64,000 bases of DNA from Nocardiopsis xinjiangensis YIM 90004 (GTDB lineage Bacteria > Actinomycetota > Actinomycetes > Streptosporangiales > Streptosporangiaceae), in NCBI RefSeq assembly GCF_000341145.1, contig NZ_ANBE01000021.1:34728-98727 (forward strand), read 5' to 3'. Within the stretch, counting starts at the first letter, position 1. Each line of letters starts with the position of its first letter. This document shows positions 1-64,000 of this stretch, one piece after another. Below the pieces are notes generated by a model. The model saw only the letters and a program-made list of their open reading frames with translations, ran no database searches and was not told the origin of the DNA. A program made the translations under genes and the position numbers.

Positions 1-239
1 GTTCCCGGCAAGCCGGACTCGCGCGGATCGTCAAGGTGGCCGAGGTCCTGGACTTCGGGGAGGACGACGCGAAGAGAGCCGGAGCCATGCTGGGTGTCTC
101 GGGGACGTGCGACGTCGTTGAGGCCACCGTGGTCCATACGTCGATGCGAACGCGCTACGCGGTTGTCACATCCGACCCCGGCGACATCTCGGTCATCGGG
201 GATTCGCTGAACTACCGGGTCCCTCTGATCACGGTCTGA
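1..239 (+). CDS. C-terminal part of a PIN-domain (VapC-like) protein, 5' end outside window
   Basis: The reading frame is open from the left edge and stops at 237-239, so only the last 79 or so residues are visible. They fit the end of a PIN-domain nuclease: a helix rich in Ala/Leu, then a segment reading SGTCDVVEATV in which the Asp is a typical third acidic PIN residue, then VVTSDPGDI near the end, which matches the usual 'SDP.DI' motif of VapC-type RNases. PIN proteins normally cleave RNA and act as toxins with a cognate antitoxin encoded just upstream, which cannot be checked here. Family assignment is by motif only. Confidence 0.6.
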   Translation, partial: SRQAGLARIVKVAEVLDFGEDDAKRAGAMLGVSGTCDVVEATVVHTSMRTRYAVVTSDPGDISVIGDSLNYRVPLITV

Positions 240-249
240 CCGGGGTGGG

Positions 250-489
250 TCAGCGGTTCGGACGCTCGTGCTGCAGCCGTCGACTCACCCAGTACACGTT
301 CACGCACGCGGCCACGAACCCCGCGCCGAGCAGGATCCCCAGCCACATCTGATCGGTCAGCGCGAACGCCGCGATCGCCCCGATGAGCAGGACGAGTGCA
401 CCGAAGACGGCGAGCACTCTACGGAACCCCAGGGCGCTGGCGGGACGGTCCGAACTGCCGAGCGTACCCCTGAGTCTTCCTACACGCAT
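250..489 (-). CDS. Small two-helix integral membrane protein
   Basis: A 79-residue protein of unknown function. Two hydrophobic segments lie at about residues 26-44 (ALGFRR boundary, then a Val/Leu/Ile-rich stretch) and 49-66, with a basic C-terminus (RRLQHERPNR), so it is probably a small membrane protein with a basic tail. The ATG at 487-489 was chosen because an AAGGAG ribosome binding site sits about 8 bases upstream; the longer open frame reaching 660 has no such site and is a low-complexity Arg/Gly run. It stands alone between the PIN fragment and purL. Confidence 0.65.
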   Translation of the reverse strand: MRVGRLRGTLGSSDRPASALGFRRVLAVFGALVLLIGAIAAFALTDQMWLGILLGAGFVAACVNVYWVSRRLQHERPNR

Positions 490-719
490 GAACCGGCTCC
501 TTCCTCGACGACGGCCCTCTCTTGTTCTACCGGTGCCCTCGCGGCTGCTGCCCGCGACCCCGCCTGCAGCGGCCCTCTCCCGCCCCATACCCACCCGGAA
601 ACACCCGCCCACCGCCTGCGTCGTGAAACAGGGACCTTCCCGGTGCCGACACGTCCGCACACGACGAAGGGACGCCCCGTGAACGGGACGCCCCTGCCTG
701 GCGGGAGAACGGCGGGGGG

Positions 720-3014
720 TTACACGCCGCCCATGAGCGCGGGCAGCGCAGCCTCATAGGAGGACCGCAGGTCCGTGAGGGCGATCTCGAGCGTCCCGCC
801 CGGGTGCCCGACCGCCAGAGTGTCGCCACCGACCGTGCCCAGCTCCGTGACCGGAACGCCGTGCCGCTCGGCCAGCGCCCGCACCGCTGCGGCGTTCTCG
901 GCCGTGGCCTCCACCAGCGCACGTGCACCGGACTCGCTGAACAGCGCGGTGAACGCGTCGCCGTCCAGGTCCACACGCACACCCTTGCCGCCGCGCAGCG
1001 CCGACTCGGCCAGCGCCACAGCCAGACCGCCGTCGGACAGGTCGTGCGCGGACGCGGCCAAACCCTGCTCGGCGGCCTCGGCCAGCACCTCGCCCAGCGC
1101 GGCCTCCGCGGTCAGGTCCACCTGCGGCGGCAGCCCGCCCAGGTGGCCGTGCACGGTGTCGGCCCACGCCGAACCGGAGAACTCCGGACGGGTCGTGCCC
1201 AGCAGCAGCACCACCGCGTTGTCGGCCTCGAACCCGGACCGCAGGCGCTTGCGGACGTCATCGACCACACCGAGCACACCCACGACCGGGGTCGGGTTGA
1301 TCGGGTTCTGGCCGGTCTGGTTGTAGAAACTGACATTTCCGCCGGTCACCGGGGTTCCCAGGGTCCGGCAGGCGTCGGCCAGGCCACGGGCGGTCTCCGC
1401 GAACTGCCACATCACGCCCGGGTCCTCGGGGGAACCGAAGTTGAGGCAGTTGGTCACCGCCAGCGGGCGCGCGCCGGTGGCGGCCACGTTCCGGAAGGCC
1501 TCCGCGTACGCGAGCTGCGTGCCCGTGTACGGGTCCAGGCGCGTGTGGCGCCCGTTGCCGTCGGTCGCCAGCGCCACACCACGGTAGGAGTCGTCCGAGA
1601 CGCGGATCATGCCGGAGTCGTGCGGGGCGGACACGACCGTGTCACCGCGCACGTAACTGTCGTACTGCTGCGTCACCCACGTCGGGTCGCCCACCCCCGG
1701 GGCACCCAGCACCCGCAGCACCTGCTCGCGCAGCTCGCCGTCGCTCTCCGGGCGCGGGAGCCTCGCGGCGTCGTCGGCCTGGAGCGTGTCCTGCGACTCG
1801 GGGCGCTCGTAGGGCCGCTGGTAGACCGGGCCCTCGTCGGAGGCGGTACGCGGAGGCATGTCCACGATCGTCTCCCCGTGCCAGGTCATCACCAGGCGGC
1901 CGCCGCGCTCGGCCTCCTCCTCGGACACGTCGGTGACCTCGCCGATCTCCGCGGCGAGGATCCCCCACTTCTCGCAGATCGCGAGGAAGTCCTGCATCTT
2001 CCCCGGCTCCACGACCGCCATCATGCGCTCCTGCGACTCACTCATGAGGATCTCCTCGGGGGTGAGCCGGTGATCGCGCAGCGGCACGCGCTCCAACTGG
2101 ATGTCCATGCCGCCGGTCCCGCCCGCGGCCAGCTCGGTGGTCGCGCACGAGACCCCGGCCGCGCCGAGGTCCTGGATGCCGACGACGAGGTTCTTGCCGT
2201 ACAGCTCCAGGCTGCACTCGATGAGCAGCTTCTCCATGAACGGGTCGCCGACCTGCACGCTGGGACGCTTGGTGTGCGAGTCCTCGTCGAAATTGGCGCT
2301 GGCCAGTACCGAAGCGCCGCCGATCCCGTCCGGGCCGGTCGTGGCGCCGAACAGCACGACCTTGTTGCCAGGGCCGGGCGCCTCGGCGAGCTTGATGTCC
2401 TCGTGCCGCATGACCCCCACGCACAACGCGTTGACCAGCGGGTTCCCGAGATAGCCGGGGTCGAAGCCGAGCTCACCGCCGATGTTGGGCAGCCCGAGGC
2501 AGTTGCCGTAGGAGGAGATCCCGGAGACGACCCCGGGCAGGACCCGCTTCGTGTCGTCGGCGTCGGGCGGGCCGAAGCGCAGCGCATCCATGACGGCGAC
2601 CGGGCGTGCGCCCATCGTCAGGATGTCGCGGACGATGCCGCCCACACCCGTGGCCGCGCCCTGGTGCGGCTCCACGTAGGAGGGGCTGTTGTGCGACTCG
2701 ATCTTGAACGTCACGGCGCGGCCGTCCCCGACGTCGACCACACCCGCGTTCTCGCCCATGCCCACGAGCAGGGCGTCGCTCTCGGGCGCCTTCTCCCCGA
2801 ACTGGCGCAGGTGCACCTTGGAGGACTTGTAGGAGCAGTGCTCGCTCCACATCACCGAGTAGATGGCCAGTTCGGCTGCGGTGGGGCGGCGGCCCAGAAT
2901 CTCGCGGACCCGCGCGTACTCGTCATCGGCCATACCGAGCTCGGCATAGGGCTGCGGCGTGTCCGGCTGGTCGAGCGCCGCGGAGACGGTGTCGGGACCG
3001 GGTACTTCAGACAT
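720..3014 (-). CDS. purL: Phosphoribosylformylglycinamidine synthase subunit PurL
   Basis: This is the ATP-dependent synthetase subunit of FGAM synthase, step 4 of de novo purine synthesis. With PurQ supplying ammonia and PurS bridging, it converts FGAR to FGAM. At 764 residues it has the size of the small PurL form, without a fused glutaminase domain. Two AIRS-type halves are visible: an N-terminal region with [10 protein letters not shown] and the [13 protein letters not shown]-binding region, and a C-terminal half with the [11 protein letters not shown] and [11 protein letters not shown] motifs. The ATG at 3012-3014 starts the conserved sequence; the upstream extension is non-conserved. 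It lies 91 bases downstream of a membrane-anchored protein gene rather than directly after purQ, which is unusual. Confidence 0.97.
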
Positions 3015-3105
3015 ACGTCGTTCCGTTCGGAGTGTGCGGTTGTGAACCGGGCCGTGCCGCCCACCCGGCCGGCACAGAGGGCGCTCCGGCCGGGGGAGGC
3101 GCGGA

Positions 3106-3642
3106 TCAGTTGGCGGGCGGGTTGGCGTTGCCGAGCATGAGGACGGCGACGGCACCGTCGGACCCGTGCTCGGTGGCGTCGGCGACCATGACCTCGCCGT
3201 CGGTCATGATGGTCTCGCTCTGGGGAACGTCGGAAGGCTCCTCGGCGCCCTGGGGAAGGAGCTGGCCCCAGTCCTGCCCCCGCAGCTGGTCGTAGACCGC
3301 CTCGACGGCCTCGTCGGAGGAGACGTCGGTGTCCTCGTCGGTGCCCATGACCGAGACGATCCGGACGCACTCGGCCGGGTTGCACTCGACGTCGTCGTCC
3401 TCGGAGGAGTACTCCAGCCCGTCCGGGGCCTGGCCGAGCGTGCCGGCCTCCGGTGCCTCGAGGGGATCGGTCTGTTCACCCTCGCCGCCACCACCCGGCT
3501 GTCCTTGTCCAGGGGCGGGGCCGGTCTGCGCGACGGTGGACATCGACCGCACGAGCCCGATCCCCCCGGAGACCACGAGTCCGACGATGACCAGCCCGGC
3601 CAGGATGAACATCGTTCTTCGGGATCGCAGCAGCGCCATCAT
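3106..3642 (-). CDS. Membrane-anchored protein of unknown function between purQ and purL
   Basis: A 178-residue protein with a short basic N-terminus, one strong transmembrane helix at about residues 11-31 and then an acidic, Gly/Pro/Gln-rich linker and a globular C-terminal part. The orientation should place the C-terminal part outside the membrane. Two Cys (around residues 87 and 91, CNPAEC) could form a disulfide outside. Either of two adjacent ATG codons (3640-3642, 3637-3639) may start it; no strong ribosome binding site is seen. It is co-oriented with purQ and purL and may be in their transcript, but nothing suggests a purine role. I do not recognise the family. Confidence 0.7.
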
Positions 3643-3741
3643 CGACAGGATCGTCCCCCAGGTCGTTCGTGTTCGGCGGCTAAGGAGTGTTTTTCAGAAG
3701 GCTCTCGCAGCAGCGGGCCCGCAATGATGCAGAAAACACGA

Positions 3742-4437
3742 CTAGGCCGGTTCGGGCGTGCGGGAACCCAGGTGGGTCAGGATGGAGGCGAAGAAGCCCA
3801 GCCCGTCGGTGGAAGGACCGGTGAGCGCCTCGACGGCGTGCTCGGGGTGGGGCATGAGCCCGACGATGTTGCCGTGCTCGTTGCTCAGCCCGGCGATACC
3901 GCGGTAGGAACCGTTCGGGTCCTCGCCGACGTAGCGGGCCAGGACCCGCCCTTCGGCCTCCAGGTGGTCGAGGGTCTCCTCGGAGGCGACGTAGCACCCC
4001 TCACCGCTCTTGAGGACCACGAGGATCTCCTGGCCCTCGGTGTAACCACCGGTCCAGGCGGTACGGGTGTTCTCCACCCGCAGGACCTGGTCGCGGTTGA
4101 CGAAACGCAGCGAGGCGTTGCGGGTCAGCGCTCCGGGCAGCAGTTGGCTCTCGGCCAGGATCTGGAACCCGTTGCAGATACCCAGCACCGGCAGCGCACC
4201 CGAGCGGGCGGCGGGCACGAGCTCGCCCATGAGGGGAGCGAACCGGGCGATGGCCCCGCAGCGCAGGTAGTCGCCGTAGGAGAAGCCACCGGGCAGGACG
4301 ACCGCGTCCACACCCTTGAGGTCGGCGTCGTCGTGCCACAGCGGTACGGGGTCGGCCCCCGCCAGTGCGACGGCACGCGCCGCGTCCTTGTCGTCGAGGG
4401 AACCTGGGAAGGTGACGACGCCCACGCGGGCTGTCAT
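3742..4437 (-). CDS. purQ: Phosphoribosylformylglycinamidine synthase glutaminase subunit PurQ
   Basis: A class I glutamine amidotransferase that releases ammonia from glutamine for PurL in FGAM synthesis. The 231-residue protein has the nucleophile Cys88 in VLGICNGFQ, the oxyanion segment [12 protein letters not shown] at 48-59, and the catalytic His/Glu in MPHPEHAVE near residue 205. The ATG at 4435-4437 is preceded by CCGGAG at good spacing; a GTG two codons earlier lies too close to that site. It is separated from purL by a membrane protein gene and from purS by an ATPase gene, whereas these three are normally adjacent. Confidence 0.97.
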
Positions 4438-4708
4438 GTGCACACTCCGGAAAAGTCGTTCGGCGAGGGGTCGGTCCGGCTCGGAAGGTCTCGCGGTGGA
4501 GCCTCCCCGCCCACGTCACGCGGCGGACGGTGCCTTCGACTGCAGCGTACCCGTTCGCCTGTGCTCGAGTACGGGGAAGACCGCTCCGCAAGCACCCCGG
4601 TCTGTGTGATCGTCCCGATCCCGCAGGGCGGATCGGGGGCCGGGGTGTGGATCCCGACAGGAACACGGCCCGCGCCATGGTGTGCGTCACACGTGTGCCC
4701 CGGCCGGG

Positions 4709-5182
4709 TCAGAGGAGGGCGTAACGGCTGGTGCGCTCGGGCGGGGGCGACTCCAGCGGGCGGTCGCAGGCGGTCCGGCGCTTGCGCAGCACCACCATGG
4801 TGCGCGGTTCGTCCTGGAAGGCGACCTCGTCCATGAGGTACCGCATCAGAACGATGCCCCTGCCCGATTCCGATTCCGGACTCGGTAGGGGCACGGTCTC
4901 GTTGGTGAAACGTTCGGCCAGACGGGTGCCGTCCGGCGCTCTGCCGGTGTGGGAGACCCGGACCTCGCACCACCGGGGCCCCATCTCGGCCTCCACCGTG
5001 TAGTCGGGGGCGGGGCCTCCGTGCTCGACGGCGTTGGCCCCGGCTTCGGAGGCCGCGAGGAGGATGTCGTCGACACACCCGCGGCACAGGCCCCCGCGGC
5101 CGAGAAGGGTGTCGAGGATGTCGCGTACCACGGCCACCGTGTACGCCTGTCGGGGGAGCGTGATCGAGAAACCGGCGTCCAT
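4709..5182 (-). CDS. Histidine-kinase-like ATPase, anti-sigma/RsbW type
   Basis: A 157-residue protein of the HATPase_c_2 group, which holds SpoIIAB/RsbW-like anti-sigma kinases and many actinomycete regulators. The N box reads DDILLAASEAGANAVEHG (about residues 39-56) with the Glu and Asn that bind Mg-ATP. The G2-type lid motif SGRGIVLMRYLMDEV lies near 106-120. A Cys pair (CRGC, about 33-36) precedes the N box and is not a general family feature. The ATG at 5180-5182 follows AGAGGTG. It probably binds or phosphorylates an unseen antagonist or sigma partner, since no STAS-domain or sigma gene is adjacent. It lies between purS and purQ, downstream of a terminator. Confidence 0.85.
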   Translation of the reverse strand: MDAGFSITLPRQAYTVAVVRDILDTLLGRGGLCRGCVDDILLAASEAGANAVEHGGPAPDYTVEAEMGPRWCEVRVSHTGRAPDGTRLAERFTNETVPLPSPESESGRGIVLMRYLMDEVAFQDEPRTMVVLRKRRTACDRPLESPPPERTSRYALL

Positions 5183-5263
5183 GCGTCCACCTCTCGTGCT
5201 CCTGGTCGGTCAGGTGCTCGACACGTATGGAGACGTTCCCGACCCCTCGTGAGTAAAACGAAG

Positions 5264-5287
5264 GGCCGTGCCCTGCAGGGCACGGCC
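5264..5287 (-). terminator. Perfect 24-bp palindrome with T run after purS
   Basis: The sequence GGCCGTGCCC TGCAGGGCACGGCC forms an uninterrupted hairpin. Read on the minus strand it is followed by CTTCGTTTTAC, giving a T tract. It lies 108 bases beyond the purS stop and upstream of the ATPase gene, so it should end the purS transcript before the ATPase-purQ block. Confidence 0.75.
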
Positions 5288-5395
5288 GTCCGGTGATCGG
5301 ACACATCCGGCACTCATGACGCTCCGGTACCGGTTCGTGCGGGTTTCGGCCCGGTCGCCAGTGGAAAGCCCGCTGCTCGTCGTGCCGGGTGCGGG

Positions 5396-5641
5396 TCAGG
5401 AGGCGGGGCGGACCTCGAACTCCTCGATGACGGTGTTGGCGAGCAGGGTCTCGGCCATCCGGCGCACCTCGGCGTAGGCGGCGTCGTCGAGCTCACCGTC
5501 AATCTCGACCTCGAAGCGTTTGCCCTGGCGGACCTGCTCCACACCCTCGAAGCCCAGCCGGGAACCGGCCGCGGCGATCGCCTGGCCCTGGGGGTCCAGG
5601 ATCTCCGGCTTGAGCATGACGTCCACAACGACGCGGGCCAT
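5396..5641 (-). CDS. purS: Phosphoribosylformylglycinamidine synthase subunit PurS
   Basis: The small structural subunit that bridges PurL and PurQ in bacterial FGAM synthase. It has 81 residues, the usual size. The N-terminal VVVDVMLKPEILDPQG and the GKRFEVEIDGE strand are typical, and the C-terminal end reads TVIEEFEVRP. The ATG at 5639-5641 follows GGAGG at 5 bases' spacing. It is the first of the local pur genes on this strand but is followed by a strong hairpin instead of purQ. Confidence 0.95.
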   Translation of the reverse strand: MARVVVDVMLKPEILDPQGQAIAAAGSRLGFEGVEQVRQGKRFEVEIDGELDDAAYAEVRRMAETLLANTVIEEFEVRPAS

Positions 5642-5944
5642 TGGGTCCTCCACAGGAAGAAGTCGACGGGTGTGCCCCCCAGAGCCGCCGGGAATGACGG
5701 GGCCTCCAAGAACCCTCTCGGAAGGGGGCGACGCCAGAGTACGGCACGGGGCAGCGGCCCCGGGCGCTGGAGAGGGGGTCCTGACCAGCGGTTGACCAGC
5801 CGACGCGCCGAGGTTTTACTCGCGCTGGAACCGTCTTCTGGAGGCCAGTGACCCGTCTCACCATCATTGGTGTCATCATTGGAAGCATCACATGGCGTCT
5901 AACAGAGTGGAAGAGATCGTCCGCGGTCGTCCTGAGGGGGAATC
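5642..5944. other. Divergent intergenic region between purS and sigR
   Basis: About 300 bases with no gene. It must carry the divergent promoters of purS (minus) and the sigma factor gene (plus). I see no convincing operator. GGAAC at about 5829 and GGAAG at about 5880 lack a GTT at the spacing expected for a SigR autoregulated promoter. Confidence 0.5.
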
Positions 5945-6574
5945 TTGACGACTATCGAAATGGACCAGACTCCCACGACCGGTGAGGCACGCGAGGAGCG
6001 CGCCGGCCACCAGAAGGAACAGACGCTCGACTTCGCCGACGCGGTCACGCCGTTCGCCGACCAGCTCTATCCCACGGCCCTGCGGATGACCCGTAACCCG
6101 GCCGACGCAGAAGACCTCGTCCAGGAGACGTTCACCAAGGCCTTCGCCAATTTCCATCAGTTCCGTGCCGGCACGAACCTGCGCGCCTGGCTGTACCGGA
6201 TCCTGACCAACACCTTCATCAACAGCTACCGCAAGAAGCAGCGCGAGCCGCGCCAGGAGACCACCGACGAGATCAAGGACTGGCAGCTCGCCGCCGCAGC
6301 GACACACAGCTCCTCGGGGATGCGCTCCGCCGAGACCGAGGTGCTGGACCACCTGCCCGACAGCGACATCAAGCGGGCTCTGGCCCGGCTGCCGGAGGAC
6401 TTCCAAGAGGTCATCTACCTCGTCGACATCGAGGGTTACGCCTACAAGGAGGTCGCCGAGCGCATGGACACGCCGCTGGGCACCGTGATGTCGCGTCTGC
6501 ACCGTGCCCGCCGCCAGCTGCGCGAGATGCTCGCCGACTACGGACGCGAGCGCGGGATGCGCGTGCCCGGCTGA
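5945..6574 (+). CDS. sigR: ECF RNA polymerase sigma factor of the SigR/SigH (RpoE) type
   Basis: A 209-residue sigma-70 family factor resembling actinomycete SigR, which directs the disulfide-stress regulon. Region 2 spans about residues 45-110, with [19 protein letters not shown] and the promoter-melting segment [20 protein letters not shown]. Region 4 spans about 145-205, with [26 protein letters not shown]. The TTG at 5945 is favoured because GAGGGGG lies 4-5 bases before it; an ATG at 5960 would be 19 bases away. SigR genes are normally followed by rsrA, the zinc-containing anti-sigma gene. Here the next 400 bases contain no such gene, so control must come from elsewhere or be lost. Confidence 0.9.
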
Positions 6575-6978
6575 GGCGGCTTCCGAGCGCGGTGGGAGCG
6601 CTCCGTGTTCCCGGCAGCCCCTCGTGACGATCCCCAGTGCGATCAGTCCGGCCTCCCGCGGTGGCCGGGCCGCCCTGTGCCACGGCCTTCGTGGCGGCCC
6701 CGATGCCGTGGCCGCCGCTCCTCCCGACAAGCGGCCACAAAGTCCTCGGAAGACCTTGTAAGCCCTAGGAAGCCCTGCTATCGAGGCCCTCGAAGCTTCT
6801 TGGATCATGGTGACCGGACGGAAAAGGTGGCGTCCGGGTCTTGCGCTCTCCATGGTGAGTTCTGTCACGATATGGGGAGGGCTGTCCGCTGTGCCCACAC
6901 CCCGGGTGCGATGCGGACCTTGATCCGGCCGATCGGCGCCACCCGCGCGAATTCGGCCCCGAGAACCCGAGGAGCAAC
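6575..6978 (+). other. 404-bp gap between sigR and the dehydrogenase operon
   Basis: No credible gene on either strand. In particular no frame shows the H-x3-C-x2-C pattern of an RsrA-like anti-sigma factor. The stretch should hold the sigR terminator and the promoter of the following E1 alpha gene; neither is clear-cut by eye. Confidence 0.5.
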
Positions 6979-8094
6979 GTGTCGGACACCACCGCGCACG
7001 AGGAACCGGAGCTCATCCAGCTCCTGACACCCGAAGGTGAGCTCACGGGCCACCCTGATTACCCCTTGGAGATCAGCGCGGACGAGGTCCGCGCTCTGTA
7101 CCGGGACCTGGTCCTGGTCCGCCGCGTCGACAGCGAGGCGGTGTCCCTGCAACGCCAGGGCGAACTGGGCCTCTGGGCCTCCCTGCTCGGCCAGGAAGCC
7201 GCACAGATCGGCTCCGCGCGTGCGCTCACCGACCGCGACATGGCGTTCCCGTCCTACCGCGAACACGGCGTCGCCTGGTGCCGGGGCATCGAACCCGAGG
7301 AACTGCTCGGCATGTTCCGCGGCGTCACCAACGGCGGCTGGGACCCCCACGAACACGGGCTCCACCTGTACACCATCGTCATCGGCAGCCAGGCCCTGCA
7401 CGCGACCGGCTACGCGATGGGCATCCAGCGCGACGGCGCCGTCGGCGAGGACGGCAGTGCCGTGATCGCCTACTTCGGTGACGGAGCCACCAGCCAGGGC
7501 GACACCAACGAGGCGTTCAACTTCGCCGCCGTCGACAACGCGCCGGTCGTCTTCTTCTGCCAGAACAACCAGTGGGCGATCTCCGAGCCCCAGGGCCGGC
7601 AGTCCCGCGCCCCCATCTACCGCCGCGCCGCCGGTTACGGCTTCCCCGGCATGCGCGTGGACGGCAACGACGTCCTGGCCTGCCTGGCCGTGACCCGTGC
7701 CGCGCTCACCAACGCCCGCGAGGGCAACGGGCCCACCCTGGTGGAGGCCTTCACCTACCGCATGGGCGCCCATACCACCAACGACGACCCCAGCCGCTAC
7801 CGCGCCTCCGCCGAGCTCGACGAGTGGAAGGCCAAGGACCCCATCCTGCGGGTCCGGCGCTACTTGGAGAACAACGGCCTGGCCGACGACGCGTTCTTCG
7901 CCTCCGTGGACGAGGAGGCCGAGCGGATCGGCGAGCAGGTGCGCACCCAGTGCCGAGCCCTGCCCGACCCCGAACCGCTCGAGATCTTCGACGAGGTCTA
8001 CGCCGAACCCAACGTCCACATCGACCAGCAGCGGTCCGAATTCGCGGAGTACCTGGCCTCGTTCGAGGGTGCCGGGGCGGAAGGGGGCCGGTAG
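6979..8094 (+). CDS. pdhA: 2-oxoacid dehydrogenase E1 component, alpha subunit
   Basis: The thiamine-diphosphate-dependent E1 alpha subunit of a pyruvate or branched-chain 2-oxoacid dehydrogenase complex. It decarboxylates the oxoacid and passes the acyl group to lipoyl-E2. The 371-residue protein shows the ThDP/Mg signature from GDGATSQGD (167-175) to CQNNQWA (194-200), and the MAFPSYREHG active-site segment near 88-97. The GTG at 6979-6981 follows GAGGAG. It is the first gene of a three-gene operon, with 3 bases before E1 beta. Actinomycetes usually use AceE for pyruvate, so branched-chain acids are a likely substrate; sequence alone does not settle it. Confidence 0.92.
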   Translation: MSDTTAHEEPELIQLLTPEGELTGHPDYPLEISADEVRALYRDLVLVRRVDSEAVSLQRQGELGLWASLLGQEAAQIGSARALTDRDMAFPSYREHGVAWCRGIEPEELLGMFRGVTNGGWDPHEHGLHLYTIVIGSQALHATGYAMGIQRDGAVGEDGSAVIAYFGDGATSQGDTNEAFNFAAVDNAPVVFFCQNNQWAISEPQGRQSRAPIYRRAAGYGFPGMRVDGNDVLACLAVTRAALTNAREGNGPTLVEAFTYRMGAHTTNDDPSRYRASAELDEWKAKDPILRVRRYLENNGLADDAFFASVDEEAERIGEQVRTQCRALPDPEPLEIFDEVYAEPNVHIDQQRSEFAEYLASFEGAGAEGGR

Positions 8095-8097
8095 GCC

Positions 8098-9078
8098 ATG
8101 ACGAGCAAACTCACCATCAGCAAGGCCATCAACGCCGGCCTGCGCGCCGCCATGGAGCACGACCCCAAGGTCTTGGTCATGGGCGAGGACGTCGGCCGCC
8201 TCGGCGGGGTCTTCCGCGTCACCGACGGCTTGCACAAGGACTTCGGCGCCGACCGGGTCATCGACACCCCGCTGGCCGAGTCCGGCATCGTCGGCACCGC
8301 GATCGGCATGGCCCTGCGCGGCTACCGTCCGGTCGTGGAGATCCAGTTCGACGGGTTCTTCTTCCCGGCCACCAACCAGACCTTCACCCAGCTCGCGAAG
8401 ATGCGCCGCCGCTCCGCCGGCAAGCTCAGCGTGCCGCTGGTCATACGCATCCCCTACGGCGGCGGCATCGGCGCCGTGGAGCACCACAGCGAGTCCCCCG
8501 AGGCCTACTTCACGCACACCCCGGGTCTGCGCGTCATGACGATCGCCAACCCCGAGGACGCCTACTGGGGCATCCAACAGGCGATCCGCAGCGAGGACCC
8601 GGTCATCTTCCTCGAACCCAAGCGCCGCTACTACGAGAAGGCCGAGGTCGACACCGGCACCGCCTTCGACGACGCCCTCTCCATGGGGGCGGCCCGCATC
8701 GCCCGCCCGGGCACCGACGCGACCCTGCTCGCCTACGGGCCCATGATCAAGACCGCCCTGCAGGCCGCCGAGGCCGACACCGACCACTCGCTGGAGGTGA
8801 TCGACCTCCGCTCGCTCGCGCCGGTCGACTACCCCACGATCGTGGAGTCGGTGAAGCGCACCGGCCGATTGGTCCTCACCCACGAGGCCACCCTCACCGG
8901 CGGCCCCGGAGCGGAGATCGCCGCACGTGTCACCGAGGAGTGCTTCTACCACCTGGAATCGCCCGTCATCCGCGTCACCGCGTTCGACACCCCGTACCCG
9001 CAGTCGCGTCTGGAGGAGCACTACCTTCCGGATCTTGACCGCGTTCTGGACGGTGTGGACCGCGCGTTCGCGTACTAG
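8098..9078 (+). CDS. pdhB: 2-oxoacid dehydrogenase E1 component, beta subunit
   Basis: The beta subunit completing the heterotetrameric E1. It has 326 residues, normal for the family. The N-terminal pyrimidine-binding domain carries VMGEDVGRLGGVFRVTDGL (about 23-42) with the catalytic-type Glu, then PLAESGIVGTAIGMA and QFDGFFFPA. The C-terminal transketolase-like domain carries LEVIDLRSLAPVDY and VLTHEATLTGG. It starts 3 bases after the alpha subunit stop and is surely co-translated with it. It may act with pyruvate or with branched-chain oxoacids, as for the alpha subunit. Confidence 0.93.
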   Translation: MTSKLTISKAINAGLRAAMEHDPKVLVMGEDVGRLGGVFRVTDGLHKDFGADRVIDTPLAESGIVGTAIGMALRGYRPVVEIQFDGFFFPATNQTFTQLAKMRRRSAGKLSVPLVIRIPYGGGIGAVEHHSESPEAYFTHTPGLRVMTIANPEDAYWGIQQAIRSEDPVIFLEPKRRYYEKAEVDTGTAFDDALSMGAARIARPGTDATLLAYGPMIKTALQAAEADTDHSLEVIDLRSLAPVDYPTIVESVKRTGRLVLTHEATLTGGPGAEIAARVTEECFYHLESPVIRVTAFDTPYPQSRLEEHYLPDLDRVLDGVDRAFAY

Positions 9079-9109
9079 ACGGCGAGGCAGACAGGGGAAG
9101 ACAGAGGAC

Positions 9110-10525
9110 ATGGCGATTCAGAAGAGCGACCCCGCGGTCGACGGCGTGCACGCGTTCAAACTGCCCGACGTCGGTGAGGGCCTGGTCGAGGCCGAACTGC
9201 TCACTTGGTACGTGGCACCGGGCGACGAGCTCACCGTCAATCAGATGATCTGCGAGATCGAGACGGCCAAGGCGGTCGTGGAACTGCCCAGCCCCTACGC
9301 GGGCACCGTCAAGGAGCTCAGGGCCCAGGAGGGCGAGACCGTCGAGGTCGGCACGGTCATCATCACCATCGACGACGGCACCGGCTCCGGAGGTGGTGCC
9401 TCCGACGGCGGAACGGCCACGACCGCCGCACCCGAGACCCCCGCCGACGACGGTGAGGAGAAGGAGAAACCCCTGGTCGGCTACGGGGAGAAGGCCGCGC
9501 CCACCCAGCGCCGCGCCCGCCGCCGCCACGCCCCGGCGGGCACGGTGCCGACGGCACCGGCCCCGGAGCCCGAGCCCGCCGCGCCGGCACCGGCCGAACC
9601 GGCCGCGCCGAACGGAGCGGCCGCACAGGGACGGCCGCTGGCCAAGCCCCCCGTGCGCAAGCTCGCCAAGGACCTCGGTGTCGACCTGGCGTCGCTCACC
9701 CCCACGGGGACCGACGGCATCGTCACCCGCGACGACGTGCGGTCGGCGGCCGAACCCGCCACCGCGGCGCCCGAGCCCGCCGCAGCCGCACGACCGGCAC
9801 CGGCGGCCGGGGACCAGAGCGCCCGCGAGCGCCGTGTCCCCGTCAAGGGCGTGCGCAAGCACACCGCCGCCGCCATGGTCGACAGCGCCTTCACCGCGCC
9901 GCACGTCACCGAGTTCCTGCAGATCGACATCACCGGGACGATGAACGCGGTCAAACGGCTGCGCGAGCGCCCCGACTTCGCCGACGTCAAGGTCTCGCCG
10001 CTGCTGTTGGTCGCGAAGGCACTGCTCATGGCGGTGCGGCGCCACCCCGAGGTCAACTCCTCCTGGGACGGGGAGAACCAGGAGATCGTGCTCAAGGACT
10101 ACGTGAACCTGGGAATCGCGGCCGCCACCGACCGCGGCCTGGTGGTGCCCAACATCAAGGACGCCCACGCCCAGGCCCTGCCCGAGCTGGCGGCCTCCCT
10201 CAAGGGGCTCACCGAGACCGCGCGGGAAGGAAAGACCAGCCCGGCCGACATGTCCGGCGGCACCATCACCATCACCAACGTCGGGGTGTTCGGCGTCGAC
10301 GCCGGGACCCCGATCATCAACCCCGGTGAGGCGGCCATCCTCGCGTTCGGGCAGATCCGCGACATGCCGTGGGTGCACGAGGGCGAACTGGCCGTGCGCA
10401 AGGTGACCACGCTGGCGCTCTCCTTCGACCACCGGCTCGTCGACGGCGAGCTCGGCTCGAAGGTGCTGCGCGACATCGGTACCGCCCTGGAGGACCCGGA
10501 GCTGACCGCTCTGGCCTGGGGCTGA
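9110..10525 (+). CDS. pdhC: Dihydrolipoamide acyltransferase E2 component
   Basis: The core acyltransferase that takes the acyl group from E1 onto its lipoyl arm and transfers it to CoA. The 471-residue protein has one N-terminal lipoyl domain with the lipoylated Lys54 in ETAKAVVELPSP. A Gly/Pro/Ala-rich linker follows, then a peripheral-subunit-binding domain near 176-210 (KPPVRKLAKDLGVDL, TGTDGIVTRDDV). The C-terminal catalytic domain contains the HxxxDG-type motif FDHRLVDGELGSK. The ATG at 9110 starts the conserved sequence. An E3 gene is not in the operon, so a shared dihydrolipoamide dehydrogenase is presumably used. A strong hairpin follows. Confidence 0.95.
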   Translation: MAIQKSDPAVDGVHAFKLPDVGEGLVEAELLTWYVAPGDELTVNQMICEIETAKAVVELPSPYAGTVKELRAQEGETVEVGTVIITIDDGTGSGGGASDGGTATTAAPETPADDGEEKEKPLVGYGEKAAPTQRRARRRHAPAGTVPTAPAPEPEPAAPAPAEPAAPNGAAAQGRPLAKPPVRKLAKDLGVDLASLTPTGTDGIVTRDDVRSAAEPATAAPEPAAAARPAPAAGDQSARERRVPVKGVRKHTAAAMVDSAFTAPHVTEFLQIDITGTMNAVKRLRERPDFADVKVSPLLLVAKALLMAVRRHPEVNSSWDGENQEIVLKDYVNLGIAAATDRGLVVPNIKDAHAQALPELAASLKGLTETAREGKTSPADMSGGTITITNVGVFGVDAGTPIINPGEAAILAFGQIRDMPWVHEGELAVRKVTTLALSFDHRLVDGELGSKVLRDIGTALEDPELTALAWG

Positions 10526-10552
10526 CCGCTGGAAGAGACCCGACACGAGTGA

Positions 10553-10588
10553 GGGCCCGGACACGACCGTGCGGTCGCGTCCGGGCCC
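10553..10588 (+). terminator. Terminator of the dehydrogenase operon
   Basis: GGGCCCGGACACGACC and GGTCGCGTCCGGGCCC form a 16-bp stem with one mismatch around a four-base GTGC loop, beginning 27 bases after the E2 stop, followed by TT. Confidence 0.8.
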
Positions 10589-10790
10589 TTCCCGCGAGGC
10601 GGGCCCGTCCCTCAAAGGGGGAGAGGGACAGGCCCTTGTACAGGTGTGCCCTCTGGCGGGCAGGCGACACCTGGAACGCCCCACGGGCGCGGGGTCCGGT
10701 TCCGCGTGGCCTTCGGACACGCGGAGCCCCGGAGCAGAGATGTTCGGTGGGCTCCAGCGAGGAGCCCCGGGCGTTCACGCTCGGGAGGCA

Positions 10791-10904
10791 TCGCTTCTCC
10801 GGGGCCGCGATGTACCCCTCGGCCACAGCGAGCGGTGCGCCCCCGAATGAGGCCGTGCAGGAGGACGGGGACCAGAAGTGCTCGTCCCACAGGTATGCGC
10901 AGGT
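10791..10904 (-). pseudogene. Remnant of an IS200/IS605 TnpA C-terminus
   Basis: On the minus strand a stretch of about 38 codons reads CAYLWDEHFWSPSSCTASFG then GAPLAVAEGYI. This matches the end of Y1-type TnpA proteins (usually YLWG.. WSPSYFA.S.GGAPL..V..YI). The HUH and tyrosine catalytic region is absent and no start is present, so it is non-functional debris. It abuts the tnpB remnant read on the other strand, an arrangement consistent with an IS605-like element that has decayed. The rest of 10589-10790 holds no recognisable gene. Confidence 0.55.
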
Positions 10905-11033
10905 GCGGGCGGCAAATCCCTGGACCAACCTGCGGGACGCAAACTCGACCGCTACCGCAGGCGCCGGCTCGAGCTGCGACGGGAGTTGCAGAAGAAGCGC
11001 ACCGAATCCGCCCGCAGGCGGATCAAGGAACGA
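10905..11033 (+). pseudogene. Remnant of an IS200/IS605 TnpB
   Basis: A 43-codon plus-strand stretch includes GRKLDRYRRRRLELRREL followed by QKKRTESARRRIKER. This is the basic helical segment found in the middle of TnpB/OrfB proteins, usually followed by R-KEARF and the RuvC-like core. Both ends are missing. The reading frame is broken at 11033, where sequence homologous to the downstream lipoprotein gene begins in another frame. Assigned by pattern recognition only. Confidence 0.5.
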
Positions 11034-11035
11034 AT

Positions 11036-11145
11036 ACCGCTGGTACTTCCCGCGCCTGTCCGACGAGGTCACCCACGTCACCTACGTGGGCAGCGGACCG
11101 GGCGCCATGACCGGACTCCCGATCCAGGGCGTGGACGAGGAGCGG
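11036..11145 (+). pseudogene. Partial second copy of the OmpA-like lipoprotein gene
   Basis: About 110 bases here match 11772-11881 inside the following lipoprotein gene at an offset of 736 bases. In frame they encode YFPRLSDEVTHVTYVGSG, then GAMTGLPIQGVDEER, against YFPRFSDDVTELTYVGSG, then GAMTGLPIQDVDEER in the intact gene. The copy starts right after the tnpB remnant and ends abruptly at GAGCGG. It has no start or stop of its own and is a duplicated, diverged fragment. The remainder up to 11302 has no gene. Confidence 0.8.
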
Positions 11146-11302
11146 CGCATGACACACCGAGGGCCCTGCACCACGGCTCAGGTCCGGGTGGGGCCGCCCA
11201 ACCGTAGCGGCCGGAACCGGACCGAACCGTTCAGGTCGGAACCGAACGCCCGGGGGCGGAGTCCTACCGGCCATCAGGACGATCGCGAGGAAGGCCCCCC
11301 AC

Positions 11303-12943
11303 ATGTCCCTGACCACCGATCCCCGAGCCGCACGAGGCCTGGCGGTGACCGCCGCCGTCCTCGCGGCGACCACGGCCCTGACCAGCTGCGGTGTGGTCCG
11401 CGACCTCACGGGCGACCGCGAGGACCCCGACACCGAGAACGTCGATGAACCCCGCGAGGAGGAGGTCGAGGCCGACTTCCCCTACACCCGCGAAGGCCCG
11501 ATCTTCCTCGACACCGGCCAGGACGTGGAGACCACCTTCTCCGTCACCGGCCTGGAGCGCACCGACGACCACATGGTGCTGCACTACGAGACGACGATCC
11601 GCGCACCCCTGAGGGGCAGCAACACCACCCTCGGCCTGCCGCCGATCCTCGTCGACCCCGTCAGCGGCGTGACCGCCGGCCCCCTGCAGGACGGCAGCGA
11701 CGCCCCCTACGGTTCGGTGCCCCCGCGCAGCGACGGCCTCTTCCCGGTGGAGACCGACGCCACCAACGTGCACCGCCTCTACTTCCCCCGCTTCTCCGAC
11801 GACGTCACCGAACTCACCTACGTGGGCAGCGGCCTGGGAGCCATGACCGGGCTCCCGATCCAGGACGTGGACGAGGAGCGGTCCGACCCCGAGGACCCCA
11901 ACGGCGCCGACATGGGCGGCGACGCGGGTGACCCGGCCCCGGAGGCCGGCGACGTCATCGAGTTCGAGAACCGGCGCCCCGACGGCGACCAGGTCGAGAT
12001 GGTCGGCGGGCTGGAGAGTTTCGTCGATTCCGAGACCACCTCCACGACCCGCGACGGGGACACCGAGACCGTCGCTCTGAAGGCCGACGTGATGTTCGAG
12101 TTCGACGAGGCCGAACTGACGGGAGAGGCCGAGGAGGTCGTGCGTGAGGCCGCCGCCTCCGTCGGCAACAACATCGACCCCGACCAGCGCGAGATCACCG
12201 TGATCGGGCACACCGACGGCAAGGGCGCAGACGACTACAACGAGACCCTCTCGGAGGAGCGGGCCGAGACCGTGCGCGAGGTCCTGGAGGAGGAGCTGGG
12301 CGGTGACTTCACCTTCGAGCTGGAGGGCCGGGGCGCCGACGAACCCGTCGCCGAGGAGGGCGGTTCCGACGACGAGGAGGCCCGCGCCCGCAACCGCCGC
12401 GTCGAGTTCGAGTACCCCGTCGACCCCGCCGACATCGACGGCCAGTCCGCCGAACGCGACGAGGACGTGCTGGGCTCCAGCGACCGTAACGTCTTCCCGC
12501 CCGCCGACTTCATCGAGGAGGCCGACGCCGAGATCGTGGCCACCGAGACCTACGAGGACGTCCAGCTCGACGTGCACCCCCTGGTGCGCGACGGCGCCTA
12601 CGTCATCAGCACCGTCTCGCTGACCAACACCAGCGACGACCCCGTCACCCCCGACCTGACCGGCGAAGACGGTGTGCTCCCCGGCGCCCCCGCGGACTTC
12701 ACCGACGGCACCCTGGGCGGTTTCCAGCTCCTGGAACCCGACTCCGACCTGGCCCGCTACATCACCTACTTCCAGTTCGGCGAGGGCAGCATGGGGCCGT
12801 TCGCCGACGAGGTGCACGAGATGCAGCCCGGCAACAGCTACCAGCTCATCGCCGTGTTCTCCGCCCCGCCCAGCGAGGTCGGCGACATGACCCTGCGTGC
12901 CGGGCCGTTCGGCGAGATCGAGGGTGTGCCCTTCAGCAACTAG
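11303..12943 (+). CDS. OmpA-family peptidoglycan-binding lipoprotein
   Basis: A 546-residue exported lipoprotein. The N-terminus has a basic start, a hydrophobic core and the lipobox LTSC with lipidated Cys29. An acidic linker follows, then a beta-rich domain to about residue 200. An OmpA-like domain at about 255-375 shows MFEFDEAELTGEAEE, then VIGHTDGKGADDYNETLSEERA, then the ARNRRVEF end motif; this fold binds the diaminopimelate of peptidoglycan. A second beta-rich C-terminal domain carries TNTSDDPVTPDL. The ATG at 11303 follows AGGAAGG. It is probably anchored in the membrane with the OmpA domain touching the wall. A partial copy lies upstream. Confidence 0.88.
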   Translation: MSLTTDPRAARGLAVTAAVLAATTALTSCGVVRDLTGDREDPDTENVDEPREEEVEADFPYTREGPIFLDTGQDVETTFSVTGLERTDDHMVLHYETTIRAPLRGSNTTLGLPPILVDPVSGVTAGPLQDGSDAPYGSVPPRSDGLFPVETDATNVHRLYFPRFSDDVTELTYVGSGLGAMTGLPIQDVDEERSDPEDPNGADMGGDAGDPAPEAGDVIEFENRRPDGDQVEMVGGLESFVDSETTSTTRDGDTETVALKADVMFEFDEAELTGEAEEVVREAAASVGNNIDPDQREITVIGHTDGKGADDYNETLSEERAETVREVLEEELGGDFTFELEGRGADEPVAEEGGSDDEEARARNRRVEFEYPVDPADIDGQSAERDEDVLGSSDRNVFPPADFIEEADAEIVATETYEDVQLDVHPLVRDGAYVISTVSLTNTSDDPVTPDLTGEDGVLPGAPADFTDGTLGGFQLLEPDSDLARYITYFQFGEGSMGPFADEVHEMQPGNSYQLIAVFSAPPSEVGDMTLRAGPFGEIEGVPFSN

Positions 12944-12979
12944 CGGGCACAGCAGTAACGAGAAAGCCCAGTAGCGTGC

Positions 12980-13004
12980 GGGCCCGTCCCTTCGGGGCGG
13001 GCCC
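12980..13004. terminator. Hairpin between convergent lipoprotein and carrier genes
   Basis: GGGCCCGTCCC and GGGGCGGGCCC form an 11-bp stem with one G-T pair around a TTC loop. It sits between the converging stops at 12943 and 13029 and can serve both strands. There is no clear T run. Confidence 0.6.
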
Positions 13005-13028
13005 GTGGCGTGTGCGGGTCCGGTGCGG

Positions 13029-13958
13029 TCAACCCAGGAACAGCGTCACCGTGAGCAGCACCGGCACCGTCAGAACCGTCGTCACCAGTACCACTTCCCG
13101 CACCATCGTCTCGGACGTGCGGTACAGCGAGGCGTAGTTGAACACGTTCTGCGCCGTCGGCAACGCCGCCAGCACCACCACCGAGAACAGGTCCGCCGCG
13201 CCCAGGCCGAACGCCCACGCTCCCAGCACCCACGCCACCGCGGGCTGCAGCACCGACTTCAGCGCCACCGCCAGGAACATCGGCGCCTTGTCCGGCCCGC
13301 GCCCCGGCATCCGGCTCCCGTTGAGCGATATCCCGAAGGCCAACAGCATCGCCGGGACCGCCATCGCCCCGACCAACTCGAACGGCTCCATCAACGGCCC
13401 CGGCGGCGTCCAGCCCGACGCCGAGACCGCCACACCCGCCAACGAACCGATGAGGATCGGATTGCGTACCGGTGTCCCCAACGACCGCCGCACCACCGGG
13501 CCCACGCCGCGTACCTCACCCCGGTTCAGGTCCAACAGCGTCAGTCCCACCGGCGCCATGAGCAACAACTGCAACAACAGGATCGGCGCCACCAGCGTCG
13601 CGTCACCCAACACGTACGCCGCCACCGGCAGTCCCAGGTTCCCGGCGTTGACGTAACTCGACGACAACGTCCCCACCGTCGTGCGTCCCACACCCCAACG
13701 CCGCACCAGCCCCACGACGATGAACACGGACGCGACGGCGAACACGCTCAGCAGGCTCACCACGACCGGCCCCGACACCAGCAGCGTCAGATCCGTGTCG
13801 GCAAGCAACGTGAAAAGCAGCGCCGGGCTCGCCACGTAGAACGCGAGCTTGTGCAGCACCTCGCGCCCGCTCGGCCCCAGGACCGGCCACCGTCCGAGCA
13901 GGTAACCCACCACCACGATGCTCGCGATGACCCCGAACCCTGTTATGACCCCGGACAA
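13029..13958 (-). CDS. AEC (auxin efflux carrier) family transporter
   Basis: About 309 residues with ten hydrophobic segments, the size of the AEC family of bacterial permeases. These move malate, malonate or other carboxylates and small organic solutes; the substrate here is unknown. The first helix reads VITGFGVIASIVVVGYLLGR. Mid-protein there is SSYVNAGNLGLPVAAYVLG, the conserved N-GN-GLP half-site. A matching C-terminal half (PTAQNVFNYASLY) carries the second conserved Asn region. The TTG at 13956-13958 is chosen because a G-rich run lies 6 bases before it and it gives the usual short N-terminus; GTG codons upstream are alternatives, giving up to 45 more residues. Confidence 0.85.
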   Translation of the reverse strand: MSGVITGFGVIASIVVVGYLLGRWPVLGPSGREVLHKLAFYVASPALLFTLLADTDLTLLVSGPVVVSLLSVFAVASVFIVVGLVRRWGVGRTTVGTLSSSYVNAGNLGLPVAAYVLGDATLVAPILLLQLLLMAPVGLTLLDLNRGEVRGVGPVVRRSLGTPVRNPILIGSLAGVAVSASGWTPPGPLMEPFELVGAMAVPAMLLAFGISLNGSRMPGRGPDKAPMFLAVALKSVLQPAVAWVLGAWAFGLGAADLFSVVVLAALPTAQNVFNYASLYRTSETMVREVVLVTTVLTVPVLLTVTLFLG

Positions 13959-14073
13959 GAAGCGCCCCCCCGTCGTCTGCACGTGCTCAACAGCGTGGAG
14001 CACGTTATCCGACCTGCTCCGAGCCGATACGTCCCGGGTCGCACCAATACGCTCCGGGGCGCGCACAACGGAA

Positions 14074-14099
14074 AGGCCGGTGCCGCGCGGCACCGGCCT
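14074..14099 (-). terminator. Terminator of the GerW-like gene
   Basis: AGGCCGGTGCC and GGCACCGGCCT form a perfect 11-bp stem around GCGC. Read on the minus strand TTT follows. It lies 22 bases beyond the stop at 14122. Confidence 0.8.
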
Positions 14100-14121
14100 G
14101 CGTTCGAGGGTCGTCGGGCGT

Positions 14122-14547
14122 TCAGTCCGCGGCGTTCTCCCCCTCGGCCCGCCTCGCCTCGAGCTTCTTGCGCCGACGGGCCTCGCGCACGGACACCGTC
14201 ACGATGCGCGTGAGGGCCACCGCCGTGATCGCCGCCAACGGCAGGGCCAGCTTCGTCGCCGGCTGACGGATCGGACGGAAAGCCGCGCCCTCACCGTCGA
14301 GCACGATGAACCCCGAGGGCCGGGCCCTCACGGCCCCGATCCCGCCCGCGCCGTCGCCGCCGAGCATGGCCGCGCGGCTGATCCCGCCTCCCATGGAGCT
14401 GATGAACCCCACCCGGGCCACGGGGACGACCGTGGTCTCCCCGGAGGTCACCGGGGCGCCGAACACCGTCGTGGCTCGAGCGCTCTCACGGACCCCGTCG
14501 ATGAGGCGGCCGAGTACGGACAACGTGGGGCTGGTCTGGTCGGACAT
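14122..14547 (-). CDS. GerW/YtfJ-like protein
   Basis: A 141-residue protein with a GerW-type core at about residues 25-65: VFGAPVTSGETTVVPVARV, then a Gly-rich segment. GerW/YtfJ proteins of spore formers help build a germination-competent spore; actinomycete relatives are widespread and mostly uncharacterised. A hydrophobic helix follows at about 100-118 (ALPLAAITAVALTRIVTVSV), then a basic tail of Arg/Lys. The ATG at 14545-14547 follows AAAGGAA; the nine codons upstream in the same frame are not needed. It is the last gene before the secretion island and has its own terminator. Confidence 0.75.
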   Translation of the reverse strand: MSDQTSPTLSVLGRLIDGVRESARATTVFGAPVTSGETTVVPVARVGFISSMGGGISRAAMLGGDGAGGIGAVRARPSGFIVLDGEGAAFRPIRQPATKLALPLAAITAVALTRIVTVSVREARRRKKLEARRAEGENAAD

Positions 14548-14640
14548 GGGCGTTCCTTTCCGGAGCACGGTCAACCGATGTCACGCTATAGCCGCAACCG
14601 AACCCTGCGGGGGCGCTCCGTCCGGTGTGTCCGTTACCGG

Positions 14641-16995
14641 TCAATCGCCCGAGCCGCCGGAGGAACCGGAACCGCCTCCACCGGAATCGGAGCTGCCGGA
14701 CCCGGAACCCGAGGTGTCGTCCGCGTCGTCGGCGCTTTCATCCTCGTCCGAGGCGGCTTCGTCCTCGCTCTCTTCTTCCTCTTCCGCGGCCTCCTCGGCC
14801 TCACGCTCGGCCTCACGCTCTGCCTCTGCGCGGTCGGCTGCACGGGTGGTGCAGACTTCGTCCGCAGGGGATGCGGCCCCCTCGACAGCGATCACCGTGT
14901 AGCAGTACTCGGCGGAGTTGTTCGGGGTGTCGACCTGTGCGGTCTCTGCTCCGGGACCGGTGCGTGCCAGGGTTTCGGGGTCCTGGCCTCGGATGCTGCC
15001 GAGCACGAAGTAGTCAGCGGTGCCGCCGCTGTTGTCGGTCCAAGTGAGTGTGACGGCGCTGAGCGCGTCTTCCAGGGCGACCCCGCTCGGCTCGGCCACC
15101 TCGGGTGGGGGAGATGGCTCGACCGGCTCGGCCTCGGTGGCGGCCTGCTCCTCCGAGCCGGATTCGTCAGAGCCACCGTCCTCCTCCGAATCGGAATTCT
15201 CGGCAGCCGCGATCATCGGCCCGGAGGTGTTGGTGGCAGCGAAGGAGCTGGTGACCAGCGTGACCACGAGCGTGCCGCAGACAGCTACGGCGATGTGCAT
15301 TTGTCGACGCCACCGCGGAAGACCGCTCGGGGGGACATCGAGCGCTTCCCACCCCTCGTTCTCCTTCTCCCGCCCCTTCTCGACGGGGAGACGGGAAGAC
15401 TCCGCATCGCCACGCCAACCTTCGAGACGTGACCACGCACGCAGGGGAGAGATCTCCTCGCCCCGGAGCCTGGCCATCATCAGGTCGGCGGTGCCGTTGG
15501 GCACCTCCTCCGGCATCACGCCGTTGCGTTCGCGTTCTTCGGGGGTCGGTAGCGCTCGCGGTCGGGGTCTGGCCCCGGCGTTCTCGCCCAAGTGGGTGTC
15601 GTCGGAGGACGGAGCAGTGTTTTCGACACCGTGCGGCTGTACAGCGTCGGGGACGTGCGGGGTCTCGGGGGTCCGTTGGTCCGGAGACGTTCCCTGCGGC
15701 ACAGGGGGCGGAGGTACAGGGGTCTGCGAGTGGAACTGACCTTCCCGGTGGTGTTCCGGCGAGGGACCGGGCGGTGGTGCGACGGGAGCGGGGGGCACAG
15801 GACGGTATGGGCCCCGGGGCTCCTCGTGAGCGGGAGCCGACAAGGACGACCCGGTCTGTGCGTCCGGGGCAGACGAAGGCGTCGGTCCTTCGAATGCATC
15901 TCGAGGACGGGAGGAGGGTGAGGGCTCCGGAGGAATCTGCCCTCCGGAGGGGGACTGCGGAGGCGGGTCCTGGTGCCCTGGGGGCGCTGTACCGTGGGGC
16001 GCTCGTGGATCCGGCTGCGCTGAGTCGTGTGGATCCTGGGGCCCGGAGGAGACGGTGCCGTGCGGGACCTGGGGGCCGGAGGGCCAGAGTGGGGCCTGGG
16101 GACCGGACGGAGTTACGGCAGGTGTGGTCTCGGGGGGCTGCTCGGCCGACTGCCCACCATCCCTCTGAGGCGAGGTGGCGACCCGGCCGGTGCGCGCTCG
16201 CTCGAAGGCCGTGGCGAAGTCCGCGGTGGTGGCGTAGCGGTCTCGGGGGTTCTTGGACAGGGCACGGGTGAGGACCTGCCGGAGGCTGCGCGAGATGTCG
16301 GACCGGCGTACCGGGGGCGGGGTGTCCTGCAACACCCGGTTCGCGTACTGGTGAGGATCGAAAGGGCTGCCGTCCGTCGTTGCGAACGGTGCGTGACCCA
16401 CGAGCATGGTCCAGATGGTGGACGCGAGCTGGTAGATGTCCGAGGCGGAGGTCCGTGGCTCGCCCTGCAGTGCCTCGGGGGGCGCGTGCAGGAAGGACTC
16501 CATGGACGGGGGAGGTGGAGGCAGCGCTTCCCCTGCCCGGTGGACAGCGCCGAAACCGGTGAGTACGGGGGTGCGTCCGGCGCGCAGCACGTTGCCTGGA
16601 CAGACGTCGTTGTGTACGAGGCCGCGGCCGTGGACGGCGCCCAGGGCGGCTGCAACACTGCGCGATACAGCAGCGGCCTCCTGGATGGGCGCGGGTCCCT
16701 TCTTGGCCAACATCTCCCCGAACGAACCGTCGGGGTAGAAGGGCAGGACGACGAAGAACGCCCCATCGGAGGTGGTCCCGGCGTCCAGGACGGGTACCGC
16801 GCCCGGTACCCCGTCGAGTGACTGCAGATGGCCGATCTCTGCCCGGCCGGCGTCGGGGGGCAGGACCTTGAGGACGACCTCGGCACCGCTGGTGACACGA
16901 GTGGCACGGACGATGCGGGCACGGCGCCCCTGCAGCAGGAGCGCTGCGGAAGTGTACCCGGGAGCCCACTCTGCCTCGGGAGCGGAGCCGGACAT
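14641..16995 (-). CDS. Membrane pseudokinase with Pro-rich linker and fibronectin-like C-terminus
   Basis: A 784-residue protein with the layout of a receptor serine/threonine kinase but probably inactive. The kinase-like domain spans about residues 10-280. The VAIK-type Lys43 is kept, yet the glycine loop is absent, the catalytic loop reads HNDVCPGNV (128-136) with Asp130 but Cys in place of the usual Lys, and the DFG Asp is replaced (TGFG, 146-149). A long Pro/Gln/Ser-rich linker follows, then one transmembrane helix near 575-600. A Ser/Glu-rich region and a fibronectin-III-like domain (VTLTWTDNSGGTADYFVLG) end in a Ser/Gly tail. It is the last gene of the leftward WXG100 block and may be a non-catalytic scaffold for secretion or wall sensing. 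Confidence 0.85.
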   Translation of the reverse strand: MSGSAPEAEWAPGYTSAALLLQGRRARIVRATRVTSGAEVVLKVLPPDAGRAEIGHLQSLDGVPGAVPVLDAGTTSDGAFFVVLPFYPDGSFGEMLAKKGPAPIQEAAAVSRSVAAALGAVHGRGLVHNDVCPGNVLRAGRTPVLTGFGAVHRAGEALPPPPPSMESFLHAPPEALQGEPRTSASDIYQLASTIWTMLVGHAPFATTDGSPFDPHQYANRVLQDTPPPVRRSDISRSLRQVLTRALSKNPRDRYATTADFATAFERARTGRVATSPQRDGGQSAEQPPETTPAVTPSGPQAPLWPSGPQVPHGTVSSGPQDPHDSAQPDPRAPHGTAPPGHQDPPPQSPSGGQIPPEPSPSSRPRDAFEGPTPSSAPDAQTGSSLSAPAHEEPRGPYRPVPPAPVAPPPGPSPEHHREGQFHSQTPVPPPPVPQGTSPDQRTPETPHVPDAVQPHGVENTAPSSDDTHLGENAGARPRPRALPTPEERERNGVMPEEVPNGTADLMMARLRGEEISPLRAWSRLEGWRGDAESSRLPVEKGREKENEGWEALDVPPSGLPRWRRQMHIAVAVCGTLVVTLVTSSFAATNTSGPMIAAAENSDSEEDGGSDESGSEEQAATEAEPVEPSPPPEVAEPSGVALEDALSAVTLTWTDNSGGTADYFVLGSIRGQDPETLARTGPGAETAQVDTPNNSAEYCYTVIAVEGAASPADEVCTTRAADRAEAEREAEREAEEAAEEEEESEDEAASDEDESADDADDTSGSGSGSSDSGGGGSGSSGGSGD

Positions 16996-17053
16996 GCGAG
17001 GTCGACCCCCTGTTCGTGTTGGAAAGGGACGGTGGTTCTGACGTGTGCGGGGT

Positions 17054-17416
17054 TCAGAGGGGATCCGACAGCAGGGGGGAGTCGTGGGGCAGGATCTGGA
17101 CCGACTGTTGCCGGAACTGTCCGAATCCGCGCTCCTCGTTCACCTCCTGTTGTCGTTCGAAGGCGCCGATGAGGGCGATGATCCCGCACACGAGTCCTGT
17201 GACGATGGCCCCGCCGATCACCGCGGGCCACACCCGCTGCCGTCGACGCCAGTAACGGCTCGAACCGTACAGCAGGGCCGACCGGAGTTGTCGGTGCCGG
17301 AGGGCGTCGGCCTGCAGGACGTACTTCTCCTCGTCAGGCGTGTAATGGAACGCCTCCGGGAGCTGCGGATCCGGGTCGGCCGACGCCGCCGACGGTGCAG
17401 GGGCCTGGATGGACAT
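17054..17416 (-). CDS. Single-pass membrane protein in the ESX block
   Basis: A 120-residue protein not assigned to a known family. An acidic N-terminal half (EAFHYTPDEEKYVLQADALR) and a basic stretch (RYWRRRQRVW) precede one strong helix at about residues 64-84, followed by a short polar tail. Topology should be N-terminus inside. It starts 14 bases after the WXG100 gene stop and precedes the pseudokinase gene by 58 bases, so it is almost certainly co-transcribed with them. No clear ribosome binding site is seen at the ATG (17414-17416). A role in ESX assembly is guilt by association only. Confidence 0.7.
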   Translation of the reverse strand: MSIQAPAPSAASADPDPQLPEAFHYTPDEEKYVLQADALRHRQLRSALLYGSSRYWRRRQRVWPAVIGGAIVTGLVCGIIALIGAFERQQEVNEERGFGQFRQQSVQILPHDSPLLSDPL

Positions 17417-17430
17417 CGTCGTCGAGCTTA

Positions 17431-17727
17431 CTAGAACAACCCGTCGAGGTACTGGTTGAGCCTGTTGTAGTTGTTCGCGGTGTCATCGGTCGCGTTGATC
17501 AACTTGGCGAAGGCCGAGTTCACGTCCGAGAAATGTGTGTCGTACTCCTGAGCCTTGGCCTGGAATTGGGGGCTGCCGGAGCCTTCCCACTGGCTGACAG
17601 TCATTTCCGACTGTTCGTTGATCTGACTCATGATCGCGGTGAAGCGGCCGAGGTGGGCCTGCTGGTCCTCGGCGAGACCCTGCAGGCCGGCCGCGTCACC
17701 GTAGACGTCGAAATTGCTGGCGGACAT
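17431..17727 (-). CDS. WXG100-family ESX secreted protein (EsxA-like)
   Basis: A 98-residue helical-hairpin protein of the WXG100 family, the usual cargo and co-factor of type VII secretion. The central turn motif is WEGSGSPQF at about residues 47-55, with long helices on each side, and it is rich in Gln, Ala and Asn and has no Cys. The C-terminal end reads NNYNRLNQYLDGLF; its Tyr and hydrophobics resemble the Y-x3-D/E export signal. The ATG at 17725-17727 follows AGGAAAGGG. Its presumed partner is the gene 75 bases upstream. The pair is encoded downstream of EccC on the same strand. Confidence 0.92.
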   Translation of the reverse strand: MSASNFDVYGDAAGLQGLAEDQQAHLGRFTAIMSQINEQSEMTVSQWEGSGSPQFQAKAQEYDTHFSDVNSAFAKLINATDDTANNYNRLNQYLDGLF

Positions 17728-17802
17728 GAAGACGCCCTTTCCTGAGGCGGGATCGTGGTCTCGGTGCCGAAGCGCCGTGAAGACGGGCTGGTACCTGTGT
17801 GA

Positions 17803-18138
17803 TCAGGCGTTGACCGGGCGGTTGAGACCGCCGAGGTCGGCGCCCGACTGGCCCAGGACGTCGCTGGAATCCATGTCGGTGGTGCTGAACTGGGACTGGC
17901 CCTCGTTCAACTTGATGCCGTTCTGGGAGCACCAGGACATGAGCTCTTCGAACCTTTCGGTGAGCGCCCTCTTGGCTTCGTTGAACTCCTTGAGGGCCTC
18001 ACCTTGGAGGACCTTGGCGTCCTCGGACATGTCGTCGATGAGCTGGCTCATCTGACGCTGGATCGACTCCGACTCCTGTGCGAGCTGCTCGCCACCGGTG
18101 CCGAGTGTATCGAAATTTTCAAGACCTGTTCCGGACAT
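17803..18138 (-). CDS. WXG100-like partner lacking the WXG motif (EsxB-like)
   Basis: A 111-residue protein with the length and all-helical, Glu/Gln-rich make-up of WXG100 proteins, next to a true WXG100 gene. At the expected turn the sequence is VLQGEALKEF, so Leu replaces Trp while the Gly and downstream Ala/Phe are kept. A Trp and Cys appear later (MSWCSQNG), and the tail is a flexible Gly/Ser/Asp run ending GGLNRPVNA. The ATG at 18136-18138 follows AAAGGGAA; the extra 31 codons upstream are untranslated leader. It probably forms the heterodimer with the 17431-17727 product. Confidence 0.8.
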   Translation of the reverse strand: MSGTGLENFDTLGTGGEQLAQESESIQRQMSQLIDDMSEDAKVLQGEALKEFNEAKRALTERFEELMSWCSQNGIKLNEGQSQFSTTDMDSSDVLGQSGADLGGLNRPVNA

Positions 18139-18290
18139 GGTTCCCTTTCTGTTGGATTGGGATAACCGTTCCTTGTTCAGTGGGGGACAAGGAACAGGAG
18201 GCCAGAAGTTTACATCGGGAACGATAGCCATCCCGATCCGGGTGCGTCAATTACTCCAGGTGGTTCGAAGGGACGGAGTAATTTTCGTTC

Positions 18291-19451
18291 CTATTGCTGG
18301 GCGTCCGGAGAGGGAGCGCTGCTCGGGTCGACGGGGACGGGGTCACGTACCCACCGCACGGCCAGGGGCCAGCCGTTCATGGAGGAGTCGTGCAGGACAG
18401 GGAAGGCCTCCTCCGTCGACTCCGTCTTCCCGGAGTCGTCGAGATCGATACGGAACCATTGGTCCTCCGTCTGCAGGAGCACGGCATCACGCTCTGGAGT
18501 CAGGGCGTACTGCACCACGGGACCGGATTCGTCCTCGAGCAGACGGGCTTCAGTGTAATCCTGTCCGTCGGCCTCCACCAGGTAAGCGCCCGGAGGGGGA
18601 TCTTCGTCCTCGGGGGAGGGATCGGGGCGCAGCAGGGCGGTGCCTTCTCCCCACACGGCCGCACCGTCGAAGGTCTGCCACTGTTCTCCGTCGGTGGTCA
18701 GAGTGGCGTTGACGACCGTCTCGCCGGTGCGCCGCACCACGAGGTTGCCACCCCCGTTGAGCTGTTCGGTCTGGACGCTGTCGCGGATGTGGAGGGCGCC
18801 TTCGGGGGTCAGGGCCCAGTCGCTCGGGGCTTGGTTCTCACCGAGGGCGAGGGTTCCTTCCTGGTTCGGGGTGCCGGTGGGCGCCTCCAGGGGGACCGAG
18901 AGGACCTGCGGTGGGTTGGGGCCCTCAGGGGCGTCCGAGACGTACCACACGCGGTCCTCGTGCACGACGGGGTCCGAGACGACTTCGCCGTTGGCCGGCG
19001 GCACCGATTCCACGGCTTCGTAGCTGAACTGCGTGGGGTCCTCACCGCTCTCCTCGTCCTCCGGAGAGGAGCTCTCAGCGTCCTCGGCTTCGGTCAGCAT
19101 CGCGATGTTCACGGCGTTGGGCTCCTCCGTGGCGTACACGAACACCATCCAGTCCTCGGAGAACTGTGCGTGTACCTGAGGTCCCTCCGCCATCGCGTCG
19201 ACGGCGCCCTCGGGAAGGCCGAAGCGCTGCTCGGGCTGCCCGGTCTCCGGGTCGTGAAAAACCAGCGTCTGGTCGGTCTCGGGGTCGCCGCCCTCGTGAC
19301 CGCGGTGCAGTAGAGCGAGCCCGGAGGGGCCTTGCTCCGCCAGGTCGTCGACGGTCTCGGGCGCCCCGGCGTCGCCGTCGTCCCCCGTCTCGCTGCACGC
19401 GGCCACACAGAGCACGCACACGGCCGAGAGCAGGGCGAGAGGGCGCCGCAT
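18291..19451 (-). CDS. Lipoprotein with repeated beta-strand (propeller-like) structure
   Basis: A 386-residue lipoprotein: basic start MRRPLALL, hydrophobic core, lipobox VAAC with lipidated Cys19. The mature part is acidic and beta-rich with short repeats such as TLVFHDPETGQPEQRFGLP, DRVWYVSDAPEG and AVLLQTEDQWFRIDL, which suggest a beta-propeller. The ATG at 19449-19451 was chosen for the signal sequence and the AAAGG upstream. A related lipoprotein at 42407-43531 shares the FHDPE-G...GL segment and the LL-T-D C-terminal strand. It sits between the ESX genes and two more lipoproteins and is probably exposed at the cell surface. Confidence 0.8.
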   Translation of the reverse strand: MRRPLALLSAVCVLCVAACSETGDDGDAGAPETVDDLAEQGPSGLALLHRGHEGGDPETDQTLVFHDPETGQPEQRFGLPEGAVDAMAEGPQVHAQFSEDWMVFVYATEEPNAVNIAMLTEAEDAESSSPEDEESGEDPTQFSYEAVESVPPANGEVVSDPVVHEDRVWYVSDAPEGPNPPQVLSVPLEAPTGTPNQEGTLALGENQAPSDWALTPEGALHIRDSVQTEQLNGGGNLVVRRTGETVVNATLTTDGEQWQTFDGAAVWGEGTALLRPDPSPEDEDPPPGAYLVEADGQDYTEARLLEDESGPVVQYALTPERDAVLLQTEDQWFRIDLDDSGKTESTEEAFPVLHDSSMNGWPLAVRWVRDPVPVDPSSAPSPDAQQ

Positions 19452-19458
19452 GCAGGAC

Positions 19459-20148
19459 CTACCTTTCGGGGCAGAGGCGAGGGAACGCAGGGACTGAAGA
19501 TGTGACTCCCCCCGAAAGGTTATGGTTCGGTCCGCGCAGTACGGGACACGGAGGCACTTCTCTGACAGTGGCCGCACGGCGTTCATACAGGGCAGAAGGC
19601 CTGTCCAGCCCGTCTGCGGCGACTCGGTGCCGGTTCGAGCGTGTGCCTGTCGGTAGGGTTTGGCCGATTCCGGCCATCGGTCCAGAACGGTGCGCGGAAC
19701 GGCGATTTTTCAGGTATGAGCGCACCAAGAAGTGATCTGGCTCTCGCTGAGTAATTGTTTCGAGTGCGTCACGAAGATCGTTCAGCTGTACATCGTGGTA
19801 GCACAAGTGATCGCTGGGGTCGCGGAGTTGGTGGCGCTCCGGATCCGCGAACGTGTCCTGATCGAGGTCCTCCGGAGCGAAGGTGCCCTGGTCGATGAGC
19901 CGTTGGATGCTGTGGTGGAGCACATGGGCCTCGATGGTCTGCGATGAGCCGATGAAGAAGGTGTCGGCAGGTGTGTCGGGATCGGGTCCGGCTTTGTGGA
20001 TTCGGACAGGTTTTTCCTGGTCCTGGGGATCGATGCTGCCGCTACCAGTGGTGTGGTGCTCGACTCGCAGTGGGTCGGGGGCGGTGCAGCCTGCGGTGGC
20101 CAGGAGAACCAGGGTGGCTGTGGTGACGAGAGTGGTGCGGGGTTTCAT
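19459..20148 (-). CDS. Small lipoprotein, possibly with a spurious C-terminal extension
   Basis: A lipoprotein with lipobox ATAGC (Cys21) and a mature acidic domain containing FFIGSSQTIEAHVLHHSIQR and SDHLCYHDVQLNDLRDAL. Its ATG overlaps the stop of the preceding lipoprotein gene by four bases (ATGA), so the two are translationally coupled. After about residue 143 the sequence turns into an Arg/Pro-rich run without clear codon bias, extending to just 8 bases before the next gene's start and covering its leader. That suggests an original stop was lost by mutation or a frameshift. Function is unknown. Confidence 0.6.
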   Translation of the reverse strand: MKPRTTLVTTATLVLLATAGCTAPDPLRVEHHTTGSGSIDPQDQEKPVRIHKAGPDPDTPADTFFIGSSQTIEAHVLHHSIQRLIDQGTFAPEDLDQDTFADPERHQLRDPSDHLCYHDVQLNDLRDALETITQREPDHFLVRSYLKNRRSAHRSGPMAGIGQTLPTGTRSNRHRVAADGLDRPSALYERRAATVREVPPCPVLRGPNHNLSGGVTSSVPAFPRLCPER

Positions 20149-21512
20149 CGGAGTGCGGTCAGGCGCGGGGTGTGGTCATTTCTGGGGAACTCGCGTAGGA
20201 GGACGGCTCCCGGTACCTCTCGGAAAGTCATCGGACCGACTTCGCGATTGAGCCGGTCGGAGTTGAGTATATCTTCGGTGTTGAGCTCGATGTTGAGGGG
20301 GATGCGATGGTCGTTATCGTTGCCCCACTCTAGGACGACGATTTCCTGTTCTTTTTCTTCGCCGGTTAGACGCAGTTTGACCAATGATTCTTCCAGGAGG
20401 ACAAAACTATGATTACTTCCTCGGGCCACGTTCTCGTCCGTGGAGATGGTGTCGCGGACAGATCCGTCGAAGTCACGTAGTTCGTACCGAACTTTATTGT
20501 GTTCGGAGCTGTTACTCACAACGTTCAAGTATCCGTTAGGGAAGACACGGAGTAGGGAGTCATCGGCGGTGCTGGGTAGGTCATCGGTGATGAGGTCGCC
20601 GGTGGTGGTGTCGATGACGACGGTTCCGCGTTGAAGGGAGATGTTCTCCAATACCAGCAGGTCATCGGATACGAAGAAATCCGTCTTTCTCGGAGACAAC
20701 GGAATCGGGTAGACGTTTTCGTCGGGTTGGTAGTCGTCTCCTTGTTGGAGGTGCCAGGTTTGTTCGCCGGTTTGTAGGTCGATGCCGGTGAGGGCGGGGT
20801 CTTGGGTGGGGCAGGTGTGGACGATGACGGCGGTCTCGTCGGTGAGTAGGCCTTGTTCGATGATGGCGTTGTTGCCGTCGTCGCATCCGGGCAGGGTGGT
20901 TTCCCATCCGGTGTCCTGATCCTGGTCCTGGTGTTCCCAGGGGGTCAGGGTCAGGTGGAGGTCGTGGTCGCTGGTGGAGGTGAGGTTGCCTGTGGTGTGG
21001 GGCAGGCCGAGGCGGGTGGGGGTGAACAGGTCGTCGCTGCCCTCGGTTTGGTGGTCGATGCGTTGGTGTTCTTGGCCGGTGGCGGTGTCGAGTAGGACGG
21101 TGGTCTGGCCGGGGGAGAAAGCGGCGATGGTGCCGTCGGGGGTGAGGGCCAGGTCGGTTTCGTCTTCCTCGAGGTCGGTGGAGTCGGGGAGTAGGTAGCT
21201 CCAGGTGGTTTCGCCGGTGGTGGTGTCCATGCCGATGAGGCCGTTGTTGAGTTCGATCAGGGCACCGCTGGGTGTGGGGTGGATGGCCTGGATGGTGGTG
21301 CCGGGGGTGCCTTCCCAGGTCCAGGCGGTCTCGGTGACGGTGCTCGGGACGGGGCCCGGGTCGGGCGGGATATCGGTGGTGTGGTGTTCGAGAGCGTGGC
21401 CGGCCAAAGGCTCGGGGCCGGGGTTCTGGTTTTCAGTGCTGTTGACGGAGCACCCAGCCAGAAACACGGAAATGGACACCGAAGATATTATTGCGTTGCA
21501 TGCTAGTCTCAT
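20145..21512 (-). CDS. PQQ/beta-propeller-type lipoprotein
   Basis: A 455-residue lipoprotein starting at the ATG 21510-21512: hydrophobic leader and lipobox FLAGC (Cys21). The mature part contains repeated strands of the PQQ-like type, for example LIGMDTTTGETTWSYLLP, LTGIDLQTGEQTWHLQ and VVIDTTTGDLITDDLP, consistent with a seven- or eight-bladed propeller used for protein contacts or sensing. The ribosome binding site is weak. Base composition of the first 100 codons and the last 170 is clearly lower in GC than the neighbours. It is coupled to the following lipoprotein gene. A small IS-disrupted gene lies upstream. Confidence 0.8.
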   Translation of the reverse strand: MRLACNAIISSVSISVFLAGCSVNSTENQNPGPEPLAGHALEHHTTDIPPDPGPVPSTVTETAWTWEGTPGTTIQAIHPTPSGALIELNNGLIGMDTTTGETTWSYLLPDSTDLEEDETDLALTPDGTIAAFSPGQTTVLLDTATGQEHQRIDHQTEGSDDLFTPTRLGLPHTTGNLTSTSDHDLHLTLTPWEHQDQDQDTGWETTLPGCDDGNNAIIEQGLLTDETAVIVHTCPTQDPALTGIDLQTGEQTWHLQQGDDYQPDENVYPIPLSPRKTDFFVSDDLLVLENISLQRGTVVIDTTTGDLITDDLPSTADDSLLRVFPNGYLNVVSNSSEHNKVRYELRDFDGSVRDTISTDENVARGSNHSFVLLEESLVKLRLTGEEKEQEIVVLEWGNDNDHRIPLNIELNTEDILNSDRLNREVGPMTFREVPGAVLLREFPRNDHTPRLTALR

Positions 21513-21690
21513 AAATTTGTAGCCCAAAGAAACTAATTTCACCAAAGATCTAGAGTTGGGTCGCGTCGAGCTCTTCTTGAATTTTTTCACGAGTGACATT
21601 GTGGGCATCGATGTATTCACTTACTGCTTCATCGTGATTGAATTCCGTTCCGTGCCACGAATCGTGGAAAAGTTCCCGCCATGCGTCATT

Positions 21691-21704
21691 GAGGTGATCT
21701 CAGC
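21691..21704. repeat. Left terminal inverted repeat of the IS
   Basis: GAGGTGATCTCAGC, perfectly complementary to 22661-22674. Matching becomes scattered beyond the 14th base. Confidence 0.9.
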
Positions 21705-22520
21705 GAGTTTGCTTTTCGATATTCGTCAGAGCCAACGCGGCTTGCACGATCATCCCGATCTTGGACGGGCCCGTCGTGGTGTGGCGCAGTGCCCTCCACC
21801 TGCCGGTGAGCACGGCCATGGCACGCTCGCCGATGCATCGCAGGCCGCGTAGGAGCCGGTTATGGGCACGGTCATCGACATGCCGGCGGCGCTCGTCGAC
21901 CTCGGGCGGACGCTTGATCGGAGTGCGCACACCCACCCCGGCGCCCTCGTAGGCGGGATCGGCCAACATCACCAGCCCCTCGGCGGTGGCCTTGTGCAAA
22001 GCGGGAACGCGTGCAGGCGTGCGGCGGTGATATCGGCCGTGGACCCGGGCTCGACCTCCGAGACCCACACCGGTTCCCCACGAGCATCGGACAGGAACTG
22101 GATGTTGCCGCCGTGGTGGTGTTTATGGCCGCTGCATCCAAAGGTCGCTCTCACCAGAGGGGGCAGGCTCCGAACAATGGTCACAAGGAAACAGTTTTCC
22201 GTCCAGGATCAGAGGGTCCTCGGGGGCCAGGCGGGCGTGTTCGAGCACTTCGTACAGGTCGGGAGCCTGGTCGGCCAGCACGTGGACACCCTCGTCGACG
22301 TAACGGTAGCGGTGGCCCGACAGATGTGGTTGTCCCTGGCCAGAGCATCGATCGCCGTGTCATCGCGAAACCACCGCAAGATCAGGACCGCCTGTTTGCA
22401 GCAGGTCAGGGAGCGGGTGCCCGTGCGGGTGCCGCAGCGTCGGCGTTCGGCGTTCAGCAGGGCCGAAAGGTGCCAAACGGTGGCCTGGTCCACGACGAGG
22501 GTGGCAGGGTAGGCAACCAC
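21700..22520 (-). pseudogene. IS5-type DDE transposase, multiply frameshifted
   Basis: The pieces add up to one DDE_Tnp_4-type transposase. The N-terminal part starts at a GTG at 22518-22520 (VVAYPATLVVDQATVW) and has the helix-turn-helix segment RWFRDDTAIDALARDNHIC. A frame change near 22317 leads to YVDEGVHVLADQAPDLYEV and LILDGKLFPCDHC, which contains the first catalytic Asp. A further change gives HKHHHGGNIQFLSDARGEP and GSTADITAARLHAF. The last piece is LADPAYEGAGVGV then RGLRCIGERAMAVLTGRW, with the second Asp and the catalytic Glu. At least three frameshifts make it inactive. Confidence 0.85.
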
Positions 22521-22660
22521 GTGGAGCCTTTCATGGTGGTCCGGTGCAGATTCCACATCTCGCCTTCTACCTGGGGCTCCACGCCTGTGTCAGGGGAACG
22601 GAAGTTCACCCATGGATGCGCTTCTCGTCTTGATTGTCGGTTGCCTGCTGATTCCCAGTT

Positions 22661-22674
22661 GCTGAGATCACCTC
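22661..22674. repeat. Right terminal inverted repeat of the IS
   Basis: GCTGAGATCACCTC, the exact complement of the left end, followed by the ATT target repeat. Confidence 0.9.
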
Positions 22675-22923
22675 ATTAGGGCCTCGAAGGTCGTTTCGAG
22701 GCCGGCCATCGCATCGGCGAGGGCTTCGGCCTGCTCGCCCTTGCTCGCGGCTTCCCAGGTGTTGGCGCCGACTTCTTCCGAACTCATCGTTCATCGCTCC
22801 TTCGCGGGGGACAGGGGCAGGCGTTCAGCGTGGAGGAAGGGGCGTGTACGCCCTCCCCCATGGAACTACATTCGGTATCACTGCATGTACGTAACCTCCT
22901 ACTTTCGGGCACAGGTGCGACAG

Positions 22924-22961
22924 AACGTGGGTGTGTAGGAGATCTCCTACACACCCACGTT
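22924..22961 (-). terminator. 38-bp perfect palindrome after eccC
   Basis: AACGTGGGTGTGTAGGAGA followed immediately by its exact complement gives a 19-bp stem with no spare loop bases. It starts 30 bases beyond the EccC stop (22991) on the minus strand and would end or attenuate eccC transcription before the small gene at 22787. There is no long T run, so attenuation or mRNA protection is also possible. Confidence 0.7.
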
Positions 22962-22990
22962 CGGCGGATCGGTCACTCGGGCCACTCGGA

Positions 22991-25900
22991 TCAGGCGGGC
23001 GGTTTGCTCCATCCCACCTGGATCAGGTCCGGGCGCTGCCCGCGGCGGGCGATGAGAGCCCGCCCTTGGGGAAGCGGGCGGGAAGGGATTCCGTTGGCCA
23101 GGCGGCCCTCCATGCGGTCACCGGAGAAAAGCATGCCCGGGGCCGCCATGTCGTTGAGAGCCTGCATGAACGGTTCGTACATGGCTCGTGCCGCACCGCC
23201 CGTACGCCGGGCGGCGATGACGTGGAGGCCCAGATCCGAGCCCTGCGGGATGTACTTCGCCAAGGGGGCCAGCGGGTTCGAGCGGGAACCCATCATGTCC
23301 ATGTCGTCCACGATGACGTACAGGTCCAGGCCCGACCACCAGCTCCGGTTCCGCAGCTGTTTGGGGGTCACGTCCGGGCCCGGCAGGCGCTCGTTGAGTG
23401 AACTCGCCAGGTTCTGGGCCACGGCATTGGTCTGCTCGGCGGTCGTGCAGTAGGCGAGCTGATACTCATCGGGGATGAGCTCGAGGTGGCTGCGGCGGAA
23501 GTCGACCATGACGATGCCGACCTCCTTCGAGGGGCGGCGCATGATCTGGGTCGCCAGCCCGCGCAGGAGCGCGCTCTTGCCGGATTGCGGATCGCCGAAG
23601 ACCACCAGGTGCGGATCGCGCTCCAGGTTGGTGGTGGCCGGCGCGAGCGAGCTCTCGGCCAACCCGAGCACAAGGTCCAGCTTGCGTCCGCGTGGGGCGG
23701 GTTGCCCCTTGAGCAGATCGTCGAGGTCCACATGCTCGGGCAGGGTCTTGACCCCTTCGACGGCCTTCTGCGGCCAGCGGTTCTTCACGCGCTCGGTGAG
23801 GTCCTGGACCCCGGCACCGATGTCCTCGTCCGAGGCCACCCCGTCGACGCGGGGCAGAGCCACGTGGGCATGGCGTTCCTCGGTCGTCAGACCGCGGCCG
23901 GGGGTCTCCTTGGGGACCTCCTGGGCGATCTTCCGGCCGACCGAGGAGTCCATCGGGTCACTCAACCGCAGTTCGAAATGACCGCCGAACATCGCTTGCA
24001 ACCGGGACCGGATCTGTGAGTTGGCCGCACCGGTCAGGATGGTGTGCACACCCAGGGAGGGTCCGCGGGAGGCGATGTCGGTGAGGACCTGGTCGGCGTC
24101 GTCGAGGGTGTCGCGCACCGCCGACCAACCGTCGATGATCAGGAAGAGGTCGCCCGGAACACTGGCGGGAACACTGCCTTCGGCCCGGGCCTGACGCAGT
24201 GCCGCCGGCGAGTCGAGCTTGTGTTTGCGGAACGTCCGCTGGCGGCGGTCCAACTGGGCACGCACGTCCACCAGCACGCGCTGCACCTTCTCGGGGTCAG
24301 CGCGTCCGGCCACGCCGGCCACATGCGGCAACTCGTCCATCGCCTGGAGGCCGCCGCCACCGAAGTCGATGGCGTACACACTGACGCGGCCGGGCGGGTA
24401 GCGCCACGAGAGCGAGGCGACCATCGTGCGCAGCAGCGTCGACTTCCCTGACTGGGGGCCGCCGAGCACGACCACATTGCCCTCACCGCCAGTGAAGTCG
24501 AGCTCGGTGGGCACGACCTTCTGGTCCCGTGGGATGTCGGTGAGGCCGAGGACCGCACGCATCTCCTGGGCGGGTGGCTCCGTTCCTGGGCCGTCGATCT
24601 CCCCCTCGCCGAGATCCGCCAACACCGAGTCGAGGGTGAGCTTCTCGGGCAGGGGCGGCACCCAGATGGGACGTACACGGTCGGCACCCGATGCGACGAG
24701 CTGGTCGACGGTCACCTGCAGGATGGAGCGCTTCTCCTCGGTCTCGTCGGCCTCCTCCTTCTTCTCGTGGAGAGTGCCGATGAGGGAGTCGACGAGCTCG
24801 TTGGTTCCGGACAGTTTCTCCAGGCCGTTGTAGGACAGCAGCGGGAGAACCGGGTCTTGCTGTTCCTGGTCCTCCTCCTCGGCCGGCGGTTCGTAGGGGT
24901 GGGACACCATCGCGGCCTTGAAACGCTCGAAGACGGAGGTGTCCACCTTCAGGTACCCGGAGCCTGGTTCGGGGGGCAGGTGGTAGGCGTCCCCGACACC
25001 GATGGCTTCCCGGCTCTCGGCCTCGGAGAAGGTCCGCAGGCCCACCCTGTAGGAGAGGTGGGACTCCAAGCCCTTGATCTTGCCGGACTCCAGCCGCTGA
25101 GTGGCCAGGAGCAGGTGCACACCGATGGAACGGCCGATGCGTCCGATGGCCACGAACAGTTCCGCGAAGTCGGGATGGGCGGTGAGAAGTTCGGAGAACT
25201 CGTCGATGATGATGAGTAGATGCGGTAGGGGCTCCAGGTCGGGGTTCTTCTCCCTGGCGGCTTCGTACGCGTGCAGATTGGGGAGATTCCCGGCCTCCTT
25301 GAGGATCTGCTGGCGTCGTACGAGCTCACCGAAGGTCGCCTCCCGGAACCGGATGACGAGCGAGTCGTCGTCGGCGAGGTTGGTGATGAGTCCTGCGCTG
25401 TGCGGGAGCCGGTCGGTGTCGGCGAAGGTCGCTCCGCCCTTGAAGTCGACGAGGAGCAGAGCGAGGTTCTCGGGGGAGTGGTTGATGACCAGGGAAGCCA
25501 CCATGGTGCGCAGCATCTCCGACTTGCCGGAACCGGTCGCACCGACCACGAGTCCGTGCGGACCCATCCCACCGAACGCCGACTCCTTGAGGTCGAGAAG
25601 GACCGTGTTGCCGTTCGGGCCGATGCCGATGGGTACGCGCAGGTAGTCACCGGTGCTGCGCCTGCGCCAGGTTCGGCGGGTGTCGAGCTTGGCCACGTCG
25701 TCCACCCCCAGGATGTCGGGAAGCCCGACATTGCCGTGCATGGCGTCGTCGCCGTCGATGGCCGTGATGCCGAAGGGGGCCAGGATCCGAGCGAGGGCCG
25801 TCATCTGTGCGACGTCGCTCCGGTCGGCGTCTCCCTTGAGCGGCGCGCGGTCGTCGCCGGAGCCTTTGTCAGGCTTGTCGGCTTCGGTGTCCTCCTCGAT

Positions 25901-27031
25901 CCGTCCCTCTTCGTCGACGAAGAGCCTGAGGTCGACGTTCTCGGGCTCCTCGCGCTTGTCGGCGACCAGAACGACGACGTGGATCCCCAGATCGGCGAGA
26001 GACGTGACGGGTGCTTCAGCCTCCAGCCCGGACAGGGTGGACTGCTGTTCCCCGTCCAGGACGACCACCAGGCGCTGTGTGCCGGGTCCAGGGCTGCGGC
26101 CCCGGCGGCGCTGGAGGTCGACGGTGCGGCGCTCGATCTCGTCGGTGAGCAGATCGGCGATCTGGACGGTGTTGCCGGTGACGAAGCGGGCGGGCATGTT
26201 CCCGTCCCGGGCGTCGTCGAACGTGTTGTGCGGCAACCACTTGAGCCATTCCCAGTGGGGGCGCAACTGCCCGTCACGGACCACCCCGACACGGAGGTCG
26301 TTGGGGGAGTGGAAGACGGACAACTGGGCCACCATCGACCGGGCCATGGAGCGGCTCGCAGCTCGGTCGCCGACCATCGAGACCACGCCGTACTCGCTCA
26401 GCGGCAGGACCAGCGGCATCTCGGGAACATCGGCGTACAGCTCGATGAGCTGGTCGGCCGCGCCTTGGCACACGGGATCGTAGACGATCAGTGGGGAGGA
26501 GGTGTCCAGCTTCAGCTTGAGGCGCCGGGCCAACGGACGGATCCCGGACCCGATACGAGCGTCCAGGAAGTCCGGGTCGGAGGGGCGCCGTTCCCACCGC
26601 CGGGCTCTCGACCGTGCCGGTTCGACCAGCAGGTGCGGCGGCGGGTGGCGGAAGGCATGGTCCGCCCGCTGCGTCGAGGTGACTTCGCGCACGATCTCGC
26701 GTAGTTGATCCAGGTAATCGACGTATCGTTCACGCTGCTCACGGATGCGCTTGCGCGGCCCGTTGTGCTGGGACACGAACATGACGATGCCGACGATGAC
26801 ACTGGCGATCATGATCATCACGCCGGCGACCGCCATGAGCGGTCGGTGGCCCATGGTGATCGACATCAACAGGGAGCCCGAGCCTGTGATGATCGGCATG
26901 ATGATCATGGCGCCGGAGCTGGAGGTGGGGGAGTCCTCCGGCATCTGCGGGGGTGTCGCGATGACCAGTGGAGAGTTCCCCGGGGCGGGGGGAACGCTGC
27001 GGGCCGGCCGAGGGACAGATCTCGTCGCCAC
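22991..27031 (-). CDS. eccC: Type VII secretion ATPase EccC (FtsK/SpoIIIE type)
   Basis: The 1346-residue motor of an ESX system, binding WXG100 substrates and driving export. Two transmembrane helices lie near residues 41-60 and 64-87. Three ATPase modules follow, with Walker A motifs GATGSGKS (497-504), GGPQSGKS (857-864) and GDPQSGKS (1146-1153). The first module also shows the Walker B region LLIIIDEFSELL, and the third shows LYVIVDDMDMM. All three modules are on one chain, as in many actinomycetes but unlike the split EccCa/EccCb of ESX-1. The GTG at 27029-27031 follows GGAAAG. It is transcribed away from eccD, and no eccB, eccE or mycP is nearby. Confidence 0.95.
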   Translation of the reverse strand: MATRSVPRPARSVPPAPGNSPLVIATPPQMPEDSPTSSSGAMIIMPIITGSGSLLMSITMGHRPLMAVAGVMIMIASVIVGIVMFVSQHNGPRKRIREQRERYVDYLDQLREIVREVTSTQRADHAFRHPPPHLLVEPARSRARRWERRPSDPDFLDARIGSGIRPLARRLKLKLDTSSPLIVYDPVCQGAADQLIELYADVPEMPLVLPLSEYGVVSMVGDRAASRSMARSMVAQLSVFHSPNDLRVGVVRDGQLRPHWEWLKWLPHNTFDDARDGNMPARFVTGNTVQIADLLTDEIERRTVDLQRRRGRSPGPGTQRLVVVLDGEQQSTLSGLEAEAPVTSLADLGIHVVVLVADKREEPENVDLRLFVDEEGRIEEDTEADKPDKGSGDDRAPLKGDADRSDVAQMTALARILAPFGITAIDGDDAMHGNVGLPDILGVDDVAKLDTRRTWRRRSTGDYLRVPIGIGPNGNTVLLDLKESAFGGMGPHGLVVGATGSGKSEMLRTMVASLVINHSPENLALLLVDFKGGATFADTDRLPHSAGLITNLADDDSLVIRFREATFGELVRRQQILKEAGNLPNLHAYEAAREKNPDLEPLPHLLIIIDEFSELLTAHPDFAELFVAIGRIGRSIGVHLLLATQRLESGKIKGLESHLSYRVGLRTFSEAESREAIGVGDAYHLPPEPGSGYLKVDTSVFERFKAAMVSHPYEPPAEEEDQEQQDPVLPLLSYNGLEKLSGTNELVDSLIGTLHEKKEEADETEEKRSILQVTVDQLVASGADRVRPIWVPPLPEKLTLDSVLADLGEGEIDGPGTEPPAQEMRAVLGLTDIPRDQKVVPTELDFTGGEGNVVVLGGPQSGKSTLLRTMVASLSWRYPPGRVSVYAIDFGGGGLQAMDELPHVAGVAGRADPEKVQRVLVDVRAQLDRRQRTFRKHKLDSPAALRQARAEGSVPASVPGDLFLIIDGWSAVRDTLDDADQVLTDIASRGPSLGVHTILTGAANSQIRSRLQAMFGGHFELRLSDPMDSSVGRKIAQEVPKETPGRGLTTEERHAHVALPRVDGVASDEDIGAGVQDLTERVKNRWPQKAVEGVKTLPEHVDLDDLLKGQPAPRGRKLDLVLGLAESSLAPATTNLERDPHLVVFGDPQSGKSALLRGLATQIMRRPSKEVGIVMVDFRRSHLELIPDEYQLAYCTTAEQTNAVAQNLASSLNERLPGPDVTPKQLRNRSWWSGLDLYVIVDDMDMMGSRSNPLAPLAKYIPQGSDLGLHVIAARRTGGAARAMYEPFMQALNDMAAPGMLFSGDRMEGRLANGIPSRPLPQGRALIARRGQRPDLIQVGWSKPPA

Positions 27032-27179
27032 AGTACTGTCTTTCCGTCCGCTAGGGGCTTTCAGTGCGAAGGTCGTTACGCTAGGGATGTTCTCGCGAAA
27101 GGCGTGAATCGCCTAATCAACTGCTGTCACGCCCCTCAACAATGGCAAACACTCCATACGACGACGAAGAGGCCCTCAG
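27032..27179. promoter_or_regulatory. Divergent eccC/eccD control region with paired CGCTAGGG boxes
   Basis: This 148-bp gap must hold both promoters. CGCTAGGG occurs at 27049-27056 and again at 27079-27086, exactly 30 bp apart, about three helical turns. The palindrome ACAGTACTGT (27030-27039) overlaps the eccC start codon. These are plausible regulator sites, but nothing identifies a factor. Confidence 0.4.
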
Positions 27180-28517
27180 GTGAGTGGTTACTGCAGGGTC
27201 ACGGTCACTGGTCCCCAGCGTTGGGCCGACCTCGCCCTCCCCGGTAGTGTCCCCGTGGCCACACTCATGCCGCGCATCATCGACGTGTGCGCTCCCGACG
27301 GGGAGAGCACCGAACCAGCGTCCTGGAACCTGACCACCGTGGACGGGCATCCCGTCCGCCTGGAGGAGCCGCTGGAAGAGACCGGGGTCTACGACGGTGA
27401 CGTTCTGGTCCTCGACCGCGTGGTCGCCCCCGGCCGGCCCGAGTACGTCGACGACGTGCGCGGAGCCGTCGAGGACCAGGTCGACGAGACCGCGTGGATC
27501 TGGAACTCGAGTACGACCTTGTCCTTCGGCCTGCTCGTGGGTGCGATCGGCCCGTTGCTGATGCTTGCGTTCATGTTGTGGACCGACCCGTCCCCGGGGT
27601 TCCTGGCGGTCGCCTCTCTGGGCACGCTCTTCACCATCGGTGCGATGCTGCTCGCGGCCCGCCGTCCGCTGCCCGCGGCCGCCCACGTACTGTTCTCCAC
27701 CGCCTGTGTGTGGGGCGCGGTGTCGGCGGTCCTGGCGTCCCAGTTCGTGGTCGCCCCGAACTCTTTGGTCACAGCGGCGGTCGCGTTGTCGGGTGCCCTG
27801 CTCGTGGCCGTCGTCGGGTGGGCATTGCACGAGACCGGTCTGGCTCACATCGCCGGGCTCGCGACCGTGGTCCTCACCGTCGGTGTCCTGGTCCTGGTGG
27901 GGATCTTCGTGGAGCCGGTGCAGGGCGCGCGTTCGATGGGTATCGTTCTGGCCCTGTGTGTGGGGGCGTTGCCCCGTGTGGCGATGGTGATGGGAGGCCT
28001 GTCGGGGCTCGACTACGAGGTCGGGCGTTCGGGACAGGTGGCCACGGACCGCTTCGAGGAGACTCACGGCAACAGTGACCGTCTCCTGCTCGGTATCACC
28101 ATGGGCGCGGCCGTTTCCGGTGGAGCTGTCACCGCACTGCTCGCCTACTTGGGCACCGGACTTCCGGACCTGTTGCTGTGCGGCCTTCTCGGGCTTCTGC
28201 TGGTACTGCGTTCACGCCTGTTCGATCGCATCCGCCATGTGCTGCCCCTGCGCTTGGCCGGGGTGGCGGGGCTCGGGGCCGCGGGTGTGGCGGTCGCGAA
28301 CGCGTACCCGGCCTCGGCCCCCTGGGTGCCGGTGGTCGTGCTGGTGGCCGGTGTGCTGGCGGGCGTGTTGAGCTGGGTGAAGCTCAATGACGTGCCCCGG
28401 GCCTCGCTCCGGAGGATCCTCAACTGGACCGAGGTCCTCGTGATCATGGCCCTGTTCCCTGTTTGTGCCTGGGGAATGGGGCTCTTCGAGTTCGTGGCCG
28501 CCATGACTTCACCGTGA
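27180..28517 (+). CDS. eccD: Type VII secretion integral membrane protein EccD
   Basis: A 445-residue ESX membrane-pore component. An N-terminal ubiquitin-like (YukD-type) cytosolic domain covers about residues 1-90, with VTVTGPQRWADLALPGSVPV and LEETGVYDGDVLVLD. About eleven transmembrane helices follow from residue 113, including SLGTLFTIGAMLLAA and VLTVGVLVLVGIFV. The GTG at 27180 lies behind GAGG. It is divergent from eccC. Its stop lies only 5 bases from the stop of the convergent kinase gene at 28523. In known systems EccD works with EccB, EccC and EccE; the missing partners must lie elsewhere or be dispensable. Confidence 0.92.
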   Translation: MSGYCRVTVTGPQRWADLALPGSVPVATLMPRIIDVCAPDGESTEPASWNLTTVDGHPVRLEEPLEETGVYDGDVLVLDRVVAPGRPEYVDDVRGAVEDQVDETAWIWNSSTTLSFGLLVGAIGPLLMLAFMLWTDPSPGFLAVASLGTLFTIGAMLLAARRPLPAAAHVLFSTACVWGAVSAVLASQFVVAPNSLVTAAVALSGALLVAVVGWALHETGLAHIAGLATVVLTVGVLVLVGIFVEPVQGARSMGIVLALCVGALPRVAMVMGGLSGLDYEVGRSGQVATDRFEETHGNSDRLLLGITMGAAVSGGAVTALLAYLGTGLPDLLLCGLLGLLLVLRSRLFDRIRHVLPLRLAGVAGLGAAGVAVANAYPASAPWVPVVVLVAGVLAGVLSWVKLNDVPRASLRRILNWTEVLVIMALFPVCAWGMGLFEFVAAMTSP

Positions 28518-28522
28518 GGCGG

Positions 28523-30541
28523 TCAACCGATCTGGTGGGTGTCCCGGAGCGAGTCGGGGTTGAGGAACAGGATGAGGTCCTCGTTGATGCCTGCGCCGGA
28601 TTCGACCACGGCGATCGTCTCCTCGTCGGGGTGCACCTCCGGGGTCTTGTACAACAGCGTCTCCCCGGACACCAGTTCCTCCCCGGTCTCGACGTCCCAC
28701 ATGAAGCCACCGGAGACGCTGATGCCTTTGCTGCGACCGGCCAACAGGACGGAGCCGTCCGGGGAGAACCCGAGCCCCCGTGGTACACCGGGAGATTCCA
28801 GATCGAGCACGATCTCACCTGTGGACAGGTCGATGAGGCTGGTGACCTCCCGGATGTCGTCGGGCACGGCGAGGAGCGGGTCGGTGGGTGAGAACTCGGT
28901 CCGGAGGGAGCGCAGCCCGTCTCCTTCCTCACCAGTGTGTTCCTCGTTGGGATACTCGTAGACGACCTCGTCCTCGGCCAGGTCGATCACCCACAGGCGG
29001 GGGTCCGCTCCGGGATGCCCCAGAGCCAGATGGTCGCCCGTCGGGCTCAGGTCGGCACTCATCGCCGTGACGTCCTCCTCCCAGAAGACGGTGTCTGCCT
29101 CCCAGTCCCAGACCGTGACAGTGGCCTCGTCGGTATCCGGCTCGCCGTGCACGAAGGCCAGCAGGGATCCGTCCGCGGAGAAGGAGACGCTGTCGTGGTG
29201 CTCTCCCTCGCCCGGTCCGTCCCCGAAAGCCACCAAGTGCTCGTGCTCCTCGTCCCACACATGGACGCCTCCAGGCCCAGCGGTAGCCGTGTGGCCCGAG
29301 GCGGCGAGATCGAAGGAGAAATACTCGGGAGCGTCCTCGAACGGGACGTCGATGAGCTCGCCTTCCCGCCAGTCCCAGACAGTCGTGCGGTCGGCAGCGT
29401 GGACGTACAGTTCGTCGCCGTCCGAGGCGAAGTACATGCCGTAGAGGCCCTCCGGGAAACTCGCCTCGTCGGTTGCGGCGCTGGTGTCTGCTTCCCCCTC
29501 GCCTTCTCCGGTGGCGGCCTCGTGTTCCCAGGGGCGTGGCATCACGACTGCGGTCACGGAAATGAGAACCACTGCGGTTGCGGCAGCTCCTGCGACCAAC
29601 CAGGGACGGCTCCGGGATCCCGGGAGGGGAGCGGACCCCGCCCCTGCCCCGTGTACCACTTGCCGGAGTTCGCGCTCGTGGTCCCCGATCGCCTCGTTGA
29701 CCGTGGAGGGCAGCCACCCGTGCTCGGCCGGGGGCAGGGGCTCGGCCGAGAGCGCGCGGACCAACTCATCGGCAGTGGGACGGTCGGCCGGTTCCTTGGC
29801 CATGCAACGGGCCATGAGATCGCGCAAGGTCCCCGCATGCAGGGCACCGAGCCGGGGATCAGCGCTCACCACCCGCTGCAGGACCTGGGATGCGGGTGAA
29901 CGCCCGAACGGGGGTTCACCACAGGACGCGAACACGACGACACCGGCCAGGGAGAAGATGTCACTCGCGGCGCTCTGCTCATGCCCGAGCACCGTCTCGG
30001 GGGCCGCGTAGGAGGGGGTGCCGAAGGCTTCCCCCGTCTTGGTCAGTACCGTTCCCTCCACCGCGCGGGCGATTCCGAAGTCGATGACCTGAGGCCCGCG
30101 CGGTGAGAGCAGCACGTTGCCGGGCTTGAGGTCGCGGTGCATGATCCCGGAGGCGTGCACCGACTGCAGCGCCCGGGCGAGCCCCAGAGTGAGCACACGC
30201 AGTGACCCCTCCGGCAGCGGTCCGCCCGTCGCGACGGCTTCGCCGAGGGTCGGACCCGGCACGTATTCGGTGGCCATCCAGGGCGCTTCCCCCTCGGCCC
30301 CCACCGACAACACCGCGGGTGTGAAGGGGCCCCGCACCATCTGCGCGGTCCTGGTCTCCCGAGAGAACCGTGCCCGGAACCCTTCGTCCTGTGCGAGTTC
30401 TCGGTGCGTGATCTTGACAGCGGCCAAGCGGTCTTCGGGGGTCCGGGCGAGGTAGACCGCGCCCATGCCGCCGGCGCCGAGGCGTGCGAGCACACGGTGC
30501 GGGCCGATGTGCGAAGGGTCGGACTGCTGGAGGGGCTTCAT
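28523..30541 (-). CDS. Receptor serine/threonine kinase with beta-propeller sensor
   Basis: A 672-residue PknB-type kinase with intact motifs: glycine loop LGAGGMGAVY (21-30), Lys43 in AAVKI, catalytic loop HRDLKPGN (135-142), DFG (154-156) and APE (180-182). One transmembrane helix lies near 313-334. The outer C-terminal part has WD40/propeller-like repeats (LYVHAADRTTVWDWREGEL, LLAFVHGEPD, VTVWDWEADTVFW, GFSPDGSVLLAG). It is the third gene of a leftward operon, 29 bases after the pseudokinase gene, and it converges on eccD. It probably senses an external ligand and phosphorylates cytoplasmic targets, possibly parts of the ESX machine. Confidence 0.92.
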   Translation of the reverse strand: MKPLQQSDPSHIGPHRVLARLGAGGMGAVYLARTPEDRLAAVKITHRELAQDEGFRARFSRETRTAQMVRGPFTPAVLSVGAEGEAPWMATEYVPGPTLGEAVATGGPLPEGSLRVLTLGLARALQSVHASGIMHRDLKPGNVLLSPRGPQVIDFGIARAVEGTVLTKTGEAFGTPSYAAPETVLGHEQSAASDIFSLAGVVVFASCGEPPFGRSPASQVLQRVVSADPRLGALHAGTLRDLMARCMAKEPADRPTADELVRALSAEPLPPAEHGWLPSTVNEAIGDHERELRQVVHGAGAGSAPLPGSRSRPWLVAGAAATAVVLISVTAVVMPRPWEHEAATGEGEGEADTSAATDEASFPEGLYGMYFASDGDELYVHAADRTTVWDWREGELIDVPFEDAPEYFSFDLAASGHTATAGPGGVHVWDEEHEHLVAFGDGPGEGEHHDSVSFSADGSLLAFVHGEPDTDEATVTVWDWEADTVFWEEDVTAMSADLSPTGDHLALGHPGADPRLWVIDLAEDEVVYEYPNEEHTGEEGDGLRSLRTEFSPTDPLLAVPDDIREVTSLIDLSTGEIVLDLESPGVPRGLGFSPDGSVLLAGRSKGISVSGGFMWDVETGEELVSGETLLYKTPEVHPDEETIAVVESGAGINEDLILFLNPDSLRDTHQIG

Positions 30542-30570
30542 CGATGCGGTCCCAGAAATCGTGTCGTGGC

Positions 30571-32619
30571 TCAGGGGAGCGCGGCCGTGCGTTCGAGTGT
30601 CTGCGCATCGAGCAGGACGACGTCTCCTTCGCCGCCGACTGCGGCGATCACCTCACCGTCAGGGTGGAAATCCACGGGCCGAGGAGTGAGGTCCTCGTCG
30701 GCTGCGAGCTCTTCCCCGGTCTCCATGTCCCACATCCGGCCCTCGTTCTGGAACTGCCGGTCGGTACCGATGGCATCCGCGCCGACGATCGGTTCGTCGG
30801 GCTGCGGGTCGGCCCAGCTGAAGTGGAGGAGCCCGAGATCCGGGGCGACCTCGACCCCGGTGACGTATCCGTTGTCGCTGACGGCCTCGGCGTACTCGGG
30901 TACGGGGAACCGGTCCAGCTCGATCCCCTCGTCCAGATCCCACCACACGAGGTCCTCGTTGCTGGGGTAGATGACCTCGTTCTTGCCAGGCACGACTCCG
31001 AAGCCGCTGCCCGTGTAGTCGCGGATGGTGGTCTGCAATTCGCCGGTCTCGACGTCGCGCAGCTGAAGTGTGTCAGTGGTCGCGATGATGATCCGATCGT
31101 CGTCGACGTGGGCCAGATCCCAGACGGAGATCTCATTACCCCACTCGTGGACGAGTTCACCGTCGTCCATGTCGATGATCCCCACGGTGGGCTGCCGAGA
31201 GCCTTGTTCGGCGCCGCTCTCGAAGCCGACGGCGACGGCGAGGTGCTCACCCGATGGGGCGAAATCGAAGGCCACCGCACGCCGCGGGGCTTCCAACTCG
31301 TCGAGGACACGCCGGCTCTGCGGACCGAGGTGTTCGGTGGTCTCCGACGAGGGGAGGTCGTGGGTGTTGAGCACCGGGTACTCGTAGCCGGAGTCCCGGA
31401 ACTCGACGGGGTCCATCGCCGCGACCATGCAGCCGACCGGTGCAAAAGCGCCCGCGTAGTCCAGGTGCGCGCCGTCGGCCGGGCGGGCGATCTCCACGCC
31501 CTCCTCCCAGTCCCACACGGTCAGGCCGTGGTTGTAGCTGGTCGCGAGCAGGGCGGACCCGTCGGGTGAGAACGAGACCCCGGTCGCGTCGAGGTCGTCG
31601 ATCCTCCCCCCGGGGCCTGGCAGGCTGTCGGCGTCCGCGCAGGAGCTGTCGCTGATCATGCCGGGGGCCGCCGGTTCGGGCTCCTCCTCGCCCGAACCGG
31701 GACCCTCGCCCAGAGCCCGGACCGCACCGCCACCGGCGACCAGCGCCAGGGCAAGGCCGCTCGCGGCGAGCATGATCCTCCTACGGCGGCGCCGGGTGTT
31801 CCGCCCGGGACCGTTCTCGGCCAGGTGATCGCGGATCGCTCGGCCGTGGTGGTGGATGACGCCGGCGAGATCGGCCGGCCAGGCCCCGGGGACCGCGGGC
31901 CCGCCCAGAATGCGCACGATGTCGGCGGAGGTGGGGCGCAGCTCCGTGTCCTCTTCGAGGCAGGCGTCGACGAGGCCGCGCATCTGCATGGGAACATTTC
32001 CTGCCCCGCCGGTGCCGTCGGTCCCCGAGGCGGCAAAACACAGGGTCGCCGCCCAGGCGAACACGTCGGCAGCGGGGGAGAGACCGCCCTCGGGGGCGCT
32101 GTGGGCGGTATGGGCCGGCCTGCGCCCGACTGCGGCCGCGGCCTGCTCGAAACCGGCGTCGGCCAGAACGGTGCCGGGCTCGGTCAGCAGGATCTCGTCC
32201 GGGCCGAGGGACCCGTGGACACGGGAGGCGGCGTGCAGGTCGGCCAGTCCTTGGGCCATGGCGAGCGCGAGCGGGGGCAGCGCGGCCGTCGGTAACGGAC
32301 CGTGCGCACGGACGCATTCGGCCAGGGTCGGGCCGAGCGGTCGGGACACGGCGATCCACTGCGCCGGTTCCTCCTTCGAGGAGCCCAGCACACCGGCCAC
32401 GTACGGGCTCTGCTTACCCTGCGAGCTCTGTACGAGGCTCGTGAAGGCCTCGCGGAACGCGGGGTCGGAGGACAGACCCGACCGGGTCACCTTGAGCGCC
32501 ACCGGCGCCCGGTTCCCGGCCGTGGCCAGGTACGTGCGGGCGGCTGTGTCCTCGCCGAGCCGGGCGTGCAGTGTGTACGGGCCGACCCGTGGAGGATCGT
32601 GCGGACTGAGGGGGATCAT
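30571..32619 (-). CDS. Pseudokinase with beta-propeller sensor domain
   Basis: 682 residues with the same architecture as its two neighbours, but the kinase domain is degenerate. The glycine loop reads LGEDTAARTY with no G-x-G, Lys43 is kept, the catalytic HRD loop has become HGSLGPDE (135-142) with Asp lost, and DFG is DAG (154-156) with the APE region also altered. A basic RRRRRR stretch precedes the transmembrane helix (about 289-309), then the propeller repeats (VSFSPDGSALLATSYNHG, LTVWDWEEG). The ATG at 32617-32619 is 20 bases after the preceding kinase gene. It may act as an allosteric partner of the flanking active kinases. Confidence 0.88.
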   Translation of the reverse strand: MIPLSPHDPPRVGPYTLHARLGEDTAARTYLATAGNRAPVALKVTRSGLSSDPAFREAFTSLVQSSQGKQSPYVAGVLGSSKEEPAQWIAVSRPLGPTLAECVRAHGPLPTAALPPLALAMAQGLADLHAASRVHGSLGPDEILLTEPGTVLADAGFEQAAAAVGRRPAHTAHSAPEGGLSPAADVFAWAATLCFAASGTDGTGGAGNVPMQMRGLVDACLEEDTELRPTSADIVRILGGPAVPGAWPADLAGVIHHHGRAIRDHLAENGPGRNTRRRRRRIMLAASGLALALVAGGGAVRALGEGPGSGEEEPEPAAPGMISDSSCADADSLPGPGGRIDDLDATGVSFSPDGSALLATSYNHGLTVWDWEEGVEIARPADGAHLDYAGAFAPVGCMVAAMDPVEFRDSGYEYPVLNTHDLPSSETTEHLGPQSRRVLDELEAPRRAVAFDFAPSGEHLAVAVGFESGAEQGSRQPTVGIIDMDDGELVHEWGNEISVWDLAHVDDDRIIIATTDTLQLRDVETGELQTTIRDYTGSGFGVVPGKNEVIYPSNEDLVWWDLDEGIELDRFPVPEYAEAVSDNGYVTGVEVAPDLGLLHFSWADPQPDEPIVGADAIGTDRQFQNEGRMWDMETGEELAADEDLTPRPVDFHPDGEVIAAVGGEGDVVLLDAQTLERTAALP

Positions 32620-32639
32620 GGAAGCACTCTCACCTGGGG

Positions 32640-34739
32640 TCAGCTGAACCGGGCGATCTCGGCGAGGGCATCGGGGCTCATGAGGACGATCTCGGCGCTG
32701 TCCGGGAGGAGCCCGGCGACCACTTCGCCTTCGGGATGTACGGACAGGCCCAGGGCCAAGTCCTCGCTGGCGGCCTCGATCTCCTCGACGCCCTCCTCGT
32801 CGGGGTCCCACGTGTGGTGGAACTCCCAGATGTAGAGGTAGTAGGGGACCGTGTCGCCCTCCGGCTCCTCGCTGAAGGTCGTGTAGAGGCGGTTCTCGTG
32901 CTCGTTGTAGGCGAATTCGCGCAGTTCGCCCTCGTGGTCGGCGTCCGAGGGCGGGTTGAAGGTCCAGCCGTCGGCCCGGTCGAGTGCGTAGTCGTAGAGC
33001 GAAACCCCTTCGGGGGTGGAGAAGAAACCGCTGCTGTCACCGAGCAGGTGTGTCGGCGAGCCGACCCCGACGACGACCTGCTCAGCATCGAAGACGATCT
33101 CCCCGGTCCCGGCGTCCCACACGTTGAGCTGGTCGTTGATGTCCACCCCCGCGAGCCGGTCCCCCTCGGGGGAGTGGGACAGGGCGGTGTGGCTGCCCAA
33201 CCCGTCGTGGACCAGGACCGTGTCCCCGGTCTCCAGGTCGATGTCGTAGGTCCCGCCCTCGGCGTCGAACCCCCGGTCGGCGACCGTGATGGTGTCGCTG
33301 TCCGGTGAGAAGGCGATGTCCCGCAGCTCCCGGCCTTCCGCGTACACGGTCAGCTCTCCGGTCTCCAGGGAGTAGACCCGTGCGCCGTCGGGGCTCGCCC
33401 AACCGATCAGGCAGTCGTTCGGGCTGAAGTACGGGGCGCTCTCGGACTCGTCCGGTCGGGAGGCCGGGACGAAGGCGAGCTCGTTCTGTGCCTCCCAGTC
33501 CCACAGGGCCACGCCGTTCCCGCCCGCTACTGCCAGGACCGAGCCGTCGTGGGAGAAGTTGCTCAGGATCCGCTTGCTCCCCGTCGGCACGGTGGGTTCT
33601 TCCGAAGCGGCCCCGGTGAACTCCTCCGCCAGATGCTGGGTGGGGTCGCACCGCTCCCGTGCGGGGTCCTCTTCCTCGCCTTCGTCCCCGGCGGCGGCCC
33701 CGGCCTCCTCCGATGGCGCGAAGGGATCGTCGACGGCCCAGAACCCGAACCCGCCGACCAGGCACAGCGCCATGGCGGCGGCCCCGGCGACGAGCAGCCC
33801 GCGCGCCTTCGAGCCGTTCCCGGACACGGAGCGCACCCGGTCGTACTCGGCTGCGACCTCGTTCACGGCGGCCGCGGCCTGCGGGGGCAACCACTGGCCG
33901 GCGTCGGAGGCGGGGGCGGTGGGTCCGCCGAGCGTCTGCAGGACCTGAGCGGCGGTGGGCCGGCGGGCGGGGTCCTTGTCCAGGCACGCGGCCAGGAGCG
34001 GGCGCAGCGGAGGGGGCACACGGTCGAGTTCGGGGTCGAGGGTCTCGCTCCGGTAGAGGACGGAGGAGGGATGACCGTCGCCGAAGGGGCCCACGCCGGT
34101 CAGGGCCCACACGAGGACCCCGCCGAGCGCGAACACGTCGGCGGGCGGGCCGGCCTGTTCGCCGCGGGAGGCCTCGGGGGCCATGTACCCGGGGGTGCCG
34201 GCGGTCGTAGCGCCGCCGGGCTGCCGTTCGTCCTCTGCGGCGCGGGCGATACCGAAGTCGATGACTTGCGGGCCCTCGGCGGCGACCATGACGTTGGCGG
34301 GTTTGAGGTCGCGGTGGGCGAGCCCTTGGGCGTGCACCCCGGCCAGGGCCTGGGCGATGGCGCGCGCGAGGAGCACGGCGGAGGGTTCGGGCAGCGGCCC
34401 GGTGCGCTCCACCAGGTGCTGCAGGGAGGGCCCCTTGACGTAGGCGGTGGCCAACCACGGGCGTTCACCCGAGGTGTCGGCGGCGTACACCCGCGGAACG
34501 CCCTGGCCGTGCACCCTCTGGGCGAGGGAGAGTTCGTGGGCGAAGCGTTCGCGGAAGTCGGGGTCGTAGGCGTACTCGGCCCTGACCACCTTCACCGCGG
34601 CCGGTTGGTCGTCGCGGTCGAGACCCAGGTACACGCGGCCCATACCGCCGCTGCCCAGGAGGGCGGTGATCTTGTAGGGGCCGATCCGGGGCGGGTCGTC
34701 GTCAGCGAGGGGGCGCATGGGGGTCTCGGTTTCTGGCAC
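32640..34739 (-). CDS. Receptor serine/threonine kinase with beta-propeller sensor
   Basis: A 699-residue kinase, first gene of the three-kinase operon. Motifs are intact: glycine loop LGSGGMGRVY (28-37), Lys50 in AAVKV, HRDLKPAN (142-149), DFG (161-163), APE (187-189). A transmembrane helix lies near 316-336, then propeller-like repeats (VLAVAGGNGVALWDWEAQN, LAGVDINDQLNVWDAGTGE). A GTG at 34737-34739 gives this length; an ATG seven codons later (34718) is the alternative, and neither has a good ribosome binding site. With 28523 it gives the locus two active kinases flanking one dead kinase. Confidence 0.92.
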   Translation of the reverse strand: MPETETPMRPLADDDPPRIGPYKITALLGSGGMGRVYLGLDRDDQPAAVKVVRAEYAYDPDFRERFAHELSLAQRVHGQGVPRVYAADTSGERPWLATAYVKGPSLQHLVERTGPLPEPSAVLLARAIAQALAGVHAQGLAHRDLKPANVMVAAEGPQVIDFGIARAAEDERQPGGATTAGTPGYMAPEASRGEQAGPPADVFALGGVLVWALTGVGPFGDGHPSSVLYRSETLDPELDRVPPPLRPLLAACLDKDPARRPTAAQVLQTLGGPTAPASDAGQWLPPQAAAAVNEVAAEYDRVRSVSGNGSKARGLLVAGAAAMALCLVGGFGFWAVDDPFAPSEEAGAAAGDEGEEEDPARERCDPTQHLAEEFTGAASEEPTVPTGSKRILSNFSHDGSVLAVAGGNGVALWDWEAQNELAFVPASRPDESESAPYFSPNDCLIGWASPDGARVYSLETGELTVYAEGRELRDIAFSPDSDTITVADRGFDAEGGTYDIDLETGDTVLVHDGLGSHTALSHSPEGDRLAGVDINDQLNVWDAGTGEIVFDAEQVVVGVGSPTHLLGDSSGFFSTPEGVSLYDYALDRADGWTFNPPSDADHEGELREFAYNEHENRLYTTFSEEPEGDTVPYYLYIWEFHHTWDPDEEGVEEIEAASEDLALGLSVHPEGEVVAGLLPDSAEIVLMSPDALAEIARFS

Positions 34740-34840
34740 GGGGGTCGCGGGGACAGTTTACTGTTCGTCCGTCTTTGTCCGCAGGGTAGGAGGAGAGGGG
34801 CGCGGGGCCGGTTCCCGGAAGCCGGGGCCCGGTGACACGA

Positions 34841-34873
34841 CCGCCCCCGGACACGCGTGGTGTCCGGGGGCGG
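34841..34873 (-). terminator. Terminator of the 34904 aldo/keto reductase gene
   Basis: CCGCCCCCGGACAC and GTGTCCGGGGGCGG form a perfect 14-bp stem around GCGTG, 31 bases past the stop. Confidence 0.75.
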
Positions 34874-34903
34874 CACGGGGATGAGGGCGGGGCCCGGGGC
34901 CGC

Positions 34904-35953
<1,050 letters not shown>

Positions 35954-36043
35954 CGCCTCAAACACTCCTCGCTCGTGCACCGCCCGGACCCGGGAAGGGT
36001 CCGGTGTCCGGGGGCGGGCCGCCCCCGGCAAGCACCCGGAACG

Positions 36044-36364
36044 CTAGTCGATCTGGAGTTCGCCCATGCGCTCCCAGCCCTCGCCCTCGACCTGGCGGCT
36101 GACGATGAGCGGCGTCTCGGCCAGGAGCGGCTTCATGGTCTCCAGGCCGGCACGGAAGTGGTCGCTGTTGACGTGGGCCTCGCCGGTTCCGTCCTGGAAG
36201 GCCTCGACGAGGACGAACTCGTCGTCGCGCTCGACGCTGCGGGACCACTCGAACCACAGGTTGCCGGGCTCGGCGCGGGTGGCGGCGGTGAAGTCGGCGA
36301 CGGCGTCCAGGAAGGTGTCCTTGGCCTCGGGCTTGACCCGGTACTTCACGACGATCAGGATCAT
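36044..36364 (-). CDS. Antibiotic-biosynthesis-monooxygenase-fold (YgiN-like) protein
   Basis: A 106-residue dimeric ferredoxin-like (ABM) domain protein, related to quinol monooxygenase YgiN. Typical features: MILIVVKYRVKPEAKDTF at the start, TRAEPGNLWFEWSRS, EFVLVEAFQDGTGEAHVNSDHF with the conserved His, and a short C-terminal strand. The ATG at 36362-36364 follows GAGGAG at 10 bases; the long upstream open frame is non-coding. Such proteins oxidise quinols or detoxify small aromatics, or have unknown roles. Its neighbour is an aldo/keto reductase, suggesting a shared role in carbonyl or quinone stress; that is inference. Confidence 0.85.
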   Translation of the reverse strand: MILIVVKYRVKPEAKDTFLDAVADFTAATRAEPGNLWFEWSRSVERDDEFVLVEAFQDGTGEAHVNSDHFRAGLETMKPLLAETPLIVSRQVEGEGWERMGELQID

Positions 36365-36559
36365 GCTCCCCAGTCTCCTCACTGGTCGCGGTGCACGGCA
36401 AGTGCGGAACACGAGGGCGTACCCGGGCGTTCGGGCGCAGGTGTTCCGTCCGGTTTCAGTCTCGCAGAGGAGGAGAGGGGAGAGCGCCGCCGCAGGAGGC
36501 CCGGGCGGCGCGGCGATGGTCACACACCTTGTGGGAGGCACGGGTGTGCGCGGTGCGCG

Positions 36560-36946
36560 TCAGGCGGCGACCATGGGCCGCGGGCGCACGGAGACCGTGT
36601 GGGGGAAGTGGTACGTCGAGGGCCGGGGCGTCCCGGAGAAGGGGTCCAGCAGCGCGGCGGCCCCCGAGGGGTCGCTGGCGGGGTGGCAGAAGGTGCGTCC
36701 GAGGTCGTTCCAGAAGAACTGTCCGTCGCGGCACCAGACGTTGATGTCCTCGCGCACGGTCATGACCGTCATCTCGGAGCAGCCGGACCAGTTGAGCCGG
36801 CGGGTCGCGGTGGGGGCGAGTTCCCCCAGGAGGGCCGTGATGGCCCGCTCTGCGCAGAAGGCGTGGCGGGGCTTGTGCTTGACCCGGCTGGCGAGTGCCG
36901 ACTTCGCCCGGGTGGACCGGGGGTTGTTCAGGCGCCAGTGACTCAA
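36560..36946 (-). CDS. Conserved-looking hypothetical protein
   Basis: About 128 residues from a TTG at 36944-36946, which has GGAG 6 bases upstream. The N-terminal third is basic (RSTRAKSALASRVKHKPRH), followed by a helix (ERAITALLGELA). The C-terminal half is well-structured looking: NWSGCSEMTVMTVREDINVW, CRDGQFFWNDLGRTF, DPSGAAALLDPF. Two Cys and a Trp/Phe cluster are present. I do not recognise the family. The frame stays open a further 155 codons upstream but that part covers a lower-GC promoter-like region and is unlikely to be translated. Confidence 0.55.
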   Translation of the reverse strand: MSHWRLNNPRSTRAKSALASRVKHKPRHAFCAERAITALLGELAPTATRRLNWSGCSEMTVMTVREDINVWCRDGQFFWNDLGRTFCHPASDPSGAAALLDPFSGTPRPSTYHFPHTVSVRPRPMVAA

Positions 36947-37547
36947 GGTGGACTCCAGGGTTTCTCGGGTACCGCGGCAGGGACCTGTTGTGGCCGGTGC
37001 CCCGTGGGGCTCCGTGTTGTGTGCGGCCACGTCGCCGCGGTTCGAGCGCCCCCGCCGTACTCGTCGGCCGACGGGCCCGCTCCGCAAAGCTTGGTGAGGT
37101 ACGAACGATGCCGTTACCTCGCAGTTATTCTTTGCGCTCCGGATGCTAGCAGTAACCGACCGGCGGCAGTCGAGACTTCTTTCTGTGGCCAATGTCACAC
37201 GCAACGATCGAATCTCATCTGTGTCGCATAATGTTTGGGCAGTTGGAAGTCGCTGTGTGGCACGTGTGTACGAAAAATGAGCGCGAGCTAAAAACACCCC
37301 CATCCGGGGTTCCCTGTCGCGAGTCTCACCCAGGTATCGCACCTGATGTCCCGAAGCTGTCGCATACCGTGACTTTGCGCTGGTGAGGAGTTCTTGACCG
37401 AGTCGGGCCACCTCTTTGCCCCTTCCGGGACCTGCTCCCGTGCGGGGACTCCGCGGCCGATGGTCACTGCCTCACCCCCGCTGGTCCGCGCGCACGCGCG
37501 CGTGGAGGAGACTGCCTCCAGGACGACCCGAGGAGAGAAGCGGCCAC
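36947..37547. other. 601-bp divergent intergenic region with lower GC
   Basis: No gene seen. GC drops clearly at about 37100-37400. An interrupted inverted repeat GAGGTA (37096-37101) / TACCTC (37115-37120), enclosing AACGATGCCGTT, is a candidate operator or hairpin. TTGACC at about 37394 could be a -35 element for the MFS gene, but no matching -10 is evident. Confidence 0.4.
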
Positions 37548-38840
37548 GTGACACAGACACAGACATCCGACGACAGGACTTCCCGAGGAGTGGAAACGGT
37601 GTCCACCGAACCCACCGGCGGTGCCCGTGCCTGGATCGTCTGGGGGGTCGCCGTCGGCGGCTACTTCCTCGCCATGCTCCACCGCAACGGCCTCGGAGTG
37701 GCGGCCCTGGAGGCGCAGGCACGCTTCGACGCCGGCCCGGCCCTGTTGTCGATGCTGCCGATGCTGCAGCTCCTCGTCTACGTCCTCTTCCAGATCCCCG
37801 CAGGCCTGCTCGCCGACCGCATGGGCCCCCGCTACACGCTCGTCCTCGGTATCGGGGCGATGGTGATCGGCTCCGGGTGCTTCGCCCTGGCGCCCAACAT
37901 CGAACTCGCCGTCGCCGGACGTTTCCTCATCGGCCTCGGCGACGCCCTCGTCTTCCTCAACGTCATCAGGCTCGCCGCCCTGTGGTTCCCGCGCGCCCGC
38001 TACGCCCTCGTCAGCGGACTCACCGCCGTCGTCGGCGGCACCGGACAGGTCGCCAGCGCCGCGCCCCTGGCCTGGGCCCTGGACGGGTTCGGATGGGTCG
38101 TCGCCTTCATGAGCGTGACCGTACTGACCGCCGCCATGGCCCTGCTCGTGCTCCTCGTCGTCCGCGACCGTCCCGAGGGCGCCGCAGGGCGCTCCACCGT
38201 CGCCGACCCGCTCCCCGTGTGGGCCGCGCTCAAGGAGGCCCTGGCCGCCCGCGGTCCCCGCATCGGCATGGCCCACCACGCCGCGATCATGGCGCCCTTC
38301 ACGATGCTGATGGTGCTGTGGGGTTACCCCTTCCTCGTGGACGGGCTCGGCCTGGACGCGGGCACCGCCGCCGGCACCCTGACCGCGGTGGCAGCCGCGC
38401 CTCTGTGGATGGCCCCGCTCGCCGGTGCGGCGATCGGCCGCAGCACCAAGATCCGCACCGGCATGGCCCTGACCCTGGGCGGAACCCTCTCGCTGGGATG
38501 GCTCCTCATGGTCCTGTGGCCCACCGGCGAGGTGCCCACCTGGCTCGGCCTGGCCGTCATGGGGGCCAGCGCCGTCGGCCAGACCCTCGCGCCCACGATC
38601 TCCTTCGACTTCGCCCGCGACGGGATCCCCGCCGGCCGCACCGGCGTCGCCTCCGGACTGGTCAACATGAGCGGCTTCACCACCGCCGTGCTCTGCACCG
38701 TCGCCGCCGGTGCCGTGCTGGAGGGCCTGCCCGACGGCCCCGGCGCCTTCCAGCCGGCGTTCGCGCCCATGGCCGTGGCCACCACCGCCGCCACGAGCGT
38801 GCTCTTCCTCCTGATCCTGCGCGGCCGCAAGGACGCGTGA
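37548..38840 (+). CDS. MFS transporter
   Basis: A 430-residue major facilitator with about twelve transmembrane helices. The loop 2-3 signature reads GLLADRMGPRYTL (near residue 82), and the mid-region has GRFLIGLGDALVFLNVIRL. The closest general resemblance is to NarK/oxalate-type or anion symporters, but the substrate cannot be named. The GTG at 37548-37550 lies behind AGGAGAGAAG; the open frame reaching 37416 is not needed, and a GTG at about 37599 is another option. It stands alone with its own terminator, divergent from the 36560 gene. Confidence 0.85.
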   Translation: MTQTQTSDDRTSRGVETVSTEPTGGARAWIVWGVAVGGYFLAMLHRNGLGVAALEAQARFDAGPALLSMLPMLQLLVYVLFQIPAGLLADRMGPRYTLVLGIGAMVIGSGCFALAPNIELAVAGRFLIGLGDALVFLNVIRLAALWFPRARYALVSGLTAVVGGTGQVASAAPLAWALDGFGWVVAFMSVTVLTAAMALLVLLVVRDRPEGAAGRSTVADPLPVWAALKEALAARGPRIGMAHHAAIMAPFTMLMVLWGYPFLVDGLGLDAGTAAGTLTAVAAAPLWMAPLAGAAIGRSTKIRTGMALTLGGTLSLGWLLMVLWPTGEVPTWLGLAVMGASAVGQTLAPTISFDFARDGIPAGRTGVASGLVNMSGFTTAVLCTVAAGAVLEGLPDGPGAFQPAFAPMAVATTAATSVLFLLILRGRKDA

Positions 38841-38909
38841 AGCCCACGGCCGCGGGAAACCGGGAACGGAACGCAGGAACAGGGGGCCGGGACGCAGCCC
38901 GGGTTCCAA

Positions 38910-38952
38910 CGGTGGCCGCAAGACCCTGACTCTCAGGAGGTCGCGGCCACCG
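38910..38952. terminator. Hairpin between the MFS gene and the 40-aa gene
   Basis: CGGTGGCCGC (38910-38919) and GCGGCCACCG (38943-38952) pair perfectly over a 23-base loop. It lies between the stops at 38840 and 38968 and may serve both strands. Confidence 0.6.
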
Positions 38953-38967
38953 TCTCGTGTACGGGTC

Positions 38968-39090
38968 TCAGGGGCGGGTGAAGGCGTAGGGCGGCAGGGC
39001 GGGAACGTCGGCGCCGGGGGAGAGGCGGTGCTCCCGGCCGAGGAGCGGGCGGGCGCGGGGTGCAGCGTTCATGCTCTGCGGGATGGTCAT
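38968..39090 (-). CDS. Putative 40-residue peptide gene coupled to 39087-39794
   Basis: The ATG at 39088-39090 overlaps the stop of the upstream gene (ATGA). It has a near-perfect ribosome binding site, AGGAGGTG, 5 bases before it, inside the upstream gene. The 40-residue product starts MTIPQSMNAAPRARPLLGR and ends with SPGADVPALPPYAFTRP; it has no Cys and no membrane helix. The strong translation signal argues that it is real. I cannot name a family. A regulatory or leader-like peptide are both possible. Confidence 0.55.
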   Translation of the reverse strand: MTIPQSMNAAPRARPLLGREHRLSPGADVPALPPYAFTRP

Positions 39091-39794
39091 ACCGCCACCT
39101 CCTGGGCGCGTCGCTGCTGCTGTCGCCGGCGGAGACGGGACAGGTGCGGAAGGTGGTCCAGTCGGGACGGTATCCGAGCTGTGCAGGCGTGGGGAGCTGC
39201 GGCGGCCTCCGGCGCTCGCGCGGCGGGTACGCGCGGACCGCGCACGGGCGGCGAAGGGACGGGGAGGGTGACGAGGGCGCGGGTGTCGGCGCCCCACCCG
39301 GCGAGGCGGTCGGTGGCGATGCGTTGGCGCCGGTCGCCCTCGCGCCGGGCGCGGTTGCGCTCGGGGGTCCGGTCGTGCTCGAGGGAGCGTTCGTGGGCGC
39401 TGAAGTAGGGGCGGACGAGGGCGACCTCGTCGGCGGGGAACCGGTCCGTGGACGGTGCGAGGGTGGTGCGCTCCGGGGCGGTCGGCGCCTGGTCGGAGGG
39501 CCGGCCGGTGGGCGGGCGCGCAGTGGCGGCGCGCTGGTCGCGGCGGGTGCGCTCGTGGAAGAGGGCCGTTTGTGCGGGCACGCGGACCGGCTGAGCGGGG
39601 AGCGCGGGCGCGTAGCGGCGGACCCGGCGTGCGCTGCGGCGCCCGGCGAAGATCCGGCTGAGGGAGAACCGTCCGCCGGGGAACCGGCGTGTGGCGGTGT
39701 TCTGCCTGGTGGTGTGCCGTCCGCGGGGTGCGCGGAACAGGTTGTGGAGCAGGTTCTGGGCAGAGCCGAAAACGGCAGCGATACACTTGGGCAT
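39087..39794 (-). CDS. Arg-rich hypothetical protein
   Basis: A 235-residue, Arg- and Ala-rich, probably cytosolic protein with no membrane segment. The most structured part is near residues 120-165: FPADEVALVRPYFSAHERS and ERNRARREGDRRQRIATDRL. This has the look of small actinomycete proteins with a 'DEVALVRPY...HER' core that are common next to other short genes. The N-terminus (MPKCIAAVFGSAQNLLHNLF) is amphipathic. AAGGA lies about 11 bases before the ATG at 39792-39794. Function unknown. It overlaps the short downstream gene by four bases. Confidence 0.6.
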   Translation of the reverse strand: MPKCIAAVFGSAQNLLHNLFRAPRGRHTTRQNTATRRFPGGRFSLSRIFAGRRSARRVRRYAPALPAQPVRVPAQTALFHERTRRDQRAATARPPTGRPSDQAPTAPERTTLAPSTDRFPADEVALVRPYFSAHERSLEHDRTPERNRARREGDRRQRIATDRLAGWGADTRALVTLPVPSPPVRGPRVPAARAPEAAAAPHACTARIPSRLDHLPHLSRLRRRQQQRRAQEVAV

Positions 39795-40163
39795 GCTGGC
39801 AAAGTCCTTGTCATAAGGAGAGATGGTTGCTGGCCACGGCCCCGGGCGGTTTTAACCGTCGCGGGGTCACCGCGTTTTCAATTGTGGGAAAGCTCCCTGA
39901 GGTGGTCGGGGATGAGCCGTATGGGAAGAAGCGTAGGGCACGGCTCTGACCAAAAGACGCCGTTCGGGGAGAACGGTTCCGACTTTTTCCTCCACGGAGG
40001 GCGGATGCGTTCTCCTTTTTGTGCTCCCCGAGGGTGGATTGTCGGGATAATTCGCCCTCCGAATTCCTGCGGATCACGGCACACGAACGCCCCCGAGAAG
40101 CGGTCGATACAGCTCCTCGGGGGCGGCGGGCGACGGGCGGCGGGCGGCCCGGCCACGTCGGAG
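39795..40163. other. 369-bp gap upstream of the 39794 gene
   Basis: No credible gene. It holds the promoter region of the 39794 gene and, at its right end, the terminator of the ABC transporter operon (40088-40125). A run of A/T-rich tracts at 39850-40030 stands out from the GC-rich surroundings. Confidence 0.4.
40088..40125 (-). terminator. Terminator of the ABC transporter operon
   Basis: CGCCCCCGAG and CTCGGGGGCG form a perfect 10-bp stem with an 18-base loop, 39 bases past the permease stop. Confidence 0.7.
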
Positions 40164-41017
40164 TCAGCGCGGTTCGCCCTGGTCCCAGCGGAAGAGACGC
40201 ACCGCCAGCGCCGTGACGAGCACGGCGGTCCCGGCCACGACCATCACCGACAGCCACACCGGGTGGGTGGACCCCCCGTGCGGCATCAGCCCGAGGAGCA
40301 GGTCGGCGAAGAAGCTCGTGGGCAGCCACGACAGGGCACTGTCGAGCGGGGCCGGCAGCGTGTTCAACGGCAACACCAGGCCGCTGAGGAGGAACGGCAC
40401 CATCTGGAAGAACACGCTCACGTTCCACGCGCTCTCCGCCGTGGCCGACAGGCCGCCGAGCAGGTAACCGATCGAGCCGAACAGCGCCACGCCCAGCAGC
40501 GCCACACCGAACAGGGCCGGGGCGTTCTCGGCGGGCGCCAGACCGAGGGCGATCCCGACCGTGATGAGCAGGACGATCTGGGCCAGAACCAGACCGAGCC
40601 GGGCGGGTACGTGCGTCAGGATCAGGCGGGCGCGGCCCACCGGGGTGGTGCCGAGCAGGCGGAGCGTGCCCCGGGCGCGGGCGTCGGCCAGGGAGGCGGC
40701 GGTGGCCATCAACGGCGAGGTGGAGACCGCCAGGAAGATGACGAGTGGCACGACCATGCCGGAGAACCCGGGCCCGGAACCCGACTCGGGCACCACGAAC
40801 GCCATGCCGAAGAAGAGCGTGGCCAGCCCCAGTGGCAGGAGCAGCGAAGTCACGAACCCCCGGCGTTCCCGGACGAACTCCCGGGACTGCACACGCAGGA
40901 GTTGGGCGGTGGGCCCGGGCCTACGGGAGGGCGGGCCGTCGGGGTCGGGGCCGGCCGTGCCACCGTTCATGGCGGCGGTCGTGCTGCCGGTGATGGCGCC
41001 CATCGCGGCTTCGGTGC

Positions 41018-41021
<4 letters not shown>
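40164..41021 (-). CDS. ABC-2 type transporter permease
   Basis: A 285-residue permease with six hydrophobic segments after a cytosolic Gly/Pro-rich N-terminus of about 40 residues. Typical ABC-2 features are the segment RVQSREFVRERRGFVTSLLL before helix 1, the ADARARGTLRLLGTTPVGR coupling loop at about 112-130, and a late helix ALSWLPTSFFADLLLGL. It starts at the ATG 41019-41021, overlapping the ATP-binding gene's stop by four bases, so the two are coupled. The pair is probably an exporter for a drug, lipid or peptide; the substrate is not indicated. Confidence 0.88.
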
Positions 41022-41791
<770 letters not shown>

Positions 41792-41804
41792 GATTCCACG
41801 GTGG

Positions 41805-41829
41805 CACTTGCTTTCCATGTTGGCAAGTG
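41805..41829. promoter_or_regulatory. Inverted repeat upstream of the ABC operon
   Basis: CACTTGC (41805-41811) and GCAAGTG (41823-41829) are perfect 7-bp arms over 11 bases. The repeat is 13 bases upstream of the ATP-binding gene start and inside the gap to the divergent antitoxin gene. Its form suits binding of a dimeric repressor such as a GntR- or TetR-type protein; none is encoded beside it. Confidence 0.5.
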
Positions 41830-41969
41830 ATTTCGGTGGAGGCATCCTGTTTTGGATCGGGCATGGTTGCTGGGGGCAGGGACAGGGCGGATCCGTGTGT
41901 CCGCATGTTCCGGGCTCTCGACCTGGAGTCTCCTGGCGATATCGTCGGATCACTCTGGGAGGTGTTCGT

Positions 41970-42191
41970 ATGGCCGACGTGCTGATCCGCGGCGTTCCGG
42001 GCGGGGTACTCAGAGCCATCGACGCGGACGCGAAGAGACAGGGGCTGTCCCGCAGTGAGTACCTGCGCCGCAGCCTCGAACGCACGGCCCGCACAACAGA
42101 AGCATCGGTGACCGTGACCGACCTCGAAGCCTTCTCCGAAGCCTTCGCCGGTCTGGAGGACCCCGACGTGATGAAGCGGGCGTGGGGATGA
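41970..42191 (+). CDS. Ribbon-helix-helix antitoxin (FitA/VapB-like)
   Basis: A 73-residue DNA-binding antitoxin. The N-terminal RHH motif is MADVLIRGVPGGVLRAIDA then QGLSRSEYLRRSL; the C-terminal tail (DLEAFSEAFAGLEDPDVMKRAWG) is the toxin-wrapping part. The ATG at 41970 follows GGGAGGTG at 7 bases. Antitoxin and toxin genes overlap by ATGA at 42188, a typical vapBC layout, but the toxin itself is destroyed. The protein could still repress its own promoter or neutralise a related toxin elsewhere. Confidence 0.8.
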   Translation: MADVLIRGVPGGVLRAIDADAKRQGLSRSEYLRRSLERTARTTEASVTVTDLEAFSEAFAGLEDPDVMKRAWG

Positions 42192-42284
42192 CCTGGTGAT
42201 CCACAAGTCCGCGTTCGTGCGTCTGGGTTCGAGCTGATCGTCGAAGTCACCGGGCAGCCTGTGGAGCGCCTCCGGACCTCCTGA
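42188..42284 (+). pseudogene. Internally deleted VapC toxin remnant
   Basis: The ATG overlaps the antitoxin stop. After a one-base shift the next codons give LVIHKSAFVRL, the usual first strand of a PIN toxin (consensus V-D-S/T-A). At about 42222 the reading jumps frame to GFELIVEVTGQPVERLRTS, stop at 42282-42284. That is the usual last segment of VapC (DF..IA.VTGQP). Roughly 100 central codons, with most acidic active-site residues, are missing. It is a dead toxin. Confidence 0.7.
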
Positions 42285-42406
42285 AGAGGCCGGATATGAC
42301 AACGGCCCCAGGAATCCGTTCGTGGACGCCGGGGGCCGGATGAGGGTCGAGCTCGGAGGGGTAGAGGTTCTAGGAAGGGCCGAGGTCGCCGGCCGGGAAA
42401 AGACCT

Positions 42407-43531
42407 CTAACTCTGCGGGGAGTAAAGCCCCACGGGGCGCTTATCGTTGGTGATGTCGTCATCGTCTCCGAAGTCCGGCGCGGTGAAGGCGAGTTCGGGC
42501 TCGGCTTCGCTGTCCATCTCCTGCCAGTAGTAACCGTCGTCGGTTTTTAGGAGCGCACGGTCGCTGTCGCTGTCGTACCAGTGTCGGAGAATTGGGTTGC
42601 CCTCGGCCTCTACCAGCAGTTCTTCGTCGCTCACCGTGCCGTCGGCATCCAGCGCAAACACGGACAGCGCTGTGTACTGGTTCTCCTGCGCCGAACCGTC
42701 CAACGGACCGATGTACAGACCCTCGCTCCCGCGGACGAAGTTCCACGGCATGACGTCTCCGCTGTCGGAATCGGCCAAGAACTCCAGCCCGGCGTCGTTC
42801 TCCTCCTCGGTATTGCTGTACACGGTCAACTCGTTGTTCTCGGTGATCGTGTACGCGCTACTGGGCGCCGACATCCTGGTGGTGCTCTGATTGGCCTGCT
42901 CCTCCTCGACCTGGCCAGCGGAAAATGAGGGGTTCGGTGCGCTTCCGACTTCTTCTGGTTCGGCCTCCGGGTCGTCCAGGTCGACGGCGAGTATCCGGGA
43001 GTCCTCTTCACCGTGCTCGGTGCGCTCCTCGAACCAGAGCTGGGTGCCGTCCGGGCTGAACTGCGGAGATTCGTAGGTGATTTCGCCGTCGTTGAAGCTC
43101 GCCCCTTCCTCCGGGGCGAGCGTGCTTCCAGGCTCGTAGGCCTGGCCCTGATCGTCGAGCACGCCCAGGAGCAAGCCTTGTTGGGTCGGCGTCACGGTAT
43201 GGCCGAAGCCGGGGGCGAAGGAGAAGTCGCCGGACTTACGCGGATAGTAGCCACCATCGTCCTCTGCCGCTTGCAAGCTGAAATTCTGGAGGCCCACACG
43301 CGTGTCCAGGCTGCCGTCCTCGGGATCGTGGAAGGTCAGAAACAACTCGTGGTCGGCATCGTGGAAGAAGACCATGCCGGAGAGGTCCGGGCCGGGGGAG
43401 TCGGCCTCGGTACTCTCCTGGCCTTGCTCCTGTGGTGCCTGTTCCGCCTCACCCGAGCAGGCCGCAGTCGCTCCCAAAGCGAACAAGGCCAGGTAAGCGG
43501 GGGCGCGCAGCAGATGTCTGGTGTCCCTCAC
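42407..43531 (-). CDS. Lipoprotein related to the 18291-19451 lipoprotein
   Basis: A 374-residue lipoprotein with lipobox ATAAC (Cys25) and a very acidic beta-rich mature domain. The segment FLTFHDPEDGSLDTRVGL parallels TLVFHDPETGQPEQRFGL of the ESX-island lipoprotein, and ALLKTDDGYYW near the C-terminus parallels VLLQTEDQWFR, so the two are probably paralogs. QFSPDGTQLWFEERTE suggests a propeller blade. The GTG at 43529-43531 follows GAGG. It lies alone, upstream of a DUF397/XRE locus on the same strand. Function unknown. Confidence 0.75.
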   Translation of the reverse strand: MRDTRHLLRAPAYLALFALGATAACSGEAEQAPQEQGQESTEADSPGPDLSGMVFFHDADHELFLTFHDPEDGSLDTRVGLQNFSLQAAEDDGGYYPRKSGDFSFAPGFGHTVTPTQQGLLLGVLDDQGQAYEPGSTLAPEEGASFNDGEITYESPQFSPDGTQLWFEERTEHGEEDSRILAVDLDDPEAEPEEVGSAPNPSFSAGQVEEEQANQSTTRMSAPSSAYTITENNELTVYSNTEEENDAGLEFLADSDSGDVMPWNFVRGSEGLYIGPLDGSAQENQYTALSVFALDADGTVSDEELLVEAEGNPILRHWYDSDSDRALLKTDDGYYWQEMDSEAEPELAFTAPDFGDDDDITNDKRPVGLYSPQS

Positions 43532-43755
43532 AGCAGGTCCTCACAACATCGGGGGTGTTTCGATGGCACCGAAGCAGGACCGGGAGATCGGTCTCTTGCG
43601 TTATGGGCCGACCATGATGATCGCGTACCGCGATTCTCTGAACACACCCGGGGAAGGTTTGCGGCCGGGGCAAAGTGAATGTGTCCGACCCGAGCTCCTT
43701 CTACTGAAGCTTCCTGCCAGGTGACGGGGCAGACTCAGGACATGCCGACCACAAA

Positions 43756-43786
43756 GCCCCGGGTGTCTTTCGGGGACGCCCGGGGC
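43756..43786 (-). terminator. Terminator of the XRE-DUF397 pair
   Basis: GCCCCGGGTGTC and GACGCCCGGGGC form a 12-bp stem with one mismatch. On the minus strand TTT follows. It lies 15 bases beyond the DUF397 gene stop. Confidence 0.75.
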
Positions 43787-43800
43787 CGGAGAGGGAAGTT

Positions 43801-43992
43801 CTAGGAGGGGCCGGGGCCGCCGACCTTCAGATCGGAGACGAAGAGCGCGAACGCTTCTGGCGTGAAGCCGAGGGTGGCGAGGTGTCGGTGTTGGGTGTCG
43901 CGTACGTGCACGGCCTTGGGGGTCTCCGCGACCTCGACGCAGTTGCCCCCGTGGTTGCCGCTGTAGCTGGACTTATGCCAGTTGAGTTCCAT
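43801..43992 (-). CDS. DUF397 domain protein
   Basis: A 63-residue protein with the DUF397 pattern: LNWHKSSYSGNHGGNCVEVA, then VHVRDTQHR and a C-terminal helix FTPEAFALFVSDLK. These small proteins are very common in actinomycetes right after an XRE regulator, and the pairs behave like regulatory or antitoxin-like switches. The start overlaps the XRE stop by 20 bases, so they are translated together. Cys and Asn in the GNC turn are conserved in the family. Confidence 0.92.
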   Translation of the reverse strand: MELNWHKSSYSGNHGGNCVEVAETPKAVHVRDTQHRHLATLGFTPEAFALFVSDLKVGGPGPS

Positions 43993-44815
43993 CGAAGCCT
44001 TCCTTCAACTTCATCAGTAGCCGCTGTGACTCGGCCGGGGACAGCGCCACCTCCTGCAAGTCGCCGAACTGCAGTGACAGGGTGCGGATGCCCTCGCGAT
44101 CATGGACCATCCTGCCAGCAAGGGCTTCTTCCACGTACGCGAGATCCCTACCGTCCTTGAGAGACAGAAGGGTGAAGGGGCCGGTAAGCCCGGGGTGCCC
44201 GTCGCGCTCGGTGGGGATCACCAGCACTTTGAGCAGGCGCTGATCCATCAGGTTGAGCATCCGTGAGATCTGTGCCGACATGATGGACGTTCCCCCGGTC
44301 GGGCGAGTGAGTACCACTTCGTCGAGGACGGCCACCATGTGCGGGGGAGCTGAGCTCTCCCAGATCCTCTGGCGTTCCATGCGCCCTATGACGAGGCGTT
44401 CCACGGCGTTGTGTGGTTCGCGTGGATTCCCACCCGTGAGGGCGGCACGCGCAAAGTCCTCGGTCTGCAGGAGGCCAGGTACCAGCTGGGGCTCGTACAC
44501 GCGGAACATCCGCGTCAGCGGCTCCACGTCGACGAGCTCGCCGATGAAGTGCGGATACGCGTCGTTCTGCATCTTGCGCCAGAGCGATTCGAGCAGGCCG
44601 CCACCGTTGAGCAGTTCGTCCGCTTTCTGGGAGAATTCCAGGCTCGGATATCGTTCCCCGCGCTCGATGGCACCGACGAGCTGGGGCGATATCTGGGCAC
44701 GCCCGGACACGGTTCTCTGCGACGTCTCCGACAGGCTGCGCAACCGAGCCAATTCGGTGCCGAACTGCCTCAATGTCTGATTCTCCGCAGCGGGAACCTT
44801 CTTGGCCATGGCCAT
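43973..44815 (-). CDS. XRE-family regulator with DUF5753 domain
   Basis: A 280-residue DNA-binding protein. The N-terminal helix-turn-helix is at about residues 15-70, with LRQFGTELARLRSLSETSQ and SGRAQISPQLVGAIERGERY. The C-terminal DUF5753 domain starts near 95: VEPLTRMFRVYEPQLVPGLL, TEDFARAAL, then LTRPTGGTSIMSAQISRM. Regulators of this type (BldB-partner-like) usually act with the DUF397 protein that follows. The ATG at 44813-44815 starts the conserved sequence; a second ATG two codons on is possible, and no clear ribosome binding site is seen. A 14-bp inverted repeat lies directly before the start. Confidence 0.9.
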   Translation of the reverse strand: MAMAKKVPAAENQTLRQFGTELARLRSLSETSQRTVSGRAQISPQLVGAIERGERYPSLEFSQKADELLNGGGLLESLWRKMQNDAYPHFIGELVDVEPLTRMFRVYEPQLVPGLLQTEDFARAALTGGNPREPHNAVERLVIGRMERQRIWESSAPPHMVAVLDEVVLTRPTGGTSIMSAQISRMLNLMDQRLLKVLVIPTERDGHPGLTGPFTLLSLKDGRDLAYVEEALAGRMVHDREGIRTLSLQFGDLQEVALSPAESQRLLMKLKEGFDGTQLA

Positions 44816-44816
44816 A

Positions 44817-44861
44817 GGAAACCACGGGAGGGCCGACCCCACCACAGCTTCCGTGGTTTCC
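44817..44861. promoter_or_regulatory. Long inverted repeat at the XRE gene start
   Basis: GGAAACCACGG (44817-44827) pairs exactly with CCGTGGTTTCC (44851-44861). With one mismatch the arms extend to 14 bases, leaving 17-23 bases between. It abuts the XRE start codon and lies in the divergent gap to the 44928 gene, so it may be an autorepression operator or an mRNA hairpin hiding the start. Confidence 0.55.
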
Positions 44862-44927
44862 TTTCGTCGTTCTCCACTTGAGCTGTGTCTATGGCCACGC
44901 CAATCCCTGTGGCTCCATATTCGGTGC

Positions 44928-45314
44928 ATGGAATCACCGAGGAAGAACACGTCCAGAACCTGTTCCCGAAGCCACGTGCCCGCCGAGGAGGCCGGCCCTC
45001 GACCCGAGGACGGAGAAGGCCCCCGACCGCTCACCCGTAAGGAAGCCGCCCGTGACCTCCTCGTCTGCCTCAAGACCCGGGGGCTGCGCTTCGAGCTCGA
45101 CGTCTCCCGCCTGATGATCACCGCGAAACTCAATCACGCCACGCAGGCCGTGGTCCTCCGTGGTCAGGGAAGGGAGGCGCGGTGGTGCATGGTCTGGGAG
45201 ACCTTCTGCAGGGGGAGCGGCCCGAGCGTCGAACCCGTCCTCCCGATCGGGCAGGAATGGGAGCTGTCCCGGCGTCTGCTGGCCGTGCTCGAACTGGGTC
45301 AGCTCAAACTCTGA
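44928..45314 (+). CDS. Hypothetical protein divergent from the XRE regulator
   Basis: A 128-residue protein. The N-terminal third is polar and Pro/Arg-rich. The rest looks folded: RKEAARDLLVCLKTRGLRFEL, MITAKLNHATQAVVL, RWCMVWETFC and a final helix ELSRRLLAVLELGQLKL. No family recognised. Similar short genes often sit opposite XRE/DUF5753 regulators in actinomycetes and may be their targets. The ATG at 44928 has only a weak upstream site; the frame is open further upstream but that part overlaps the inverted repeat and the opposite gene's start. Confidence 0.55.
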   Translation: MESPRKNTSRTCSRSHVPAEEAGPRPEDGEGPRPLTRKEAARDLLVCLKTRGLRFELDVSRLMITAKLNHATQAVVLRGQGREARWCMVWETFCRGSGPSVEPVLPIGQEWELSRRLLAVLELGQLKL

Positions 45315-45542
45315 ATCCTTCGAGCCGTGAACTCCTCGAGCTCCGAGCCCGATCAGGGCAGAGTGACCCGGGCACGGCCACGTTCGGCCACCAGGGTGAC
45401 AGATGCGGTCACGGGTAGGGAAGCTGGAACCAACGTGCCGCGTGCGGCGTGCCCATCCCCTATCCCCCTGCACCGCCCAGCGGCAACGCCTTCGGCCTCT
45501 GGCGGTATACACCACACCTCAGCCTCAGGGGAGGCATTACGC

Positions 45543-46028
45543 ATGTACTTCGCCCTGCTCATGACGTATATGGCGATCCACGTGAGTCTGTCTGGCCTGG
45601 CCGCGGCGGTCGGCCTGTGTTTTCTGCGCATGTTCCCCCGTGACGTCCGCGCGATGGCCGTGTGGGGCTTGGCCCTGATCGTCCTGACCAACGCGCTGGA
45701 TCTGTTCGTGCGCGGGATGGCGCTGTACACGGGCTCGAGGTTCCTGGCCGCGCTGCCGTCGTGGACATGGGTCCTGACCTGGGCTGTGGCGGGGGTCGGG
45801 CTTCTGCTGCTCGCCCTGGCCGCCACCGGGCGGCGGCCAGGACCCGCGGTCGGTGCCGGCCCCGATCCCATCAGTGGCCCCGACCCCGGCACCGCGGATG
45901 GGCCGGGTACACATCCGCAAGGACACCCAGGCGGGCAGCCATCCGAAGATCCACCCGCGCCATCATCCGTACCCCCGCCCGGGCGGTCGGCCGGTCCGGG
46001 GACCCCCCCGTCTCCAGGAGGTGCCTGA
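45543..46028 (+). CDS. Small membrane protein, three helices, Pro-rich tail
   Basis: A 161-residue protein with three transmembrane segments at about residues 4-30, 39-60 and 72-94, and a Gly/Pro-rich C-terminal tail of about 65 residues. GGGGAGG lies 9 bases before the ATG at 45543. Its stop overlaps the next gene's start (TGATG), so the two are coupled. No family recognised; helix spacing resembles that of its neighbour, so they may be a paralogous pair. Confidence 0.65.
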   Translation: MYFALLMTYMAIHVSLSGLAAAVGLCFLRMFPRDVRAMAVWGLALIVLTNALDLFVRGMALYTGSRFLAALPSWTWVLTWAVAGVGLLLLALAATGRRPGPAVGAGPDPISGPDPGTADGPGTHPQGHPGGQPSEDPPAPSSVPPPGRSAGPGTPPSPGGA

Positions 46029-46495
46029 TGTGGGGCTCGATGCTCTACACCGAGCACTCGGTCTACGTGAGTCTCTTCCACGCCGCGATCGGGGCCCTGC
46101 TGCTGGTGCGGTCCCGCAATGTCCGGCGGGGGCGCTGGGCGCTCACGGCCGCGGCCCTGGTGGCTTGCTTCTACGGAACCATCGGAGCGACCAACTTCGC
46201 GCTGTGGATGGCACATACGGGAGCCCATGCACCGGAGGAGATGCACCCGGTGTGGAAGCTCCTACAAGACATGGTCCGGCCCCTGTGGAAGGACCTCGGC
46301 AGCTACTTGCCGCCCTTGGCCATCGGGCTGCTCGTGGTCGGGTTGGTCCAGGCCGGGAGGGCCGGTCGCACACACACCACGCACGACGAGGGGCGGGGCG
46401 GTCCAGGTGGACCAACCCCGCCCCTTGATGCAGAGAGGGCGCGCCGCGAGGGCGCTCGGCAACCTCTTAGAACGCGGCCTCGGGCACGTCCATGA
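46028..46495 (+). CDS. Small membrane protein coupled to 45543
   Basis: A 155-residue protein starting at the ATG overlapping the previous stop. Three hydrophobic segments lie at about residues 11-28, 36-60 and 94-112, with a conserved-looking loop ([18 protein letters not shown]) between the second and third. The C-terminal 40 residues are basic and low-complexity; they run through a strong terminator hairpin and over the end of the opposite acyl-CoA dehydrogenase gene, so the true end may have been extended. No known family. Confidence 0.6.
46389..46425. terminator. Terminator of the acyl-CoA dehydrogenase gene
   Basis: AGGGGCGGGG (46389-46398) and CCCCGCCCCT (46416-46425) pair perfectly; inside them GGTCCA/TGGACC forms a second stem. 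It lies 42 bases beyond the dehydrogenase stop on the minus strand and within the tail of the opposite gene. Confidence 0.75.
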
Positions 46496-48284
46496 GGTCG
46501 TTGGTCACGCCCTCGGCGATCTTGCGCTCGGAGGCGATGCGCGGCAGGAACTGCTCGGTGAAGAAGCGCGCGGCGGCGATCTTGCCGGTGTAGAAGTCCT
46601 GGTCCGAACCCTCGGAGCCGTCGATGTTGGCGAGGGCCACGTCGGCCTGGCGCAGCAGCAGCCAGGAGAGCACCACGTCGCCGAACGACATGAGCAGGCG
46701 GGTGGCGTTCTGGCCGACCTTGTACAGCTCGCGCTGGTCCTCGGCGGCACCCATGGTGTGGTTGACCATGAGCTCGATGATCGCCTCGATGTGCCCGAGG
46801 CTCTCCAGGAGCAGCTCGCGCTCCTCCTTGAGCTGCCCGTTGCCGGCCTCGGAGTCGGCGAACTCCTTGATCTCGGCGGAGAGCTGGCCGATGGCGGCGC
46901 CACCGTTCTTGACGATCTTGCGGAAGAAGAAGTCCTGCGCCTGGATCGCCGTGGTGCCCTCGTACAGGGTGTCGATCTTGGCGTCGCGGATGTACTGCTC
47001 GATCGGGTACTCCTGCAGGAACCCGGAGCCGCCCAGGGTCTGCAGGGACTCGGCCAGCAGCGAGTAGGAACGCTCCGAGCCCACACCCTTGACGATCGGC
47101 AGGAGCAGGTCGTTCATGGCCTCCTTGGCGGAGGTGTCCTCGCCGGCGTCCTCGGCGATCTGGATCTCGTCCTGCTGCACGGCGGTGTAGAGCACCAGTG
47201 CGCGCATGGCCTCGACGTAGGACTTCTGCGTCATGAGGCTGCGGCGCACGTCGGGGTGGTGCGTGATGGCGACCTTCGGGTCCTTCTTGGAGCCGGCCAG
47301 GTCGTTGCCCTGCTTGCGCTCCTTGGCGTACTCCAGGGCGTTGAGGTAGCCGGTCGACAGGGTGGCGATCGCCTTCGTCCCGACCATCATGCGGGCGTAC
47401 TCGATGACGAGGAACATCTGGCGGATGCCGTCGTGCTTGTCACCGACCAGGTAACCGACGGCGGGGTGGTTCTCGCCGAAGGTCAGCTCACACGTGGTGG
47501 AGGCCTTCAGACCCATCTTGTGCTCGACGTTGGTGACGTAGGCGCCGTTGCGCTCGCCGAGGGAGCCGTCCTCGTTCACCAGGAACTTGGGCACCAGGTA
47601 CAGCGACAGGCCCTTGGTGCCGGGGCCCGCGCCCTCGGGGCGCGCGAGCACCAGGTGGAAGATGTTCTCGGACATGTCGTGCTCGGCCGAGGTGATGAAG
47701 CGCTTGACACCGTCGATGTGCCAGGTGCCGTCACCCTGGTCGGTGGCCTTGGTGCGGCCCGCGCCGACGTCGGAGCCCGCGTCCGGCTCGGTCAGCACCA
47801 TGGTGGCGCCCCAGCCGCGCTCGATGGCGTGCTTGGCGAATTCCTTCTGCTTCTCGTTGCCCTCGGCGAAGAGGATGCCCGCGAAGCCGGGGCCGGCCGA
47901 GTACATGTGCACGGACGGGTTGGCGCCCAGGATGAGTTCGGCGGCCGACCAGACCAGGGAACGCGGGGCTCCCAGCCCGTCGAGTTCCTTGGGCAGGTCG
48001 AGGTTGTACCAGCCGGCGTCCATGTAGGCCTGGTAGGACTTCTTGATGCTCTCGGGCATCTGCACCGTGTTGGTCTTGGGGTCGAAGACCGGGGGGTTGC
48101 GGTCGCCGTCCTCGAAGGACTCGGCGACGACACCGGTGGCGAGGCGGTCGACCTCGTCGAGAATGGTGCGGGCGGTCTCCTCGTCGAGGTCTTCGAAGGG
48201 GCCCTTGCCCAGTACGTCCTGGCGTCGGAACACCTCGAAGAGGTTGAACTCGATGTCGCGCAGGTTGCTCTTGTAATGCGTCAT
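46467..48284 (-). CDS. Acyl-CoA dehydrogenase (large FadE5-like type)
   Basis: A 605-residue FAD enzyme that makes the 2,3-double bond in fatty acyl-CoA, passing electrons to ETF. It is longer than the 380-residue short form because of an N-terminal extension and a C-terminal helical domain, as in mycobacterial FadE5. Motifs: [20 protein letters not shown] (FAD/substrate), [29 protein letters not shown], and [16 protein letters not shown] holding the catalytic Glu. The ATG at 48282-48284 starts the conserved sequence. Promoter and regulator not evident; it stands alone. Confidence 0.93.
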
Positions 48285-48531
48285 GGACAGCTCCGCTGTG
48301 TCCCTGGCCGCGGTGTCTGTACACGCGGATCTACCGACTAGTAACAAGCCAATGTTACTGCCGAGTAGCGCAGAACGCCAGTAGGGGGAAGAGGAGTCTG
48401 GCGCGTGGGACAGGACTCAGAGGCGAATCCGCAGATCAGGGGCGGGGCCGACGGTGGACTGGGGGCGGTTCACCGGCGGCCCCGGGCCGAGTGCTCCCGG
48501 GGCGGATGCCTCCCGGGAGCGGGGAGGGGTC

Positions 48532-49554
48532 TCAGCAGGCGCCGCGGCCCTCGGTCGTGTCGCACAGGCCCCGGCCGTCGGTCCACGTGAGCGAGTCGCG
48601 GGCGTCACCGCCGAACGGGCGGGTCGCGGTGACGTCCGTGCCGTGGCCCGAGTCCTCGCCCAGGAACACCCGGACCTCCTCCGTGGAGCCGCCGGAGTCG
48701 TCGCGCAGCACGTAGAACGGGTGCGGCAACGGAGAGCGGCCCGCCCCCGGGGCGGCCCACCAGTCAGCGCCCTGCGCGTTCGCGATGTCCACGAACAGGC
48801 AGTCGTAGGTGCCGCCCCGGTACTCACAGGTGCGCGGCTGGGCGCCCCCGTAGCGGCCCACGTTCTCGTCGGCGGTCACGCCGTCGTTGAAGGCGCGCCA
48901 GTAGGCGGTGTCGCATTCGCCGCCGGCGCAGGCGTTCCAGTCGCTCCAGGCCGAGGCGCGGGCGTCGGGGGCGCTGGAGCCGCCGTTGAGGGCGCCGCAG
49001 TACTTGTCGACGATGTAGGGCACGACCAGGTCGGACACCCATGCGCTGTCGATGGCCTCGCCTGCGGTGTTGCCGGTTCCGAGGCCGGCCGAGTCCATCT
49101 GCCACAGGCCCACGCCCGGGTTGAAGAACAGGCCGTCGCGGCCGGCGGGGTCGTACAGGCCTTCCTGGTTGTCGAACCGGGACAGGGTCATCGGTGAGGG
49201 CGTGTCCATGGTGCCGGTGAGGACCTCGGGCCAGACCGGGGCCAGGGACATCGCGGTGGCCTCCTTCGCGGAGATGCCGCAGGAGGCCCCGCCCGCGGCA
49301 TCGGCCGCGGCACCTTCCACGGCCGAGAGGGCCTCGGCACCGAAGGTCAGGGGACCGGGTGGGACGGCCGCGTGTTCCAGCTCTGCCTCGGCGGCGAGCC
49401 GGTCCTCGGTGGCGCGGTCGGCCGGAGCGGGTGCGGTCGGGCCGTCGGCGGGTGCGTCGGCCGCATGGGTGGCCTGGGGGAGCGTGAGGGCCAGGGCGGT
49501 CGCGGCGAGTACGGAGGTCAGACGCCGTAGTCGGCCGGGGGTGTGTCCGGGCAT
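48532..49554 (-). CDS. Secreted protein, possibly lysozyme-like
   Basis: A 340-residue exported protein: basic start, hydrophobic core and an AHA/ADA cleavage region near residue 31, then an Ala/Pro-rich stretch. The mature domain has ISAKEATAMSLAPVWPEV, RFDNQEGLYDPAGRDGLF and GVGLWQMDSAGLG; the GLWQMD segment recalls lysozyme/transglycosylase folds. Six or more Cys (CGIS, YCGALN, NACAGGECD, CEYRGGTYDC, GLCDTTEGRGAC) point to disulfides. A Gly/Asp-rich C-terminus may bind wall. Catalytic residues are not certain, so this is a cautious call. The ATG at 49552-49554 follows GGAGAGG. Confidence 0.6.
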   Translation of the reverse strand: MPGHTPGRLRRLTSVLAATALALTLPQATHAADAPADGPTAPAPADRATEDRLAAEAELEHAAVPPGPLTFGAEALSAVEGAAADAAGGASCGISAKEATAMSLAPVWPEVLTGTMDTPSPMTLSRFDNQEGLYDPAGRDGLFFNPGVGLWQMDSAGLGTGNTAGEAIDSAWVSDLVVPYIVDKYCGALNGGSSAPDARASAWSDWNACAGGECDTAYWRAFNDGVTADENVGRYGGAQPRTCEYRGGTYDCLFVDIANAQGADWWAAPGAGRSPLPHPFYVLRDDSGGSTEEVRVFLGEDSGHGTDVTATRPFGGDARDSLTWTDGRGLCDTTEGRGAC

Positions 49555-49753
49555 GGAGGTAGTGCCTCTCCTACGAAACCGAGCGGGGATCTCGGGACAG
49601 GAACTTTCACCCGGGTGGGCGAAGTTGGAGGAAAGCTACAAGTCCTGCCATGTACGGACAAGGGCGGTCGCTGGCTCGCAACAAAGATCTCACCCGAAGG
49701 TCAGGACCCGGTACGTATACGGGCACCGGGCCCCGACCGTCGGTCCCTGACCG

Positions 49754-50581
49754 TCAGAGCACCTCGAGCGGGGTGGCACGGTCCGGGGCGGGGAAACGCT
49801 CGTCCAGCGCCACCAGATCCGCGTCGGTGAGCGTGATGTCGAGCGCCGCACGGTTCTGCTCCACGTGCTCGGGGCGGCTCGACTTCGGGATCGCGCACAG
49901 GCCCTCGCCGGCGAGCACCCACGCGATCGCGGCCTGGGCGGGTGTGGCGCCGTGGCGTTCGGCGACCTCGGCCAACACCGGATCCCGGAGCAGGCGGCCC
50001 TGCTCGATCGGGGAGTAGGCCATCACCGGCACACCGTGCTCACGGCACCACGGGAGCAGGTCGTGCTCCGGCCCGCGCCGGGTCAGGTTGAACAGGATCT
50101 GGTCCGTGGCGCAGCCGCGGGCCCCTTCGCTCCCCCAGAGTTCGCGCATGTCGTCGGTGTCGAGGTTGCTCACCCCGAAGTCGCCGATCTTGCCGGCCTC
50201 GCGGAGTTCGATCAGCGCCGACACCGTCTCCGACAGCGGGACCCCGCCCCGCCAGTGCAGCAGGAACAGGTCGAGGTGATCGGTGCGGGTACGGCGCAGG
50301 CTCCGTTCGCACGCGTCGATCGTGCCCGCGTACGAGGAGTTGCTCGGCAGGACCTTGCTCACCAGGAAGACTTCGTCGCGGCGGCCCTCGATCGCCTCGC
50401 CCACGACCTCCTCGGCGTCGGCGTACATCTCCGCGGTGTCGATCAGGCCCAGACCCAGATCGAGCCCGTGCCGCAGCGCAGCGATCTCCGAAGCGCGTTC
50501 CGACGCGTCCTCGCCCATGCCCCAGGTGCCCTGGCCCAGCACCGGCAGCTCGGCGCCCGACGGCAGACGCAGACCTCTCAT
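49754..50581 (-). CDS. Aldo/keto reductase (AKR5-like)
   Basis: A 275-residue NADPH-dependent reductase with the full tetrad: Asp and Tyr in IDTAEMYADAEEVVGEAI, Lys in VFLVSKVLPSNSS, His in LFLLHWRGGVPL. The late motifs IPKSSRPEHVEQN (cofactor phosphate binding) and PEHDLLPWCREHG are also typical. The substrate is unknown. The ATG at 50579-50581 follows GAGGAGGG; the extended open frame to 51187 runs over the opposite SUFU-like gene and is not coding. It is distantly related to the reductase at 34904. Confidence 0.92.
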   Translation of the reverse strand: MRGLRLPSGAELPVLGQGTWGMGEDASERASEIAALRHGLDLGLGLIDTAEMYADAEEVVGEAIEGRRDEVFLVSKVLPSNSSYAGTIDACERSLRRTRTDHLDLFLLHWRGGVPLSETVSALIELREAGKIGDFGVSNLDTDDMRELWGSEGARGCATDQILFNLTRRGPEHDLLPWCREHGVPVMAYSPIEQGRLLRDPVLAEVAERHGATPAQAAIAWVLAGEGLCAIPKSSRPEHVEQNRAALDITLTDADLVALDERFPAPDRATPLEVL

Positions 50582-50728
50582 GACACACCCTCCTCGAACA
50601 GGTTCCGGATCTCTCGGGGGAGCTTTCGCCGCTGGAGCCCCGCGTGAAACAACGGGGACGCGGTGCTCACCGGACGCTCCTATCCTCGAACAGGACGCAC
50701 GAGATCGAAGCGGAGGGGCGAAGACACG

Positions 50729-51355
50729 ATGCTGGAGCTGATGCCGGGGCTCACCCGGATCTACGAGGAGTGGGCAGAGAAATACCCCGACGTGCAGCCC
50801 CTCACCATCCAGTTCCCCGCCCGCGACGGTGAGGACACCGAGGACGGCGCGAAGAAGGGCGGCCTCGACGGGGTGCTCGCCTACCCGCTCGACGGACACT
50901 GGCTGCTCGTGACCTTCGGACTCACCGAACTCGGCGAGAAGACCAGCCAGGAGCCCCGGGTCTCCGGGGCCGGGTTCGAATTCACCTGCCGGATCCCGCG
51001 CGGGCCCGAGGAGAAGGCCGTTCCCACGTGGATCCTGCGCGTGCTGCACGCCGTCGCCGACCACTTCCTCGCCGGGACCGACCTCGACGTCGGGCACTGG
51101 ATCCTGACGCCCTCCCCGCTCGGGGGCGAACCCGCCAACGGCGACATGACCTCGTTGGTCATCGTCCCCGACGTGGACATCGCACACATCACCACGCCCA
51201 ACGGGATCGTGCTGTTCTTCCAGCTCGTGGGGCTGATGTCCGGCGAGGGCCAGGAGATGCAGGAGGCCGGGACGTCGTCGCCGCTCGTCGCGGTGCTGCG
51301 CGACCGTGACCCGCGGCTGGTCTCGGACCCCGGCCGGGAACCCGTACAGCTGTAG
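50729..51355 (+). CDS. SUFU-domain (suppressor of fused-like) protein
   Basis: A 208-residue protein with the SUFU-like bacterial fold: VLAYPLDGHWLLVTFGLTEL, then SGAGFEFTCRIPRG and TWILRVLHAVADHFLAGTD, ending in a second half with VIVPDVDIAHITTPNGIVLFFQLVGLM. Bacterial members often serve as immunity or accessory proteins of toxin systems; nothing here shows that. GGAGGGG lies about 10 bases before the ATG at 50729. It runs into a 32-bp palindromic terminator. Confidence 0.82.
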   Translation: MLELMPGLTRIYEEWAEKYPDVQPLTIQFPARDGEDTEDGAKKGGLDGVLAYPLDGHWLLVTFGLTELGEKTSQEPRVSGAGFEFTCRIPRGPEEKAVPTWILRVLHAVADHFLAGTDLDVGHWILTPSPLGGEPANGDMTSLVIVPDVDIAHITTPNGIVLFFQLVGLMSGEGQEMQEAGTSSPLVAVLRDRDPRLVSDPGREPVQL

Positions 51356-51386
51356 GGGCCGCCGCCCGAGCTCGGGCGGCGGCCCC
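51355..51386. terminator. 32-bp perfect palindrome between convergent genes
   Basis: GGGGCCGCCGCCCGAG is followed at once by its exact complement. The palindrome begins at the last base of the SUFU-like stop codon and lies 25 bases before the stop of the lipoprotein gene on the other strand, so it can end both transcripts. Confidence 0.8.
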
Positions 51387-51410
51387 TACCGTCTCCTGCG
51401 GGTCAGTGCA

Positions 51411-51845
51411 TCAGGCCTCGTACTCGGTGATGCTCTCGGCGATGCCGTCGACGATCTCGACCTCGGCCAGGACGACGGTGCCGTTCTCCAGGGCGGCGTC
51501 GAACTCCTCGAAGCTGCACTCGACGGTGCCGGAGCCGTTCTCGTCGGCGCCGTCCTCGGCCGGGCAGGTGTAGATTCCGCCGAGGATCTGCGTGTTCTCG
51601 GCGACGTAGAACGCCTGGTCGCCGATGGTGTACTCGCCCGGAGCCCGGTGCGCCAGCTCGCCCGTCAGAGTCCGGGACTCTGCCGAAGCCCCCTCGGAAG
51701 CGTGATCCGCGTCCGTGGCTTCGGTGCCCGCCGATACGTTCTCCGCCACCGAGCCGATGGCCTCGCTGGAACATGCGGTCGAACCGAGGGCCAGCAGGCT
51801 CGTGGCCAGGAGAGCCAGGGCGGTGGAACGGACATCGCGCTTCAT
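51411..51845 (-). CDS. Small lipoprotein of unknown function
   Basis: A 144-residue lipoprotein with lipobox GSTAC (Cys25) after a typical leader. The mature part has a Ser/Ala/Glu linker and a small beta-rich domain: AFYVAENTQILGGIYTCP, TVECSFEEFDAALENGTVV, AEVEIVDGIAESITEYEA; two Cys (about 93 and 108) may pair. The ATG at 51843-51845 begins the leader, with only a weak ribosome binding site; the frame upstream is not coding. No family recognised. Confidence 0.75.
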   Translation of the reverse strand: MKRDVRSTALALLATSLLALGSTACSSEAIGSVAENVSAGTEATDADHASEGASAESRTLTGELAHRAPGEYTIGDQAFYVAENTQILGGIYTCPAEDGADENGSGTVECSFEEFDAALENGTVVLAEVEIVDGIAESITEYEA

Positions 51846-52317
51846 TTCGTCTCTTTCTTTTTCGGGGCGATGTGTATTACCGGGGGATTCGGGGGATTTG
51901 TTGACGGCGCGGATTCCCGGGGCGGGAAACGTGTCATGACTGATGAGGATTCGAGATCCTGGTCGCGAGGTAATTTTCGTCCAGATGGGCCGGGATCCCT
52001 GTGGTCGAGGGTCTGGCGAATTTTCCCGATCCAGTCGACCTTCATGATCATCGGAGGTAGTTAAAGTTTTGGTCAGCCGGGGTCCCGCTGCTTTATCGGG
52101 TGCCTGTAACCCCTTCCGTGCACTATGAACCCGTTGAGTGGTACTTGGTTCGCAGGCACCGGAAGTTTTTTCGGGGCGTTGTGGGACGGGCCGCCCTGAA
52201 TTCCGGTTCTCTCGGCGGCGGGGCCCATGATCCATCGGTCCGGGTTCGCCGGGTGGTGGGACACACGTAGGCCTGCGTATTCCGGGGCGTCACCCGGGGC
52301 CGTCACCATGAGCGGGC
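51846..52317. other. 472-bp divergent gap, lower GC
   Basis: No gene seen. GC is visibly lower at about 51850-52090 with T-rich tracts, suggesting the promoters of the leftward lipoprotein gene and the rightward acyltransferase gene. No clear operator. Confidence 0.4.
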
Positions 52318-54450
52318 ATGACCGCCCTCTCCTCGCCGCAGCACGGCCCGGGTACACCCGAGCGCCGAGACGGTGCCGGCGCGGCCGGCACCACACGGGA
52401 CCACACGCCACGGGCCGGTGGCGGGCACCGGCCCGAGATCGACGGGCTGCGCGCCGTCGCCGTCCTGCTGGTCGCCGCCTACCACGTCTGGTTCGGCCGG
52501 GTCTCCGGCGGCGTCGACGTCTTTCTCCTGCTCACCGGGTTCCTCATCACCGGGTCGCTGGTGCGGGCCTCCGAGCGCGGCGGGATCCGGTACGGGGCGT
52601 TCCTGGGCCGCCTGGCCGTCCGTCTGGTACCCACGGCGGTCCTCGTGATCGCGGCGGCCCTGGTCGGCGCACGCCTGCTGCTGCCCGAGACCCTGTGGCA
52701 GGAGAGCGCGGGCCAGGCCCTCGCGTCCGCTCTCTACCACCTGAACTGGCAGCTCGCGCTCGACTCTGCGGACTACCTGGCTCGTGACGAGACGACCGGA
52801 CCGTTCCAGCACTTCTGGTCGCTGTCGATCCAGGGGCAGTTCTACCTGCTGTGGCCGGTGGTGATCGGGGCAGCGGTGTGGTGGGCGACCCGGCGCGCGA
52901 GCGCGCGGCGCGGGGAAGCGGAGAGCGGCACCGCGCAGCGCACGGCTTCCGCACGCCGCGGCGTGTTCGCCGTGCTCACGGGTGTCTTCGTGCTCTCCCT
53001 CGCCTACTCCGTGCACATCACCCGTACGGATCAGGCGTGGGCCTACTTCGACACCGGCGCCCGGTTGTGGGAGTTCGCGCTCGGCGGTCTCCTCGCGCTC
53101 GCTCTTCCGTGGTTGAACCCGCCCCGGGTCCTGCGCCTGCTGCTGGGGTGGGCCGGGCTCGCCGCTCTGGTGCTGTGCGGGGTGCTGCTCCAGGTGTCGA
53201 CCGTCTTCCCCGGGTACGCGGCGCTGTGGCCCACTCTCGCCGCCGCAGCGGTCGTCGTGGCCGGCACCACCGGATCACCGTGGGGCGCCGACCGGCTCCT
53301 GACCCTGCGCCCGCTGCGCTACCTGGGTTCCCTCTCCTACGCGCTGTACCTGTGGCACTGGCCGGTGCTGGTGTTCTACCTGGCCGCGACGGACCGCACC
53401 CTGGCGAGCCCGTTGGGCGGGGCGGCCGTCCTGGCGTTGTCGGTGGTGCTGGCTGCTGTGACCACTCCCGTTGCCGACCGCGCCACTGATTTCGGTCGCG
53501 GCGGCGGGAAACTGCGCGCTCCTGCCTTGGCACTGGCCTGCCTCCTCCCGCTGCTGCTCACCGCCGGAACCTGGTCGGCACGCATGGAAGCCGAACAACG
53601 CAACCTCGAGCAGCAGCTCGCCGACCCGAAGCGCTATCCCGGCGCGCCTGCGCTGGACGACGGCGGCCACGGCGAGTACGCCGACCCGGTCCGCCCCGAC
53701 CCCGCGCACGCCGCCGAGACCGACCTCCCGGTGACCTACGACGACGGGTGCAACCAGGACACCGCCGGGACCGACGTCATCGTGTGCGAGTACGGCACCG
53801 ACGACCCCGAGCGCACGATCGCTCTGGTCGGCGGGTCGCACGCCGCGCACTGGTTCCCCGCGTTGGAGGAGCTCGCCGAGGACCACGGCTGGCGCTTGCT
53901 CAACATCGTCAAGGGCGCCTGCCTGTTCACCGACGCCCCGCAGACCTACAAGGGCGAGCCCTACACCGCGTGCGCCGAGTGGAACGACGGGGTCATGGCC
54001 GAGCTCGCCGACCTGCGCCCCGACGCGGTCTTCACCACCGGCACGACCACCAGCCTCGACACCTCGGCGGGGTACGGGGAGGAGCAGGTCGTGGAGGGTT
54101 ACCCCGACCGGTGGCGGCAGCTGGGCGAGCTCGGTATCGAGGTCGTCGCCGTGCGGGACACGCCCCGACCCGGGTTCGACGTCCCCGAGTGCCTGGCCGG
54201 CTCCGGGCCCGAGGGGTGCACGTCCGAGCCCGGCGACTCCATGGCCGACACCTCGCCGCTGGCGGAGGTCGAGCTTCCCGAGCACGTGAGCACGCTCGAT
54301 CTCACGGACCAGTTCTGTGAGCCCGGGGTGTGCCGTCCGGTCGTCGGCAACGTCCTCGTCCACTGGGACGGCGGCCACGTCACCGCCAGCTACATGCGCA
54401 CGCTCGTCCCTGCCCTCGAGGAGCGCTTGCTCGCCGCCACCGGGTGGTGA
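52318..54450 (+). CDS. Membrane acyltransferase (acyltransferase-3 with SGNH domain)
   Basis: A 710-residue OafA-like protein that probably adds acyl groups to a cell-surface polysaccharide or wall polymer. The N-terminal membrane part has about ten helices with EIDGLRAVAVLLVAAYHVWF, whose His is catalytic, then GGVDVFLLLTGFLITGSL and QHFWSLSIQGQFYLLWPV. The C-terminal outer SGNH part starts near residue 440: IALVGGSHAAHWFPALEEL carries the Ser nucleophile, KGACLFTDAPQTY follows, and WDGGHVTASYMRTL holds the Asp/His. ATG at 52318. It stands alone. Confidence 0.9.
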   Translation: MTALSSPQHGPGTPERRDGAGAAGTTRDHTPRAGGGHRPEIDGLRAVAVLLVAAYHVWFGRVSGGVDVFLLLTGFLITGSLVRASERGGIRYGAFLGRLAVRLVPTAVLVIAAALVGARLLLPETLWQESAGQALASALYHLNWQLALDSADYLARDETTGPFQHFWSLSIQGQFYLLWPVVIGAAVWWATRRASARRGEAESGTAQRTASARRGVFAVLTGVFVLSLAYSVHITRTDQAWAYFDTGARLWEFALGGLLALALPWLNPPRVLRLLLGWAGLAALVLCGVLLQVSTVFPGYAALWPTLAAAAVVVAGTTGSPWGADRLLTLRPLRYLGSLSYALYLWHWPVLVFYLAATDRTLASPLGGAAVLALSVVLAAVTTPVADRATDFGRGGGKLRAPALALACLLPLLLTAGTWSARMEAEQRNLEQQLADPKRYPGAPALDDGGHGEYADPVRPDPAHAAETDLPVTYDDGCNQDTAGTDVIVCEYGTDDPERTIALVGGSHAAHWFPALEELAEDHGWRLLNIVKGACLFTDAPQTYKGEPYTACAEWNDGVMAELADLRPDAVFTTGTTTSLDTSAGYGEEQVVEGYPDRWRQLGELGIEVVAVRDTPRPGFDVPECLAGSGPEGCTSEPGDSMADTSPLAEVELPEHVSTLDLTDQFCEPGVCRPVVGNVLVHWDGGHVTASYMRTLVPALEERLLAATGW

Positions 54451-54525
54451 ACCCGGCCGGGAAGGAGGGGAGAACGACCTCGTGAAACGCCAGGGGTTTA
54501 TAACGCTGTCGTTGTATATCTATGT

Positions 54526-54624
54526 TTGTCGGAGCTCGTCGAACCCTGGCTCTACGAGCTCGACCGGAACTCATACGACCAAGTGTTCGACGCGCACATC
54601 GTGAGGTTGCGGGGAGGAGACTGA
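54526..54624 (+). pseudogene. Internally deleted HigB-type toxin remnant
   Basis: One frame reads SELVEPWLYELDRNSYDQVFD then AHIVRLRGGD and stops at 54622-54624, overlapping the antitoxin ATG (TGATG). The first part matches the start of phage-Gp49/RelE-like toxins (E-x-W-L..L....Y..V...I..L), the last part resembles their C-terminal end. The central RNase core of about 70 residues is missing. Assigned by pattern only; no search was run. Confidence 0.5.
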
Positions 54625-54929
54625 TGGGCATGAGCCTTGAAGACATGTTGGCCAGAGGGCCTGTGGACCGTGAGGAGCTGGAGACCGACAAAGAGCGCCT
54701 GCTCGAGGAGGTCCGTGCGTACCGGCTGCGTGAGCTCCGGGAGGGAGCAGCGCTCACACAGGTGGAACTCGCGGAACGGCTCGACGTGAGCCAGAACCGT
54801 GTCTCGAAGATCGAGCACGGGGCTGTGGTCCGAGCGCAGGTCGAGACCCTTCGCAGGTATGCCGAGGCGGTCGGGGGCGAGCTCCACGTCGAGATCGAGA
54901 TCGCAGGTCGACGGGTCGAGATCGCGTGA
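54624..54929 (+). CDS. XRE-family antitoxin (HigA-like)
   Basis: A 101-residue protein with an N-terminal helical arm (DMLARGPVDREELETDKERL) and a helix-turn-helix: LREGAALTQVELAERLDVS, QNRVSKIEHG. A short C-terminal strand region (GGELHVEIEIAGRRVEI) follows. GGAGGAG lies 5 bases before the ATG at 54624; an ATG two codons later is possible. Such genes follow a HigB-like toxin; here only a remnant of one precedes. It could still regulate its own promoter or other toxins. Confidence 0.82.
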   Translation: MGMSLEDMLARGPVDREELETDKERLLEEVRAYRLRELREGAALTQVELAERLDVSQNRVSKIEHGAVVRAQVETLRRYAEAVGGELHVEIEIAGRRVEIA

Positions 54930-54958
54930 GGGCGGTCGGGAGCTGCGCGCGTCCGGCG

Positions 54959-55132
54959 TCACCGGCCGACGGCGCGGTCGATCGCCTCGCCGATCTCACC
55001 GACACGGTCGGCGAGCAGGCCCATCGCGCCGATGGCGCGCGTGAGCGGGTTCTTCCGCTTTCGCCCCGGACGCTGTCCAAGGCGCAGGTCCGGGGACTGT
55101 CCGAGACCCGGTCCATGGCCGGTTGTGGCCAT
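54959..55132 (-). CDS. Possible 57-residue protein opposite the MFS leader
   Basis: A minus-strand frame from an ATG at 55130-55132 ends with KRKNPLTRAIGAMGLLADRV then GEIGEAIDRAVGR, an amphipathic helix-like run. The first half is Gly/Pro/Arg-rich. There is no ribosome binding site. It may be a real small gene or chance; recorded because the area is otherwise empty. Confidence 0.25.
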   Translation of the reverse strand: MATTGHGPGLGQSPDLRLGQRPGRKRKNPLTRAIGAMGLLADRVGEIGEAIDRAVGR

Positions 55133-55229
55133 ACGGGCAGCTCGGAACCGTGACAAGACGTGCCTACCGTTGAGGGGATCTTCGGGGGCGCTACCGGCGT
55201 CCGATCCCATCCCCCGCGAGGAGCCCTCC

Positions 55230-56537
55230 GTGAGCACGGAATCCCCCTCCCGGAAGCGGCGTGCGCCTCTGGGCCGTGACTTCAACCGGTTCTGGGTCGG
55301 GAGCCTGTCCAGCAACCTGGCCGACGGCATCATGCTCGTGGCCCTGCCCATGCTGGCCGCCGCCCTGACCAACGATCCCGTCCTGGTGTCGGGGCTCATG
55401 GCCGCCCGGTTCCTGCCGTGGCTGCTGGTGGGCCTGCTCGCCGGCGCGCTCGCCGACCGTCTGGACCGGGGCCGGGTGCTGGTGGTGGCCAACCTCGTCC
55501 GCGCGGGCGCTCTGGTGGTCCTCGCCGCCTTGGTCGCGGCGGGTCTGGCCACGATCTGGACGCTGTACGCCGTGATGTTCGTGGTCATGGTGTGCGAGGT
55601 CTTCTACGACGTGACCGGGCGGGCGATCCTGCCGGCCCTGGCCCCGCGCGCCCTCGACCGGGCCAACAGCCGGCTGGTGGGCGGCAAGACGGTCACCGAG
55701 GACTTCGCGGGTGCGCCGCTGGCGGGGTTCCTGTTCGTCATCGCGGCGGCGCTGCCGATCGCGCTCAACGCCGGGGCCTACTTCCTGGGGGCGCTGGTGC
55801 TGCTGGGGCTGCCGTTGGCGGTGCGCCGGCCCGACGCGGGCGCGCGGCCTGCCACGGAGCCGGAGGGACCTCCCGACACGGACGGGGACGCGGCCCGACC
55901 GTCGGTCATGGCCGACATCCGCACGGGCCTGAGCTACCTGCTGGGCCACCCCACCCTGCGCTCGGTCCTGTTGTTCAACGTCGTCCTCAACATGGCTTCC
56001 GTGGCGCAGGGCGGGGTTCTGGTGCTCATCGTCCAGGAGCACTTCGGTGTGCCCGAGGCGTTCTACGGGGTGTTCCTGATGTCGGTGGCGGCCGGAGCAC
56101 TGGTGGGGGCGGTGCTGGCCGGCCCGGCCGTGGAGCGGCTCGGACGGTTCCGGACCGAGTTGATCTGCTTCAGCCTCATGACGGCGAGCTACTTCGCCTT
56201 CGGCCTGGCCCCGGGCGCCGTCACCGCCGCCCTGGCCTTCGGCACACGCGCGGTCGCCTCGACCGTCTCCAACATCGTCGTGGTCGGGGCGATCCAGCTC
56301 GTGGTGCCCGGGACCCACCTGGGGCGGGTCATGTCGCTCGTGCAGATCACGGGCGCGGGTCTGGCGCCGATCGGTGCGCTCTTGGGCGGCCTGCTCGGCC
56401 GGGTCGAGCTGTACTACGTGCCGATCGCCTCCGGAGCGGCCGTGCTCGCGGCCTTCCTGCCGACGATCCCCGCGATCCGGCGGCTGACCCGCCACGCCGA
56501 CGACGTCGAACGCGACGCAGGCGTGGACCACACATGA
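55230..56537 (+). CDS. MFS transporter, MdtG/enterobactin-exporter-like
   Basis: A 435-residue major facilitator with about twelve helices. After a basic N-terminus comes FWVGSLSSNLADGIMLVALP, then GLLAGALADRLDRGRVLV, the MFS loop 2-3 motif. Further on come AILPALAPRALDRANSRLVG, a charged mid-loop near 210-230 and VLVLIVQEHFGVPEAFYGV. This layout is that of drug or siderophore exporters; the substrate is unknown. The GTG at 55230-55232 lies behind GAGGAG. Nothing marks a regulator. Confidence 0.88.
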   Translation: MSTESPSRKRRAPLGRDFNRFWVGSLSSNLADGIMLVALPMLAAALTNDPVLVSGLMAARFLPWLLVGLLAGALADRLDRGRVLVVANLVRAGALVVLAALVAAGLATIWTLYAVMFVVMVCEVFYDVTGRAILPALAPRALDRANSRLVGGKTVTEDFAGAPLAGFLFVIAAALPIALNAGAYFLGALVLLGLPLAVRRPDAGARPATEPEGPPDTDGDAARPSVMADIRTGLSYLLGHPTLRSVLLFNVVLNMASVAQGGVLVLIVQEHFGVPEAFYGVFLMSVAAGALVGAVLAGPAVERLGRFRTELICFSLMTASYFAFGLAPGAVTAALAFGTRAVASTVSNIVVVGAIQLVVPGTHLGRVMSLVQITGAGLAPIGALLGGLLGRVELYYVPIASGAAVLAAFLPTIPAIRRLTRHADDVERDAGVDHT

Positions 56538-56656
56538 CGCCGTGCGGCGGTCCGCCGAAAATTTCTCGGCAGTGTGTCGATCCGGGCGTTCCCCGTTCGA
56601 CGACCGGGTGAGAGCGGGGGACGGTCCCCCGCGCGGACACGTGAAGGACACACGCC

Positions 56657-57076
56657 ATGCGTTACCTGATGACCATCATGAGTGACCCGCAGGAGGAAGC
56701 CGCCGGGGAGTACGAGGCCCCGCCGGAGGTCTACGAGAAGATGGCCGACTTCAACGAGAAGATGGTCACCGCCGGGGTACTGGTCACCGGCGAGGGCCTG
56801 GCCCCCACCTCCGAGGGCGTCGAAGTGCTCTTCCACGACGGGCACGCTGACGTGACCGACGGCCCCTTCACCGAGGCCAAGGAGTTCATCGCCGGGTACT
56901 GGATCCTCGATGTGGCCTCACGGGAAGAAGCGGTCGAGTGGGCCCGGCGTTGCCCGCATCCGCCGGAGGGCGAGCTCAAGCTACAGCTGCGGCGGATCGC
57001 CGAACTCGACGACTTCGACGAGATGCCCGAGGACCTCAAGGAGCGTGAACGCAAGCTGCGCGCACAAGGGTACTGA
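56657..57076 (+). CDS. YCII-related (DGPF domain) protein
   Basis: A 139-residue dimeric ferredoxin-fold protein with MRYLMTIMSDPQEEAA, VTGEGLAPTSEGVEVLF and the DGPF motif (DVTDGPFTEAKEFIAGYWIL). YCII-type proteins are regularly encoded beside an ECF sigma factor with a C-terminal extension, as here (next gene 42 bases downstream), and are thought to help its regulation. The ATG is at 56657, following AAGGA. Confidence 0.9.
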   Translation: MRYLMTIMSDPQEEAAGEYEAPPEVYEKMADFNEKMVTAGVLVTGEGLAPTSEGVEVLFHDGHADVTDGPFTEAKEFIAGYWILDVASREEAVEWARRCPHPPEGELKLQLRRIAELDDFDEMPEDLKERERKLRAQGY

Positions 57077-57118
57077 CCCGAGCTTGCGCGGTGTGACCTT
57101 CGGTGCTGTCATGGTGCC

Positions 57119-58390
57119 GTGGGTCACACTGATGTGCGCGGTGCGGTGGAATCGGTCTGGCGGGACGAATCGGCCCGCCTCGTCGCCGCGCTCACCCGCA
57201 TGGTCGGTGACGTCGGCACTGCCGAGGAGGTCGCCCAGGACGCCCTCGTCAGTGCCCTCGAGACCTGGCCCCGGGAGGGCACACCCCGCAACCCCGCTGC
57301 TTGGCTCACCACCGTCGCAAAACGCCGCATCGTCGACCGGTGGCGGCGCGATGCCCGCTTCCGCGACCGCCTCACCGAACTCGGCCGTGAAGCCGCCGTC
57401 CACGAAGGGCAGAACGACCTCGACGCGGTCGAGGAGGACTACGGTGACGACCTCCTGCGCCTGGTGTTCGTCTGCTGTCACCCCGTCCTTCCGGTCGCCT
57501 CACGGGTGGCCCTGACCCTGCGCCTGCTCGGCGGGCTCACCACCGGCGAGGTCGCACGCGCCTTCCTCCTGCCCGAGGCCACCGTCGCCCAGCGCATCGT
57601 GCGTGCCAAACGCTCACTGCGCGAGAAAGAGGTGCGGTTCGAGGTCCCCTCCGGTCCCGACCGCGACGGTCGGCTGTCCTCCGTACTCGCCGTGGTCCAC
57701 CTCGTCTTCAACGAGGGCTACGTCGCCACCACCGGGCCCGACTGGATGCGGCCCGAACTCGCCGAGGAGGCCCTGCGGCTCGGGCGGGTGCTGGCGCGGC
57801 TCATGCCGCACGAACCCGAGGTCAACGGGCTCCTCGCCCTCATGGAACTGCACGCCTCCCGCTTCCGGGCCCGGCGCGGACCCGACGGAACCCCCGTCCC
57901 CTTGGAGGAACAGGACCGCACCCGCTGGGACCACCGCCTCATCGCGCGCGGTCTGGCCACCCTGGAACGCTCCCTGCCCGTCGACCCGCGCCTGCCCTGC
58001 GGGCCCTACGTGCTCCAGGCCGCCATCGCCGCCGAACACGCCCGCGCCCGTCGCACCGAGGACACCGACTGGAGCGCCATAGTCGACCTCTACACCGCTC
58101 TCGTACGCGCCACCCGTTCCCCCGTCGTCGAACTCAACAGGGCCGTCGCGGTGTCCATGGACCGCGGCCCGCGCGGTGCGTTGGCGATCGTCGACGCCCT
58201 CGCCGACGAACCCTCCATGGAGCGGTACCCGCTGTTCTTCGCCGTGCGCGGCGACCTTCTCGCACGCCTCGGGTACGGCCCTCGAGCACGGGCCGAATTC
58301 GAGCACGCCGCCGCGCTCACCGGCAACGACGGCGAGCGCGCGCTCCTGCAGCGCCGCGCCCGCGCGTGCGTCCCGGTCTCCGAAGCGTGA
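57119..58390 (+). CDS. ECF RNA polymerase sigma factor with C-terminal extension (ECF42-like)
   Basis: A 423-residue sigma factor, much longer than plain ECF factors. Region 2 has DALVSALETWPREGTPRNPA, AWLTTVAKRRIVDRWRRDAR; region 4 has LRLLGGLTTGEVARAFLLP and QRIVRAKRSL. From about residue 190 a helical TPR-like extension follows (VFNEGYVATTGPDWMRPELA, GRVLARLMPHEPEVNGLLAL, AAIAAEHARARRTEDTDW). This is the ECF42 layout, paired with a YCII gene. The GTG at 57119-57121 gives the usual N-terminus. Signal unknown. Confidence 0.9.
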   Translation: MGHTDVRGAVESVWRDESARLVAALTRMVGDVGTAEEVAQDALVSALETWPREGTPRNPAAWLTTVAKRRIVDRWRRDARFRDRLTELGREAAVHEGQNDLDAVEEDYGDDLLRLVFVCCHPVLPVASRVALTLRLLGGLTTGEVARAFLLPEATVAQRIVRAKRSLREKEVRFEVPSGPDRDGRLSSVLAVVHLVFNEGYVATTGPDWMRPELAEEALRLGRVLARLMPHEPEVNGLLALMELHASRFRARRGPDGTPVPLEEQDRTRWDHRLIARGLATLERSLPVDPRLPCGPYVLQAAIAAEHARARRTEDTDWSAIVDLYTALVRATRSPVVELNRAVAVSMDRGPRGALAIVDALADEPSMERYPLFFAVRGDLLARLGYGPRARAEFEHAAALTGNDGERALLQRRARACVPVSEA

Positions 58391-58498
58391 AGGGACGGGG
58401 GCGACTTCCTCCGGCCCGTGGAGCAAGCCGCCCCGAACTTTCCGGCGGACCGGGCCGTCAGACGGGATGGAGTACCCCCTGACTCTGGAGATCCCCCC

Positions 58499-58765
58499 AT
58501 GTACCAGCCCGGACCTTCGGACGGCCCTTACCATCACCGCTACCCCGATCGCTCAGCAGGCGACAGCAGCCCTGGCCTCGCGTTGGCTTTCGCCATCGGG
58601 ACCCTGATCCTGTGCAACCTCATCGGTGGTGTCCTCGGTATCGTTTTCGCCGCGGTGGCCATGGCGCAGCACGACGGGGAGGACCAGGACCGCTTCGTCA
58701 AGTACGCCTGGATCGGCATCTTCGTCGGTTGGGCCCTGTCCCTGCTGGGGATCGCCCTCATCTGA
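58499..58765 (+). CDS. DUF4190-like small membrane protein
   Basis: An 88-residue protein. A Pro/Tyr/His-rich N-terminus (MYQPGPSDGPYHHRYPDRS) is followed by two transmembrane helices at about 28-52 (LALAFAIGTLILCNLIGGVL) and 66-87, with a DGEDQDRFVKYAW loop. This is the DUF4190 layout, common in actinomycetes and of unknown role. TGGAG lies 8 bases before the ATG at 58499. Confidence 0.75.
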   Translation: MYQPGPSDGPYHHRYPDRSAGDSSPGLALAFAIGTLILCNLIGGVLGIVFAAVAMAQHDGEDQDRFVKYAWIGIFVGWALSLLGIALI

Positions 58766-58785
58766 GACCGGTCGGGCACGCACGC

Positions 58786-58812
58786 GGGGCCGGGCGCTGC
58801 GCGCCCGGCCCC
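58786..58812. terminator. Terminator between convergent DUF4190 and clpB genes
   Basis: GGGGCCGGGCGC and GCGCCCGGCCCC form a perfect 12-bp stem around TGC. It lies between the stops at 58765 and 58833. Confidence 0.8.
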
Positions 58813-58832
58813 GTTCGTCGCTCCGGTCCGGC

Positions 58833-61451
58833 TCAGGGCGTGAGCTCGGGTTCCTCCGCCTTGCGGCTGGCGACCACGAGTTCGTTCTTGCCGTCATCGA
58901 CGTCGACGACGACCCCGTCGCCCTCGGTCAGCTCACCGGAGAGCAGCTCCTTGGCGAGCGGGTCGCCGATGGAGGACTGCACCAGCCGGCGCAGCGGCCG
59001 GGCACCGTAGTTCGGGTCGTAACCGGTCAGCGCCAGCCACTCGCGGGCAGCGTCGGTCACCTCCAGGGACAGGCGCCGGTCGCCCAGACGCTTGCCGAGC
59101 TTCTGGATCTGCAGGTCGACGATGTGGGTGAGATCCGCCGTCGACAGCGCCTCGAACATGAGCACGTCGTCGAGCCGGTTCAGGAACTCCGGCTTGAAGG
59201 TCGCCCGCACCACGTCCATGACCCGGTCGCGCCGGGCGGACTCCTCCACGGACCGGTCCACGAGGAACTGCGACCCCAGGTTCGAGGTCAGGATCAGGAT
59301 CGTGTTGCGAAAGTCCACGTTGCGGCCCTGGCCGTCGGTCAACCGCCCGTCGTCGAGCACCTGCAGCAGGGTGTCGAAGACCTCCAGGTGGGCCTTCTCC
59401 ACCTCGTCGAGCAGTACGACGGTGTAGGGGCGGCGGCGCACCGCCTCGGTGAGCTGGCCGCCTTCCTCGTACCCGACGTAACCGGGCGGGGCACCGACCA
59501 GGCGCGAGACGGAGTGCTTCTCGGAGTACTCGCTCATGTCGATACGCACGATGGCGCGCTCGTCGTCGAACAGGAACTCCGCCAGCGCCTTGGCCAGTTC
59601 GGTCTTGCCGACACCGGTCGGGCCCAGGAACAGGAACGAGCCGGTGGGCCGGTCGGGGTCGGAGATCCCGGCACGGGCCCGGCGTACCGCGTCCGAGACG
59701 GCGGTGACGGCCTCGCGCTGGCCGATCAGGCGATGCCCGAGCTCCTCCTCCATCCGCAGCAGCTTGGAGGTCTCGCCCTCCATGAGCCGCCCGACGGGGA
59801 TCCCCGTCCAGGAAGAGACGACGTCGGCGACCTCGTCCGCACCGACCTCCTCCTTGACCATGGTGTCGCCGTCGCGTTCGGTCACGGCCTCCTCGGCACG
59901 GCTGGCCGCCTCGACCTGCTGTTCCAGCTCGGGGATCTCCCCATACATCAGACGGGAGGCCTCACCGAAATTGCCCTCGCGCTCGGCCAGCTCGGCGCGG
60001 GTACGCAAGTCGTCCAGGCGCCCCTTGAGCTCACCGACCTTGTTGAGGCCCTCCTTCTCCTGCTCCCACCGGGCGACCAACCCGTTGAGCCGCTCCTCCC
60101 TGTCGGCGAGGTCGGCGCGCAGGCGCTCCAGGCGCTGCACACTGGCCGGGTCCGACTCCTTGGCGAGCGCCATCTCCTCCATCTTCAGACGGTCGACGAT
60201 GCGCTGGAGCTCGTCGATCTCCACGGGGCTGGAGTCGATCTCCATGCGCAGCCGCGAGGCCGCCTCGTCGATGAGGTCGATGGCCTTGTCCGGCAGGAAA
60301 CGGGCGGTGATGTAGCGGTCCGACAGGGTCGCTGCGGCCACCAGGGCGGAGTCGGCGATCTGCACCTTGTGGTGCGCCTCGTAGCGTCCCTTGAGCCCGC
60401 GCAGGATCGCGATGGTGTCGGCGGAGGAGGGTTCACCCACCATGACCTGCTGGAACCGGCGTTCCAGGGCGGCGTCCTTCTCGATCTTCTCCCGGTACTC
60501 GTTCAGCGTGGTCGCACCGACCATGCGCAGCTCACCGCGGGCCAGCATGGGCTTGAGCATGTTGCCGGCGTCCATGGCGCCCTCGGCGGCACCGGCACCG
60601 ACCATGGTGTGCAGCTCGTCGATGAAGGTGATGACCTGGCCCTCGGAGTCCTTGATCTCCTGCAGGACCGCCTTGAGCCGCTCCTCGAACTCACCCCGGT
60701 ACTTGGCGCCCGCGACCATCGCGGACAGGTCCAGGCTGACCAGGCGCTTGCCGAGCAGCGACTGCGGCACGTCGCCGGCGACGATGCGCTGTGCCAGGCC
60801 CTCGACGACGGCGGTCTTGCCGACACCGGGCTCACCGATGAGCACCGGATTGTTCTTCGTGCGGCGGCTGAGCACCTGCACGACGCGGCGGATCTCCCCG
60901 TCGCGGCCGATGACCGGGTCGATCTTGCCCTCGCGGGCGCGTTCGGTCAGGTCGACCCCGAACTTCTCCAGGGACTGGTAGGTGTCCTCGGGGTTCTCCG
61001 ACGTCACCCGGCCTTTGCCGCGCACCTGCTCGAAGGCCTCCAGGAGCGAGTCGGGGGTCGCCCCGGCCTCTCCCAACAGGCGGGAGGCCTCACCGCCGTC
61101 CGCGGCCAGCCCCACCAGCAGGTGTTCGGTGGAGACGTACTCGTCCTCCATCTGCTGGGCGCGCTGGGCCGCGGTGTTGATGACGATGGTCAACTGGCGC
61201 GACGCACTGGGCGAGCCCACCGTCGAACCCTGGGCCTTGGGCAGCGCGGTCACGGCCGCGTCGGTCCGGTCCTTGAGACCGTCGGGGTCGGCCCCGACCT
61301 CCTTGAGCAGCGGGCGTGTGATCCCCTCGGCCTGTTCCAGCAGGGCAGCCAGCAGGTGCACCGGCTCGGTCTGCGGATTGCCGTCGGTGGTCGCGCGCCG
61401 AATCGCCACCGACAGAGCCTCCTGGCTCTTCTGGGTGAGCTTGTAGTTCAT
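58833..61451 (-). CDS. clpB: ATP-dependent disaggregase ClpB
   Basis: An 872-residue Hsp100 chaperone that rescues aggregated protein together with DnaK/DnaJ/GrpE. Order: N-terminal repeat domain; first AAA+ module with Walker [10 protein letters not shown] near 200-210 and sensor region; middle coiled-coil domain ([40 protein letters not shown]); second AAA+ module with Walker [10 protein letters not shown] near 600 and the pore loop YVGYEEGG. The middle domain shows it is ClpB, not ClpC. The ATG at 61449-61451 follows AAGGGAG; seven codons upstream are spare. It lies 93 bases after hspR on the same strand and is probably under HspR control. Confidence 0.97.
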
Positions 61452-61544
61452 GGGCGGTGACTCCCTTCGCAAATAAGGTCACATGAAGTGATGAATCGCG
61501 GCCGACCGCGCCACATGAACACCCATGGCGGAGACACCTCGGGC

Positions 61545-62042
61545 CTAGCCCCGGTCGTCCTCCGGGCGGTTCCTCCCGGGTCCGTCCGCCCCTTCGTCGT
61601 GGCCCGGGCCGTCCCCGGGCTGCTCGGCGGTGTTGAAAATGGTCACACGGGTGCGGCGCACCAGTTCCCCCCGGGGGGAACCGGGCTCCGACCGCGGCGG
61701 GCGCCCCCTACGGGACACCGCGCGGCGCGCCGCTTCCAGTTCGTTGGCGAGGTGGAAGACGTGCTCGCGCAGTTCCTCCGCCTCACGTTCCAGTTCCAGG
61801 ATCCGCTTGATCCCGGCCAGGTTGACGCCTTCCTCCTGCGACAGACGCGCCACTTGACGCAACATCTGCACGTCACGCATGGAGTAGCGGCGGCCCCGGC
61901 CGGACGCGCGGCCGGGCGAGACGATCCCCAGTCGGTCGTACTGCCGCAGTGTCTGCGGATGCATCCCGGCCAGCTCGGCCGCCACCGAGATCACATAGAC
62001 CGGTGCGTCAGCACCGAAGGAAGGATCGTTCACGTCATTCAC
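61545..62042 (-). CDS. hspR: Heat-shock repressor HspR (MerR family)
   Basis: A 165-residue repressor that binds the HAIR element to shut off dnaK-operon and clpB genes; DnaK helps it bind. The MerR helix-turn-helix reads ISVAAELAGMHPQTLRQYDR, then LGIVSPGRASGRGRRYSMRD. A helical dimerisation region (IKRILELEREAEELREHVFHL) and a Gly/Arg/Asp-rich tail follow. The GTG at 62040-62042 overlaps the dnaJ stop (GTGA), so translation is coupled; a GTG three codons on is an alternative. No HAIR sequence is visible just ahead of clpB. Confidence 0.95.
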   Translation of the reverse strand: MNDVNDPSFGADAPVYVISVAAELAGMHPQTLRQYDRLGIVSPGRASGRGRRYSMRDVQMLRQVARLSQEEGVNLAGIKRILELEREAEELREHVFHLANELEAARRAVSRRGRPPRSEPGSPRGELVRRTRVTIFNTAEQPGDGPGHDEGADGPGRNRPEDDRG

Positions 62043-63211
62043 GCACCCTTCGCCCGCGATTCGAGCCCGTCCCGCGGGTCGTAGTCGGAGGTCGCGGCGC
62101 GGAACTTCTCGAGCGCCTCGCGCGCGTCGCCGTTGAGTGTCTGCGGCACCTTGACCTCGAACGTGACGATCATGTCTCCGGGGGTGCCGTCCTTGCGGGT
62201 GGCGCCCTTTCCGCGGACCCGCAGCTTACGCCCGTTCTGCGTACCCGGCGGGACCTTCACCGTCACCGGAAAACCGGTGACGGTGGGCACCCGTACCTCC
62301 GCACCCAACGCGGCCTCCGGAACGGTGACGGGGACGGTGAGGGTGATGTTGTCGCCGTGCCGGCCGAACACCGCGTGCTCCTTCACATGAACGACGACGT
62401 AGAGGTCACCGGCCGGGCCGCCGTTCTCACCCGGGGCACCCTTGGCCTTGAGCCGGATCCTCTGCCCGTCGTGCACGCCGCCGGGGATCCGTGTCTGGAT
62501 CGTGTGTGTGCTCTTGCCGCGGCCGCTGCCGCTGCAGATGGGGCAGGGGTCGTCCACGACCAGGCCCCGGCCGCGGCACTCGTCGCACGGCTCCGAGAGG
62601 GAGAAACCCCCCAGGTTCTGGTTCGCGTGCCCGGTGCCCGAGCACTTCGGGCACATGCGCGGTGCGGTCCCGGTCTTGGCGCCGGTGCCCTTGCAGGTCG
62701 CACACGGCGTCTCGCCGGCCAGCTGGAAGGAGCGCGTCGCCCCTTCCGCGGCCTCGCGGAAGCTCAGTGTCGTCTCGGTCTCGATGTCGGAACCCCGTCG
62801 GCTGCGCGTGGCGCTGCCGGTCCGGCTGCGGTTGCCGAACAGGCCCCCGAACAGGTCGCTGAGGCGTTCGCCCCCGCCACCGGTCCGGCTGCCCCCGGTC
62901 GAGGTGCCGAACAGGTCGCTCATGTCGAACCCGCCCGGCCCGGTGCCCCCGCCGCCGGGGTTGTAACTGCCGCCGCCGAAGAGCGAACGCGCCTCGTCGT
63001 ACTCCTTGCGGCGCTTCTCGTCCGACAGGACGTTGTAGGCCTCGGAGATCTCCTTGAAACGCTCCGCGGCCTGGGGATCATCGGAATTGGCGTCGGGGTG
63101 GTTCTCCCTGGCCAGCTTGCGGTAGGACTGCTTGATCTCGTCCTTCGAGGCGGTCTTTGAGACTCCGAGGACCTTGTAGTAGTCCTTCTCCAGGTAGTCC
63201 TTGGTGCTCAT
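62039..63211 (-). CDS. dnaJ: Chaperone DnaJ
   Basis: A 390-residue type I Hsp40 that delivers substrates to DnaK and triggers its ATPase. The J domain is N-terminal (DYYKVLGVSKTASKDEIKQS with HPD near 38-40). A Gly/Phe/Ser-rich linker follows (about 78-140). Four CxxCxGxG zinc modules come next: CATCKGTG, CPKCSGTG, CDECRGRG, CPICSGSG. The C-terminal substrate-binding domains contain RIPGGVHDGQRIRLKAKG. The ATG at 63209-63211 follows AGGC/GAGAAGG-type sequence. It lies downstream of grpE with a strong hairpin between them and overlaps hspR. Confidence 0.97.
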   Translation of the reverse strand: MSTKDYLEKDYYKVLGVSKTASKDEIKQSYRKLARENHPDANSDDPQAAERFKEISEAYNVLSDEKRRKEYDEARSLFGGGSYNPGGGGTGPGGFDMSDLFGTSTGGSRTGGGGERLSDLFGGLFGNRSRTGSATRSRRGSDIETETTLSFREAAEGATRSFQLAGETPCATCKGTGAKTGTAPRMCPKCSGTGHANQNLGGFSLSEPCDECRGRGLVVDDPCPICSGSGRGKSTHTIQTRIPGGVHDGQRIRLKAKGAPGENGGPAGDLYVVVHVKEHAVFGRHGDNITLTVPVTVPEAALGAEVRVPTVTGFPVTVKVPPGTQNGRKLRVRGKGATRKDGTPGDMIVTFEVKVPQTLNGDAREALEKFRAATSDYDPRDGLESRAKGA

Positions 63212-63289
63212 CGACTAAAGCCTTCTCCCGCTGGTGCCGGTTGCGTCCGATGGTTCCACGCCGCCCCGACCGCCAGTCGGCCGGGGCCG

Positions 63290-63329
63290 GTCCCCGGCCG
63301 GGAAACGCAGTGGTGTCCCGGCCGGGGAC
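63290..63329 (-). terminator. Intercistronic hairpin between grpE and dnaJ
   Basis: GTCCCCGGCCGGGA (63290-63303) pairs perfectly with TCCCGGCCGGGGAC (63316-63329) around 12 bases. It starts 6 bases beyond the grpE stop. With the same strand continuing into dnaJ it probably attenuates or marks an mRNA processing point, keeping grpE above dnaJ, rather than fully terminating. Confidence 0.6.
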
Positions 63330-63334
63330 CTCCT

Positions 63335-64000
63335 CTACTTGTTGTCGTCGGCCTCGTCGTCCCCGGGACCGGAGGGGGTCTCACCCTCCGAGCCCGCGGA
63401 TCCCTCGGCCTCCTCGCCCTCCGGGGCCTCTTCCTGAGGTTCGCCCACGACCACACGGGCCGGGCGCAGGACCTTCTCCCCGATGCGGTACCCGGGCTGG
63501 AACACCTCGATGACCGTCTGGACCGAGATGTTGGGGACCGGCACCAGTGTGAGCGCCTCGTGGACGTTCGGGTCGAACTCGTCGCCCTGCTCGGCGTACC
63601 TCTCCAGGCCCAGCTTGGTCGCGGTGGTCTCCAGGGACTCCCCGACCGCCTTGAAACCGCCGCTGAGCTCGCCGTGCTCGCGGGCACGACCGATGTCGTC
63701 CAGGATCGGCAGGAGCTCCCCGACCACCTTGGCGGTGGCCGCATCACGGACCGCCACCCGGTCGCGCTCGACGCGCTTACGGTAGTTGGCGTACTCCGCC
63801 TGCACCCTCTTGATGTCGTTGGTGAGCTCGACGACCCGCTCGTCCGCGTTGATCGCCTCGGAGACGAGGTCCTCGGGGGTGTCCGGGACCTCGGGTGCCT
63901 CTTCGGCGTCTTCCTCGGCGGCGGTCTCCTCGTCGGCCCCGGCCCCCTCGGGCACCTGGTCCTCGGGGACATGCTCTGCGGTGTCGGGCTCGCGGATCTC
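63335..64000 (-). CDS. grpE: Nucleotide exchange factor GrpE, 5' end outside window
   Basis: Minus-strand frame open to the right edge, so the N-terminus is cut off; a GTG at 63953-63955 would be an internal start. At least 221 residues are visible. The acidic N-terminal part is followed by a long helix (INADERVVELTNDIKRVQAE, YANYRKRVERDRVAVRDAA) and the beta-domain with EALTLVPVPNISVQTVIEVF then GYRIGEKVLRPARVVVG, the GrpE signature. GrpE swaps ADP for ATP on DnaK. The C-terminus is an acidic tail. dnaK presumably lies just beyond the right edge. Confidence 0.95.
   Translation of the reverse strand, partial: EIREPDTAEHVPEDQVPEGAGADEETAAEEDAEEAPEVPDTPEDLVSEAINADERVVELTNDIKRVQAEYANYRKRVERDRVAVRDAATAKVVGELLPILDDIGRAREHGELSGGFKAVGESLETTATKLGLERYAEQGDEFDPNVHEALTLVPVPNISVQTVIEVFQPGYRIGEKVLRPARVVVGEPQEEAPEGEEAEGSAGSEGETPSGPGDDEADDNK

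What the first reader, a model, noticed from the sequence alone, without database searches (positions are those of the whole stretch)
14641..34739. Reduced type VII secretion island wired to kinases, pseudokinases and propeller lipoproteins
Seen: a single-chain EccC with three Walker A motifs, a divergent EccD, a WXG100 protein plus a WXG-less partner, three lipoproteins, a single-pass membrane protein, two intact receptor kinases and two degenerate ones, all within 20 kb. Known: ESX systems normally need EccB, EccC, EccD, EccE and mycosin, and usually cluster them. Inference: this is either a minimal ESX variant or one that borrows missing parts, with kinase signalling built into the locus. 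The recurring theme of beta-propeller outer domains (two kinases, one pseudokinase, at least one lipoprotein) suggests a shared external ligand or an outer assembly replacing EccB/EccE.
Basis: partly seen in the sequence, partly recalled or inferred. Interest (0 to 1): 0.8.

Follow-up and report, generated by a model that had tools for sequence, protein, structure and literature searches.

The report
EccB-free type VII secretion machine
This stretch of a Nocardiopsis-like genome encodes a protein-export machine of the tuberculosis ESX kind that seems to get by without two parts normally thought essential, carries a tiny conserved membrane protein of its own, and is surrounded by kinases and 'dead' kinases.

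Summary
Confirmed and extended. The island (14.6-34.7 kb) holds single-chain eccC, divergent eccD, a WXG100 protein with a WXG-less partner, a 120-aa single-pass protein (here TM120), lipoproteins, two intact kinases and two degenerate ones. The genome's only EccB match and best mycosin match sit at another locus with their own eccC/eccD. In 40 genus genomes every eccB place (32 of 32) lies beside that other EccC class. None of 43 window-type eccC places has eccB within 20 kb, and 8 of 37 genomes with window-type eccC have no eccB match. Of 30 genomes reached through TM120 loci, 14 lack EccB. So it does not need to borrow EccB: it is a separate T7SS lineage, found in several actinobacterial families, with TM120 as its marker. 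Relatives carry EspA-like candidate substrates at the locus (27 of 37 genomes) or, in 15 of 67 loci, Tad-pilus-type genes. The pseudokinase (36 of 67 loci) and a kinase-pseudokinase pair recur in nearer relatives. The machine is solid; TM120's role, secretion and signalling are inferred. I judge it a new variant of a known kind.

The parts
22991..27031 (-). eccC, single-chain FtsK-type ATPase, three Walker A motifs
   Evidence: TIGR03924 788 bits, TIGR03925 717 bits; Walker A at aa 497, 857, 1146
27180..28517 (+). eccD: YukD ubiquitin-like domain plus EccD membrane domain
   Evidence: TIGR03920 143 bits, PF08817, PF19053
27032..27179 (.). 148-bp divergent eccC/eccD gap, presumably a shared promoter region
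   Evidence: divergent order in 37 of 38 window- and second-type loci tabulated, gap 144-222 bp in 31 of these 37; L053 same strand
17431..17727 (-). WXG100 (Esx-like) protein, conserved tail YxxLxxYLDGLF in close orthologs
   Evidence: PF06013 30.0 bits; WXG in 25 of 26 complete orthologs, tails
17803..18138 (-). WXG-less small partner (ORF runs to 18231; start by orthologs)
   Evidence: orthologs next to WXG100; tblastn hits in 44 of 67 loci; 5 of 29 ortholog frames, upstream residues not trimmed, contain a W.G somewhere
17054..17416 (-). TM120: 120-aa protein with conserved cytosolic ADALRxRQLRSALLxGS stretch, one TM helix, no outer domain
   Evidence: alignment A1; 35 of 40 genus genomes; 67 loci in genome contigs
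14641..16995 (-). pkFN3: pseudokinase, Pro-rich linker, conserved LRGEEISPLRAWSRLEGW segment, TM, FN3-like outer domain (FN3 by eye)
   Evidence: PF00069 66 bits; DFG to GFG; alignment A3
18291..19451 (-). lipoprotein, beta-propeller of unresolved class (TolB or amine-dehydrogenase like)
   Evidence: AF2 pLDDT 82.1; TolB 1c5k Z 11.7, rmsd 4.4, 252 aligned, tied with amine dehydrogenase 2hxc Z 11.6; Foldseek TM only 0.36; cluster 7, 24 of 67 loci
19459..20148 (-). second lipoprotein-like ORF, possibly frame-damaged at its end
   Evidence: weak hits in relatives
20145..21620 (-). third lipoprotein, PQQ/BamB-type propeller
   Evidence: PF13360 34.2 bits, cut-off 27.6
21700..22556 (-). broken DDE transposase remnant inside the island
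   Evidence: PF13359 45 bits in 21700-22068; 22209-22556 had no Pfam match and is read by eye as the N-terminal part
28523..30541 (-). kinC: Ser/Thr kinase with WD40-like outer domain
   Evidence: PF00069 127.7 bits, WD40-type matches only below cut-off; HRD/DFG kept in 4 of 4 readable of 5 orthologs
30571..32619 (-). kinB: pseudokinase with WD40-like outer domain (ORF runs to 32811)
   Evidence: HRD Asp lost in 20 of 20 orthologs
32640..34739 (-). kinA: Ser/Thr kinase with WD40 outer domain
   Evidence: PF00069 145 bits; catalytic Asp kept in 9 of 9 readable of 12 orthologs; WD40 Z 24 on a low-confidence model
14122..14574 (-). YtfJ-like gene, recurrent neighbour in relatives (accessory)
   Evidence: PF09579 24.4 bits, just under cut-off 25; hits in many relatives' loci

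Best explanation
This is a stand-alone, EccB-free type VII secretion system of Actinomycetota. Proposed working: EccC and EccD form the inner-membrane ATPase/pore unit. TM120, a small protein with a cytosolic helix and one TM span, takes the cytosolic/TM bracing role that EccB's N-terminus plays in ESX complexes, without EccB's outer chamber and without a mycosin at the locus. Cargo would be the WXG100 / WXG-less pair (the WXG100 tail docking on EccC) and EspA-like proteins with small partners, encoded near the locus in most relatives and elsewhere in this genome. In Nocardiopsaceae a membrane pseudokinase (pkFN3), often with an active kinase + pseudokinase pair (kinA/kinB) bearing WD40-like outer domains, would report an outside signal to the machine. 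SHOWN: gene content, EccB independence by gene distribution, conserved neighbourhood, loss of catalytic residues, propeller folds. INFERRED: assembly, TM120's role, secretion, phosphorylation control.
For: 32 of 32 eccB places lie by their own EccC class; 0 of 43 window-type eccC places have eccB within 20 kb; 8 of 37 genomes with window-type eccC lack eccB. 14 of 30 genomes reached through TM120 loci lack EccB (at least 3 of the 30 are among the 40 genus genomes, by identical eccB coordinates, and have EccB). TM120 in 35 of 40 genus genomes, all 35 among the 37 with window-type eccC; eccC or eccD in the fetched DNA at 57 of 67 TM120 loci, eccB at 0. EccC of these loci separates from eccB-partnered EccC with full support. 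EspA-like PF23275 in 37 of 40 genomes: 35 of 35 with TM120, 2 of 5 without (Fisher P 0.001, not corrected for kinship); within 15 kb of window-type eccC in 27 of 37. Pseudokinase state: 20 of 20 kinB orthologs; 32 of 37 readable pkFN3 rows lack the HRD Asp, the DFG Asp or both, counted from the listing.
Against: No expression or secretion data. TM120 as an EccB stand-in is not shown by sequence: hhalign to EccB's N-terminus gives 92.9% probability, but reversing TM120's cytosolic half still gives 91.0%, 1 of 60 cytosolic shuffles scores as high, and the cytosolic parts alone give 0.5%. TM120 was not found in 2 of 37 genomes with window-type eccC (G019, G020, fragmented assemblies) and is split into two overlapping pieces in the nearest relative G024. 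Kinases are not core: 3 of 31 window-type loci have neither kinase nor propeller near eccD, and only 1 of 7 second-type loci has a kinase. Five of 37 pkFN3 rows keep both Asp. In this genome the locus lacks the EspA-like cassette and carries a transposase remnant, so it could be decaying here, although eccC, eccD and TM120 are intact.
Confidence: 0.62

Rival explanations
1. Reduced ESX that borrows EccB, mycosin (and EccE) from the ESX-4-like locus on contig C2 of the same genome.
For: One locus with eccB, eccD, eccC and a mycosin-like gene exists in this genome; the window locus has no match to EccB or mycosin.
Against: 8 of 37 genus genomes with window-type eccC have no eccB match and 14 of 30 genomes reached through TM120 loci have none. 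eccB follows its own EccC class in 32 of 32 places.
Confidence: 0.08
2. Decayed island: an ESX locus losing parts, invaded by a mobile element, its kinases and lipoproteins mere neighbours.
For: Transposase remnant at the locus and no EspA-like gene there; lowest GC of the window, 0.60, at 20-22 kb; one lipoprotein ORF may be damaged; the copies of G009 and G029 are broken or split.
Against: EccC is 80-90% identical to many orthologs and the full-length copies listed have no stop inside; TM120, WXG100 and eccD are intact here and syntenic. An EspA-like gene with its partner is present elsewhere in the genome.
Confidence: 0.1
3. TM120 is not a machine part but a regulator or membrane anchor module. 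In the third T7SS locus of this genome (C3) the same module heads a protein ending in a TNT domain, so it may tether extracytoplasmic domains to EccC/EccD rather than replace EccB.
For: Cytosolic halves of TM120 and the C3 protein match at 95.9% probability, 0 of 60 shuffles as good, reversed 2.2%; C3 protein carries PF14021 at E 4.8e-22.
Against: In the TM120 loci read, what follows the TM helix is a short low-complexity tail (up to about 90 residues in distant taxa), with no domain to tether; its cytosolic part is far more conserved than an adaptor of variable cargo would need.
Confidence: 0.2

Closest known systems
T7SSa / ESX-4 (mycobacterial and actinobacterial ESX)
   Same: EccC with EccCa/EccCb domains, EccD with fused YukD domain, WXG100 protein with a second small partner
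   Different: No EccB and no mycosin match at the locus, and EccB missing from whole genomes that carry it; adds TM120; EccC falls outside the eccB-partnered group
T7SSb (EssC/EssB/EsaA/EssA/EsaB; EssB is a membrane pseudokinase, PMC11217815)
   Same: A single-pass pseudokinase and a small single-pass protein accompany the ATPase
   Different: pkFN3 has no YukC/EssB match at E 0.05; no FHA match on EccC; the ubiquitin-like domain is fused to EccD
T7SSc-T7SSj (Garrett, Higginson and Palmer 2024, PMC11217815; parts 1-4 of 7 read, rest searched by term)
   Same: Kinases, small single-TM proteins (TsdH, TseK), a propeller protein (TsgL), and Tad-pilus neighbours for T7SSg/h, all paralleled here or in relatives
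   Different: In the parts read EccD is not among the components listed for them, and all but T7SSd are reported from Bacillota only; none listed combines EccC+EccD without EccB; the words Nocardiopsis and Streptomyces do not occur in the main text
WD40 receptor kinases such as the one of Thermomonospora curvata (PDB 5yzv; the name PkwA is recalled)
   Same: kinA outer domain matches the WD40 domain 5yzv at Z 23.4, rmsd 3.2, 263 aligned, 22% identity
   Different: Here sited next to a T7SS and paired with a conserved pseudokinase sister

Membership tests
T7SSa (ESX) | EccC with FtsK/SpoIIIE domains | tested here: met
   TIGR03924 and TIGR03925 above cut-off
T7SSa (ESX) | EccD: YukD domain plus EccD membrane domain | tested here: met
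   TIGR03920, PF08817, PF19053 above cut-off
T7SSa (ESX) | EccB encoded with the system | tested here: not met
   0 of 43 window-type eccC places have eccB within 20 kb; 8 of 37 genomes with window-type eccC have none
T7SSa (ESX) | Mycosin encoded with the system | tested here: not met
   In this genome none of the 5 TIGR03921 places is on the window's contig; best one (154 bits, below cut-off) at the C2 locus. Not tested genus-wide; weak matches near pkFN3 in 3 of 67 loci
T7SSa (ESX) | EccE | tested here: inconclusive
   TIGR03923 0 of 1, but the control rang nowhere
T7SSa (ESX) | WXG100 pair | tested here: met
   one PF06013 member plus a WXG-less small partner next to it, itself without a Pfam WXG100 match
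T7SSb | EssB/YukC pseudokinase | tested here: not met
   pkFN3 matches only the two kinase models in Pfam at E up to 0.05
T7SSb | FHA domains on the ATPase | tested here: not met
   no FHA family among the 23 Pfam matches of EccC
T7SSc-j | Free-standing EsaB/YukD-like protein (most subtypes) | tested here: not met
   YukD is the N-terminal domain of EccD
T7SSg/h | Tad-pilus genes adjacent | tested here: inconclusive
   Tad-type genes in 15 of 67 TM120 loci, all titled Nocardioidaceae genera or family or Geodermatophilaceae; none noticed in the window, but not every window ORF was scanned
EccB family (for TM120) | Homology to the EccB N-terminus | tested here: inconclusive
   92.9% profile-profile probability but 91.0% with the cytosolic half reversed; PF05108 matched by 5 of 24 members, best E 0.011, while an unrelated model was matched by 16
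EccB family (for TM120) | Extracytoplasmic repeat domain | tested here: not met
   TM120 homologs read end in a short tail after the TM helix
Active Ser/Thr kinase (for pkFN3 and kinB) | Lys, HRD Asp and DFG Asp present | tested here: not met
   window pkFN3 GFG, with Lys and HND kept; window kinB HGS

The most novel reading that the evidence does not exclude
The EccB-free lineages (TM120 type and the C3 type) are the surviving grade of actinobacterial T7SS from before EccB and mycosin were added: EccC+EccD+a small TM subunit is the ancestral machine, and its outer part is supplied by whatever is next door (Tad pilus in Nocardioidaceae, pseudokinase/propeller modules in Nocardiopsaceae). With an EssC-like outgroup the eccB-partnered EccCs form one clade (100/100) and the TM120 clade falls outside it, but the fork uniting the C3 type with them has 83/73 and the outgroup branch is very long.
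Probability: 0.3. Interest if true: 0.88.

Novelty: new variant of a known kind. Interest (0 to 1): 0.7.

Why it matters
Garrett et al. 2024 describe EccB, EccC, EccD and MycP as common to all five mycobacterial ESX systems (PMC11217815, introduction). A conserved lineage that keeps EccC and EccD but has no EccB, standing alone in some genomes, says which parts of the ESX core are dispensable. It offers a simpler machine for structural work and a test of the published order in which ESX parts were acquired (PMC4791881 proposes eccB, eccD and mycP joining FtsK-WXG to form ESX-4; passages read). The recurrent loss of catalytic residues in kinases beside the machine would be a second case of pseudokinases with a T7SS, after EssB.

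Tried and rejected
Borrowed-EccB model: set aside on eccB-free genomes.

TM120 as a truncated EccB: attractive by layout (cytosolic helix, loop, TM) and first supported by hhalign 92.9%. The shuffle and reversal controls show that the score rests mainly on the TM helix, so I do not claim homology. The first attempts at EccB extraction failed: one search found no frame in any of 29 loci and ended in a script error, and read the wrong strand for about half the loci; corrected.

One shared propeller fold: the kinA outer domain is WD40, 20145-21620 matches PQQ/BamB, and the class of 18291-19451 is unresolved (TolB and amine dehydrogenase tied; Foldseek TM 0.36). A further lipoprotein paralog (22% identity) lies outside the island at 42407-43531, so such lipoproteins are not island-specific. 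The kinA outer-domain model is of low confidence (pLDDT 64.1, 6 rows); its WD40 match is nevertheless clear.

Defence reading: PADLOC matches of the four kinases are kinase-type models spread over many entries, mostly PD-T4-6; not taken as evidence.

PDB sequence search with TM120: best E 0.15, an integrin TM helix. NCBIfam for TM120 and the WXG-less partner: nothing at a useful level.

Kinases as core: rejected, only 21 of 31 window-type and 1 of 7 second-type loci have a kinase domain near eccD.

Literature: ten searches; in the rows listed I saw no paper on an EccB-free actinobacterial T7SS or on T7SS in Nocardiopsis. The library holds only open-licence papers, and rows beyond those listed were not seen. 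Read: PMC11217815 parts 1-4 of 7 plus a term search; PMC4791881 passages by term search; all others seen in listings only.

Limits: the listing was cut off at the bottom; absence of eccB rests on TIGR03919 at E 0.001 in partly draft genomes. For one search I merged the two G019 eccB pieces and left out a 22-bit G009 piece (34 rows became 32 places), and left out small eccC fragments. TM120 loci are a lower bound because the scan needs conserved peptides, and some genomes give two loci. Genes in loci were called by GC3 and homology, not by a trained gene finder. The EccC trees used a hand-picked subset: 52 rows (54 extracted plus the window; L266 left out, L255 and L261 dropped as under 600 aa; L263 had given no match), 30 rows (three long mycobacterial rows and many near copies left out).
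Full report
What is in the window. The window is G000:C21:34728-98727 of a 5.33-Mb draft genome in 90 contigs; the named loci nearest to it are mostly Nocardiopsis records, so I take it as a Nocardiopsis-like actinomycete. The island runs from a pseudokinase (14641-16995) to a kinase (32640-34739). eccD is on the plus strand, back to back with eccC across 148 bp; the order is divergent in 37 of 38 window- and second-type loci tabulated. Starts corrected by orthologs: WXG-less partner 18138, lipoprotein 19451, kinB 32619. A broken DDE transposase lies between eccC and the lipoproteins, at the lowest GC of the window (0.60 at 20-22 kb).

Does it need the missing parts? The genome holds three eccC/eccD sets: the window (C21), C3 (40% identity) and C2 (41% identity). 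The single EccB match (311.6 bits) and the best mycosin match (154 bits, below the curated cut-off) are both at C2. EccE could not be judged. Across 40 genus genomes eccB was found in 31. All 32 eccB places lie within 3.1 kb of an EccC of the 35-46% class; none of the 43 window-type eccC places (60% identity or more) has eccB within 20 kb; eight of 37 genomes with window-type eccC have no eccB match. In two of the eight (G005, G007) both matches are seen and the only EccC is window-type; G021 and G034 show only window-type EccC too, with one match each not listed. Of 30 genomes reached through TM120 loci, EccB is absent from 14: Aeromicrobium (6), Mumia (3), other Nocardioidaceae (2), Thermobifida, Allosalinactinospora and one Nocardiopsaceae isolate; the other 16 have it, and at least 3 of those 16 (G431, G452, G453) are genomes already in the set of 40, by identical eccB coordinates. 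The system therefore does not depend on an EccB of the known family.

TM120, the marker. The 120-aa protein at 17054-17416 has a nearly invariant cytosolic stretch, one TM helix and a short variable tail. It occurs in 35 of 40 genus genomes and, with weaker hits counted, in 81 of 345 order genomes at E 0.001; 20 places of weaker hits that I fetched all proved to be longer C3-type proteins. Among 37 genomes with window-type eccC it was missed in two fragmented ones (G019, G020) and is in two overlapping pieces in G024. A scan of named genomes gave 67 loci in Nocardiopsis, Streptomonospora, Thermobifida, Actinomadura, Saccharopolyspora, Glycomyces, Stackebrandtia, Actinoplanes, Fodinicola, Aeromicrobium, Mumia and others. 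eccC or eccD lies in the fetched DNA of 57 of the 67, WXG100 homologs in 43, WXG-less in 44, EccB in none. The ten without eccC/eccD include short contigs and stretched loci. Its cytosolic half is homologous to the N-terminus of a 325-aa protein at the C3 locus (95.9% probability with TM parts removed; 0 of 60 shuffles), whose C-terminus is a TNT domain. Homology to EccB is not established.

Phylogeny. In a 52-row EccC tree, the window type, a second Nocardiopsis type and all 15 sampled TM120-locus EccCs of other taxa form one group (SH-aLRT 100, 30 rows); adding the C3 type gives another fully supported group of 40; C2-type and mycobacterial EccCs, the eccB partners, lie outside. With an EssC-like protein of the same genus (TIGR03928 581 bits) added in a 30-row tree, eccB-partnered EccCs are one clade at 100/100, the TM120 clade has 91/97, and the C3 type joins the eccB side at 83/73. 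The outgroup branch is 4.86 long, so the root is unsure.

Cargo. Between eccC and the WXG genes, or nearby, many relatives encode an approximately 870-aa protein (five of five scanned carry PF23275, EspA-like) next to an approximately 110-130-aa partner: clusters found in 24 and 21 of 67 loci. PF23275 is in 37 of 40 genus genomes: 35 of 35 with TM120 and 2 of 5 without (Fisher P 0.001, uncorrected for kinship); in 27 of the 37 genomes with window-type eccC a copy lies within 15 kb of it. Here the locus has none, but C44 has an EspA-like gene with its partner and C49 another PF23275 match. The WXG100 tail YxxLxxYLDGLF is highly conserved in close orthologs. That these are exported is inference.

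Kinases and propellers. pkFN3 (clustered in 36 of 67 loci) has GFG for DFG in 24 of 37 readable rows. Counting from the listing, 32 of 37 lack the HRD Asp, the DFG Asp or both, at different sites in different lineages; 5 keep both. It keeps an odd conserved juxtamembrane segment. kinB lacks the HRD Asp in 20 of 20 orthologs; kinA keeps its catalytic Asp in 9 of 9 readable (of 12) and kinC in 4 of 4 readable (of 5). A kinase domain lies within about 5.5 kb of eccD in 21 of 31 window-type loci, a propeller without kinase in 7, nothing in 3; in second-type loci 1 of 7. Models: the lipoprotein 18291-19451 is a propeller (pLDDT 82.1) whose best matches, TolB (1c5k Z 11.7, rmsd 4.4, 252 aligned) and amine dehydrogenase (2hxc Z 11.6, rmsd 5.4, 268 aligned), are tied, with WD40 chains near 10.8; the kinA outer domain is WD40 (pLDDT only 64.1; Z 24.4, rmsd 2.8, 270 aligned); 20145-21620 is PQQ/BamB-like. 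A single shared propeller family is not shown.

Tad link. In 15 of 67 TM120 loci, titled as Nocardioidaceae genera or family or Geodermatophilaceae, Tad-type genes lie downstream of TM120; TadA and TadB homologs are both present in 10 (T2SSE, T2SSF and SAF domains checked for one locus, L171). T7SSg and T7SSh of Bacillota are also next to Tad pili (PMC11217815). Whether this means a shared outer channel or mere neighbourhood is open.

Mechanism and status. I propose an EccC/EccD engine braced by TM120, exporting a WXG pair and EspA-like proteins, regulated in Nocardiopsaceae by a membrane pseudokinase and sometimes an active/dead kinase pair. Distribution, synteny, residue loss and folds are shown; assembly, export and regulation are inferred. 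It works like an ESX system but fails two defining tests of T7SSa (EccB, mycosin at the locus), and fits none of T7SSb-j as described in the parts I read, so I file it as a new variant of T7SS, not as a member of ESX.

Noticed in passing
L043:7778-8755 (G000:C3, this genome): At the third T7SS locus (eccC/eccD, no eccB) a 325-aa protein joins a TM120-like membrane module to a C-terminal TNT domain (PF14021, E 4.8e-22); homologs aligned from 22 loci, this one included.
   Followed up: partly
L266:487-4887 (G012:C43): An EssC-like T7SS ATPase (TIGR03928 581 bits, below its cut-off, against EccCa 386) in a Nocardiopsis relative; the about 30%-identity class is listed near full length in 12 of 40 genus genomes (list cut). 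The only new actinobacterial subtype in PMC11217815 is T7SSd.
   Followed up: partly
loci L163, L165, L167, L169, L171-L178, L180-L182: Tad-pilus-type genes downstream of TM120 in Nocardioidaceae and Geodermatophilaceae loci.
   Followed up: partly
window 14122-14574: YtfJ-like gene (PF09579 24.4 bits, cut-off 25) beside the pseudokinase; homologs recur beside eccD or elsewhere in relatives' loci.
   Followed up: no
window 42407-43531: Lipoprotein that is a distant paralog of the island's propeller lipoprotein (22% identity, E 8e-9), outside the island next to an ABC transporter.
   Followed up: no
L145, L148, L149 (Nocardiopsis suaedae, potens, endophytica): Weak mycosin-like matches (41-48 bits) on the opposite strand just beyond pkFN3, so some relatives may have gained a protease.
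   Followed up: no
window 11303-12943: An OmpA-domain protein (PF00691, 53 bits) in a Gram-positive genome.
   Followed up: no
loci with cluster 15, e.g. L171:8452-9960: A ParA/MinD-like ATPase with a Pro-rich N-terminus (the likeness to EspI is recalled) sits just upstream of TM120 in 13 of 67 loci.
   Followed up: no
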